In this document: one piece after another, positions 1 through 64,000 of the stretch
How positions within the stretch are numbered: position 1 is the stretch's first letter
Layout: the number at the start of each line of letters is the position of its first letter
NCBI GenBank assembly: GCA_964019135.1
Contig: OZ025249.1
Location: 4,092,001-4,156,000 of the forward strand
DNA: 64,000 nucleotides
Direction of reading: 5' to 3'
Source: Arenicola marina
Lineage: Eukaryota > Annelida > Polychaeta > Arenicolidae
Position numbers and translations under genes: made by a program
The notes under the pieces: generated by a model
The model's input: the letters and a program-made list of their open reading frames with translations, nothing else
Told to the model about the DNA's origin: nothing
Databases searched by the model: none

Positions 1-214
1 AGTTCTATGTTTGTGGCGTTGGCTTGGTTGTAACAATTGTAACCATTTATTGCCTAATTAAAGTACGACTTAGATATCCTAGTTAAATCATTGCTTGAAA
101 CCTGCTCAGCATCCCTAAGTGTGTGACCTGGTGCACGTGGCTTCACGACTACGATCAGCCTTAATTAGCAGCAGGCCGACATGTGAAACACATGTTGCAG
201 TCAGGTTAACCGGG

Positions 215-378
215 TGTTCGGTTGCTTTGGAAGCATGTAACGTTCTTTTCGGTAATTAGAGAGTTGTTGATTTCCGGTAACGAGGCCGGCTTCGTGTGAT
301 TTGAAGAAATAAACCGATTCGGAGGTATATTTCGCTTCAAGAACTGTTTGTCGTTTCGTGAATACCATCGTAAGAACA
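215..378 (+). repeat. 5' LTR of BEL/Pao element 1
   Basis: Starts TGTTCGG and ends AGAACA. By eye it matches the right LTR base for base over 164 bp. It is preceded by the target duplication CCGGG. Confidence 0.95.
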
Positions 379-3300
379 TTTTGGTAGCAGAGCGTGGTTG
401 ACCGTGAGTCTTACATATAACATAACCATGGAAAAGCTGAAAAATCAGAAAGCTAAGGCGAAGGCTGTATTCACTCGCACCAGCACGCGGTTGCTGCAAT
501 CTATGGAAAGCGGATGCGGCCAAAAAGAGATAAATTCAAATTTGGACTCTGTGACCATAGCATTTGAAGGAGTGATATTTGCCTGTGAACAGTTAGAAGA
601 ATTCTATGAGGGCATCGGCGATAACAGGAACGTCCGACTGGTAGGACGCGAACTCGAAGATATTGAAAAAAGATTCAGTGATTATAGTCTAATGGTGCAA
701 CAGCATTTACAGCACTGTTATCCGCAAACTCGGTCTCAGGCACCTCGCCGGCCGCCAACCGTGCAGCCGGTGCCAGAACAGCAAAGCACTCCAAGACAAC
801 TGTCAGAACAATTCCGACATGAAATCAGCCAACGGGAGGCTGAACTTGAACGCATTGCGTCTCAAATTGAAAGAACTTTCGAAGAATGTCAGATTCATAT
901 ACGAGAGATGAAAGGACCACAGCAGCCATTTGTATCACCACATCAGAACGCAATTAACCAGACCCACGTTGCAACCCACCCAGGTGAACAGCATTCATCG
1001 CATGCATCACACGAGTTATCAGAGTATGTGGCTGCAACTCAGGCCCAACCAGCTAATCACCGGGTTATTACATCGACGCCATTTATGCTGCCTGCAATGC
1101 TATCCACTGCCTCACATGTACATCAGCCTCTCAGCACCCAGCCTCAGGCAAGTCCAATTAGAAGCGTGTCAGCGGCAAATATGCAGTCATACCAGCAGTC
1201 TGGAGGTCTTGAACCAGAGGGTCATCGCCATGGAACAATAGTGGGGTCCCAGCAATTATTACCCAATGAAAATTACCCTGTGGGTTTGGGACAAGCAGGA
1301 AACAGTTGTAGTGGCGTGAATGCAGATCCCTCAGCACTCCTTCCCAGGGTGAGTTTGCCCAAGTTCTCTGGGGACAAGAGAGCTTACGAAGCCTGGCGAT
1401 CAGCCTTTGATGCATGTGTCGACAGCGCCAGAATAGTGCCGGAGTACAAACTGCTGCGCCTGCGAGAGAGCTTGCAAGGTGAAGCGTTAAAGGTGGTGGA
1501 AAGCTTGGGCTTCTCGGCACAAGCTTATGAGGTGGCCAAGGCTCGGCTAGAGAGGAAGTATGGCGGAAAGCAACGGGCACTAACTCTGCGCCTCGAAGAG
1601 TTAGATCAGTTCAAGCCTGTTAGAGACAACTGCGAAAAGGATTTGGAGCGCTTGGCAGAATTGTTAGATATGGTCGTTGTCAACCTTCATGAAGCCGAGC
1701 TAGGGAACGGATCCTTATATATAGCTATCCAGCGCAAGTTGAGCAAATCGCTGCTCGCCAAGTACAAACAGTGGATTTGTGAAAGTAATCGCGAGGAAAC
1801 CGTGCTAGTCTTAAGAGACTTCATTGACAGAGAAGCCGAGTTCCTCACAACTGCATCAGAAACTATATGTGGAATCAACAAGGACTGGGGAAGAAAAGAG
1901 AAGACCGCTTCAACTGGGCGGACGTTCCTGACCCAAGACGAGACCAAGGGTGCTATGAAGCCGCAGTCGAAGTGCCACCTGTGTCAGTCTCGCCATGGCA
2001 TGTGGGCTTGTAGCCGCTTCCGGGCCATGTCAATACAACTCCGTTGGAATGTGGCCAAGGAACACAGACTTTGCTTTAGGTGCCTCGGAGATGGTCATCA
2101 AGGCCAAGCGTGCATTAGGGGTCGAACATTCGGTCTAAATGGATGCGAATTATCCCATCATCGTCTGCTGCACAAGGATCGAGTGATCCCTCAATCAGAC
2201 CGTTCACGTGAAGCCGAGGTAAGAGACAGGGATTCAGTGAGGTCAGTAAATGGTAGAAACACGGAAGCAAGTTCCCATGGTAACCTCACCATGGAAGGGG
2301 AGCGAAGCCCGAGAACCATGTTGACTGAGCATACAAAGTCTACAGAGTTTGTCGCCCTAAGGACAGTGCCTGTCTATCTGTCCAACGGACGGCGGAAATT
2401 GAAGGTGAATGCTCTATTGGACGAGGCAAGTAGCAAGAGCTATTTGAACAGCGACATAGCTGCGGAACTAGGTCTGGACGGAACCCACCAAGAACTAACT
2501 GTAAACGTCCTGAATGGCAATCAAGAGCGTTTTGACACAGCTGTTGTTGATTTCACAATTCAAAGTGTCCACGGCGATCTGCATAAGGAAGCGTCAGCGT
2601 ATACCACAGAACGTGTGACGGGAGACAGGTGGTGAACTGGAATGAAGCAAAGCACAAGTGGACGCATCTGGCAGGAATTAGCTTCCCAAAGGTTGGGCCA
2701 CGACCCATCGTCGACCTGTTGATCGGTGTGGATCAATCTGATCTTCTGTATTCATTAAAGGACATACGCGGACTTCCTGGAGAGCCTATCGCTCGACTGA
2801 CGCCACTGGGATGGACCTGCGTCGGTAACACCGAGATGGCGACGCGTAGCCCTCAGGCAAACTTCGCCTTTTTCGTGAAGGATTCGAACAACCTTGAAGC
2901 ACTTGTTCGTCGCTTTTGGGAACTTGAAGATGTCCAAGGTACTCAAATTGTCAAACCGGGAGACAAGGCCGCTATGGAACATCGTGTCAAAGTCTCTAGT
3001 GTTTCGGGATGGCCATTACCAGGTTGCTACGCCGTGGAAAGTCGATAGACCCAAACTACCGGACAACTACAGTATGGCATTGCGCAGACTGCAAAATACT
3101 GAAAAACGCCTGTTGAAATGCCCAAAGGTTGGTGAGGCATACGCAGGGGTGTTACAGGATTATCAGGACAAGGGGTACATTCGCAAAGTTTCCCCTAATG
3201 AACAGAAACCTGATGAGGTGTGGTATCTGCCCCACTTTCCAGTCCTAAGACCGGACAAGGAACCGATAAAGACAAGGATCGTGTTCGATGCGTCAGCCGA

Positions 3301-6300
3301 GTGCGAAGGAATCTCACTCAATGATGTCGTCGAACAAGGACCCAAGTTACAAAACGACTTGGTGGATGTTCTCCTTCGTTTCCGACGCGACCCCGTTGCT
3401 CTGATGAGTGATGTCAAGGAGATGTACCTACAGATAAAACTGAAAACTGCAGATCGCCCATACCATCGATTCTTGTGGCGCGATCAAAAAACGGAAAACG
3501 AACCGGATGTATACGAATTCGAAAGGGTTGTGTTTGGAGTCAACTCGTCGCCATTTCAGGCCCAGTTTGTAGTCCAGGAGCACGCCCGGCAGCACCAAGC
3601 GGAGTGGCCTGTCGGCGCTGACGCCATCATTAACAGCACTTACCTGGACGACACCATGGACTCGGTCGCAGACTTGGAGAAAGGCATCGACTTTTATAAT
3701 CAAACAACAAGTCTATGGAACGCGGCTGGAATGCACGCCAGAAAGTGGCTTTCTAACGCGCCTGACGTATTGGAACACATCCCTCACTCAGACTGCGCGA
3801 AAGAGGTGGATCTCGATCGGGGTGAGATCCCTGCCGTCAAAACCCTCGGAGTCATGTGGTCACCCATGGAAGACGAGTTCCTATTTCGCTTCAACCAATC
3901 TCCACACGATTTGACATATACAAAACGCGAATTCCTGAAGAGGATAGCAACATTATTTGACCCTTTGGGGTTTCTGACGCCGTACACCGTTCGTGCAAAA
4001 GTCCTTCTGCAGGAAATGTGGGCAGCTGGCCTGGACTGGGACGATCCATTAGATGAAGTGACAGTAACAAAAGCAAGACAGTGGTTTGGTGAGCTTAACG
4101 ATCTGCAAAACATACGCATTCCTCGTTGTCTCCGGCTACCTGGAGAACCGAAGGACACTGGGCTGCACGTATTCGTGGACGCCTCCACTGCCGCTTACGG
4201 AGCCGTCGCTTATGTGAGACACACCAACGCCGATAGGGAAGCTACTTGTCGTCTTGTTGCCTCGAAGTGCCGTGTGGCTCCGCTGCAAGCCGTCACTATC
4301 CCTCGTCTGGAGTTGATGGCTGCTGTCGTTGGTTTGCGACTAGCTGAGACGGCCGGCAAGGCGCTACGTATACCAACCCATTCATGGACATTCTGGTCTG
4401 ACAGCATGGATGTGCTGTATTGGATCCGGGGTCGGAGCCGGCAATTTAAACCGTTTGTAGCGAATCGGGTCGGCGAAATCCAAGGTAAAACCAGCCCGGC
4501 TCAGTGGAGACATGTTCCTTCCAAGCAAAACCCGGCCGATGCGCTGACCAGGGGAACGACAGTATCTACGCTTGCGACGGAGAGCAAATGGTGGAACGGG
4601 CCATCGTTTCTTGGGCAAGAGGAGAACGAGTGGCCCGAGAACAAGATCGACACAACCTTGCGGGTTAGTGCCAAAACACTCAATGACCGACACGGGATGA
4701 CCCAGGTTCGGGCACAAACATTCGTCACCAATATCCTTGAGAATCGATTGACGCCAGGGCGATACTCAAGTTGGACTATGCTTACGAGGGTCCATGCCAA
4801 GGTGCGTCGCTTCGTGGAAAACTGTCGCTTACCCAGTGGCCTACGCCAAGCGGGACCGACCACGCCCGATGAAATAACTAGCGCCAAAACGTATTACTTC
4901 CGGCTCGCACAACGGGAAGTGTTCGAAGAGGAGCTACGAGCAATACATGCTGGAAAAGAGTTACCGAGCGGATCCAAACTTCCTTCATTGAAGCCAGCAA
5001 TGGACGAGGAAGGGGTACTGAGATGCACTGGCAGACTTGAGTTCGCGGAGTGTCTGCCGTGGGAAGCACGCCACCCCATAATCTTGCCTCGCCATCATCG
5101 GATTACCAAGCTGGTAATAAAAGACATGCATGAACACTGCCTGCATGGCGGAACAAACCAGGTGCTGGCGCAGTTGTCAGCACGCTACTGGGTCGTCTCG
5201 GCAAGAGAGGCGATAAGGGAGTGGGAAAGGGAATGTTCTGAATGTAAACGGAGGAAAGCCGCCCCCGCGGCCCAGCAAATGGCCCCATTACCGGAACTGC
5301 GCACGCGTGTGTCATTGCGTGCGTTTTAGCCAGACTTCAATGGACTTCGCCGGGCCATTCTTCACAAAACAGGGGAGAGGCAAGACCCGACAAAAGAGAT
5401 ACCTGTGCTTGTTCACGTGTCTTGCCACCCGAGCGGTCCACCTGGAAGTTGCCAATGGGCTTGATACCGACTCTTTCCTAAACGCCTTTTTCCGCATGGC
5501 TTCGCGACGCGGTATGCCAACTGAAGTTTTATCGGACAACGGGACAAACTTCGTTGGTGCCGCTAACGAACTGGAGGGGCTGGCGGCTCTGGACAAAAGG
5601 CAAATACAGGAGAGGTCGGCCAGCGACGGGGTGAAGTGGAATTTCAATCCGCCTGCGGCCCCCCATTTTAACGGCGTGCATGAGATTATGATTAAGGCAG
5701 CGAAGAAGGCCATCTACGCCATCCTGGGATCCGCAGACGTGACGGATGAAGAGCTGCTTAGTGCCGTGGTGGGGGCAGAGGGATTGATTAACTCTCGACC
5801 GTTAACATATCAGTCGGCAAACGCAGCTGACTGTGTGCCCCTAACACCCAACCATTTTCTACACGGTCAGGTTGGCGGCAGATTTGCACCTGAAGCTGTG
5901 GACAGAGTAGCGTTCAACCCAAGAAAACGCTGGAGGCGGGTACAGGAGCTAGTGCGCCATTTCTGGCACAGGTGGCTTTCCGAGTGGCTACCTAGCCTGA
6001 ACGCAAGAAAGAAGTGGGCGCGCGATAGCAGGGATCTACAGACTGGCGATCTCGTGATCGTTGTATCGCCTGATACTCCGCGTGGTCAGTGGCCGCTGGG
6101 ACGTGTCGTCGCGACCTATCCTGGACGTGATGGACGCGTTCGCGTCGCTGACGTCAAAGTCAGAGGCAGTATCATGCGTCGACCCATAGTTAAACTGTGT
6201 CCACTGGTGGATCTTTGAACGCACCATAACGTTTGTTTTGACGATGAACATTAACCGGATTATTAGCGTTTTAAGTAAATAAACATTAATAGCAATTGGT

Positions 6301-6442
6301 GTAACACTAGAACACATTATGAAGCGGTTTTACATTACGTCCGTGGATTAAAACGTCCTGTCCGTGTAAAACAGTATTAAGTGGGCTAGTTTAAGTTCGA
6401 CCTACTAGCGTGTTGATATCGTCACATCAAGGAAGGGGAGGA

Positions 6443-6606
6443 TGTTCGGTTGCTTTGGAAGCATGTAACGTTCTTTTCGGTAATTAGAGAGTTGTTGATT
6501 TCCGGTAACGAGGCCGGCTTCGTGTGATTTGAAGAAATAAACCGATTCGGAGGTATATTTCGCTTCAAGAACTGTTTGTCGTTTCGTGAATACCATCGTA
6601 AGAACA
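6443..6606 (+). repeat. 3' LTR of BEL/Pao element 1
   Basis: Same 164 bp as the left LTR. It is preceded by the purine-rich tract GGAAGGGGAGGA and followed by the target duplication CCGGG. Confidence 0.95.
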
Positions 6607-7084
6607 CCGGGAATGTTTCATTACAGCATGTAATGCAAATGTGTTTCGTTAATTGGCCAGAAGTGCCTATGTGTATAAGCAACTTGAAACCAGGATGTCT
6701 TAATAAGATCGTAGAGAGATAATATCGTCTAATCGCCATGTTGTTGCCAAGATCAATTACCGACCTTAATTTATTATGTGTCTATATATCTTGTATGGGA
6801 TGTCACGGCAAACGTGTCTATCCCGGGACACCACAGAACTCTGTCGTGGCACTGCTACTTATAACAAAGCATGGCGAAGCACACAAACTGATGACGTTTA
6901 CCACTAAAATGAAAAATGGTAAATTCATATCGCGGTCAAGGCTAAGGCAAGATTCCATTTCGCACTATGGCATGCGTGGAATTTTGACAAAAGAAATCTT
7001 GAATGATTCAAGGACTGATTCTTATTTGTATTTTGACCTCTTTAGTTTTGGCGGGAAAGAGCTCGACATGCAACTTTAAAACAT
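6607..7084. other. Unassigned sequence between BEL element and minisatellite
   Basis: No recognisable gene, terminal repeat or RNA was seen. A 113-codon open frame on the plus strand matches no family I know. Confidence 0.4.
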
Positions 7085-8060
7085 ACATGATGTCGTGACC
7101 GTCCAGTGATAATGTGACTTGCGTGTAGTGTTGTGACCTGCCAGAGATAATGTCACCTGCGTGTGGTATTGTGACCTGCCAGTGATAATGTAACCTGCGT
7201 GTGGTGTTGTGACATTCTTGTGATAATGTGACATGTGTGTGGTGTTGTGACCTGCCAGTGATAATGTCACCTGCGTGTGGTGTTGTGACCTGCCAGTGAT
7301 AATGTGACATGTGTGTGGTGTTGTGACCTGCCAGTGATAATGTCACCTGCGTGTGGTGTTGTGACCTGCCAGTGATAATGTGACATGTGTGTGGTGTTGT
7401 GACCTGCCAGTGATAATGTCACCTGCGTGTGGTGTTGTGACCTGCCAGTGATAATGTGGCGTGCGTGTGGTGTTGTGACCTGCCAGTGCTAATGTGACCT
7501 GCGTATGGTGTTGTGACCTGCCAGTGCTAATGTGACCTGCGTGTGGTGTCGTGACCTGCCAGTGATAATGTGGCGTGCGTGTGGTGTTATGACCTGCCAG
7601 TGATAATGTCACCTGCGTGTGGTGTTGTGACCTGCCAGTGATAATGTAACCTGCGTGTGGTGTTGTGACCTGCCAGTGATAATGTGACCTGCCAGTGATA
7701 ATATGACCTGCGTGTGATGTCGTGACCTGCCAGTGATAATGTGACCTGCCAGTGATAATGTGACCTGCGTGTGGTGTCGTGACCTGTCAGTGATAATGTG
7801 ACCTGCCAGTGATAATGTGACCTGCGTGTGGTGTCGTGACCTGTCAGTGATAATGTGACCTGCCAGTGATAATGCGACCTGCGTGTGGTGTCGTGACCTG
7901 CCAGTGATAATGTGGCGTGCGTGTGGTGTTTTGAGCCTGTTGTGATAATGTGACTTGCGTGTTGTGTCTTGAGCCTGTTGTGATGATATGACTGGCGTGT
8001 GGTGTAACTGTTGTGACCCAGTGATGATGTGCGTAACCTCTGATAAACGTCGCGATCACG
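7085..8060. repeat. 38-bp minisatellite beside duplicated SLC5 exon
   Basis: About 24 units of roughly 38 bp built from GTGATAATGTGACCTGC and GTGTGGTGTTGTGACCTGCC, with some units shortened to the first part. On the minus strand, the gene's strand, each unit holds one or two CAGGTCA motifs that resemble weak donor sites. The array starts about 45-60 bp inside the intron downstream of the duplicated exon at 8069-8169. The same repeat family lies in the same place beside the main copy of that exon (35,985-36,480), so array and exon were duplicated together. Long open frames read across it are repeat artefacts. Confidence 0.93.
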
Positions 8061-8068
8061 TGACGCAC

Positions 8069-8169
8069 CTGTGAGGAGGGAGACGATGACTCCTGTTACT
8101 ATGGTGACTGTCAGTGACAAGACGCTGTAGAGGAAGAACGAGAGACGGAACAGCGGGAAAATGTCGTCT
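8069..8169 (-). CDS. SLC5A8-like: Duplicate of SLC5 last membrane-segment exon (exon 12')
   Basis: This 101-bp exon is a near copy of the exon at 36,505-36,605. It begins after an acceptor ending ATTTCAG and ends at a donor GTGCGT; both are intact and the reading frame is open. It encodes a hydrophobic segment ending TGVIVSLLTG, as in the last membrane helix of SLC5A6/8/12 transporters. Homology to the other copy continues into both flanking introns. No duplicates of the preceding exons were found between 8.2 and 36.5 kb, so this is an exon-scale copy rather than a second gene. Because 101 is not a multiple of three, using both copies in one transcript would shift the frame. They could be alternative exons, or this copy may be silent. 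Confidence 0.8.
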
Positions 8170-9799
8170 CTGAAATAGACATCGCACCATATATATGTTC
8201 TTTGAAATGACCATGACCGTTTACAAATACTAAAGTTCTATCATAAATTAAAGAATAATAATCTTCCCACGTATTTTTTGCAGATTCCCATAACACATGC
8301 ATACGAGATACACGCATACAACACCAGACACAAGGCACTGGTCCGTACCAATAGAGCACACCACGACTATGGTGCTATATTAGGTCAGAAGCTTTTATAT
8401 ACTTTTTGCCAACAAGAAGCCCAGGTGCATCCACATGGATCCATGCATGCCCGGTTGACCCAGCATGTATGGCTTAAATTTGGACATAAGCGGCCAGCAT
8501 GACCAGGAAACTTGGCCTACGGGTGAGTTGGGCCGAATGCCATTGGATTCAGGCACCTTTTCACCATGGACGTCTCGGTACATGGAAACAATAACATTCT
8601 GATGATGTCAATGCTCTGATCATGACATTAAAAGAGATGTTTGCTAAATTTAGGCCTAAGATAGCTATCATGCTAAGGGACCATGTAGATGGACCCGGGA
8701 GGGGGGGGGGGCACTATTACACAAATCTGATGGAGGGTCCCGTGATAACCCCTATAGAGCGGGCATTTATAGAGCGGGCATTTATAGAGCGGGTTTCCTT
8801 GGAAAAAAATCGAGCGGATCTGCATGAAGCGGCGACATAGAGCGGGTCAATGGAACAAATATACGAGCGTATTTTGGAAGTGAAATACCCCTTTCAGGCG
8901 GAGTTTGGAGGTCAAAAATGAGCGGGGGGGGGGGGGACTTTACCACGGAAGCCCACGAAACCCAGCTTTGTTTTAAGTATCCCCTCTCCCAGCTCTATAG
9001 GGTTGTCTTTTTCGTCACAAATGTCCGCTTCCTCAGGGATCAAGGAGCACCCGTGGAACCCCCTCACCAGATTCGTATAACAGTGTCCCCTCCCCCCTCC
9101 CCCCTGACCTCCTGTCGCTTTGCTTGCCCCAGTCCACAAGTTATATGTACCAGGTTGTACCAGCCTGACCCGACACACTTCTTTCTGTTAGCGGGACTTA
9201 GCGGGCTCCTTAACTTTAAAAGGGCATTAAATGACTGTGGATCAATAGGGTAAGACTTCGAGATTTTTTTTTCGCTGTATCTATAGGATACTTGCCACGT
9301 CAGTGTTGCTCTGGTATATTTGGCACTTACGGCGGTATGCTACTTCTAAACACTTACGGTGAATATTTCTGATTTTTTTTTACCAGACAGACAGCAAAGA
9401 AATTCATATGTTTTAGGCTTGTTTTTTGGGAATATGAGGTTGAATATCCCCACCCCTCTATCCATCTTTAGCATTGTCTCTTGTGGGACTTCAAAGCATT
9501 GAACCACATTTCTTTCAATAAAAAAACCAAGGCGCTAAAACATCCTGCTTTTTGCTCAAGAAGTACTTTGTTATATGCTCTATAATGCAATAATATTGAG
9601 GTTTTCAGGTTTGTTTGGGACTGTTGGGTATGTGCGTGGAAGGGGGGGGGGCTGAGGGGTGGGGGGGGTTGCTTCATTTCTGGGCCTGCGTCTCCTGCTG
9701 GTATTTTGTATATATAGGTTATATCGCTATTTAAAGCTACCTTATGGGGTCCAAGTGGTTAAAAAGGATGTGATTATCGGCTTCTCGTTGCCGTGGGCT
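8170..9799. other. Low-complexity non-coding stretch
   Basis: No gene recognised. It contains several G runs (about 8700, 8925, 9645), a 15-bp triplication with core TAGAGCGGGCATTTA at about 8750-8790, and a block at about 8820-8990 that resembles 14,860-15,010. That makes the block a dispersed repeat of unknown class. Confidence 0.5.
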
Positions 9800-10497
9800 A
9801 CAGGTTAAAGACCTGTTGATTGTTGAGGTCTCGTTCATGGAGGGTCATAAGTCCTTATCTACTTGGCATAAGAAATTATTACGGCCCCATTTATCTTTAA
9901 ATAGAGTCCGTGCGTACTTCGTATTACGGGTAAAAAAATGGTCATCTTTTATCTTGGTTGGGGATATCCTGCCTTTAGCTTTAAGTTTTCGGGAGAGCCA
10001 CTCGGAGTGTTTGTATAGGTTAAGTAGGTAGCTAATAACGTTTGAGGGTGCCTGTGCATGTTCGATTTGGGTAAAGCCGAAACATATCATAAAATCATTC
10101 AGCGGATTTCTAGTGCGCATGAGTTTCTTGAAAAACACTTCAAAAAGGGCTTTTGATTCTTTAAAGGGGCAGCATTTGGTGAAGCAGTGATAGATTCTAC
10201 CATGTCGTCACAGAACGGACAATTGAGGCTATCTATGATTTTGCACTGGCGCAGGTATTTATTGCAGTTTAACGTTTGATGGCATAATTTTCATTGAAAA
10301 TCCGATAATTGGCGGTTCAAAGACTTCCTGTAAATATCCCCGAAGATTAAATCCGGGTCTAACGTTGTGTGAAACACCCTTTCCCAATTCAATACACCTG
10401 GTGGAACCGCGCATTCGGCAAAAGTGTTGTTATACAGTGTCCGTAGCGTGAATTTGTAATCTTCAAGAGGTTGGTCCCCCCCCCCCCCTACTTCCAC
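9800..10497 (-). mobile_element. LINE fragment, C-terminal end of reverse-transcriptase ORF
   Basis: The minus strand encodes pieces typical of the C-terminus of L1/Tx1-type LINE proteins. Around 10,300 it reads IFGDIYRKSLNRQLSDFQ; this leads into a Cys/His cluster (LNCPFCDDMVESI, about 10,200) and then a lysine-rich tail (about 9850-10,130). The frame changes and stops between these pieces, so the copy is a degenerate 3' fragment. No reverse-transcriptase core is present in the window for it. Clade is inferred from style of sequence only. Confidence 0.55.
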
Positions 10498-10922
10498 TTA
10501 CCTGTAAAATACAGATGACAATAACAGCTCCGGTCTGGAGGCTGGCTGTGAAGGGTATGTCTTGACCACCCAAGAGCAGCGCTTTATATTACCCATGAAG
10601 AAATGGGATGGACATACTCGGCACAGGAGTGGCACAGGAGTGGAACATTGGACCAATGAGAAATAAGTACAGCGGAATAAAGGGGGGGGGGGGGGATAGA
10701 AAGAGATATCGACAACAGATACGAGAATGATCAAGAAAGGGATGGGGTCCGCTATAGTGAAATCGCTCACCACGTGTCGGAACTGACCGCAGCAAGAAAT
10801 ATACACGAAACTCACAAAATCTGGACCGGCGAACAGCGGCCCGCAAAGAACTCGACCGTAAAGCTCACACATCACTCACACAGGCATTTTCACGCCTTCT
10901 ACAAATGCATAACCAAGCTCAC
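10498..10922. other. Unassigned sequence
   Basis: No gene recognised. It holds a G run near 10,682 and a C run just before the stretch. The minus-strand open frames here are low in coding character. Confidence 0.4.
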
Positions 10923-11446
10923 TTCGATGAATGATTGTCGATTATGACAACGAGCCTACCTCTCTAAATCGCCTCGACCCGCTTCTTTACACAACACTTG
11001 GACCCTAGGATGCATTTATTTTAAAGTTTGCTCTCTATTACTTGCACATCAATTATATTTTCATCGGTTGTTAAAGGCTTTCCTCTCTGATGCTTCAAAT
11101 TTGACCAGGCAATAGAACCGACATCATCCGCACGGTGGCGCCGCTAGTTGCGTCACAAATGCACGCACGACTATAGACACACAACGAGAATTAGTGGCGC
11201 CGCCATACGGAAGCTGTCGGGTGTACTGCCTGATGTCAACAAACGAGCCGCGGCAACTGCCTAGAACAATTTGAAGCGGCTCAGAGGGAAACTGTTAGCG
11301 ACCGACGAAAATATCACTGATGTGCAAGAAGTAGAGAGCAAACTTTAAAATGAATGCATCCTATGGTCCAAGTAATGTCTAAAGAAGAGGATCGAGGCGA
11401 TTAGGAGAGGTAAGTTCGTCGTCATAATTGACAATCATTCATCGAA
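10923..11446. mobile_element. MITE-like element with ~130-bp terminal inverted repeats
   Basis: The left arm, starting TTCGATGAATGATTGTC at 10,923, is the reverse complement of the right arm, which ends GACAATCATTCATCGAA at 11,446. The match continues inward for about 130 bp with scattered mismatches, for example AAAGTTTGCTCTCTA against TAGAGAGCAAACTTT. The total is 524 bp with no coding potential. Long arms and a short non-coding core fit a non-autonomous DNA transposon. No clear target duplication was identified. Confidence 0.75.
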
Positions 11447-12792
11447 TCGAGCCGGGTGATGCAATGCTACTTTTTTGACCATGTGTATGGCATAGCCCTT
11501 ACACCCCTGTTGGGGTTGAGGTCGTGAGGGTCATACGTCAGGGCTAGTAAAATGACAGTCTGTCAAGTGACCATCAACCATAAGTGACTAATATTATAGC
11601 TGGGATAGCAATCTGCCACCCCGTAGCGAAAGCTACAACCAAAGCTACCGATATTTTTATTTTACATTATTTGCTCTTATGGACATTGGATTAATATTGA
11701 GATATCGAGAAGAAAAAAATGCTCAAAAGGGGGCAAAAACGGCCACGTATGTATAGTACTCGCTAGGTGGCGCCACGTTGATCCCGCGTACTACCTTAAA
11801 CAGAAATCCCGCCATGTCCAACGTTAAATATTTGTATTACTCTTTTGCGACAGACTCTCCAACGAGGAGGCAGACCCGAAACAAATCACGACCGGCTATA
11901 TGCCTTAAAAAGCTACAGAATTCACTTCATGTATCGTGGTGCGAACCTCAGTAGGTCAAAGTTATCGTGAAAGTTGTATGGGGAGTTTGTTTTTTTTTTT
12001 GGGGGGGGCGGGGCGACCACCCGACGCGATTTTCATGACCAGCCCCAGAGGACATGAAGCAGAACATTATAACAGCGCCCTGAGCAAGCGCCTTATCGAG
12101 TTTGTTTATTACTTATCATTTTTTCCCCTTCTAAACAATGGATGAAAAAGTAAAACTGGCGGACCTCAGCTTTAGAGATAATTTTAGAGCAAGCTGCGTT
12201 GGACCCAGTCTGAGGACGCTATTTAGAAAATTTGGCCAAAAAACCCAACCTACCTGTCAGAAACAGACCGCTGATAACGGGTGCCTTCCATTTAAAAAAA
12301 AAGAACAGAACAACGTGCCTCTTTCAACGTGCCTATTGTGCGTCTGATGGCATGAGAGTGATGTCGCCACGCAATACGAGGCGAGATAAACAGCCCGATT
12401 GGTGGGACACTAAGTGTACACATGCTAAACAGAATAATATGTGATGTTAGCTAGGTATGGACAATCACGACCAGAAGGCGATTGCAAGGTGTATGTTGAC
12501 TGTACAAAAGTTTTAATGATCTCTGTAGAAATAAGAAGTCCAGTTATCAACAAAAGATTTCCAATACATTAAATATAGCTAGACGGGAACCGAACACGTT
12601 TTGTTCACTGATTATTATCTAATGTACCACCTGAGCCCCCTACAATTTCTGCCGAGGAGTGGCATAGCTATTTCAATTCTCTCCTTAATTGTGAATGTGA
12701 CTCAACATAGTGTTGAACACTTTCTTGAGGTCAGAAGATAGATCAAGGTATATAGAATACGTAATCACTATGATTGTACGCGCACACAAGCT
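11447..12792. other. Unassigned intergenic sequence
   Basis: No gene, RNA or terminal repeat recognised. Short open frames at 11.9-12.4 kb run through homopolymers and look fortuitous. Confidence 0.4.
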
Positions 12793-12872
12793 ACAGTCGA
12801 TTCCCGACTGGCGTCTAAAGAACTTTGCATGGACACCGTTGTGCCCCTAGAAAGCGGGCTTGCCTGGGGGCA
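12793..12872. repeat. Dispersed repeat, inverted copy at 22,018-22,100
   Basis: The stretch ACAGTCGATTC...GCTTGCCTGGGGGCA matches the reverse complement of 22,018-22,100 at roughly four bases in five. The best-conserved core is GCGGGCTTGCCTGGGGGC. Family unknown. Confidence 0.6.
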
Positions 12873-13521
12873 GTTGCGCCAAGTGGGCCGCGGTTAGCGC
12901 ACCCCGTGATAAGTGGCCATCAATAAAACGCGGAATACTGCGGAAAACCCAGAAAAGGGTTACTGTGGCGAAGACGCGTAGGTAAGGCTGTGGTTTAACA
13001 TATTACCCCCCCAGCCCCCCCCCCCCCCCCCGGTGTACCCGACCATCGGTCGTTGTACTGGCCTGGCCCTCACAGTGTTCTGTAACGCTCTCCAACCCAT
13101 GCAGTCTGTGCCACATCATGCACGAATTCCTTTAAATGTTATCCTTTAGTTTATGCCGTCAGTATACAGCCTTATACGTTGTACTACATTGCATACGCAA
13201 CCGTCAGGCCTCTTCCGTGGGCTGCCACGTGGCGGTCCTGGTGAAGCGACTAGTATGAAAAGCCCTTTTCACATTGAAAGTTACTTATACCGCAATGCCT
13301 TCACTGAGAAACGTTTTACATGTTTTAAATGAAAATGATATATTTAGGCTCTTGGCGTATACTATGTACTAGTACTAATACTATTACATATTCTTTGCAA
13401 TATGACATGTTAAGTCACTTTTTGTGGTTAAAGCCGTTTGATTGGCTGCGCCATGAGGGTTGTCACCCCAGGCGATCCAACCAAAAAACTCGCACGACGT
13501 CATATATAACTCTTAGCCTTT
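12873..13521. other. Unassigned sequence with poly-C tract
   Basis: Contains a long C-rich run at about 13,005-13,032. No gene recognised. Confidence 0.4.
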
Positions 13522-13532
13522 CCATCTGCCAT

Positions 13533-13790
13533 TGGGGCCGGCGCGACAGCTCAGTGGGCTAGAGCGCTCGCACTGAGTGCTCTGGTCACCTGAGAGCCTA
13601 ACGGCACGTGGGTCGGTGGTTCGAGCCCTGCTGTGGCCATGTCTGTGTGGTCGCAGGATAAAGATCCCATGTCTTTCTTCGTAAAGAGTAGGGGGTTACC
13701 CCCGGGGGACATGGTTCCACTCTCCCTTCCTTCTCCCATTGACGTGATATGACCAAAAGTGGTTAAAGCGTCCTGAATAACCAACCAACC
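13533..13790 (+). mobile_element. tRNA-derived SINE
   Basis: The head carries an A-box-like GCTCAGTGGGCTAGAGCGC (from about 13,549) and a B-box-like GGTTCGAGCCC (about 13,618), spaced wider than in a real tRNA. A non-tRNA body follows and the element ends in an AACC-type tail (AATAACCAACCAACC). A perfect target duplication, CCATCTGCCAT, lies at 13,522-13,532 and again at 13,789-13,799, partly shared with the tail. Intact boxes and a perfect duplication suggest a fairly young copy. Confidence 0.88.
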
Positions 13791-13799
13791 ATCTGCCAT

Positions 13800-15336
13800 A
13801 AATTGCTCGTGCACGTGCGCACCCTTAACCAGGCTAAACAAGTTAATACCGACGTTAGATACCGACACACAATTAATACGGTGGTTGTTAAACACGACAT
13901 CAAGTTGATACCTATTTCACACTAATAACGGCCCTGAAACAGCTTTGTGAAACCCACCACAGACACCTTCAACTAGGAACTTAATTTTAGGACGATTACT
14001 GTGCCAATTTAAATCAACAAGTCCTTGTAATTACGAATAGGACTCGCGTAACCTGGCAGCCAAGGGACGTTACTCATAAACTGATTGATGGCAAATTGTC
14101 CTATATTTTAACAATTATGTATTTATTTTATTGTTTATTTAATTAATTAAACAAATGTGGGTTGGGGGTGGCTTGATCAGCACGATTCCAACACTCAATA
14201 CCGGAAGCCACGAAGCGAAAGAAAACAAACCACAGTTAGAGCCGGATTTGTTCGACGAAAATAAATTACACATAATTTGATATCCGTCTTTGTGCAATTT
14301 ATTTGTTTACACATCCACAATCATTTCAGCAAGTGTCCTTCTTTTGCTCGGCAATACAAGTTTTGAATTTTACGAGCAAAATTGAGCAGATGGTAGTGAA
14401 AGAACCCCATTGTTATATTCAGTGTTGTACACATAACGAAAAACATAATATCCAGCGTTATACGAACGCACTCTGCAACGCCAATACGTTTGGAAGCACA
14501 ATAATTACTATACAAATGCCTACCGCGCCGTTATATGTCTCATATTATCGTCCACGAGACTAGAATGATATATGAAATTATGTGCCATAATTTCTTTTGT
14601 TGTGCAGCAACGATAGAAGTTATTACCCCCTACTCGCAGGGGGCCTCTCCTAAGTATATTTCCCCCACCTGGAGCCCCGGGTCCTCCCGTCCCCCCATGG
14701 TGAGCCCCCGGGATTTAGGTCACGTGGGCGATGAGTCACGCGGCGTCACATGACCCACGCGCACTTGTTGTCCGTCCGCCATTTTGCTACTTCAGCAAGA
14801 AACATCGAAATTATTTTTCAATAGACTCGGTTGGCCGGGAAAGAACACTAACCCAAGCTGGTCTGCGTGAACATAGAGCAGGTCAATAGAAGAAAAAGAT
14901 GGCCCTTCCGAGCGGATTTTGGAGGTGAAAAGAGGGGGTCGTTACCGCGTAACCCTCCCAAACCCAGCCATGTATTAAATCCCCCCCCCCCCCCAACGGG
15001 TTTTGTTTACGCTGCAGTCGTTTTTGCCTCTTAACATTAAAACACGCACAGTAGTCCCTATGTCCCTATGTCTGAACCAACACGATACTAACAGTGGATG
15101 TGTCCAAACATATTTGACAGGCGGAAAATTGCTTTATGCATTTTTTTACATTACTACTGGAGCGCTTGGTAAAAGTTTTCGACCTCATCTCAATATGATC
15201 TATTTCACGTCTGCGATAATAGAGATGTGGTCGAAATTTGCACACGTAGGCCTACCGAGCGCTTCAACCAGCCATCATGCACATGACAAATGTCGCTGGA
15301 AGGGGAAATGTGCTCTTCACGACAGCCCCAAGCAGA
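13800..15336. other. Unassigned sequence downstream of the FkbM pseudogene
   Basis: No gene recognised. The block at about 14,860-15,010 is related to 8820-8990 (shared motifs around ATAGAGC and GGATTTTGGAGGTGAAA), so it is a dispersed repeat. A C run lies near 14,982. Confidence 0.4.
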
Positions 15337-16271
15337 TCATGGTTGCTTAATGCGTGTATAAGCCACATCTTGGCGCCTCATCACCTCCTGCACCTTGTAT
15401 CCGTTCGCAGTCATTATCTTGTTCAAGTCCTGTAACTTTCTGTCTGTGCATCTTGGACATCCCTGAACCCCAGACTCTACCGTTCAAACGTCAAACGTTA
15501 TTTTGTCGAACGGAATAATTTTTAGGATCTCTACTTCAGGACCTTCTACATCCAGGGAGAAGTAATCAACGTGGCTGATCCCGATAGCTTTGAGAATGGA
15601 GTAGAGCGGAAGGCAGGCCACTTTAGCGTGGCCACTTATTCGCTTTTTATCTGTTATCACCCCCAGATGACTCTTCTCCATCATGTTGGCTAAACCGCCC
15701 ATTAATTTAGCGATGGTGAAGTCCAAGACCATTGCCTTGGGTTCGGGACTCAGACAACCGCTTATCAGATACCCCAGCTTTGCCTGATGAAGGGCATCCA
15801 TGCTCGTCGGATTTGCTTCGACCAACAAACCCGTCCAGTTTCGCTGTCTTTCGAAGAAAATAGTATTGGAGAAGCCTTCCCCCTGGGCCGCGCCGCGCCG
15901 CACTCTATGTAAAATCCGTTCCTTCTCCGGCCCAGCAATTTATCCACCAGTGGCGTTTGTCCAATCTGCGAGAAGTCCTGCCTATCCGGTTGCCTCAGCT
16001 TGCGAGGTCCCGGGGAGGGCTCCACAAACATGTATTCTCTGATGTGTTGATTCAGGGCCTCGTCGTCCTGGGCGGCACCCACCAGGTAGGCGGGGAGGGT
16101 CGAGCTCTGCTTGCCGACACGTGAGGAGGCCCCCGGGCCGGTCTTGCGACTCCCATCTGAATCCTCCGCGTCAATATGGTTTCCTAGTTTCATCGACCCT
16201 TGTCTGAGGGCGACAACAAGAAGCACAGCCCCAAAACACGCGAGGAACGTCACTCGCCACCTTGTCTTCAT
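15337..16271 (-). pseudogene. Star-like / FkbM methyltransferase-domain gene, disrupted
   Basis: Single-exon gene of the Star-like family: an FkbM methyltransferase-type domain behind an N-terminal signal anchor. The start at 16,271 gives a short basic end then a hydrophobic anchor (FLACFGAVLLVVAL), predicting a type II membrane protein. Family motifs follow: NGFYIECGA, GEGFSNTIFFE, GLLVEANP and FSLDVEGPEVEIL. Two defects disrupt it. A frameshift in the GC-rich run near 15,890-15,905 separates the ECGA and GEGFSNT motifs. An in-frame TGA at 15,484-15,486 follows ITFDV. Beyond that stop the same frame continues with family-like sequence (MTANGYKVQEVMRRQDVAY) to a stop at 15,337-15,339, giving a normal family length near 310 residues. 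With so few defects it may be a recent pseudogene, a null allele or partly sequencing error. Lack of introns could mean a retrocopy. Confidence 0.8.
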
Positions 16272-17034
16272 CGTGTCTTCATCGGTTCACAAGAACAGTC
16301 GAAAAGGAGAGAAGTTTCCAGCCGTTCTCTCTCACTCTATCTCTGACGACAGACCCCGCCCGCTCTACAACAGATTGAACAGTCGCCCGGCGAACCCTCC
16401 TCAGTAGATCTGCCCTGCTTATGCTGCGTTTTTTTGTGATTTACACCCGGTTGGCGCTTCCGATTCAGTGACTATGCAGTTCTTATAGATATTCCAACAG
16501 ATATCTGCATGCGGGCGTAAACAGTAAACGTAAACTGTTTTTCAATCATAGTATGTGTCAACACGCCACTGACTGAGTGTGGTCAGTGACTGTGACGCGT
16601 GATTGCAGAGACTGGCAGAGACTGTCGTCTGTCCATGCAGACTGCGCTGTCAGTGAATCGTGGGTCGCGCAGCATTCATATCCATGATCAGCAGGATGCA
16701 GGAATCCTGGAGAGGGTACCCCCGCCCCTGTTGAGGAAGAACGCTATCTGAGGCGGCGTGGACCCCCCCCCCCTCCCGCCCCCCACGGTTGCAAGTTTTC
16801 TGTGGCTTCCCCCCACCCCACCCGGTCGTCAACAAAATTGGTAAAAATAAGTAGGGCCAGGATTGTTCGAAGAGCTTTAATTTAAATTGTTCTCAAGAAT
16901 AATATTAAATTGATCGGTTCATATAATTTGGGTGAGATAAGATAAGATAACATTTTAGTTGCTAAATAAAGTTGCTAAATAACATTGGTTTCTTTGTTAT
17001 AATGTGTTCAAACTGGCAAAGACCGGCCGAATTA
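16272..17034. other. Upstream flank of the FkbM pseudogene
   Basis: Presumed promoter side of the minus-strand gene. A four-codon upstream reading frame (ATG AAG ACA CGA TGA) ends overlapping the main start codon; it may simply reflect a tandem copy of ATGAAGACA. A C run lies near 16,766. No TATA box could be assigned with confidence. Confidence 0.4.
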
Positions 17035-17104
17035 ACATATCGATATGTGCATATCGCAACTGATCAGTTGCGATATGCGCTGGATAACTTGCTTTGAGCA
17101 AGTT
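17035..17104. repeat. Cluster of three consecutive palindromes
   Basis: A 14-bp palindrome (ACATATCGATATGT, 17,035-17,048) is followed without a gap by a perfect 30-bp palindrome (17,049-17,078, centred on TGATCA, outer arms GCATATCGCAAC). Then comes a hairpin with 7-bp arms (AACTTGC/GCAAGTT, 17,086-17,104). Confidence 0.85.
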
Positions 17105-17152
17105 TCATCGAGTGTCAAGTCAAAAAGCTACTTAATTGAAGAATGAAGGCAA

Positions 17153-18099
17153 TAGAGCTATAAAGTCTCGTTCGCTTAGACTTCCGGTTTACTCATTTTG
17201 GGGACAAACAAACGAAGCACGTGTTCGGAACGAGTTTAGAATCTCTGCGTACACTGGTATCCTGACTATCTGTGACGTAGGGGTGACGTGCATGTTACGC
17301 AAAGAGAGAGACTGGGAACCAGACTACCTGCGCAAAAGCCAGGCGCCGAGGGGTGGGTCCATTGCGGAAGGCCCAGCGCTATGATTAAGAATATTTAAGA
17401 AATATAGCTTCTCAAAACGGATAGACGACATATTTTTTATTTGTTTCCGCCGTCACAATGACGAATATTTGTTACGACGGGACAATACGACTGAGAAACT
17501 AACGTTTTTTTGCATTTCCTACGAAAACGAGGCATTATGACGTCACACGGATTCTCCCCGGTGACAACGTTGGCGCAACGCTTCAAACAAACAGAAACTT
17601 GGTCTTTTCGTGATCCAAAAGTGATACGAAAACATCCAACTGGTCTTATTTTATCTTTATCATGCGGTTTAATGACGCACCCGTGTGTTGTTACTCCATG
17701 CACTGCACATTTTGACAGCGGAATGGCTACGTCGATCACTTGCTCTCGCCATTTTTGGTTACCGCGGAGGCACGCGATACTCTGTGACGTCACTCGCTGT
17801 TTGGTGAACTTGCGAAAGCCCGGGTGCAGGGCTAAATTTAGAACGTTATTTTTAGCTTTCGAGTGTTTTGAAGACGGATTTTTCCTTGTATATACTCAAA
17901 GTTCTGCGCTTCATCGCCTCCAAAGATTTTAACGTATATCTCCCATAGCCAGGTTTAGTGAAATGGTACTCATAGTCTTTAGAATAAACCTGGAAAGAAA
18001 TTGACATATAGCTGCCTATACTTCAACATGGAGCACGTGTGTTTGTTTGTCCCCAAAACTGAAGTCTCGCGGCCCGATCGCGAGAATTGTATAGCCCTA
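17153..18099. mobile_element. Inverted-repeat DNA element with TA ends
   Basis: Both ends carry the same inverted module: TATAGGGCTATACA-like terminus, CTCGC-rich segment, then TTTTGGGGACAAACAAAC and a GCACGTG box. The left copy (17,153-17,225) is diverged; the right copy (about 18,027-18,099) is better kept and ends in GTATAGCCCTA. Outer TA dinucleotides fit a TA target. The interior is about 800 bp with no transposase. Related copies lie at 18,830-18,905 and 62,286-62,560; 61,484-62,285 shares the termini. Confidence 0.65.
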
Positions 18100-18590
18100 T
18101 GAAGTGTCGCTTGCAAGCCAGTCCTGGCTCGAGCCCAGGCCCAGCTCTCGCTAGACCTACTTCCTTACTGTGATAGGGCATGCAAGTGAATCTCGTTTCA
18201 TGTGTGCGATACCTCACGAGATCAGATTTTGGGGACAACGACGTTATATGCGACCTTAATTTTTCACTGCGCAGCTCACTCACCCGGCTTGACGAATCGA
18301 AACGCTGTCATTCTAGTCACAATTTAGGACGTGGAACCAGGCAAACTGCGCGGTGAGCGAGGCTAGAAAAGGGTGGGTCCCTTCTAGCCCTGGTACATGC
18401 CTCTCTGACCACGCCGCCCGTAAACGGAGCAAGGCTGAGAGCCATGCCGTTCACCAGGCCTAAAATTAGGTGCCTCAAGTTGAACAGAATAAATATGCAG
18501 TGTCTACTCGTCCAGTTGCTCCGTTAGGTTCCTGAAGCGTTTATGACTTTCGTCGGACAGTCATTTTTTTGGTCGGTAGTGTATTTTCTT
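18100..18590. other. Unassigned sequence
   Basis: Nothing recognisable between the TA-ended element and the foldback element. Confidence 0.35.
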
Positions 18591-18760
18591 GTAATCCGGG
18601 CGATTTTTGTCACCTCTCGCTTCGTTTTCCATGCTCCGCCATTCGCCGGACGTCAACAAACGCCGCCTGGCAGCCAGTCCTCACGCTAAGTTTGGTTACT
18701 TCCGGCGAGCGGCGGAGCATTGAAAACGAAGCGAGAAAGAACACAAATCGCCCGGATTAC
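18591..18760. mobile_element. Foldback MITE
   Basis: A 170-bp stretch that folds on itself. It begins GTAATCCGGGCGATTT and ends AAATCGCCCGGATTAC, and the arms continue inward through TCGCTTCGTTTTC/GAAAACGAAGCGA and GCTCCGCC/GGCGGAGC. Only a short unpaired centre remains. A TA target may be included in the ends. No coding capacity. Confidence 0.8.
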
Positions 18761-18829
18761 TAAAAAGTTACCGCCATAACTAGTATGACAGCCCTCTGCG
18801 CACGGTATTCATTGTTACGCAGGGGGCGA

Positions 18830-18905
18830 GTCAGACTGCGCACTGAACAAGAAGCACGTGTTCGTTTGTTTGTCCCCAAAATGCCCGGCCGGAAGTAGAA
18901 CCCGC
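18830..18905. mobile_element. Terminal fragment of the TA-ended element family
   Basis: Contains the family module GCACGTGTTCGTTTGTTTG plus TCCCCAAAA followed by CCGGAAGTAGAACCCGC, matching the end of the element near 62,220-62,270. No partner end was seen. Confidence 0.55.
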
Positions 18906-18927
18906 AAGAACTCCTGACATGCACTAT

Positions 18928-19137
18928 TCACAGCCAACTTCGCTGCTGCCTGCCTGCATGGCTGTCTCGCTTTGTCAGTCTCCGCTTCGCCCCTGTCATG
19001 GTCTCTAAGAGCACATCAACCTTCTTGACAGCTTCAGCTCCACTGTCTGTATCACTTTCCTTTTCAGCTTTCCTTTTGCTGGTCAGATAATTCCGGACAG
19101 AGTAAAGATTCTGTCGAAGTGGCCAGTTTACACTCTG
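18928..19137 (-). other. Possible coding fragment, unknown identity
   Basis: A 68-codon open stretch on the minus strand has strongly protein-like composition, including YLTSKRKAEKESDTDSGAEA and KKVDVLLETMTGAKRR. It has no start codon of its own; a TGACAG just upstream could be an acceptor. It may be an internal or last exon, or a retro-fragment. I do not recognise the family. Confidence 0.3.
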
Positions 19138-19315
19138 TCACTGACAGTTTTCTGTGGAGTGAAGGTGGCATAACTTTCGTGCCTGCGGAGACGTACTGAA
19201 TATTAATCAGTGTTCCTAATCTGAATATTAATCAGTGTTCCTAATTAATTATAATATGCAAAATTGAGGAACCGGGTGTGAATTAAAAAAACGCGCTAAT
19301 GCTTGTCGACTGGCG

Positions 19316-19430
19316 TGCGAAGCCATAGGGCTGTACAGTCACTACGAGATCTTATCGAGACCCCACGAGACAGGCATGCTTATGCTCTACGTCAATGTCG
19401 AGCATCAACGGCCTGTACGTGCTGCCTACC
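19316..19430. repeat. Dispersed repeat shared with 61,484-61,600
   Basis: The run ATAGGGCTGTACAGTCAC, then CTTATCGAGACCCCACGAGA and GCATCAACGGCCTGTACG, occurs in the same order at 61,484-61,600. It looks like the terminal part of a DNA element with a TAGGGCTGTACAGT end; the other end was not found here. Just before it, at 19,197-19,245, a 25-bp unit (GAATATTAATCAGTGTTCCT) is present twice. Confidence 0.6.
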
Positions 19431-19689
19431 TTCTCGTTGTTTGCCTTAACACGCGAATCAGTTAAACGCGCTGATGAAGAAAAAGGGTTACAAGGTTCAA
19501 CAGATAATGAGACGCCAAGATGTGGTGTACATTCCGGTAAACAAACGTTGAGTTATGTACCTGGGTTGTACACTCCGGTAAACAACCGTTGATTGCCGAA
19601 CAGACTTTTTTAACACAGAGTAAGCAACCGTCTATTTGCCTCATGGCAATTTGTGTATACTCTGAAAAACAAACATGAAATTGTCACAG

Positions 19690-21300
19690 GGATCGCATTT
19701 GTTAAGTTATATAACTGAGATGTATACTCCGGTAAACAACCGTTGAGTTATGAACATGGGTTATACACTCTTGTGAATATACGTTGAGTTACCTGGGATG
19801 TATATTTCGTGATAAGCAAACGTTGAGTTGCCTGGGATGTACACACTGGTAAGCAAACGTTGAGTTACCTGGGATGTACACTATGGTAAACAAACGTTGA
19901 GTTACCTGGGATGTACACTATGGTAATAAAACGTTGAGTTACCTGGGATGTACACTATGGTAATAAAACGTTGAGTTACCTGGGATGTACACTATGGTAA
20001 GCAAACGTTGAGTTACCTGGGATATACACTATGGTAAACAAACGTTGAGTTGCCTGGGATGTACAGTATGGTAAGCAAGCGTTGAGTTACCTGGGATGTA
20101 CAGTATGGTAAGCAAGCGTTGAGTTACCTGGGATGTAAACTATGGTAAACAAGCGTTGAGTTACCTGGGATGTACACTATGGTAAGCAAACGTTGAGTTA
20201 CCTGGGATGTAAACTATGGTAAACAAGCGTTGAGTTACCTGGGATGTGCACTATGGTAAGCAAACGTTCAGTTACCTGGGATGTACAGTATGGTAAACAA
20301 ACGTTGAGTTACCTGGGATGTACAGTATGGTAAGCAAGCGTTGAGTTACCTGGGATGTAGACTATGGTAAGTAAAGGTTGAGTTACCTGGGATGTACAGT
20401 ATGATAAGCAAACGTTGAGTTACCTGGGATGTACACTATGGTAAGCAAGCGTTGAGTTACCTGGGATGTACACTATGGTAAGCAAAGGTTGAGTTACCTG
20501 GGATGTACAGTATGGTAAGCAAGCGTTGAGTTACCTGGGATGTACACTATGGTAAACAAACGTTGAGTTACCTGGGATGTACACACTTGTAAGCAAACCT
20601 TGAGTTACCTGGGATGTACACACTGGTAAGCAGACGTTGAGTTACCTGGGATGTACACTATGGTAAGCAAGCGTTGAGTTACCTGGGATGTACAGTATGG
20701 TAAGCAAACGTTGAGTTACCTGGGATGTACACACTGGTAAGCAAGCGTTGAGTTACCTGGGATGTACACACTGGTAAGCAAGCGTTGAGTTACATGGGAT
20801 GTACACTATGGTAAGCAAGCGTTGAGTTACCTGGGATGTACACTATGGTAAGCAAGCGTTGAGTTACCTGGGATGTAGACTATGGTAAGTAAAGGTTGAG
20901 TTACCTGGGATGTACAGTATGGTAAGCAAAGGTTGAGTTACCTGGGATGTACACTATGGTAAGCAAGCGTTGAGTTACCTGGGATGTACACTATGGTAAG
21001 CAAAGGTTGAGTTACCTGGGATGTACAGTGTGGTAAGCAAACGTTGAGTTACCTGGGATGTACACTATGGTAAGCAAACGTCCAGTTACCTAGGATGTAC
21101 ACACTGGTAAGCAAACGTTGAGTTACCTGGGATGTACACTATGGTAAGCAAACGTCCAGTTACCTGGGATGTACACACTGGTTAGCATATGCTGAGTTAC
21201 CTGGGATGTACACACTGGTTAGCATATGCTGAGTTACCTGGGATGTACACACTGGTAAACAAGCGTTAAATTGCCTGGGATGTACTCTCCGCTATACAAA
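19690..21300. repeat. 37-bp minisatellite
   Basis: About 40 units of 37 bp made of GTAAGCAAACGTTGAG and TTACCTGGGATGTACACTATG-like halves, with variants (TATGGT/CACTGGT, AAGCGTT/AAACGTT). Degenerate units begin near 19,530. On the minus strand each unit contains CCCAGGTAACT, a strong donor-like motif; on the plus strand ATGGTAAGC is donor-like too. No exon was identified beside it. Confidence 0.93.
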
Positions 21301-22158
21301 GGTCCAGTTACCTTGGATTACACTAAGGCAAGTGCACGTAAGCTTGTGATTGCCGTAGGGCCTCGCAGTGAACATTTCAGTAAGAACCCATAGAGTTGGA
21401 GGACAGAGCGAGCGACGCTTATATGACACCCATATCCAAGCGAAATAATAACACTTAAAAACGGATACATTTGCCGCTTAGTTAAATCTCTCGCCTCCCC
21501 CTCTGCTTACGCCATAGTAATGTGAGGAACGAGCTCCCTCTGCTATCAGTGATGCAAATCATCCCAGCTCTTAAACCCCCGGAACTGACCACCACCACCC
21601 AAACATACGCTAACCGAAACTCTAAAACTGGTCATAACTATCCGATCTAAGCCAAGTTTGCGATGACCCGTCACTACAACAGTAAACATTTACCCCAAAA
21701 GGCTTATTTAGGCGTGGACGCCTGAAGATTCAATCTGGCAGCTGCGCATCAAACACATACGTTGTTACAATATATATAGTTCCTAATCATATTTTACCTG
21801 ATCATATCTGTCTTCTTCATCGCAATAACATTGAAAGTAAAAGAGCCAAAAGAGTACAACTAACATTTTTCAGTCGAGGATCAGATGGCGAAAGAAAATC
21901 AGCCAAAATGGTGGTTTCACGCATAGAATCGGCTGATGCTGTCCTTGGACTCACAACTAACCACCGGATTTAATGCCCATTTCAGAATAATAAGCATCAG
22001 AGTATGTTTTTGACGCGAGTGCCCCCAGGCAAGCCCGCTTCTCTAGGGCACAATGGTGTCCATGTTAAAATCCTTGGACGTTAATAGTGAATCGACTGTT
22101 TGCCGGATTAATCCACCGTAACCCCTTTACTACCTTTGTGTAAATAAGGCTGCTGTAT
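21301..22158. other. Unassigned sequence before the assembly gap
   Basis: No gene recognised. The segment 22,018-22,100 is an inverted copy of the dispersed repeat at 12,793-12,872. Confidence 0.4.
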
Positions 22159-22358
22159 NNNNNNNNNNNNNNNNNNNNNNNNNNNNNNNNNNNNNNNNNN
22201 NNNNNNNNNNNNNNNNNNNNNNNNNNNNNNNNNNNNNNNNNNNNNNNNNNNNNNNNNNNNNNNNNNNNNNNNNNNNNNNNNNNNNNNNNNNNNNNNNNNN
22301 NNNNNNNNNNNNNNNNNNNNNNNNNNNNNNNNNNNNNNNNNNNNNNNNNNNNNNNNNN
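22159..22358. other. Assembly gap, 200 N
   Basis: Exactly 200 unknown bases, probably a placeholder length. The two sides may not be truly 200 bp apart. Confidence 0.99.
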
Positions 22359-23322
22359 GGGTAATTAAAGAATTATGAAAAAAACCCAGTAAAACCTTTG
22401 ACATTAAGAAAACCAATAGCCGTGGAAATTTATTTCGGAAAGAGCGTTATGACATAATAGAAGATCATTTATCAAAAAATGACACATTTAAGACGCATTT
22501 TGGCAGATATTTCGAAAGACATTGACCAGCAAGAAGAAATATAAAATGATCAACCAATAAATGAAATCCTACTATACCACCAATTGTGACAGAAAACTCA
22601 CTGTATCGGCTAGCTTAACTACATCAATGGATGATGACGTCAAAGTTATTTTATCCCTTTAAGCTTTTCTCATTTTAAATACTGCCAAGATGTGTGGGTT
22701 TTTTGTTTCACTATCAAAAAGAGGATTAATATTTACAAACGTGCACTGAAGTATGTTTTAGTGATTTGAAGACCGATCTTGTAGTTAAGGAGGTAGGCCT
22801 TTGGTCGATGTTTAGACGTTGGCGACAGTTCACACGATTAAACGCCTGACCCAGACGCTACCTCCATAACATGCATAGTGTAAACTATATGTTTGCCTTT
22901 CAAACATTAGTACAACTACGGTAAAGATGCAGCTAAGGATGAAGGCTGCTAAACAGAGACACGAATTTAGTTAAATCTGCCAAGAGAATCCAAACCTTAA
23001 AGTCAGCCTGCGAATTATTTTCATGTTAATGCAATTCTTGCCCGTTGTGCAGCAGACAGATAACGGGTAAAGGCTAGAGAAGTGTGAATAGCGATGTTAA
23101 ATGAACGCTTAAAACTGTCATGTTCCTCACAAGTTTATATAGAATCTTGATCTCCCAACGACCAGAGACAAAATATATATCCCTGCATATATATAACAAG
23201 ATATAACGTCATTAACGTTTGCGTTTCTAGAAATCCCCCAAATCCAATAAAAACAGTAAAGGTTGGGTGTAAGTATCGCGTGAGCTATACTGAAACAATA
23301 GTACGGGCTATCAGAGAATAGT
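22359..23322. other. Unassigned AT-rich sequence
   Basis: No gene, RNA or terminal repeat recognised. Confidence 0.4.
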
Positions 23323-23605
23323 GACCGTGACCGGAAGGTTACGTGACCTGGACGATACGTGGCCTAGACGGTACGTGACCTGAACGATACGTGAGGTGGA
23401 CGATACGTGACCTAAACGATACGTGACCTGGACGATACGTGACCTGAACGATACGTGACCTGGACGATACGTGACCTGGACGATACGTGACCTGGACGAT
23501 ACGTGACCTAAACGACACGTTATCTGGACGATAATGACCTAGACAATACGTGACCTGGAAGATACGTGACCTAGACGATACGTGACCTAGACGATACGTG
23601 ACCGG
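23323..23605. repeat. 16-bp tandem repeat
   Basis: About 17 units of GACGATACGTGACCTG with A/G variants in the linker (CTGGAC, CTAAAC, CTAGAC). Ends in a C run. From 23,606 to 23,941 nothing else was recognised. Confidence 0.9.
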
Positions 23606-23941
23606 TAGCCTCCCCCCCCCCCACGCTCCTTCTAACTCTTAAGTCTTATCGATATATTTATCTATTTATTTATCTGAGAAATGTGTGGGTCTTCCGAGGG
23701 ACGTGTTGGCTTCTCTTCGTTGCTATTTCCGTCTCTCACGCCTTGGGGGAGCTTTGGGGCGTGTGTGAGTGGTGTAAACTGGCTCTTCTCTTCATCATCC
23801 GGGGACGAATTCATCCCGTCTCTCCTGGTTACACCGCAGTTACCAAGGCAACCTGGCACAATGACGCCTCGCCTATTAACGCCCACCTCGTCGCCTCCTG
23901 CAAATTATAATTTAATATAAGAATTTTGTCTATAATGATAG

Positions 23942-24810
23942 TGTAGCCTTTGCTACAGGATGTCGTATAGTCCAGCGAAAAAAAAATAATTATCAAATAT
24001 CCAGTACAAGTTCATGCGAAGACAGATGAGGCGAAGCGACGACAAGTGAGACGAAGCGAAGAATGAAGAGCTGAAGTGGGCTGAAGTAGGTTGAAGTAGG
24101 TTGAAGTGGGTTGAAGTAGGTTGAGGTGGGTTGTAGTTGGAGACTGAAGGGTCGAAGTGGGGTGAAGAGAAGTGAAGCAAATGCCAATGAAGTGAAGTGG
24201 TTCTATCTGTCAAAGAAATTACTAAATTTTAGAAATAAATTCTAAAAATATTTAAGTTGTCATAAACTATCAAATAATATTACATTGTAGCATGTCACAA
24301 AATGTACTTAATTAATACTTAATTATCCAAAACGGGCTGTCACATACACACAAAATAGTCAACCACAACAACAAAAAATGGCTACAGAAAAAACAGCCAA
24401 ATTACACAAATAAGTATCAGAAATATCTAAATTATAAAAATGACAGGCTGTCATTTTACCATAGCGATACCAAACAACTATGCAAGAAAACCTCATTAAA
24501 TGCCTATAAACAAAGTTTAATACTCACTACGCTGGGGTGTTAAAGTGGTAGAAAATGTCAACTGCTTGTCAGATTACTGTGACTGTGTTGTCTTGTCAAT
24601 GACTTGTAAAAAACCAACTCAACCGGAAACGAGAGAACGAGACCAGTACAAAAAAACCGAAAAGTTTTACGAGAACACCCATGAGCCTCCGGAACAAATA
24701 GTGGTGACATCTATGGAATAATGAGGGACTTAACAGGAGATAAACATAATTAGCTACGTTATGATATGATATGACGTAATGATACGTTGCAGTTGATTCT
24801 ATCCGTAACA
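23942..24810 (-). repeat. 3' LTR of BEL/Pao element 2
   Basis: 869 bp, TG...CA. Contains a short internal run of GAAGTAGGTT-type 10-bp repeats at about 24,065-24,140. A purine-rich tract (minus strand) abuts it at 24,811. Confidence 0.95.
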
Positions 24811-27800
24811 TCCCGGCCCCTAAGGCACATCTCCAAAATGGCATTACAACAATACATATAGGACAGAATTATACATTTCCAATAACGACTTGAACAGATT
24901 CATACAAATGTCTTTCAGCAATAGCAAGGAAAGTCAATTCAACGAGGTTGTTGTTGCAGTTGTCGCTTCCAGGAGGCAAATCTTGTCGGTAGGCCTGTTG
25001 TAGAGTCCCGTGTGAGTCTTCACTTGGACCGACCTCACATGTCCGTCTCTGCCAGGGTAGACAGCGACGATTAGCCCAAGCGGCCACTGGTACCGCGGTG
25101 TGTTCTCATACTTGACGAGAACGAGGTCGCCACAACGCAAGTTACGTTGTGGCTTTAGCCACTTCTGGCGTTCTTGCAGTGAAGGCAGATATTCTTTCAG
25201 CCAACGTTGCCAGAAGATGTCAGCCAAATGCTGTATCTGGCGCCATCTTCTACGGTAGAGGTCTTGTTTGACGAAGTTCCCAGGCGGTAATGTAGGACCC
25301 GAGCGTAGGAGTAGCAGATGATTTGGTGTGAGTGGTGACAAATCACGTGAGTCGTCCGACAACTTCGTGATTGGACGGCTATTGACGATGCCTTCAACGA
25401 CACACAACAGGGTGACCAGCCCTTCGTCGTCCAGCACCTGGTGGTTCAGCAAGCTGCTGAGAACGGAGCGCACCGTTCGTATCTGGCGTTCCCAGACACC
25501 GCCCATGTGCGACGCTCCTGGCGGATTGAATATCCATTGGACTTCCCGCTGCCGTAGATAGCTGTCAATCGCTGTCTGGTTCCATTCCTTTATGGCTTTA
25601 CGCAACTCGCGCTGCCCACCAACGAGGTTGGTGCCATTGTCAGAGCGTATTTCTGTAGGTTGGCCACGACGACTGATGAAACGCTGGAGCGCGTTGATGA
25701 ACGAGTCTGTCTCCATGGTATGACAGACTTCGAGATGGATCGCTCGCGTTGCGAGGCAGGTGAAGAGGCATCCGTATCTCTTCAGCTGACTTCTGGCCCG
25801 CTTGACCATGAACGGTCCGAAGAAATCCACCCCCACCATGGAGAACGGTGGTAAGCCAGGTGTCACCCGGTCCTCGGGTAGGTCGGCCATACACTGTGAT
25901 TCTGGAGGGGCTTTCCTCTTGCGACATGGAATACACTTATAGATGACACGTTTTACAGCAGATCGACCTTTGACGATCCAAAATCGCTGCCGAAGCTCAG
26001 CGAGGACGTGTTCAACTCCACGATGTCCGGTGATGTCATGATAGTGCCTTATAATCAGGTCGACTATCGGATGGCGATATGGCAAGATCCAAGAATGTCT
26101 CACCTCGTCAGCGAGAGTAGCGTTCTCCAGCCGCCCGCCAACACACAGTAGTCCTTCGACGGAGGTAATCGGTGTCAATCGACGAAAACAGCTAGCCTTG
26201 AGCTGTGCGTCATCAATACTTGTCTTTTGAACGTACTTTATAATCTCCCGTTCCGCTGATTTCAGCTCCGAAACCTTGAGTGATCCACTCGAAACAAGGT
26301 CTCTATCACCTCCTGTGGCTTTGCATCGAAGAAGCGCTTTACCACGCAGAATCCAGGCGATAGACTTCTTGAGCTCATACCAGTCAGAATGCCTCTTGAA
26401 GATTTCCTCAATGACGTCTGGTTTTGTGTCAGTTTGTATGCCATACACTTGTAGCTCTCCTTTGACCTCAGCATCACAAGAGAGTGTGCGATTTCCGAAG
26501 TCAGGTTGGGCGGGCCAGGTAGATTCATCCTGCCACAGGAAACCCGGTCCACGTAGCCATCTGTCACTGTTGATCAGTTCTTGCGCTGCAAGGCCTCGTG
26601 AGACGTCATCTGCAGGATTCAATCCAGATTCCACGTACCTCCATTGCGCAGGGGTTGAGTGGTCCAATATTCGAGAGATGCGATTGGCCACAAAGGTGTG
26701 GAAGCGTTTGTCTTCATTTCGAAGGTACTGGAGAACAATCATGCTATCACACCAGTACATGGTCTGCAAATGTGGGTACTGCAAATGTTCTCGCATCAAC
26801 TCATCCAGCTTGACTGACACGATGGCGGCCATCAGTTCTAGGCGTGGAATCGTGGTTGTCTTCATTGGTGCCAGTTTTGCTTTGGCCATCAGTTGAGAAC
26901 AATGTATCTCTCCCTTGTTATCAACGAGTCGCAGGTAAATAATAGCTCCATATCCCTTCTCCGAAGCGTCCGAGAAGTGATGTAACTGGACCGAAGTTAT
27001 GGTTCCGAAGCCAGGTGGTTTGACGCAGCGTGGTATGGTCAAGTCGCGTAGCAGTGGCAGATCTGCTAACCACCGGCCCCATTGCTCAGCTAAGTCGTCT
27101 GGCATGGGATCATCCCATCCCACTTTCGTTCTGCACAGACGCTGAAACAGCATTTTCGCCGTCAAGACAAATGGGCATGCGTAACCCAAGGGGTCGTAGA
27201 CGGAGCTCACGATACTCAATAGACCACGTCGGGTAAGAGGCTTCTCTTTGACATGGACGTCAAAACCCAATGTGTCATCTTCTACACGCCACAACACTCC
27301 CAGAGCTCTCTCCGCAGGCAAAAGCTCCCGATCCAGATCGAGTGACTTGACTTCTTTCGCCCGCTCAGACTCTGGTACAGTGCGAAGTACTTCACGCGAG
27401 TTGCTGACCCATTTAGTCAGGCGGAATCCACCCTTAGCCAGTAACTCACGCAACTGTTGCACGAGGTGCACGCCATGCAGCACATCCGGAACGGACTTCA
27501 GGCAATCATCCACGTAGAAACTTTTGTCGACAGTGGCTACAGTGTCAGCACTGTAGTCTGAGGCATAGTCAGATGCCGTACGCTTCAGCGCGTAGTTGGC
27601 GCAGCTGGGGCTCCAAACCCCGCCGAACAGATGCGCAGTCATCCTATAAACCGTTGCTGGTCTTGACGGGTCGTCATCTGTCCACCACAGAAAGCGAAGA
27701 ACATCTCGGTCTGGCGTGTTCACTAACACTTGGTGAAACATGCCTTCGATATCAGCCATGAAAGCTATGGGTTCTTCTCTGAAACGCAGCAGAACGCCGA

Positions 27801-30800
27801 CGAGCTTGTTTGCGAGATCTGGTCCCTGGTGTACCATGTCATTGAGTGAAGTACCACAATACTTAGCGGCGCAATCAAACACTAATCGTACCTTGTCTGG
27901 TTTCCTGGGGTGCAAGACTGGGTGATGAGGTAAATACCAGACGCAGCCATCAGAACGGTCAAGTTGCTCATATGGCACTACCTCGGCGTACCCCTTGTTT
28001 TTGAGTTCGTTGATGCCTGCAACATATTTGTCCCTCAGCGCATCATCTTTCGAAAGCCTCCTTCCCAGGAGACGTAGACGATGCTCGGCCATTGCTCTGT
28101 TGTCCGGAAGTGTTGGTGGTCTGTGCTTGAAGGGTATGTCCATGCTGTAATGATCCTTGTCCCTAAACAAGGACTCCTCCCACACAGAGATCACTTTCCT
28201 GTCACTCACAGACATTCCTATATCCTCTCCAACAACATCATCTACTTTCCAGAACTTCTCAACTTGGCGCTGCAGTTGAGCATCAGTATCGATGAAGCAG
28301 GACGTCACGTTGTCGGAAGTACTTGTGTCGACGAGTCCATTAATTGTCCATCCTAGTACAGTTCTTGTCGCATATGGTGTACCTGCATCTCCGACACGAA
28401 CATCTCTAGGTGCCAAAGCAAACGGTACATCTTGTCCAATGAGCAGATGTACTTCATTGGTGTCAATATCTGGCAACTGAATACCTTGTAAGTGAGGCCA
28501 GTGCTGAAGTTCTTCCGGTGACACTCTACTGTCGGTACTGATGTTAAGTTTGGGCCTGGTGAATACATGTGTCATCACAAGAAGACATTCATCTTCTAGG
28601 TCTGTGACTTCAAGACTAACTACAGAGGTGTCAGTCAGAACTTCACGTTTGTCAAGTGTTGTCAGTTTCATAGCGTATTGCTTTCCAGGTGCTCCAAGTA
28701 ATTTACTCAGCTGCTCCGAGCAGAACGTCTGTGTTGATCCGGTGTCCAGCAGTGCATATGTTTTCACAAATGTAGAAGCAGCACCCGCTCTTCTCACTTT
28801 CACCGGGACGATGGGGAGTGCCACTTTGCTAAGGCCGGCCCCAGCGAGACTACATGTCGCTTTGTCAGGGGTACTCGACGCAGGTGACGGTCTGATAGGA
28901 TGAGGTGTCGCAGCATTTGTGACGTGGCGTGGATCTCCAGGACGCGGTAGATGCAAGAATTTTGTGTGCTTCAAACCACATCCAGGTACAGTACACACTG
29001 TGTTACGTTGACAATCCTTGGCTCCATGGCCTGGTAGCAAGCAATTGACACACAGACGTCGTCTCTGCGCAAAGTCCAGCCTCTCATTGGGTCGCAATGC
29101 TTTAAACTTGTCACAGCCAAACAACGAGTGTCTTTGATCACAGCAGAGACACGGCTCTGCAAACTTAGGTGTCACAGGAGTGCTCGTTACCCTGCTTCCG
29201 GTTTGCAATTGGCTAGTGACTGGAGAAGCTGGCTGATCCACCTGAGTGTTGTAGTTTACGCCTTGTTTGTCCTTTTTCTTGTCCTTGACTTTGCTGTCCT
29301 TACGTTCATTGGTCACCAACTTGCCAAACACTGGGTCGTTGGCTTGCTCAGCTGACATAGTCACATACTTAACTATGTCGTCTATGTTTGGAGATCTGTC
29401 TTCCGTTGTCCTTATCCAGTAGGTTTTCTTTAGCCACCCTCTGCGTAGATCCAGAGGCAGTTTGCCGACAATCTGGCACAATCTTTGGCGGCTGTTCAAT
29501 TCGCTCAGTTTGCCCATGGTATGTAGTGTCTCCCTGCAGCTTCTCAGATCATCTGATAGTTCCAGCAAGGCCTTGTTGTCATGAACATCAGGACGACAGA
29601 GAATCCTGTTTATCCATGCCTCGGTAATGTGATATTCATTGCCGAAACGCTCCTTCAGCAGCTTTCTTGCCAGAATGTATCCGTCTGTGGGATCTTTCAC
29701 TGTACAACATTGAAGCAGTTTCTTGGCTGGCCCAGAACAATACTGCAAAAGTCTAGCAAGCTTAGCCCCATCACCTATGGATTCCTTGTCCACGTTGTTT
29801 TCAAAACTTCTAATAAAAGTCCAATATCTGATAGGGTCACCATCAAATGTCATGAGTTCAGCACGTGGTAACTGAATAGCTTCGACAAGGGATTGCTGCT
29901 GTTGTTGACTGTTATTTAACATCTGAACTAGAATGTCACCCACATGAGTTTGTCCAATTCTGGTGTTATTTTCCGCAAGAGGTATGGTTGATGGTCTGAC
30001 TGGCCTGCTGGCCAATGAAGGTGTGGACATGTCATCCTGCCCATCAGGAACAAGAGGAGGGTGTGATTCCTGACATGTTGCAACAGGTTGGGCATTAGCT
30101 GCTAATGGAGTAGAATGAAACAGGCGAGTGGGTGGCAAACCTAACATCAGAACGCCTGACAGTGACTCCTTCAGCTTCCGCAAAAGTTTTCTCCATAGCT
30201 TCAGCCTTGGCAATCTTAACTCTCAGCTCAACAGCCTTACGACGTTGCTTCAGTAAAAGCTCCTGCTCTTCTAATGCCTGGCAATCCGCTAAAGTGCTAA
30301 CTTCAGCTTGTAAGGCAGCTCTCTCTGCGGCTGCTTTAATCCTAGCACTGGAGAGCGAGCTGACTCTTGACGAAGCAGAGCTGGATTTTGAAGACTTGGA
30401 ACTAGCCCTTGATGTCTTAGAGCTGGCTTGACTGACAGAGTCAGTGGCTTGAATGTCATCATCACGAGTTTGTAGGATTTCTTGCTTGATATCTTCCATC
30501 CAAATCTCACAAGATTCTTGTACTTGAGTAACATCATACATTACTTGATTTAGGTAGGCTGTTGAATCTTTAAGCTCTTCATCCTCAGAGAGTAGTGCAT
30601 GAAACTGTTCATGAGAATGAAGGAATGCCTTCAGAGCATCCTCTAGTTCCACAGATTTCCTCGCAACAACAGCTACATTTCTCGGATTAGTCATTAATTT
30701 CTTCAGGTCATTGCCAATCCTTGTTACAGTGCCTTTACGGCGGCTCCGACGAGATTTCAGACGGGATAATTTGTCAGTGATTTCCTTTTGCACTGATAAG

Positions 30801-30906
30801 CTAAGTTCTTCAAGTTTCCTAATTTTACCACTGATATCAGCTATCAGACTGTCAGCATCAGCCATTTTGAAACAATGTCATAACAATCAGTTCGTAATAG
30901 AACTAA

Positions 30907-31367
30907 TGTAGCCTTTGCTACAGGATGTCGTATAGTCCAGCGAAAAAAAAATAATTATCAAATATCCAGTACAAGTTCATGCGAAGACAGATGAGGCGAA
31001 GCGACGACAAGTGAGACGAAGCGAAGAATGAAGAGCTGAAGTGGGCTGAAGTAGGTTGAAGTAGGTTGAAGTGGGTTGAAGTAGGTTGAGGTGGGTTGTA
31101 GTTGGAGACTGAAGGGTCGAAGTGGGGTGAAGAGAAGTGAAGCAAATGCCAATGAAGTGAAGTGGTTCTATCTGTCAAAGAAATTACTAAATTTTAGAAA
31201 TAAATTCTAAAAATATTTAAGTTGTCATAAACTATCAAATAATATTACATTGTAGCATGTCACAAAATGTACTTAATTAATACTTAATTATCCAAAACGG
31301 GCTGTCACATACACACAAAATAGTCAACCACAACAACAAAAAATGGCTACAGAAAAAACAGCCAAAT
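30907..31367 (-). repeat. 5' LTR of BEL/Pao element 2, inner part
   Basis: Matches the first 461 bp of the left LTR exactly as far as I can see, then is interrupted by the nested element. AAAT (31,364-31,367) is the nested target duplication. The remaining LTR lies at 35,226-35,633; 461 + 408 = 869 bp, the full LTR length. Confidence 0.95.
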
Positions 31368-31854
31368 TGTGGTATCCCAGGTCCAATGCTTTTGCGCCAT
31401 ACTGTAGTTTGCGCGCGTGAGTTACTATAGCAACCACAGCGGTGATGTCACCGCTTGGATTGAGTTTGAGGGGAGTTAGTCAGTCAGCGGCGTTGCGGGA
31501 GGACGTGTTTTAGCTAGCCAGCTAGGAGGGATTTACGTTGGATTCACCGCCCTGCGGAGCAAGGGGCTGGCAGCAGGTTCACCAACTGCTGCCAGGTAAG
31601 TGACACCGATAACGGAGTTCGTGACTTGTGTTTTATTTGGGTTTAAGGGTGTTTAAATAAATCATCGAAACTTTAACCACTTCGTTTCGCCTCAGTGCCT
31701 TCGCCACCACGTGTTAACGCAAGACCGAATTCGGAACGAACACCCAGTTGGGGTTGTCGAAATTAAGTTTAGATCCAATTAGAATAACACAACGAGAAGT
31801 AAATCAAAGTAAAGACACTCCCCCCCCCCCCCCCCCCATTCGTAAAATATCACA
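31368..31854 (+). repeat. 5' LTR of nested element
   Basis: 487 bp including a long C run near 31,817. Starts TGTGGTATCC and ends ATATCACA. The 4-bp target duplication AAAT precedes it. Confidence 0.9.
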
Positions 31855-33739
31855 TTTGGTGCCGTGAACCAGCGGTCTTTTCACGTGGTTGAGCGACAAG
31901 TGGCAACATGGCGGAACGCCGTGGGTTAGGCTTCATGGCTAGGTTAGAAAGTTGGTTGAGTGAGGACGATACAGACTTCCCCGTTCACGGAGAGAGGGTT
32001 GGAAATTTAGGCCGTGGGATACGTGACCATGTGGGGATTCAGTCCGAGAAGCGTGAGGAATATGATTTGGGACCTGTCGAGGCTCAGGTGGGCGAGGACA
32101 GTTCAGCCAGGGGTGCGCCTCAAATTTTGTTGCACAATTCTAAGATGGCGGCTCTGCCTTCTTCCCCAAATCGGCCGGGCGATCACGTGACCGAAATGCC
32201 GGCCCCTGATTGGCCCAGGAGTGCGCGTCCCGCCAAAAGCGAGTTTGCGCGGGATTCTCAGCGGGTTGGTGTTATAAGGGGAATGCAAGATGGCCGCGCC
32301 CATGACACCGTGTTCGGCGAGCAGGCTACTCAGGGTGTCAGCAACCGAACTCAAAGCGTTAGATGGGATGGTTACAGGCCAGAGGGGGTGGGTTATGGGC
32401 CCCCAAGCGCTGTGCCGTTCGCTGGCAACCCCCATTAGGGGCAACTGCATCACTCTCGCTTAGCGGAGTCTGCACCCAACCCAGCCGACAGGTGGCAAAA
32501 TGGCGAGCCCACTGCCGCATGCGGCATGGTGACATTGGTGTTGAGTGGGGATGAAATTGATTCACCAGGGTGTTCACAGGACAGGTGAATGGCTTGAAAG
32601 TTTAGACTAGATTTTGTCAGGATGGGGGATTTAACAAAGACTCATTTGGTATAACTCTTAAGACTTTAACCAGTGTTAACGAAACTGGAGTTGGCAGAGA
32701 TCTGTGATTTGTATTTTTTTGCAAAGATGGCGGACCTTTCAAATTTCTAGAATGTTCGACAGCGTGAGGCCGTCACGTGATCGAAATGCCGGTCTCTCAT
32801 TGGTCGAGGAGTGCGCGTTCCCGCCAAAACTGGTTTTGGGCGGTAACTCTTTGGAAGATGTGGCCCCGGTTTGGAATACATGTTCATATGTGGTGTGACA
32901 CTGAATGGGATCGTACTCGGTTGAAAAAGGTCTTGGGGAATTTATGGTTCAGGCGGTGTAGTGGGGCACAAGGTTTTTTTTTGGTGGTTTGGCGGGGCAC
33001 GGATTCGGTGCCATGGTTTCCCACGCAGGTATAAGCGGTGGATGTGTTTTTTTTTATCAAGTGGCTGTTCTGAAGCACTGGGTGACATGCTGGATCCATG
33101 TAGATCACTTCGGTGACGCAGTCCAGCATCAATCCCCAACTGTGAAGTAGAGGGCGGTTTACGTCACAGCCAGGTTGCCTCAGGTCTTCGTGAGCCTGTT
33201 GCGCCTGGCGTGATAGAATATTCCGTTTTTTTTTGCCATCTTGAGAGTCGCCGACCACGGTGTGTCCTCGCAGGGTAGTTGGCCTGGTACGGGCTGGAAA
33301 CCAAGACAATGGGCTGCCTAGCAGGAGTTTTGGGCTGGCAGGGGAGTTCCGTCCACAGTGTGTGTTTGTGTCAAGGTATTGCAGGGGGCGGATTTTGGTG
33401 AATTTTTATCTGATACGAGTTACCGGTGATTATGTGTGTGGTTCATTGGGATATCTTTAGATACTTTGTGTTAGCTGCTATAGTAAATTTGTGGGCTTTT
33501 TCAGTTATCCTTATGGAGTAAATTGGTTATAAATTATGACCTGTTGATTAAGTCGCTTGGAGTTACAAGGTGTAACACCTGATGACCTGTGTGTGATGTG
33601 TCATTGTACGGTTGATGACCACACCAATACCTAGTGCTTGTGTCGTGAGGAAGTGTGGGCCAATGTGGCCTGGATGACCTCACTCGTTGAACGGCTGCCT
33701 GCTGAAGTGCTTGGCGGGACAAAACAGAGCGCCAGAAGA

Positions 33740-34340
33740 GCGCTACTTCGTGCTGATCTGACGGCAACCCCAGCAGCGTCCTCAGCATCAGGGGCGTCAC
33801 CGGCATCATCGGTGACCGCCGCGTCATCGGCCGAACTAACGGCAGCTGCGGCGCCCCAGGCACCAGCATCGGCGGCGTCACCATTATCACAGGTGACCGC
33901 GGCTTCATCGGCCGAACTTACGGCAGACATCGGCGGCGTCACCGCCATCATCGGCATCGGCGGCGTCACCGTTATCATAGGTGACCGCGGCTTCATCGGC
34001 CGAACTTACGGCGACAACATCGGCGGCAGCGTCCGCGACAGCATCGGTGACCGCGGCATCATCGGCCGAACTTACGGCAGACATCGGCGGCGTCACCGCC
34101 ATCATCAGCATCGGCGTGCGCGACAACACGGCGGCAGCATCGGCGTCCGCGATAACATCGGCGGCAGCATCGGCGTCCGCGACAACGTCCACGACAACAT
34201 CGGCGTCCGCGATAGCAGCGGCTGCTACTGCAGCTACGACAGTCACTGGCTGCCCGGATGGCGACGACATCCTTGACGACGTCGCTACTTGTGGTCGCTA
34301 CAGCCGCAGTCATCCTGGCTGCTGCGGTGGCCGAAACTGA
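33740..34340 (+). repeat. GC-rich degenerate tandem repeats inside nested element
   Basis: Repeating blocks of GCGGCGTCACC, ACCGCGGCTTCATCGGCC and GAACTTACGGCAGACATCGG make an Ala/Ser/Thr-rich or Gly/Ile/Arg-rich open frame depending on the frame read. The composition is typical of a repeat expansion rather than a folded protein. Confidence 0.75.
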
Positions 34341-34742
34341 ACTTTGGTCGTGTCAGATCCGGCCCAGCCGGCATTTGTGACAGCTTCAGCGGCGTCCTTG
34401 GCGCGCTTGGCGTTACCAAGTGGTGGCGTCAATGCCGTGGAGCCTCGGGACGAGGCCCGGGCGCCAGCACGGAATCACTCCGCGGTCGGCCACATCGGTG
34501 ACCCAGTGACCTCTCTTCGGCCTTGAACGATACAGACTTTGCCGGAAACGGCTGTTGTGTGACTTTTTGTTTTGCTCTCAACGCTGATATAGCAATTTGT
34601 TTGATGTGTGGTCATTGCTGGTAATATTCAAGTTATATGACATCATCTTTGCTTTGTGTTTATAATGGTTCAACTTCGCTGTCATAATATTAGTGATTTG
34701 GGTTTAGTCGTTCGAGGGCGAACGTTTTAAAGGGAGGGGGAG

Positions 34743-35221
34743 TGTGGTATCCCAGGTCCAATGCTTTTGCGCCATACTGTAGTTTGCGCGCGTGAGTTAC
34801 TATAGCAACCACAGCGGTGATGTCACCGCTTGGATTGAGTTTGGGGAGTTAGTCAGTCAGCGGCGTTGCGGGAGGACGGGTTTAGCTAGCCAGCTAGGAA
34901 GGATTTACGTTGGATTCACCGCCCTGCGGAGCAAGGGGCTGGCAGCAGTTTCACCAACTGCTGCCAGGTAAGTGACACCGATAACGGAGTTCGTAACTTG
35001 TGTTTTATTTGGGTTTAAGGGTGTTTAAATAAATCATCGAAACTTTAACCACTTCGTTTCGCCTCAGTGCCTTCGCCACCACGTGTTAACGCAAGACCGA
35101 ATTCGGAACGAACACCCAGTTGGGGTTGTCGAAATTAAGTTTAGAAGTAATTAGAATAACACAACGAGAAGTACATCAAAGTAAAGTAAAGACACTCCCC
35201 CCCCATTACTAAAATATCACA
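34743..35221 (+). repeat. 3' LTR of nested element
   Basis: 479 bp. Aligns along its whole length with the left LTR; a shorter C run explains most of the length difference. Followed by AAAT. Confidence 0.9.
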
Positions 35222-35225
35222 AAAT

Positions 35226-35633
35226 TACACAAATAAGTATCAGAAATATCTAAATTATAAAAATGACAGGCTGTCATTTTACCATAGCGATACCAAACAA
35301 CTATGCAAGAAAACCTCATTAAATGCCTATAAACAAAGTTTAATACTCACTACGCTGGGGTGTTAAAGTGGTAGAAAATGTCAACTGCTTGTCAGATTAC
35401 TGTGACTGTGTTGTCTTGTCAATGACTTGTAAAAAACCAACTCAACCGGAAACGAGAGAACGAGACCAGTACAAAAAAAACGAAAAGTTTTACGAGAACA
35501 CCCATGAGCCTCCGGAACAAATAGTGGTGACATCTATGGAATAATGAGGGACTTAACAGGAGATAAACATAATTAGCTACGTTATGATATGATATGACGT
35601 AATGATACGTTGCAGTTGATTCTGTCCGTAACA
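35226..35633 (-). repeat. 5' LTR of BEL/Pao element 2, outer part
   Basis: Completes the split LTR after the second AAAT copy (35,222-35,225). It is followed by the element's own target duplication GATAG. Confidence 0.95.
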
Positions 35634-35638
35634 GATAG

Positions 35639-35984
35639 AAATGGATACACTGTAGCACAATATACCATTCAGATTTCTCACCAGAAACCTGATTTCTCTG
35701 ATTTGTACACAGTGTGTATACGTGGCATGTCACCCGACCTTAATCGCCGTCGGCGGCCATCGATTTGCTTATACACCACTGTTCAGACCTGTTAGTGTAT
35801 ATTTTCAATATATGTATCGTCTTGTGGTGACGTAAGCAATATCTACTGGTGTTAACAAAGGTGACCTATCTGGGATACAGGACGTGACTTAATATGTAAT
35901 AAGATACATGACGTGCATGTGATGGCCTACCCCCCCCCCCCACCGCCACCACAACCCCCTATGATGCCGTCACCGTTCAGTGAC
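35639..35984. other. Unassigned sequence downstream of SLC5 exon 12
   Basis: Host sequence between the BEL insertion and the 38-bp array. I looked for a C-terminal exon of the transporter on the minus strand and saw none. A C run lies at about 35,931. Confidence 0.4.
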
Positions 35985-36480
35985 TTATGACCGGCGTGTG
36001 GTGTTGTGACCTGCCAGTGATAATGTGACCTGCGTGTGGTGTTGTGACCTGCCAGTGATAACGTGGCGTGCGTGTGGTGTTGTGACCTGCCAGTGATAAT
36101 GTAACCTGCCAGTGATAATGTGGTGTGCGTGTGGTGTTGTGACCTGCCAGTGATAATGTGACCTGCGTGTGGTGTTGTGACCTTCCAGTGATAATGTGAC
36201 CTGCGTGTGGTGTCTTGACCTGCCAGTGATAATGTGACCTGCGTGTTGTGTTGTGACCTTCCAGTGATAATGTGACCTGCGTGTGGTGTCTTGACCTGCC
36301 AGTGATAATGTGACCTGCGTGTGGTGTCTTGACCTGCCAGTGATAATGTGACCTGCATGTGGTGTCTTGACCTGCCAGTGATAATGAGGCGTGCATGTGG
36401 TGTCTTGACCCTGTTGTGATGATATGACTGGCGTGTGGTGTAACTGTTGTGACCCAGTGATGATGTGCGTAACCTCTGAT
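35985..36480. repeat. 38-bp minisatellite beside SLC5 exon 12
   Basis: About 12 units of the same family as 7085-8060 (GTGATAATGTGACCTGC / GTGTGGTGT-TGTGACCTGCC). It lies in the intron immediately downstream of exon 12, beginning about 45-60 bp past its donor. Confidence 0.92.
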
Positions 36481-36504
36481 AAACGTCGCGACCACGTGAC
36501 GTAC

Positions 36505-36605
36505 CTGTGAGGAGGGAGACGATGACTCCTGTTACTATGGTGACTGTCAGTGACAAGACGCTGTAGAGGAAGAACGACAGACGGAACAGCGGGAAAATGT
36601 CGCCT
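36505..36605 (-). CDS. SLC5A8-like: SLC5 exon 12: last membrane segment
   Basis: 101 bp between acceptor ATTTCAG and donor GTACGT. The first base completes a Val codon with exon 11; then GDIFPLFRLSFFLYS leads into a helix ending GVIVSLLTG, closely like SLC5A6 (GLIVSLLTG). It leaves one base over for the next exon. Near-identical copy at 8069-8169. Confidence 0.92.
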
Positions 36606-36745
36606 CTGAAATAGTCATCTCACCATAAATATGACCTCTGAAATAGTCTTCTCAACATAAATATGACCTCTGAAATAGTCATCTCACCATGAATATGACC
36701 TCTGAAATAGTCATTTCACCATAAATATGACCTCTGAAATGTCCA
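36603..36745. repeat. 32-bp tandem repeat of the exon 12 acceptor
   Basis: Four full 32-bp units plus the real junction, at 36,603, 36,635, 36,667, 36,699 and 36,731. On the minus strand each reads GTCATATTTATGGTGAGATG then ACTATTTCAGAG. Each unit therefore repeats the polypyrimidine-AG acceptor and the first two exon bases. Confidence 0.92.
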
Positions 36746-37324
36746 TGACACATAACACATGTGCCAACGGAGGATATTGACAAGTTCCCTAGATACCGCG
36801 CACACAGTATCTGTGCACATTCGTGCGGGCGATACCTTTATTTTTACTCAATGCTCATATCATTTAAATTCTATTCCAGAAATGACTTCTAGGATTTTAG
36901 GGGAAAAAAACCCAAACTGTTTCTACCAGCGTTATGGGAGGGTAAAACATTTCAGTCCCACCATGTTTTCGAGACAAGCACATACTGGGATGTTGGTTAA
37001 GGAGGCGGACATTTAACATAGGAGAGGCGGATGTTAAATGGTTTAAAAGAGGGTTGACCGGCTCCAAAAGTTAGCTTACTGCTTGTGGGGAGTCGGCCGT
37101 GGGAGGTGAGGGTGCGCGGGGTAGGGGGGTGGGGGCGTAGACATATCCATATCTAAGGAGAGGCATGATTTATATAGGGTGTGTGTCTGGAGGGGGGGGG
37201 GGGAGTAACGCCACCCTATCGTGAGTTATGTCACCAAGTGCGTCCGTGGCCCCACTGTGTGGTCAGCCCCTCCCCCCCTCTCCCACCACCCCTCCGCCCG
37301 CCCACCCTGCCCCGGGTTGCTTAC
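36746..37324. other. SLC5 intron 11
   Basis: Intron sequence between exons 12 and 11. Contains a G run near 37,191; no other feature seen. Confidence 0.6.
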
Positions 37325-37482
37325 ACATCCTCGTTGCGGGGCATGTCCGTGTAGGTCAGGTTGAAGCTGCTGCAGTTGGTCACCGTAGAGTTCAGGTGGT
37401 AGGGGTAGGGCTTGACCATGGCGTTCCCAACGCAACACGGAATCTGGATGCAGAATCCCAGCAGAGCCCCGGCCGCTGCACC
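37325..37482 (-). CDS. SLC5A8-like: SLC5 exon 11
   Basis: 158 bp, acceptor CTCCCAG, donor GTAAGC. Encodes a membrane helix (GAAAGALLGFCIQIPCC) and an extracellular loop with three possible N-glycosylation sites (NST, NCS, NLT), as in the large loop before the last helix of SLC5A8. Ends in phase 2. Confidence 0.92.
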
Positions 37483-38044
37483 CTGGGAGAGAGGGACACG
37501 ACAGACACTGTGGGGTCAGGGTACCTTACAGCAGGTCTACAATAATACATCTTTTTATCGGTATGTAAATGTTAGCATTGAACATTACCCCGTTGGTATT
37601 GACTGAGAACCGTTGTAACCGTTATGACACACCGATCTCTCATGAATTAATTAACATTATTATCTTAACTGATATATTAAATGCAAATATATGATGCCCC
37701 TGCTTTACAATCATAGTTACACGTGTAAGACTGCTAAATAGTACATAAGTACTTAGGCTAAAGAAGATAGTGCACACAACATAGGTCAACTTGTAGGTGA
37801 CAATTTCACCGATTATGCAAAGAGTACCAGTTCCTGGTGAGATTTTTTTTTTCACGGGGATAATTGGGGGCGTTATGACATCTGTCGCGAAATGGGCATG
37901 ATAGGCCGGAAGAATTATCCAGATAAATACGGACGCCGTTTATCACAAGGCTGCAGAATCATTTTTGCGTAGGGGTAAATCCTGTTCTAAGCGAAACGAT
38001 GGTTGGCTAGTTGGTATCATAAGAATGCTCACTATGGTACTGAC
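37483..38044. other. SLC5 intron 10
   Basis: 562-bp intron; no repeat or other feature recognised. Confidence 0.6.
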
Positions 38045-38131
38045 CTTCCAGTTGGTGAAGCTGAATATGGCTCCCATGATTAACATGCCAGTGACGGGCG
38101 CAGCTACTCCATAGACCAGTACACCGGCAAT
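38045..38131 (-). CDS. SLC5A8-like: SLC5 exon 10
   Basis: 87 bp, phase 0 at both ends, acceptor CACCCTTAG, donor GTCAGT. Encodes IAGVLVYGVAAPVTGM and the rest of a membrane helix, corresponding to the GPLMGLFALGILVPF region of SLC5A8. Its first 25 bases and its acceptor are the template of the 43-bp array that fills the intron upstream. Confidence 0.92.
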
Positions 38132-41100
38132 CTAAGGGTGAAACAGACATCCCATAGACGTGTACACCGGCAATCTACAGGTGAAACAGTCATCCCAAAG
38201 ACCTGTACACTGGCAATCTATGGGTGAAACAGACATCCCAAAGACCTGTACACTGGCAATCTATGGGTGAACCAGACATCCCAAAGACCTGTACACTGGT
38301 AATCTATGGGTGAAACAGACATCCCAAAGACCTGTACACTGGCAATCTATGGGTGAACCAGACATCCCAAAGACCTGTACACCGGCAATCTATGGGTGAA
38401 CCAGACATCCCAAAGACCTGTACACTGGCAATCTATGGGTGAACCAGACATCCCAAAGACCTGTACACCGGCAATCTACAGGTGAAACCGACATCCCATA
38501 GACCTGTACACTGGCAATCTATGGGTGAACCAGACATCCTAAAGACCTGTACACCGGCAATCTACAGGTGAAACAGACATCCCAAAGACCTGTACACTGG
38601 CAATCTATGGGTGAAACAGACATCCCAAAGACCTGTACACTGGCAATCTATGGGTGAACCAGACATCCCAAAGACCTGTACACCGGCAATCTACAGGTGA
38701 AACAGACATCCCAAAGACCTGTACACTGGCAATCTATGGGAGAAACAGACATCCCAAAGACCTGTACACTGGCAATCTATGGGTGAACCAGACATCCCAA
38801 AGACCTGTACACTGGCAATCTATGGGTGAAACAGACATCCCAAAGACCTGTTCACTGGCAATCTATGGGTGAAACAGACATCCCAAAGACCTGTACACTG
38901 GCAATCTATGGGTGAAACAGACATCCCAAAGACCTATACACCGGCAATCTATGGGTGAAACAGACATCCCAAAAACCTGTACACCGGCAATCTACAAGTG
39001 AAACCGACATCCCAAAGACCTGTACACTGGCAATCTATGGGTGAACCAGACATCCCAAAGACCTGTACACCGGCAATCTATGGGTGAAACAGACATCCCA
39101 AAGACCTGTACACTGGCAATCTATGAGTGAAACAGACATCCCAAAGACCTGTACACTGGCAATCTATGGGTGAACCAGACATCCCAAAGACCTGTACACC
39201 GGCAATCTATGGGTGAAACAGACATCCCAAAGACCTGTACACCGGCAATCTACAGGTGAAACCGACATCCCATAGACCTGGACACCGGCAATCTACAGGT
39301 AAAATATAATCCCATAGACCTGTACACCGGCAATCTACAGGTGAAGCAGACATCCCATAGACCTGTACACTGGCAATCTATGGGTGACACAGACATCCCG
39401 TAGACCTGTACACCGGCAATCTATGGGTTAAACAGACATCCAATAGACCTGTACACCGGCAATCTACACGTAAAATATACATCCCATAGACCTGTACACC
39501 GGCAATCTACAGGTGAAACAGACATCCCATAGGCCTGTACACTGGCAATCTATGGGTGAAACAGACATCCCAAAAACCTGTACACCGGCAATCTACAGGT
39601 AAAACCGACATCCCATAGACCTGGACACCGGCAATCTACAGGTAAAATATACATCCCATAGACCTGTACACCGGCAAGCTACAGGTGAAACAGACATCCC
39701 ATAGACCTGTACACCGGCAATCTATGGGTGAAACAGACATCCCATAGACCAGTACACCAGCAATCTATGGGTGAAACAGACATCTCAAAGACCTGTACAC
39801 CGGCTATCTAAGGGTGAAACAGACATCCCATAGACCTGTACACCGGCAATCTACAGAAGAAACAGACATCCAATAGAGCTGTACACCGGCAATCTACAGG
39901 TAAAATAGACATCCCATAGACCTGTACACCGGCAATCTATGGGTGAAACAGACATCCCATAGACCTGTACACCGGCAATCTATGGGTGAAACAGACATCC
40001 CATAGATCAGTACACCAGCAATCTATGGGTGAAACAGACATCCCAAAGACCTGTACACTGGCAATCTATGGGTCAACCAGACATTCCAAAAACCTGTACA
40101 CCGGCAATCTACAGGTGAAACCGACATCCCATAGACCTGGACACCGGCAATCTACAGGTAAAATATAATCCCATAGACCTGTACACCGGCAATCTACAGG
40201 TGAAGCAGACATCCCATAGACCTGTACACTGGCAATCTATGGGTGAACCAGACATCCCAAAGACCTGTACACCGGCAATCGATGGGTGAAACAGACATCC
40301 CAAAGACCTGTACACCGGCAATCTACAGGTGAAACCGACATCCCATAGACCTGGACACCGGCAATCTACAGGTAAAATATAATCCCATAGACCTGTACAC
40401 CGGCAATCTACAGGTGAAGCAGACATCCCATAGACCTGTACACTGGCAATCTATGGGTGAAACAGACATCCCGTAGACCTGTACACCGGCAATCTATGGG
40501 TTAAACAGACATCCAATAGACCTGTACACCGGCAATCTACACGTAAAATATACATCCCATAGACCTGTACACCGGCAATCTACAGGTGAAACAGACATCC
40601 CATAGGCCTGTACACTGGCAATCTATGGGTGAAACAGACATCCCAAAAACCTGTACACCGGCAATCTACAGGTAAAACCGACATCCCATAGACCTGGACA
40701 CCGGCAATCTACAGGTAAAATATACATCCCATAGACCTGTACACCGGCAAGCTACAGGTGAAACAGATATCCCATAGACCTGTACACCGGCAATCTATGG
40801 GTGAAACAGACATCCCATAGACCAGTACACCAGCAATCTATGGGTGAAACAGACATCTCAAAGACCTGTACACCGGCTATCTAAGGGTGAAACAGACATC
40901 CCATAGACCTGTACACCGGCAATCTACAGAAGAAACAGACATCCAATAGAGCTGTACACCGGCAATCTACAGGTAAAATATACATCCCATAGACCTGTAC
41001 ACCGGCAATCTACGGGTGAAACAGACATCCCATAGACGTGTACACCGGCAATCTATGGGTGAAACAGACATCCCATAGATCAGTACACCAGCAATCTATG

Positions 41101-44100
41101 GGTGAAACAGACATCCCAAAGACCTGTACACTGGCAATCTATGGGTCAACCAGACATTCCAAAACCTGTACACCGGCAATCTACAGGTGAAACCGACATC
41201 CCATAGACCTGGACACCGGCAATCTACAGGTAAAATATAATCCCATAGACCTGTACACCGGCAATCTACAGGTGAAGCAGACATCCCATAGACCTGTACA
41301 CTGGCAATCTATGGGTGAAACAGACATCCCGTAGACCTGTACACCGGCAATCTATGGGTTAAACAGACATCCAATAGACCTGGACACCGGCAATCTACAC
41401 GTAAAATATACATCCCATAGACCTGTACACCGGCAATCTACAGGTGAAACAGACATCCCATAGACCTGTACACTGGCAATCTATGGGTGAAACAGACATC
41501 CCGAAGACCTGTACACCGGCAATCTACAGGTGAAACAGACATCCCATAGACCTGTACACCGGCAATCTCAGGGTAAAACAGACATCCCAAAGACCTGTAC
41601 ACTGGCAATCTATGGGTGAACCAGACATCCCAAAGACCTGTACACTGGTAATCTATGGGTGAAACAGACATCCCAAAGACCTGTACACTGGCAATCTATG
41701 GGTGAACCAGACATCCCAAAGACCTGTACACCGGCAATCTATGGGTGAACCAGACATCCCAAAGACCTGTACACTGGCAAACTATGGGTGAACCAGACAT
41801 CCCAAAGACCTGTACACCGGCAATCTACAGGTGAAACCGACATCCCATAGACCTGTAAACTGGCAATCTATGGGTGAACCAGACATCCCAAAGACCTGTA
41901 CACCGGCAATCTACAGGTGAAACAGACATCCCAAAGACCTGTACACTGGCAATCTATGGGTGAAACAGACATCCCAAAGACCTGTACACTGGCAATCTAT
42001 GGGTGAACCAGACATCCCAAAGACCTGTACACTGGCAATCTATGGGTGAAACAGACATCCCAAAGACCTGTTCACTGGCAATCTATGGGTGAAACAGACA
42101 TCCCAAAGACCTATACACCGGCAATCTATGGGTGAAACAGACATCCCAAAGACCTGTACACCGGCAATCTACAGGTGAAACCGACATCCCAAAGACCTGT
42201 ACACTGGCAATCTATGGGTGAACCAGACATCCCAAAGACCTGTACACCGGCAATTTATGAGTGAAACAGACATCCCAAAGACCTGTACACTGGCAATCTA
42301 TGGGTGAAACAGACATCCCAAAGACCTGTACACTGGCAATCTATGGGTGAACCAGACATCCCAAAGACATGTACACCGGCAATCTGTGGGTGGAACAGAC
42401 ATCCCAAAGACCTGTACACTGGCAATCTACAGGTGAAACCGACATCCCATAGACCTGGACACCGGCAATCTACAGGTAAAATATAATCCCATAGACCTGT
42501 ACACCGGCAATCTACAGGTGAAGCAGACATCAGATAGACCTGTACACTGGCAATCTATGGGTGAAACAGACATCCCGTAGACCTGTACACCGGCAATCTA
42601 TGGGTTAAACAGACATCCAAGACCTGTACACCGGCAATCTACACGTAAAATATACATCCCATAGACCTGTACACCGGCAATCTACAGGTGAAACAGACAT
42701 CCCAAAGACCTGTACACCGGCAATCTATGGGTGAAACAGACATCCCAAAGACCTGTACACCGGCAATCTACAGGTGAAACCGACATCCCATAGACCTGGA
42801 CACCGGCAATCTACAGGTAAAATATAATCCCATAGACCTGTACACCGGCAATCTACAGGTGAAGCAGACATCCCATAGACCTGTACACTGGCAATCTATG
42901 GGTGAAACAGACATCCCGTAGACCTGTACACCGGCAATCTATGGGTTAAACAGACATCCAATAGACCTGTACACCGGCAATCTACACGTAACATATACAT
43001 CCCATAGACCTGTACACCGGCAATCTACAGGTGAAACAGACATCCCATAGGCCTTACACTGGCAATCTATGGGTGAAACAGACATCCCAAAAACCTGTAC
43101 ACCGGCAATCTACAGGTAAAACCGACATCCCATAGACCTGGACACCGGCAATCTACAGGTAAAATATACATCCCATAGACCTGTACACCGGCAAGCTACA
43201 GGTGAAACAGATATCCCATAGACCTGTACACCGGCAATCTATGGGTGAAACAGACATCCCATAGACCAGTACACCAGCAATCTATGGGTGAAACAGACAT
43301 CTCAAAGACCTGTACACCGGCTATCTAAGGGTGAAACAGACATCCCATAGACCTGTACACCGGCAATCTACAGAAGAAACAGACATCCAATAGAGCTGTA
43401 CACCGGCAATCTACAGGTAAAATAGACATCCCATAGACCTGTACACCGGCAATCTACGGGTGAAACAGACATCCCATAGACCTGTACACCGGCAATCTAT
43501 GGGTGAAACAGACATCCCATAGATCAGTACACCAGCAATCTATGGGTGAAACAGACATCCCAAAGACCTGTACACTGGCAATCTATGGGTCAACCAGACA
43601 TTCCAAAAACCTGTACACCGGCAATCTACAGGTGAAACCGACATCCCATAGACCTGGACATCGGCAATCCACAGGTAAAATATAATCCCATAGACCTGTA
43701 CACCGGCAATCTACAGGTGAAGCAGACATCCCATAGACCTGTACACTGGCAATCTATGGATGAAACAGACATCCCGTAGACCTGTACACCGGCAATCTAT
43801 GGGTTAAACAGACATCCAATAGACCTGGACACCGGCAATCTACACGTAAAATATACATCCCATAGACCTGTACACCGGCAATCTACATGTGAAACAGACA
43901 TCCCATAGACCTGTACACTGGCAATCTATGGGTGAAACAGACATCCCGAAGACCTGTACACCGGCAATCTACAGGTGAAACAGACATCCCACAGACCTGT
44001 ACACCGGCAATCACAGGGTAAAACAGACATCCCAAAGACCTGTACACTGGCAATCTATGGGTGAACCAAACATCCCAAAGACCTGTACACTGGCAATCTA

Positions 44101-46476
44101 TGAGTGAAACAGACATCCCAAAGACCTGTACACTGGCAATCTATGGGTGAACCAGACATCCCAAAGACCTGTACACCGGCAATCTATGGGTGAACCAGAC
44201 ATCCCAAAGACCTGTACACTGGCAATCTATGGGTGAACCAGACATCCCAAAGACCTGTACACCGGCAATCTACAGGTGAAACCGACATCCCATAGACCTG
44301 TACACTGGCAATCTATGGGTGAACCAGACATCCCAAAGACCTGTACACCGGCAATCTACAGGTGAAACAGACATCCCAAAGACCTGTACACTGGCAATCT
44401 ATGGGTGAAACAGACATCCCAAAGACCTGTACACTGGCAATCTATGGGTGAACCAGACATCCCAAAGACCTGTACACTGGCAATCTATGGGTGAAACAGA
44501 CATCCCAAAGACCTGTTCACTGGCAATCTATGGGTGAAACAGACATCCCAAAGACCTATACACCGGCAATCTATGGGTGAAACAGACATCCCAAAGACCT
44601 GTACACCGGCAATCTACAGGTGAAACCGACATCCCAAAGACCTGTACACTGGCAATCTATGGGTGAACCAGACATCCCATAGACCTGTACACCGGCAATC
44701 TATGGGTGAAACAGACATCCCAAAGACCTGTACACTGGCAATCTATGGGTGAAACAGACATCCCAAAGACCTGTACACTGGCAATCTATGGGTGAACCAG
44801 ACATCCCAAAGACATGTACACCGGCAATCTGTGGGTGGAACAGACATCCCAAAGACCTGTACACTGGCAATCTACAGGTGAAACCGACATCCCATAGACC
44901 TGGACACCGGCAATCTACAGGCAAAATATAATCCCATAGACCTGTACACCGGCAATCTACAGGTGAAGCAGACATCCCATAGACCTGTACACTGGCAATC
45001 TATGGGTGAAACAGACATCCCGTAGACCTGTACACCGGCAATCTATGGGTTAAACAGACATCCAATAGACCTGTACACCGGCAGTCTACACGTAAAATAT
45101 ACATCCCATAGACCTGTACACCGGCAATCTACAGGTGAAACAGACATCCCATAGGCCTGTACACCGGCAATCTATTGGTGAAACAGACATCCCAAAAACC
45201 TGTACACCGGCAATCTACAAGTAAAACAGACATCCCATAGACCTGGACACCGGCAATCTACAGGTAAAATATACATTCTATAGACCTGTACACCGGCAAG
45301 CTACAGGTGAAACAGACATCCCATAGACCTGTACACCGGCAATCTATGGGTGAAACAGACATCCCATAGACCAGTACACCAGCAATCTATGGGTGAAACA
45401 GACATCTCAAAGACCTGTACACCGGCTATCTAAGGGTGAAACAGACATCCCATAGACCTGTACACCGGCAATCTACAGAAGAAACAGACATCCAATAGAG
45501 CTGTACACCGGCAATCTACAGGTAAAATAGACATCCCATAGACCTGTACACCGGCAATCTATGGGTGAAACAGACATCCCATAGACCTGTACACCGGCAA
45601 TCTATGGGTGAAACAGACATCCCATAGATCAGTACACCAGCAATCTATGGGTGAAACAGACATCCCAAAGACCTGTACACTGGCAATCTATGGGTGACAC
45701 AGACATTCCAAAAACCTGTGCACCGGCAATCTACAGGTGACACCGACATCCCATAGACCTGGACACCGGCAATCTACAGGTAAAATATAATCCCATAGTA
45801 CTGTACACCGGCAATCTACAGGTGAAGCAGACATCCCATAGACCTGTACACTGGCAATCTATGGGTGAAACAGACATCCCGTAGACCTGTACACCGGCAA
45901 TCTATGGGTTAAACAGACATCCCATAGACCAGTACACCAGCAATCTATGGGTGAAACAGATATCTCAAAGACCTGCACACCGGCTATCTAAGGGTGAAAC
46001 AGACATCCCATAGACCTGTACACCGGCAATCTACAGGAGAAACCGACATCCAATAGAGCTGTACATCGGCAATCTACAGGTAAAATAGACATCCCATAGA
46101 CCTGTAGACCGGCAATCTATGGGTGAAACAGACATCCCATAGACCTGTACACCGGCAATCTATGGGTGAAACAGGCATCCCATAGACCAGTACACCAGCA
46201 ATCTATGGGTGAAACAGACATCCCAAAGACCTGTACACCGGCTATCTAAGGGTGAAACAGACATCCCATAGACCTGTACACCGGTAATCTGCAGGAGAAA
46301 CTGACATCCAATAAAGCTGTACACCGGCAATCTACAGGAGAAACAGACATCCCATAGACCTGTACACCGGCAATCTCAGGGTAAAACAGACATCCCATAG
46401 ACCTGTCCACCGGCAATCTATGGGTGAAACAGACATCCCAAAGACCTGTACACCGGCAATCTCAGGGTGAAACAGA
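38110..46476. repeat. 43-bp minisatellite of the exon 10 acceptor, block 1
   Basis: About 195 tandem units of 43 bp, continuous with the real exon edge. On the minus strand a unit reads ATGTCTGTTTCACCCATAG, then ATTGCCGGTGTACAGGTC, then TATGGG. That is intron end plus AG acceptor plus exon start. Variants (CCCATAG, CCTGTAG, CCTTAG, TCTGTAG) are arranged in higher-order blocks. For example, the marker CATCTCAAAGACCTG followed by CGGCTATCTAAGG recurs at 39,781, 40,854, 43,298 and 45,403, with the first spacing about 25 units. Open frames inside are repeat artefacts. Confidence 0.96.
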
Positions 46477-48606
46477 TTTTTTTTTCATCATCATCATCAT
46501 TTATTTCGACCACGAATCAATACAATACAACATAGCATACAACCGGAAAAAAAAAAAATCCCTGTTCAAGGAGACCACCATTATGACAGAGTCGCTGGCA
46601 TGGTGGCCACCTCAACGCCAAAAAAAAACACACATAAAAAAACAACAAAACACACACAGAAAAAAACCCAGCGGAGAACAAGACTCTATAAAGACAAATT
46701 AACAAGTTAACAAGTTAACAATTACCTAAATACACCGTTATAGTTCGATAGTACAAATATGAAATAAGAATAATTTTTTGGGGGACTAGATAAAACGTAA
46801 TTCTTTTTGGCAGACATAACAATGGACTTTAAAACAGTCAAAACAGTACCTATCAAGAAGTCGTTTTTTAATATAGGTTGAGTATCCCGCTATTGAATGC
46901 GTAAATATCTTCGTTAAAGTCTCTTTTGGAGTTTGGTTTATTAAATGGGTTAAGTAATAGCGGATGCAGTTTTCGGCAAATTTGTGCTTGGTTCTGGGTA
47001 TAATTATATTTTGCTTACGTCTGGTGTTATGCTCATGTCGGTCCATTATACGGGGAAAATGGAAAGAGGTAATAATATATACAGGGAGATCATCATGCAG
47101 CAGCCTGTAATAAAACTTCAGAGCCTGTAACTCATGAATGTCGTCTATTTTAAGGAGATTCAATCGCTTAAATAAGGGTTCAGTGTGCGCAATATAATGA
47201 CTCTTTGTTATGATACGGATGGCTCTTTTCTGAATATTTTTCAATCGATCACTTTGGTGGCCCCAGGCTAATATACAGTAATGCAAGTGAGATAAAATGA
47301 GCGAGTTATAAATGGTCAGCAGAATATGTTGAGGAAGGGTATATTTTAGATGCTGCATACCTCCAACTACCTTAGATATTTTGAAAGCAATTTTATCACC
47401 GTGACTGGACCATTTCAGATGTTTATGTAGGGTCAATCCGAGAAAATCAAAGTCGTCAACGCATTCTAGCTTGATATTTTCAATATAAAGTTCTGGTATC
47501 GTTACCCGCTTTTGTGGCATATAAAATAACATAAATTTGGTTTTTTTAACGTTAAGAGATAGTTGGTTAAGTTTAAGCCAATTGCTTACTAGAGAAAGTT
47601 CATGGTTTAATACTTCACTACTCACATTACCTTTTGGCGCTAATGTACTAATTGTGCTAGAAAGGGTTGTATCGTCAGCGTAAATAATTGCACTAAATAT
47701 TGCACTCGCTCTAGATATATCGTTTATATATATTATAAACAAAAGAGGGCCAAGTATTGATCCCTGTGGTACTCCTCGGGAGATCATAACTTCTTTTGAT
47801 TGAACGTTATCTATGCTTACATACTGTTTGCGATTCTGAAGATAATTTTGTAGCAGTTTGAGCGCAAGCCCAGAAACCCCATAGTGCTTCAGTTTAGCTA
47901 ATAGTATATCGTGATTAATGGTGTCAAAGGCTTTTGATAAATCAAGATAGATGTTTATCGGTATCTCCCCTTCGTCTAGTTTATGTATGGTTTTATCGAT
48001 TAATTCCAGAGCAGCCAATTGGGTTGAATGTTTTTTTCCGGAAACCATACTGACCACTGTTAAACAGGGTTTCGTGGTCAAAGTGGTCATACATCTGGTT
48101 ATAAATTACTTTTTCAAAAACCTTTGATATGGCTGGTAAAATTGAAATTGGCCTATAATTGTCAATATTAGATTTTTCCCCCTTTTTAAAAACTGGTACT
48201 ACTTTTGCAAGTTTCAATTTATCTGGAAACATACCGGTACAAATTGATTGATTAATGATGTGAGTAATTGCCTTACTTAAATCTACTTTTAATAGTTTCA
48301 GCATTTTCATTGACATGTCATCATGTCCAGAACTAGCCTTGGGTTTCAGCTCATCAATTATTTTATTAGTGACGTTATGATCGATTAAATTAAACACCAT
48401 TTTGTTTTCACATGGATCACCTAGATAGTTAGTATAACTTTGGTTTGGGTCCGGTTTGATTTTACTGGCAAGTTTAGTACCAATGGTGCTAAAAAACTCA
48501 TTAAATCCATTTACTACAGCCGAACGGTCAGATGTTGGCTTGCCATTAATATTAAAGAGCTCGGGGAATTTGTCCTTTCGGTTTGATCTGCTAATGACGG
48601 ATCTTA

Positions 48607-51117
48607 TTAAGACGAAAATCTACGATTTTCGTCTTATGTCGGTGTGTTCGGTTTGTCTGTGTGTGTGTCTGTCTGTCTGTCTGTCGGAGCATTATCTGTC
48701 GAATGACTAAAGATATCGTTCTCTTCTTTTACCAAAACATTCCGGCAGCCAATCGACAGGTCAAGTTCGTAGATGGGCAATATAACTCAAAGGTCAACGT
48801 CACGATGACCTCATACGTCCAAAACACATTTTCCGCTCTAGCTCTCTTAATATTGCAGCTAGAGAGCCGCAATTAGTGTCAAAATACTCAGCTCCTCAAA
48901 GTCTTTCTCGTTACTGACATCAGATTTGATGTAGGATGAAAAGTTTTCGCGCCACGGGCTCTTGAAAATTGACAACTTTGGATTTTTTTTTTTTTTTTAC
49001 AAAGTTTGAGATATCGACTTCTCCTTCTGCATAGATAATGCCACGGCCTACCGTCAGACCAAGTTTGTAGATGGGCAATCTAGGTCAAAGGTCAAGGTCA
49101 CAGGAATTTTTCACATTTCGCTTAACCATTGAAAGATAGGACCAAAAATCGGAAAAATCACTACTACTGTCTTAGTTTTCATCTAATGACGCTCACCATT
49201 ATTTCTGTTATTGGGCCCATAGGTACGTTATATATCGTCTCAAAATTGTAAAAATCGCCCGAATAGTTTTCCCGCTAAAAATTCCCAAAGTTTAAAATGG
49301 GATCCTACGGCAGCATTTTGGCGGGAAAGTGGTCTCAATTTCTCCGTGAAGGGCACAAGTGAGACAAACGTCACCTGGCGTGATACATGACATTAGTAAT
49401 TGGGCACGAATAACTATATTGGTCAAGGTCACGCTTCCAAGGTCAAAGTCGCAGCAAGGTCAAGGACACGAAACATGTGTTCCCGCGTAACTTCGTTAAT
49501 ATCGCGTCTAGAGATTCGTTGTTTGTTGGAGAGTATTCTGCGGAGAGAGGCGGACACGCATGACTGGCTCAAATGTTCCGGATACTGAACGATTTTCGAG
49601 TAATCGGCCAATCTATATTCAGCGTACGTGTCAAGTGGCGTTTTAAACTTTGCAAGGCCATAACTCGGTTAATATTTGAGATAGGGAGCCCAGATTTGGC
49701 ATGAATGGAGAGAGAAATGTGAGCTAGACTTATGAAAACCACCTCAGAAATGCTCTAGGACGCTTAGTTTGGCCGCTAGAGCGCTCACAAGAGGTGCACC
49801 CCCCTCCATGCCGACGCTCCCATTATGAGTCAACGGCGATATGGACCGGCACTCTTTCGGGATTGCGATGGCCGCCGTTCGCTTAATAGCGACGCTAGAG
49901 AGTCGGGATTAGTTGCAAACGACGGGCAAACGTCGACTTGGATATGGAAACCGCCTTCACATTTTGCCTATCACGCATAGTTTTCCCGCTAAAAATTCCC
50001 AAAGTTTAACATGGGACTCTACGGGAGCATTTTGGCGGGAAAATGACCTCCCCAATTTCTCCATGAAGGGGACATCTCAGACAAACAACACCTTGCGTGA
50101 AACATGACAGTAGTATTTGGGCGGAAAGTACTATATTGATTAAGGTTACGCTTCCAAGGTCAAGGTCACGGCAAGGTCATGGTCATGAAACATGTTTTCC
50201 CGCGTAACTCAGTTAATATTGGGTCTAGAGATCCGCGGTTTGTTTCGAAGTATTCTTCAGAGACAGGCGCGAAAGCTGTGTGCCTTCGGATTTAACCTCA
50301 CATTTATAGTTTTTGAGTTGGATGATCAATTGTAACCCAAGAAAAATTATACAAAATTGCGGTGACCACATGCATGCAGGTAGATTACCTACATGTGGTG
50401 GAATATGTACCAATATTACTAACATCATGTGTGCCAAATGCCATGGAAATCGAACCAGTAGTTTGAACGCAAAGAAATATTATCCCATTATAAAGACTCG
50501 ATTCCGCCACTTGAAGACGGATCGAGACGTTTCGGCCTATATAACCCAATATTGTCACTAGCCCTTTGCAATTCTATGTTCAAAAACTGACGCCCGCGGG
50601 CCGAATGTTTCTTTTATATCAACCGAAATGTGTTTCCAGCATAAAAACGAAAAAATATTAATAATAGGTACCCAGTTGGGTTTGAACACCCAACCTTCAT
50701 GCCCACTGTCGAAAGCCTTATCCACTACGCCAAAGTGCCGCGTTGTACGTATATGCTACTGTTTCAGAAGTCCCCAAACCCGCTCGATCAGTCATATTTC
50801 ATACGAAATCCTGCCCTCGGTCTTCCATAGGCTCGACCGAAGCACAACATCCGCCCGTCTCGATCTTTATATCTCGCACCACAACGAAACAGGTCCACAT
50901 TGGGTAATATTGGGTATATATCCGCGGTTTGTTTCAGAGTATTCTTTAGAGACTTTTTGGAGATTCATATATTCTCGCTATCTTCCAGCTATGTTATAAG
51001 CGGGATTATGAATGCGGCCCCTTTATCTGTGACCTTTCATAGTTATCGGCTCATGGTCAGTTGCACCTATCCCCCGATTTTCGTCTTCCCTCTCAAGCTA
51101 TGCTTGACAAATTCTAG
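48607..51117 (+). mobile_element. Non-autonomous Helitron/Helentron-like element
   Basis: 2.5-kb insertion that splits the LINE reading frame; removing it restores KATWKA-IRSVISRSN in frame with no target duplication. The right end is typical for a Helitron: a 6-bp hairpin (TCAAGC-TAT-GCTTGA) about 6 bases before a terminal CTAG, followed by host T. Near the left end is AAGACGAAAATC, and its inverse GATTTTCGTCTT occurs both beside it and just before the terminal hairpin, the subterminal inverted repeat layout described for Helentron-type elements. The exact left edge (48,607-48,609) is ambiguous by two T. The interior has a GTCT microsatellite (about 48,665), a direct repeat of about 290 bp (49,265-49,560 and 49,979-50,270, third partial copy near 50,915), and no helicase. 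Confidence 0.7.
50668..50745 (-). repeat. tRNA-like sequence (SINE head), not a functional tRNA
   Basis: On the minus strand there is an A-box-like TGGCGTAGTGGATAAGGC and a T-arm-like TTGGGTGTTCAAACCCAA. The acceptor stem does not pair, so it is a tRNA-derived relic carried inside the Helitron-like element. Confidence 0.55.
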
Positions 51118-51678
51118 TTGCTTTCCATGTTGCCTTGATGTCTCCCTTACATTTTTCGAAAGCATGGTAATAATACGATCTTTTGGCCAACCGAATGTTA
51201 TTTTTTAATATGGTATCATACGTTCTAAGATTGGTTTTCAGAGTATCGTATTGACAGGACGTTGGCGCTGTCATTTTAAGTCTCTTGTAAAGTTTATCTT
51301 TAAACGCTATGGACTTTATGATACCATTAGTGATCCAGTTTGCCTTTTTATGTTTCCTCTTATTAAATTTAACTGTTTTGTCCGGTAAAAAAGTAGCCCT
51401 GGCCTTTGCTAGTACATCGTCCATTATCTCATAATTGATATTAGGGTCGGCGCTAAGGTCACTGTTCAGTCTACCTAAAATATTTGCGTTTGCAATGTAC
51501 TGTTTAAATTGTAGCATTGACTGTGGATCATTGGTTTTTATATTAATATAAGTGGGCGTTTTATTTGAGCGTCGTATATCTATGTCTAAATATAAGAAAT
51601 AAGGGAGGTGGTCTGAAATGGCCTTCAATAAAATTCCCGCCGTTGTATTCAACGAACTGGGTGTTAATTTACATAACA

Positions 51679-52018
51679 AATTATCGATCAGTGTACCCCT
51701 ATTACGTGACAATCGGGTCGGTAGTGTGATTTTGGGAAGAAAACTGCAAGACATGATGCAATCAAAATAATCGCTAATGGCCGGTTTTTCATTAATCATT
51801 AGGAGGTCAATGTTGAAGTCACCTGCTAAAATACATTCCCTATTAGGAAAAAATTATCGATCAGTGTACCCCTATTACGTGACAATCGGGTCGGTAGTGT
51901 GATTTTGGGAAGAAAACTGCAAGACATGATGCAATCAAAATAATCGCTAATGGCCGGTATTTCATTAATCATTAGGAGGTCAATGTTGAAGTCACCTGCT
52001 AAAATACATTCCCTATTA
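51679..52018. repeat. Tandem duplication of ~170 bp inside the LINE
   Basis: The block from AAATTATCGATCAGTG to ACATTCCCTATTAGG occurs twice in a row, nearly identical (one visible difference: GGCCGGTTTTTC against GGCCGGTATTTC). It duplicates the end of the endonuclease domain, so two overlapping copies of FDCIMSCSFLPKITLPTRLS are encoded. Confidence 0.92.
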
Positions 52019-52900
52019 GGTTTGCTTCTCTCAAATGAAAAGAGAACCTCAGACAATTCTTCTGAAAAGGTTGCATAGTTTTCATTGATGTCGCATGGAG
52101 GTCGATATATATTTCCTAGAAGCATTTTCTTGTCAGTATTACGTCCATATACTTCAATGAATTGCCCTTCCCATATATTCGACTTAATCTGGTTTTCTAT
52201 AAAATGAAATGCATATGACTTATTGAGATATATAAGCAGACCTCCACGCGTGCTACAGGATTTACCCTGCGATATCAATACATAGTCATCGAGTTCGAAA
52301 ATGCCAGTATCAGCATCATCTGATAACCAGGTTTCTTGTAAACAGACTGCACATAACACAACATTGCGATCACGTAGAACCTCTAAAAACACTTTCAATT
52401 GCTCAATTTTCGAACGAATGAAGGCAATATTTAAACTAAGCATGGTGAACTCATGTCGCTTACTCCCAATGACCTTAATAAACCCATCCAAATCACAGTA
52501 AGGTGAGTGTTCAATAATAATTTCTTCCGAACAATCAATGTCAGATTTGCCATTACAATTAACTTTTAATGTATCAATAAGTGAATTAATATTTACACCC
52601 CCAAAATTTGTTAAGATGTCACCAACATTCTCGTTACCCACAATCGACATAGAAAATAACTGCAATAACATTGTGAATCTCCGCAAACAGGCAAATAAAC
52701 AAGTCAACAGAAACATATAAATGAACCTTTAAACAACAAACAGTTTTGTCATGGGTGTCCATTTCACTCAGCTTTTCACCAGAAACACACCCGGGTAGCG
52801 CAATTAACCTGTATTTGAAGAGTGACGGCTTCCTAATTAGTTACAACATTATATCTGCATACAAAATAACAAAACATTGTGACTGATATGAACACAGCCG

Positions 52901-53607
52901 GTTAAAGCAGCGGCGCAGAAACTGCAATTAACCTAATACTGTATAACTCACAGAACATCGTGGCCATTACAAGGCGCAATCATCAGCGGTAACACCTGGC
53001 ATATCACCCTTGTGGGAAAGGCCCCCGGACACTGAACATACATACCGTGCCACGCGGGCAGTTTACTGACTGGATCGAACTAGTCTTTCGCGGGGGGAGA
53101 GAAAGTATGGGACGTAGACAGAAGGCACGAATGTAAATCCACTTACGATCTTTTACTGTTTAACATCAGTCATTTGAGCTCGTTTTTTCTATGGCGAGAT
53201 ATACCGAGTAGATTTGCTTCACACCCCTATATTGAGCCATTTATTTGAAACAGAAGTGGGCCACGCTAATTTATGCCACTACGACACTACCATACAGCTC
53301 GAGGGGGCAAACCGTGAACCCTTTGGGGGAGGGCTTGTGTAAACACATGGTATGCATGCATATCAAGCTATTGGGTCCTATGGCCCGTTATAGAGGAAAC
53401 AAACAAGAACAATTAACGTTTGAGCTCGGTGTCATTAATGAGTGAGCTCTCCGTCTTCAGGCTTGGCTGATGACGGGTGGGAGCCGAAGGGGCGTGCGTC
53501 GTACAATCGACAACCAAGGCAAATATAAACAATAAACATTGACGCTGGCCTTTGTGTTTGTTTTACAACCAGAATGCCAGAAAGTTTCTAAACCTTTCAA
53601 AGGCCTT
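52901..53607. other. Unassigned sequence between LINE and repeat array
   Basis: Either LINE 5' untranslated sequence or original intron. No repeat units or coding exons recognised. Confidence 0.4.
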
Positions 53608-55222
53608 TCATAGACCTGTCCACCGGCAATCTATGGGTGAAACAGACATCTCAAAGACCTGTACACCGGCTATCTAAGGGTGAAACAGACATCCCAAAGA
53701 CCTGTACACCGGCAATCTAAGGGTAAAACAGACATCCCATAGACCTGTCCACCGGCAATCTATGGGTGAAACAGACATCTCAAAGACCTGTACACCGGCT
53801 ATCTAAGGGTGAAACAGACATCCCATAGACCTGTACACCGGCAATCTACAGGAGAAACCGACATCCAATAGAGCTGTACACCGGCAATCTACAGGTAAAA
53901 TAGACATCCCATAGACCTGTACACCGGCAATCTATGGGTGAAACAGACATCCCATAGACCTGTACACCGGCAATCTATGGGTGAAACAGACATCCCAAAG
54001 ACCTGTACACCGGCAATCTATGTGTGAAACAGACATCCCAAAGACCTGTACACCGGCAATCTGCAGGAGAAACTGACAACCAATAGAGCTGTACACCGGC
54101 AATCTACAGGAGAAACAGACATCACATAGACCTGTACACCGGCAATTTATGGGTGAAACAGACATCCTAAAGACCTGTACACCGGCAATCTATGGATGAA
54201 ACAGACATCCTAAAGACCTGTACACCGGCAATCTACAGGTGAAACAGACATCCCATAGACCTGTACACCGGCAATCTGCAGGAGAAACTGACATCCAATA
54301 GAGCTGTACACCGGCAATCTACAGGAGAAACAGACATCCCATAGACCTGTACACCGGCAATCTATGGGTGAAACAGACATCCCAAAGACCTGTAAACCGG
54401 CAATCTATGGATGAAACAGACATCCCAAAGACCTGTCCACCGGCAATCTACAGGTGAAACCGACATCCCATCGACCAGTACACCGGCAATCTAAGGGTAA
54501 AACAGACATCCCATAGACCTGTCCACCGGCAATCTATGGGTAAAACAGACATCTCATAGACCAGTACACCAGCAATCTATGGGTAAAACAGACATCCCAT
54601 AGACCTGTACAGTACACCGGCAATCTGCAGGAGAAACTGACATCCAATAGAGCTGTACACCGGCAATCTACAGGAGAAACAGACATCCCATAGACCTGTA
54701 CACCGGCAATCTATGGGTGAAACAGACATCCCAAAGACCTGTAAACCGGCAATCTATGGATGAAACAGACATCCCAAAGACCTGTCCACCGGCAATCTAC
54801 AGGTGAAACCGACATCCCATCGACCAGTACACCGGCAATCTAAGGGTAAAACAGACATCCCATAGACCTGTCCACCGGCAATCTATGGGTGAAACCGACA
54901 TCCCATCGACCAGTACACCAGCAATCTATGGGTGAAACAGACATCCCAAAGATCTATACACAGTCAAATCTACAGGTAAAACAGACATCCCATAGACCTG
55001 TACATCGGCAATCTAAGGGTGAAACGGACATCTCATAAACCTGTACACCGGCAATCTACAGGTGTAACAGACATCCCATAGACCAGTACACCAGCAATCT
55101 ATGGGTGAAATAGACATCCCATAGACCTGTACACAGTCAAATCTACAGGTAAAACAGACATCCCACAGACCTGTACACCGGCAATCTACAGTTGAAACAA
55201 ATATACGACAGACCTGTACACC
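53608..55222. repeat. 43-bp minisatellite of the exon 10 acceptor, block 2
   Basis: About 37 units of the same 43-bp repeat, the other side of the array split by the LINE. The units here are more diverged at the right edge, the original intron side. Confidence 0.95.
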
Positions 55223-55516
55223 CAAGTTTTTTCCCGAAATTATCTTATCCAGTTATTTTGGTGGGGGCTTCAAAATTAGTCTCTTGAAAGCTATGTCTTA
55301 AAGCATTTTCCTATTGTCCGCCATGTTAAAGCCAATTTGAGAAAATCGGCCAGAACTTTATCTTCAGTAAAGTAACATATGTGTTTTTTATTAAGTTTAC
55401 AGGTAAATCCATAAACAACATTTATTAAGAGAATAAATAAATAAATTCTGTCGACGATTTTAAACCCCACAGAGAAAAGCAGATCTAAATAACCAAGCGA
55501 GAAATTGTTTACGCAC

Positions 55517-55587
55517 CTGTAAAACGTTACCACTGATGTATTCACTGGCGACAGCAAACCCCAGCCCCAGCAACCCGTAGGACACCG
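55517..55587 (-). CDS. SLC5A8-like: SLC5 exon 9
   Basis: 71 bp, acceptor ATTTACAG, donor GTGCGT. Encodes VSYGLLGLGFAVASEY then ISGNVLQ, matching the SVVYGALCIGMAALAS...LLQ helix of SLC5A8. Phase 1 in, phase 0 out. Confidence 0.92.
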
Positions 55588-55740
55588 CTGTAAATACGAA
55601 GGTGTCACGGAATGACTTAGTCGTCGCAGCTGTTATTGCATGCATTGCATTCGTTTCAGGGTTAAAACTTCAGCCTAGCGATTGTCTCAGCTCATATATG
55701 TATATATTCACGTTGAATAACGATAAATCGCTTATTCGAA

Positions 55741-56085
55741 AATTACTCACCGGACAATCACTCACCGGACAATCACACCGGACCATCACTCACCGGACAA
55801 TCACTCACCGGATAATTACTCACCGAACAATCACTCACCGGATAATTACTCACCGTATAATTACGCACCGGACAATCACTCACCGGATAATTACTCACCG
55901 GATAATCACTCACCGGACAATCACTCACCGGATAATTACTCACCGGATAATCACTCACCGGACAATCACTCACCGGATAATTACTCACCGGATAATCACT
56001 CACCGGACAATCACTCACCGGATAATCACTCAGCAGACAATTACTCACCGGACAATCACTCACCTGCCAATCACACCAGACAATG
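55741..56085. repeat. 15-bp tandem repeat in SLC5 intron 8
   Basis: About 22 units of ACTCACCGGACAATC / ACTCACCGGATAATT. On the minus strand each unit contains CCGGTGAGT, a near-consensus donor site, lying just downstream of the real donor of exon 8. Confidence 0.93.
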
Positions 56086-56107
56086 GTTTGCCTCATCATT
56101 TGTTTGC

Positions 56108-56214
56108 CTGGTTCCGGTGAGCGTCACGCATAGTTTGTTTACCGAGTGGTTCCGGTGAGCGTCACGCATAGTTTGTTTACCGAGTGGTTCCGGTGAGCAT
56201 CACGCATAGTTACC
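56108..56214. repeat. 38-bp tandem repeat of the exon 8 donor
   Basis: About 2.8 units at 56,111, 56,149 and 56,187. On the minus strand each unit contains CTCGGTAAACAAACTATGCG, a copy of the real exon end and donor (CTCCTCG|GTAACTATGCG), followed by TGACGCTCACCGGAACCA. Confidence 0.9.
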
Positions 56215-56326
56215 GAGGAGCTTGGTGACCAAGGTTCGTCTGGACTCTGTCAGGTGCTGGAACCTGGCCTCCAGGAAGTGTTTCCACGTCACTGTGGCGT
56301 TGGCGCTCATGGAGGATGAGACCGTG
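56214..56326 (-). CDS. SLC5A8-like: SLC5 exon 8
   Basis: 113 bp, acceptor CCCTGCAG, donor GTAACT. With the two bases from exon 7 it encodes STVSSSMSANATVTW and LTESRRTLVTKLL, matching STVSSSINALAAVTVEDL and the LSERSLSWISQG loop of SLC5A8. Confidence 0.93.
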
Positions 56327-56632
56327 CTGCAGGGACCGTCCAGGGCAAGTCAAATGTAGGACAAATAGAAACCAACTCGCAATATAAACAGAAGCTAGTA
56401 ACCCTTTTTGGACAACAGGAGTAAACGGGCATTACGGTGGATTAATCCGCATAGTTTCTGAACTAAAGGGTTAATCTTGTGGAATGCTGCTCGCAACCGT
56501 GACGTGTTCATATTCGAATCATAACAGATAATTAAAATACTACTTTTTGAAACACTATATTCCAGACATTGAAACAACTTTATGGACTATAAATAGACGC
56601 GCCCACTCATCCATGGTGCGGCTAATCCCCAC
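56327..56632. other. SLC5 intron 7
   Basis: 306-bp intron. No repeat recognised. Confidence 0.6.
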
Positions 56633-56718
56633 CTGAGGGCGCCACTGAAGACGACCGACATTAACAAGCCTGGGAAGCAAGGGATGCGAAGTCCCTCGGT
56701 GATGTAATAAGGCAGCAG
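56633..56718 (-). CDS. SLC5A8-like: SLC5 exon 7
   Basis: 86 bp, acceptor CTCTATAG, donor GTGGGG. Encodes LLPYYITEGLRIPCFPGLL and a helix ending VVFSGAL, aligning with LMPYLVLDILQDYPGLPGLF...ACAYSGTL of SLC5A8. Phase 0 in, phase 2 out. Confidence 0.92.
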
Positions 56719-57022
56719 CTATAGAGACAAGGGAGGGAACTGATGACGGGTTATAGCCCTACACGATAGGCTAAAATAAAAACATACTGTTACTTCAATG
56801 TTGGGATTTTCTGCATCATATCAGACGTCACATACTGTGGAACAAAGAAAGTATAAAAACTAAGTTTTACTACCACACTAATATGAATATTTAGCCCTAC
56901 TTTTACCTACTTTGAAAACTTCAAATGTTTATTTACTATTTTACCTCAAGCCGAGTATCAAGCACATTTTCTCTGTATTTTCCCTAAAATGCAGAGCACT
57001 ATTTATTCCCTGGCCAAGGTAC
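56719..57022. other. SLC5 intron 6
   Basis: 304-bp intron. No repeat recognised. Confidence 0.6.
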
Positions 57023-57158
57023 CTGGTTGGCACTGGTGACTTGACCTGTCCGAAGCGGGTCACACCCGAGAATGTCGTAAAATGCAAACACGTGGTAGCC
57101 GATACCTATTGTCAGCACCTCCACCAGCATCCAGCCAAAGGCGGAGTACATCACAGAC
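57023..57158 (-). CDS. SLC5A8-like: SLC5 exon 6
   Basis: 136 bp, acceptor CCCCTAG, donor GTACCT. Encodes SVMYSAFGWMLVEVLTIG, then YHVFAFYDILGCDPLRTG and QVTSANQ. The CDP motif and following loop are characteristic of SLC5A6/8/12. The exon's 5' edge is the first unit of the 58-bp array. Confidence 0.93.
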
Positions 57159-58566
57159 CTAGGGGTGTAATGATGACGTCATAAGCACCCAGCCAATGGC
57201 GGAGTACAGTACAGACCTAGGGGTGTAATGATGACGTCATAAGCACCCAGCCAAAGGCGGAGTACAGTACAGACCTAGGGGTGTAATGATGACGTAATAG
57301 GCATCCAGCCAACGGCGGAGTACATCACAGACCTAGGGGTGTAATGATGACGTCATAAGCGTCTAGCCAAAGGCAGAGTACATCACAGACCTAGGGGTGT
57401 AATGATGACGTCATAAACATCCAACCAAAGACGGAGTGCATCACAGACCCAGGGGTGTAATGATGACGTCATAGGCATCCAGCCTAAAGCGGAGTACATC
57501 ACAGACCTAGGGGTGTAATGATGACGTCATAAGCGTCTAGCCAAAGGCAGAGTACAGTACAGACCTAGGGGTGTAATGATGACGTAATAGGCATCCAGCC
57601 AACGGCGGAGTACATCACAGACCTAGGGGTGTAATGATGACGTCATAAGCGTCTAGCCAAAGGCAGAGTACATCACAGACCTAGGGGTGTAATGATGACG
57701 TCATAAGCGTCTAGCCAAAGGCAGAGTACATCACAGACCTAGGGGTGTAATGATGACGTCATAAGCGTCTAGCCAAAGGCAGAGTACAGTACAGACCTAG
57801 GGGTGGAATGATGACGTAATAGGCATCCAGCCAACGGCGGAGTACATCACAGACCTAGGGGTGTAATGATGACGTCATAAGCACCCAGCCAAAGGCGGAG
57901 TACAGTACAGACCTAGGGGTGTAATGATGACGTAATAGGCATCCAGCCAACGGCGGAGTACATCACAGACCTAGGGGTGTAATGATGACGTCATAAGCGT
58001 CTAGCCAAAGGCAGAGTACATCACAGACCTAGGGGTGTAATGATGACGTCATAAGCGTCTAGCCAAAGGCAGAGTACATCACAGACCTAGGGGTGTAATG
58101 ATGACGTCATAAACATCCAACCAAAGACGGAGTGCATCACAGACCCAGGGGTGTAATGATGACGTCATAAGCGTCTAGCCAAAGGCGGAGTACAGTACAG
58201 ACCTAGGGGTGTAATGATGACGTCATAAACATCCAACCAAAGACGGAGTGCATCACAGACCCAGGGGTGTAATGATGACGTCATAAGCACCCAGCCAAAG
58301 GCGGAGTACATCACAGACCCAGGGGTGTAATGATGACGTAATAGGCATCCAGCCAACGGCGGAGTACATCACAGACCTAGGGGTGTAATGATGACGTCAT
58401 AAGCGTCTAGCCAAAGGCAGAGTACATCACAGACCTAGGGGTGTAATGATGACGTCATAAACATCCAACCAAAGACGGAGTGCATCACAGACCCAGGGGT
58501 GTAATGATGACGTCATAGGCATCCAGCCTAAAGCGGAGTACATCACAGACCTAGGGGTGTAATGAT
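57115..58566. repeat. 58-bp minisatellite of the exon 6 acceptor
   Basis: About 25 units of 58 bp continuous with exon 6. On the minus strand each contains the intron end TGACGTCATCATTACACCCC, then TAG, then exon start GTCTGTGATGTACTCCGCCT and TTGGCTGG. Variants (GCATCCAGCC, GCGTCTAGCC, ACATCCAACC, GCACCCAGCC on the plus strand) recur in blocks, suggesting multi-unit duplications. Each unit also holds TGACGTCA, a perfect CRE-like palindrome, or its variant TGACGTAA. Confidence 0.95.
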
Positions 58567-58860
58567 GACGTTATAAGAAGGCCGGGCAGATTCAGACGTG
58601 GCCCGTTCGTACCAACATATGATATATGTAAGTATAATGATGTTTTTCATATAGTTGTGGACAGTACAGAAGCTGTGTCGCTGAGCAGACGCAATAGTGT
58701 TAGCTCAACTGAAGAATATTGGCTAAAAAATCAGCATTATAATAAGGATTAAGTAACTTTACATCAATTATCCCCTACATATTCCTAAATGCATGCATGG
58801 CACTTATTAACCAAACGCCGTCATAACGCGTGCGACCCAGCGCCGTCATAACGCACTCAC

Positions 58861-58998
58861 AGCCTGGCCTGGTTGAGGGTGGGGGTGGCGCAGAAGCGCT
58901 GCAATGAGGTTTGCATGGTGCCCACGATGAAGCCCAGTACGATGTTGCCGCTCATGATAGACCACAGGTTGAGCCGCTGGAAGGGGTCCGGGTCCCAG
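58861..58998 (-). CDS. SLC5A8-like: SLC5 exon 5
   Basis: 138 bp, acceptor TGTACAG, donor GTGAGT. Encodes WDPDPFQRLNLWSIMSGN, then IVLGFIVGTMQTSLQRFC and ATPTLNQAR, aligning with NFNPNPLQRHTFWTIIIGG and NQSQVQRYISCKSRFQAK of SLC5A8. Confidence 0.94.
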
Positions 58999-59420
58999 CT
59001 GTACACAAGGACACAAAGATTATAGAACCATTAACCACCCATCGGAAGGGGGGAACCGGCTAGAAGGGGGTGAGCGGGCGACTGTTTCTCCAGTCTATAA
59101 CCTTACTTATGATGTATGGATTAAGTTTAGTATCGAGTTAAGGACTCACTTGAACCATATAGAGAGGCCAAGTAGCACCGGACCCGTGACTTCTCACCCA
59201 GTGCGCTGCTCCACTGAACGCTCTGGACTGTGCTTAATGCATAGGGAATCTGACATTTAGCTGCGCCCTCAACAATAAGCAAAGCATCATTTCGTCACGA
59301 GACTCAAATGTTGGCTGAAGAGGGCTTCTATGGTGATTTATCTCCCACTTATGAGTATGGCGAGGTTACTGTATGATTATGGCCTTCTAGCTAGAGGAGG
59401 CCACGACATGGGCTACTTAC
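58999..59420. other. SLC5 intron 4
   Basis: 422-bp intron, no feature recognised. Confidence 0.6.
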
Positions 59421-59491
59421 ACGATGAGATTGAACCTGCCCATATCTCGGGCCGAGCTCAGAATGGCGCGTGACCCCATGCGGACCTCGCC
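59421..59491 (-). CDS. SLC5A8-like: SLC5 exon 4
   Basis: 71 bp, acceptor ATTTCAG, donor GTAAGT. Encodes GEVRMGSRAILSSARDMG and RFNLIV, the loop before the NPNP motif; this loop is variable in the family (GGISTILNDAYDGGRLNFW in SLC5A8). Confidence 0.88.
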
Positions 59492-59905
59492 CTGAAATGA
59501 ACCATTCCTGTCACCCAAAGCAGTCCATGTGACATCATGAATTGTCAACAACAGAATTCAAGTGATATAGCAATATATGTGCGAGTTGCACAACAGTTAA
59601 TTCAAAATACCAACGTCATCTACGTAGATGGTCTTGTCTTAGATGGTCTTGTCAAGGAATGTTTCCATAAGTTATAGAATGCCCTCGTGAAGGAATGCTG
59701 TGCAAGAGAACCTTGTGACGCCTTGTGACGCAATGGGGTAGGTTTCTCTTCTTTTTCCTTTTTTCTCGTCAAGAAATATAGCGATTTTCGTGACGGAAAG
59801 CACCAAAAGGTTGGAGGTTCTTGTGAAGGAATGTCATACGAAAACGGATCATGTTCTGCAAACCAATCTGGAGAGGGAATGTCGCTGCGGCTGGACATGA
59901 CTTAC
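59492..59905. other. SLC5 intron 3
   Basis: 414-bp intron, no feature recognised. Confidence 0.6.
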
Positions 59906-59986
59906 GACAATAAGGATGACGATCAGCCCGCCCACCGTGATGACTCCCTGCACGGTGTCAGTCCACACCACAGTCTTCATCCCGCC
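59906..59986 (-). CDS. SLC5A8-like: SLC5 exon 3
   Basis: 81 bp, phase 0 at both ends, acceptor CTTCCAG, donor GTAAGT. Encodes GGMKTVVWTDTVQGVITVGG and a hydrophobic end, matching the conserved GGLKAVIWTDVFQ motif of sodium/solute symporters. Confidence 0.94.
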
Positions 59987-60751
59987 CTGGAAGTAACGCC
60001 CAACAGAGACACGTCAATAATAATGATGCTGATGAAGATGATGAGACCGTCCGCCGTGACCTATGTATGTCTCATACTGTTCCTATATTTGGTGACGTTA
60101 GGATAGGGGGGGGGTGGGGTCACCCCTTCTGAATGGCGAATCCCCAAGAATTAGGGAGAGTAATATCGAGTCTCCAAATGTGCGCGAAAAAAACCCATTA
60201 CAAGTGATATCGTGAATATCGAGGAATTCATAGACTGCAATAACGGACCGCCGTAAATAGGGAAAAGGTCTTCGCGTTGAACCAGCAATTGTGCAGATAA
60301 CGATCCCCAAAAATTGTCAACAGCTAATCGCGAATCGCAAAGAATTTCTGGACGCCAATCGTGGAGATCGGAAAAGGTATTCCCTCCCCTCAGGGTATAT
60401 ACTTGAACAAGTAGCTCAAGAAAGCAGTAATAGCGTGTCGAGCAGCAACCGTTGTTCACTCTGGCATGGATAAGCTAATATATGGGAGTGAATGAGGGCT
60501 AATAATTATACTTTCTCCATCATTGACACATTTGGTAATTTAAATTGAAATTCTTCACTTCATTTTCCATTTCCCGAGTCCATTAGGCCTGCCAGAAATT
60601 ATATGTACAAGGTATGATACTCCGCCCTTGATATAGACACAACTTTTATCCACGAACCGGTTGTTAATATACAAGGATAGGTCTGTAGATTTTCATGTCA
60701 TACAATGTTTGTAGCCACGGTTCTGTCTAGTGTTTGTAGTGATGGGCTTAC
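59987..60751. other. SLC5 intron 2
   Basis: 765-bp intron. A GATGAT-rich microsatellite stretch near 60,015-60,040 and a G run near 60,105; nothing else. Confidence 0.6.
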
Positions 60752-60819
60752 GATAGTCGTGTAGACAATGCCCACGGTACCGGCCGCCAACGCCGTCTTC
60801 CAGTACGCGATCCCAGTCA
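60752..60819 (-). CDS. SLC5A8-like: SLC5 exon 2
   Basis: 68 bp, acceptor GCTTTCAG, donor GTAAGC. Encodes VTGIAYWKTALAAGTVG and IVYTTI, aligning with [20 protein letters not shown] of SLC5A8. Confidence 0.93.
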
Positions 60820-60927
60820 CTGAAAGCAAAGTAAGGAAGTATACGGTATTCCAGTCACTGAAGCCAAAGTAAGGAATTATACGGTATCCCAGTCACTGAA
60901 GCCAAAGTACGGAATTATACGGTATAC
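60813..60927. repeat. 38-bp tandem repeat of the exon 2 acceptor
   Basis: Three units at 60,813, 60,851 and 60,889. On the minus strand each reads CTTACTTTG-CTTCAG followed by the exon start TGACTGGGAT, then TACCGTATAATTC. Two decoy acceptors lie directly upstream of the real one. Confidence 0.92.
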
Positions 60928-61483
60928 GGTCTAATATCCGTGAAATTGGGACATTGAAGAAAAAACTGCATTTCGTCTTCAATTTAATATTAAAATTCCT
61001 AAATCACGATTAATGGAAATCCTTCATCACGGCCGTCGGATAATACCCCATTCCCACTTCACGAAGAATAATTTTCCTTATTTTTGCTTATTCCCATGCA
61101 GTTCACGGTGAAAATGAAAAACCCAATCCCGAGGAACGCAAATACCCCTCCACCCACCCCCCCCGTCACCCCTCTACGTTTGAATACCCAAATTCCGACG
61201 CTGATCATCTGAATATCGACACCGATTTTTTTTTAAAACGACGCTGAAGTTAGCCAAAAAGCGACACGGAACGTCGTGAAAATTAACATTCGACACTGAG
61301 AATTTTGACAATTTCTAGACCCCTATTTTAGAATTTTGGTTTAGTTCAATTGCTTGACATACATGGGAGGGGCTCGATACCATTTTCGCGTCACAACTTA
61401 TCATGTGAAGTATGTCTATAAGCATTACGTCATATGACATAACTCCCATGTTTGCGCGCGGTATCTATGGTTACGTAACAACG
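60928..61483. other. SLC5 intron 1 (part)
   Basis: No gene recognised. The segment 61,453-61,485 (TGCGCGCGGTATCTATGG and on) is repeated exactly at 61,847-61,879. Confidence 0.5.
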
Positions 61484-62285
61484 CTATAGGGCTGTACAGT
61501 CACTTCGGGATCTTATCGAGACCCCACGAGACAGGGATACCTATGCTCTACGTCAATGCCTAGCATCAACGGCCTGTACGTGCTGCTACATTCCGGTTGT
61601 TCGCCTTCACTCGCCTCACAAACAAGATCGGCTAAAGCTGTCGTTGGAAGCACAAATAACCACTGAAGTTATGTGCATAACCGAATTATAACCATCCGAG
61701 TAGATTTATGTAATGTATGAGCGGTTAGGCAGTTAATAAACCAGAATGCGGTTGTCTCATGTGTGACTGTCAGTGTCAGGCGATCTAACGTGCTGCGCGG
61801 GGTTTTCCATGTCGTATGACGTAATAATCATCATGACTCGCGTGTCTGCGCGCGGTATCTATGGTTACGTAACAACGCTCCTTATATGGACTGAGCAGGT
61901 GAGGACAAATGGTGCTCCGTTTGTCGTAAAACTGTAAACATCGATGATTTGGCTCAAAATACAACGCTTCCAACAATCTCATCGAACGGACCACATGCAT
62001 TATGGGCTATGATAAATGTCTTATCTCTAACCATATTATGATTTTATAGTTAGCCATGCCTGGACCAAAGCAAACAAAAATTAGTTTCACACCCACTCGA
62101 TTCTTCACGCACAAACCGCGCAGCCGGCCGGTTCCCAACACTAAAACGTTGACTACAATGAGTGCGAGTCAAGCAGTTGCAGCAAGGCACCAGCGTGATG
62201 CGCACTCGTTCTAAGAGCACGTGTTTTTTTGTTGGTCCCCAAAAGACCTAAACCGGAAAGAGAACCCGCGAGAACTGTACAGCCC
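61484..62285. mobile_element. DNA element with TAGGGCTGTACAGT ends
   Basis: Starts TATAGGGCTGTACAGTCAC (61,485) and ends AACTGTACAGCCCTA (62,285), a short inverted repeat with outer TA. The right part contains the GCACGTG and TCCCCAAAA modules shared with 17,153-18,099. About 800 bp, no transposase. The left part resembles 19,316-19,430. Confidence 0.6.
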
Positions 62286-62560
62286 TATATAGGGCTATAC
62301 AGTTCTCGCAGTTTTGGGGACAAACAAAGACACGTGCTCCGTGTTGAAGTATAGGCAGCTATAGGTCAATTTTATTTCCAGGTTTATTCTAAAGTCTATG
62401 AGTACCATTTCACTAAACATGACTATGGGAGATATACGTTAAAATATTTGGAGGCGATGAAGCGCAGAACTTTGGGAATATACAAGGAAAAATCCGTCTT
62501 CAAAACACTCGAAAGCTAAAAATAACGTTCTAAATTTAGCACTGCACCCTGCAGCCCTGT
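62286..62560. mobile_element. Second TA-ended element, head to head with the previous one
   Basis: Begins TATAGGGCTATACAGTTCTC, so the junction CAGCCCTATATAGGGCT is palindromic. From there to about 62,560 it is the reverse complement of 17,825-18,099, including AAAATTTGGAGGCGATGAAG-like sequence. The other end is missing. Confidence 0.65.
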
Positions 62561-63635
62561 CATACATCAAACGCATGTGAGAATCTGTTTTCTAACCCGT
62601 ATAACACGCAGTGTCTATTTTGGACGATAGATGTCGCCTGGGGTATCTGGAACGGTTTCGTTTTTTCTCTCGATTCCCACGGGGGAAAAGTTCTGCGGTT
62701 TCATGTCAACAGAAAATGTAGAGGTGCTTAGAAGTGTTGGGGTTTTTGTGTTTAATTTGTTCAAACATCATAGCGCAATCTGCTGATGCATACATGAATG
62801 CGCAATATGTTATATATATGTCGTGTAAACATTTGTACTGTGGGCCCGCGGCCCGTTGAAGTTCAATAAATGTTACATTATTCTTATATTTGGTTCAAGC
62901 CAAGTTTCGGAAAGTTTTATGATGTCAGTTTGGGAGTCGATAAGTTGTTGTTTATAAATTTCATCCACCTTCACCAGTAGCCTGAGCGCAGATAAACAAC
63001 AATACCAATTTTGTCAACAACAGATAGATATTCGACTGGCCACTCATTAATCGCCAGATCTGATCCTCTGTCGACATATTCCGCATTAGCTACGTGACGA
63101 CGAATATGAAGAATTTTGGATACTGGTTTCTCCCCAATTCCCTATTATATGCAAAACTGTGATAATGCTATTATTTATTGTCCATGCACACATCAATCAG
63201 GCAAAGGAAGCCTCCCCCACCCTACACCACCCCCGCCCCATATTGCATTGACCCTCGGTTCGTAGCGTTCAAGTTTTTGGTATTGGGGTCGAGAAAACTG
63301 ACGTCAAGGAGGACAAAAACGGACGTGTTTTTAATTTGAAACAAGAACACCAGTATTATCTATGTGTACTCAGTGAAGTACACAGCCACATGAATGCGGA
63401 ATGTCTATGGACAGCGCCACCACACACACATTAATCTCCAGTTCTTTTGCGAGACATCTTCAGTTTCGCTACTTTAGTACATAAAAATGGTAATGTGTCA
63501 TAAAACTATATGACGATATTGAGTATCTCAAGACAATGTAGAACAAGCTATAGCGTGACACACACACTGAACTCTGTGGGTCAGACACCAAGTGATAAAA
63601 TGGCGTCGCATACGAAATAAGTGAATGATCCTTAC
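62561..63635. other. SLC5 intron 1 (rest), with a LINE fragment
   Basis: Mostly unassigned intron sequence. See separate entry for the LINE relic at about 62,885-63,010. Confidence 0.5.
62885..63010 (-). mobile_element. LINE endonuclease fragment
   Basis: On the minus strand a short open stretch reads LVKVDEIYKQQLIDSQTD then IIKLSETWLEPNI, the pattern of the first half of CR1-type endonuclease domains (NKIDEL...DIIAITETWL). Too short for classification. Confidence 0.5.
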
Positions 63636-63687
63636 CCCCTTCCAGGGCCGTAGACGGCGCATATAGGGCCAGCCCGATGTAGAATGT
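63636..63687 (-). CDS. SLC5A8-like: SLC5 exon 1 of those visible
   Basis: 52 bp, acceptor TGTTTCAG, donor GTAAGG. Encodes TFYIGLALYAPSTALEG and the first base of the following Val codon, matching ILYTGIVIYAPALALNQV of SLC5A8. Preceding exons must lie upstream of 63.9 kb. Confidence 0.9.
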
Positions 63688-63887
63688 CTGAAACAAACGT
63701 CATCAAATCAGTCATAACAAATGACAAATCAGTCATATTCAGACGGGAAGATACCATTTCAGCCTCGGTTTACCTTTTCCCACCCATGTTCCATGCCCCT
63801 CATCCCCCAACCCGCTATCTTCCCCATAAACCTACCTACCAGGCGACTCCAGGACTCGGCCATTGTGTGCAGCAAACTGTTCAGGGT

Positions 63888-64000
63888 GTAGACATGACGT
63901 ATGTCCTATCTAGACATGAGCTATGTCGTATCTAGACATGACGTATGTCGTATCTAGACATGACGTATGTCGTATCTAGACATGACGTATGTCGTATCTA
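63888..64000. repeat. 22-bp tandem repeat running off the window
   Basis: About five units of GACATGACGTATGTCGTATC plus TA, continuing past the last base. It lies in the intron upstream of the first visible SLC5 exon. On the minus strand each unit contains CATGTCTAG, which is acceptor-like. Confidence 0.88.

Follow-up and report, generated by a model that had tools for sequence, protein, structure and literature searches.

When the unit of a tandem repeat contains a splice site together with the edge of the adjoining exon, two questions arise: whether such arrays are born at exon edges or merely survive there, and how the correct splice site is still chosen beside its near-copies. We examined a gene of Arenicola marina that carries several such arrays, in a window of 64,000 nucleotides (the whole stretch of DNA analysed). 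The gene lies on the minus strand at 36505..63687. Twelve exons were placed within the window by reading frame and splice dinucleotides, and when spliced they gave an open frame of 387 aa. The product matched the Pfam SSF domain (PF00474, E 4.5e-18), and its residues 2-387 aligned colinearly with residues 141-543 of SMCT1 (PDB 7sl9, E 2.6e-50), which places it in the SLC5 (SSF) family of sodium-coupled transporters. SMCT1 was the best match, followed by the sodium/iodide cotransporter (5.6e-48) and the multivitamin transporter (1.1e-47); we refer to the gene as SLC5A8 (SMCT1)-like, a subfamily label taken from these E values and not from a tree. We found neither the coding part that would correspond to SMCT1 upstream of residue 141 nor the exon or exons past exon 12. 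Coding sequence is thus missing upstream, and exon numbers count from the first exon placeable in the window.

Arrays were called with Tandem Repeats Finder (TRF), and their units were delimited by wrap-around alignment in exon register at the acceptors and by eye at the donor. At five arrays, all on the minus strand, the splice site of the adjoining exon was found inside the repeat unit: at the acceptors of exons 2, 6, 10 and 12, and at the donor of exon 8. Each of these exons was supported by a colinear protein match. Exon 2 (60752..60819) adjoins an array at 60810..60925 with 3.1 copies of a 38-bp unit, 28 bp intronic and 10 bp exonic, and exon 6 (57023..57158) an array at 57126..58577 with 25 copies of a 58-bp unit, 25 bp intronic and 33 bp exonic. 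The array at the donor of exon 8 (56214..56326) lies at 56109..56211 and has 2.7 copies of a 38-bp unit that includes the junction CTCG/GTAA, with 4 exonic bp; the terminal, functional copy is 5 nt shorter than the unit, and the end of the array as called by TRF is 2 nt short of the exon. Exon 10 (38045..38131) adjoins a much longer array of 43-bp units, each with 20 intronic and 23 exonic bp, which TRF reported in two pieces of 194.9 and 37.4 copies. Finally, the acceptor of exon 12 (36505..36605) lies in an array at 36603..36740 with 4.3 copies of a 32-bp unit, 29 bp intronic and 3 bp exonic. The unit crosses the exon-intron boundary in every case, carrying a large exonic part at exons 6, 10 and 2 and merely 4 and 3 bp at exons 8 and 12. 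In the four acceptor arrays, the AG was kept by many but not all of the full units (227/232 at exon 10, 20/25 at exon 6, 3/3 at exon 2 and 4/4 at exon 12), so that about 250 acceptor-bearing full units lie upstream when the four terminal ones are excluded. None of the five unit lengths is divisible by three. The small arrays (2.7-4.3 copies) showed 92-98% matches, and these three look young.

These results reproduce the anatomy given in the original prediction, namely five arrays with units of 38, 58, 38, 43 and 32 bp, at four acceptors and one donor, with copy numbers from 3 to about 230 (wrap-around alignment gave 232 full 43-bp units); the exon numbers 2, 6, 8, 10 and 12 were the same in our exon placement. 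The prediction also held that the five units are unrelated. We compared the ten repeat units of the window in all 45 pairs, with 100 shuffles each, and found no convincing kinship; among the 10 pairs of junction units, the lowest shuffle counts were 2/100 (exons 8 and 10) and 5/100 (exons 10 and 12).

The prediction also drew a parallel with the amphioxus Adh locus, which proved to be correct. In lancelets, exon-intron boundaries that are tandemly duplicated at acceptors or donors are known as mirages, with units of 10 to about 160 bp, and they are described for Adh3, the globins BflGb6 and BflGb9, troponin C and PGBD5 (PMC3087553, PMC3902484). The units are 10-72 bp in Adh3 (PMC3087553), a range suggesting that this gene carries more than one mirage, and 60 and 108 bp in PGBD5, in a text that also mentions troponin C (PMC3902484). 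The AG or GT is kept in many, not all, units (PMC3087553, PMC3902484), and in the globins, haplotypes are reported to differ in copy number and RT-PCR products to be undisturbed (PMC3087553). The arrays described here are alike in having tandem units that span the boundary and in keeping the AG in many units but not all. They differ in that five occur in one gene and one of them has 232 units split by an insert, whereas the lancelet copy numbers available for comparison, Adh3 aside, are 2-7; they differ also in the presence of an exon duplicate that deviates by exactly three units (see below). With ordinary intronic minisatellites they share tandem units, block repeats and minority variants, but here the units contain exon sequence and a splice site. 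The kind of feature is thus already known. The present gene contributes its density of five cases, the large size of one array and the two copies of exon 12. A literature search, with thin coverage of subscription papers, returned no genome-wide survey of mirages and no report on this gene among the matches listed.

The array at exon 10 is the largest, with 232 full units over about 10 kb. Its exon-proximal piece (38109..46476, minus strand) holds 195 units, with AG in 191, and its distal piece (53609..55222, minus strand) holds 37 full units, with AG in 36. Between them lies an insert with LINE ORFs (46477..53608, minus strand; RVT_1 at 46789-48105 and endonuclease at 51829-52728). Of the 17,385 bp of intron 9, the two array pieces account for 8,345 and 1,614 bp and the insert between them for 7,132 bp, leaving 294 bp of other sequence. 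Because the unit phase is continuous across the insert to within 5 nt, the two pieces represent one array that was later split. Unit-level lag analysis showed that a 64-unit block occurs again 57 units away at 98.3% identity, suggesting that long blocks were recently duplicated, unless the duplication was made in assembly. The latter reading, extended to the arrays as a whole, would also draw on a run of N at 22159-22358, which makes the window a scaffold. However, four of the five arrays are merely 103-1452 bp long with units that differ, the 43-bp array contains 100 distinct sequences among its 233 full or partial units, and the LINE-ORF insert sits inside it; we consider an assembly artefact highly improbable.

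We think it probable that these arrays are minisatellites of the mirage type, that is, junction-crossing duplications that grew by unequal exchange and were tolerated as the terminal copy still splices correctly. A short tandem duplication that crosses a splice junction would start the process. For exon 12, it was probably seeded by an 11-bp imperfect direct repeat whose copies are 32 bp apart, one of them being the acceptor itself. Unequal exchange or slippage would then enlarge and reshuffle the array, including the duplication of long blocks. Growth would occur on the intron side, so that the copy touching the exon body stays intact and the correct splice is kept, and the remaining copies, including the roughly 250 full units that bear an acceptor, would be removed with the intron. 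Mistaken use of a copy would give a message that stops early in nearly all modelled cases, which would leave the array close to neutral. The seeding event and correct splicing in vivo are inferred; the frame of the spliced product is open through the terminal copies.

The consequences of splicing at upstream acceptors were modelled in 17 cases (two at exon 2, six at exon 6, one of these with GG in place of AG, six at exon 10 and three at exon 12). A premature stop resulted in 16 of them, and the remaining case was a frameshift with no stop in the known coding part. On this model, misuse of upstream copies should mostly be silenced by message decay. Selection on the units was also considered. 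At exon 6, variable columns made up 2/25 of the intron part and 14/33 of the exon part of the unit (P = 0.006), and at exon 10 the figures were 10/20 and 8/23 (P = 0.37). Because the contrast at exon 6 was not repeated at exon 10, these data show neither neutrality nor constraint.

Such a wealth of acceptor copies could instead be functional, regulating splicing as decoys or as a sink for splicing factors. In the 43-bp array, the AG came fifth in conservation among 42 dinucleotides across the 232 units, as this explanation would have it, but at exon 6 the AG ranked only 41st of 57 and was lost in 5 of 25 units (19 of the 24 upstream units keep it). RNA hairpins that mask the decoys were not supported either. 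Though some exon 10 units could pair across the AG in predicted RNA structure, the terminal AG had an unpaired value of 0.094 against a decoy mean of 0.295 and a mean of 0.371 in shuffled contexts, and 124 of 210 decoys equalled or exceeded the terminal AG in accessibility (the test excluded 21 of the 232 units, which had indels or no longer carried the AG); the same was true of 12 of 19 decoys at exon 6. We consider a function of the arrays in splicing very doubtful.

We next asked how often arrays would fall on junctions by chance. Arrays were collapsed to one unit and the insert was removed, giving a gene of 8,136 bp with 22 edges, on which units were placed at random with wholly exonic positions barred. 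Seven gene-region arrays with a TRF score of at least 50 were used, leaving out the arrays of the insert and a 22-bp array at 63889-64000. The probability that at least five of the seven lie on a junction was 1.5e-4. For units of at least 30 bp, all five arrays covered a junction, an outcome seen in about 2 of 200,000 draws (P about 1e-5), and in a strict form requiring at least 10 exonic bp, three of seven arrays did so, with P = 0.009. All three values are post hoc. Because the gene was chosen for showing the pattern, they overstate the surprise and are no evidence at the level of the genome; likewise, one hand-picked gene yields no unbiased rate of junction arrays. Of the original prediction, the five junctions and the unrelated units are supported, and the arrays are in excess at junctions within this one gene. 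The prediction had gone further and proposed a mechanism acting at exon edges, but action specific to edges is not established by a single gene selected by hand.

In a stronger form of our explanation, duplications would be seeded preferentially at splice junctions by some process acting on exon edges, such as slippage between acceptor-like motifs or the repair of breaks linked to transcription. The placement on junctions of all five arrays with units of at least 30 bp outside the insert, including the three small, young-looking ones, speaks for it, as does a near-repeat of the acceptor motif at unit spacing in a second copy of exon 12. Against it, the case is built on one hand-picked gene, the strict form was reached by merely three of the seven arrays, and a search for further seeds was negative. 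In that search, an ungapped 16-mer scan of all 24 exon edges, the arrays at exons 2, 6, 10 and 12 were recovered at 14-16/16, and no further seed stood clearly above intron background; the best scores outside known arrays were 12/16 at the exon 12 donor and 11/16 at the exon 1 acceptor and exon 3 donor, compared with 8/420 at 12 or more and 34/420 at 11 or more in the null. Because a gap of 5 nt lowered the score of the exon 8 array to only 10/16, the scan would also overlook seeds that are gapped or decayed. We regard targeting of junctions as possible but doubtful.

Survival bias also predicts an excess at junctions, since an array would persist where selection maintains the splice site to which it is anchored. 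Duplications could occur anywhere, with exon-touching arrays kept by selection on the terminal unit while deep-intron arrays decay or vanish. The 43-bp array is older than the LINE-ORF insertion, in agreement with such persistence, and two variants of its terminal unit survive as minorities: the T at an exonic difference in 16/232 units, five of them among the 37 farthest from the exon, and CTTAG in 13/232 units, six of them among the 37 farthest. However, small and young-looking arrays sit at junctions too, and spread from an anchor was not seen. Likeness to the terminal unit was 0.883-0.901 in all 12 bins along the 43-bp array, with no gradient with distance from the exon, and on this ground we rejected spread from the terminal copy. 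We regard anchoring as likewise possible but doubtful.

The second copy of exon 12 bears on the seeding step. It lies at 8069..8169 on the minus strand, is 98% identical to exon 12 over 101 bp, and has an open frame with AG and GT at its ends. Isolated some 28 kb downstream of exon 12 in the gene, it may serve as an alternative exon or be no more than a stray duplicate. From a shared 5' motif to the exon there are 144 nt at the gene's exon 12 and 48 nt at the second copy, a difference of 96 nt, or 3 x 32, which is anchored on a motif that is itself short. The short copy keeps a near-repeat (9/11) of the acceptor 11-mer at an offset of 32 nt upstream, and a match of 9 or more to that 11-mer was reached at none of 5,924 positions tested across eight intron stretches outside the arrays. 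By alignment, the acceptor unit of the copy diverges from the array more than its exon does from exon 12. The short copy may show the array as it was at its founding or after contraction; any direction of change is inferred, and the three-unit difference lies between duplicates that are not alleles. A tblastn search of the window with the 387-aa product (E up to 1) found no second copies of other exons, save fragments inside the exon 6 array.

Both exon 12 copies are followed by homologous 38-bp arrays, one past the exon 12 donor (35988..36441, minus strand, about 12 copies) and one beside the second copy (7091-8005, 24 copies). Since each copy has this array downstream, the array probably predates the exon duplication. 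It is at most a candidate for a sixth mirage: the donor of exon 12 lies outside the array, and the best 16-mer match was 12/16, as given above. A match between 23939-24810 and 30904-35633 had the appearance of a segmental duplication, and the exon 12 duplicate lies outside it. From self-comparison and ORFs, we read this match instead as the LTR pair of a BEL/Pao element (23939-35633, minus strand, with a Peptidase_A17 match), of which one apparent LTR was later split by an insert carrying terminal repeats of 460 bp (31368-31827 and 34743-35204). Another BEL/Pao element, also with a Peptidase_A17 match, lies at 212-6606 on the plus strand.

Several other features of the window were recorded. 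Intron 8 contains, a short way past the donor array of exon 8, a 15-bp array (55741..56074, minus strand, 22.4 copies) whose consensus on the gene strand includes the donor-like GGTGAGT, and no exonic sequence was seen in it. A 37-bp array at 19526-21332 (19781-21332 by TRF; about 42 copies) has, by eye, donor-like motifs on both strands. The 22-bp array at 63889-64000 runs off the end of the window upstream of exon 1 and may lie at another junction. In a non-exhaustive survey of gene content between 1 and 36 kb, six ORFs were compared with Pfam; four were retrotransposon ORFs, and one, at 15487-15939 on the minus strand, matched an FkbM methyltransferase domain (PF05050, E 8.4e-10). Scans for tRNAs and for Rfam families at gathering scores gave no matches.

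Taken together, these data allow a bolder proposal, which we offer as a speculation with the odds against it. Junctions may be preferred birthplaces of minisatellites in this genome: an acceptor would pair with a nearby like motif and seed slippage, exon edges would be minisatellite nurseries, adding kilobases to introns, and the two copies of exon 12 would show one junction before and after such an event. One proposed mode of intron gain is the tandem duplication of a genomic AGGT segment (the Rogers model, cited in PMC3087553), and a potato RdRp case has been presented (PMC4974935). The arrays described here share with these the tandem duplication of sequence involving splice signals, but they enlarge existing introns, and no new intron is shown. 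At exon 10, the terminal acceptor must be chosen beside up to 226 upstream near-copies bearing an AG, which makes this gene a case for the question of how splice sites are selected. The seeding step can be put to the test by comparison within the exon 12 pair. If seeding at junctions is real, introns could grow by it in a simple way, and new introns might arise as well, as a model for the lancelet globins has already proposed (PMC3087553).
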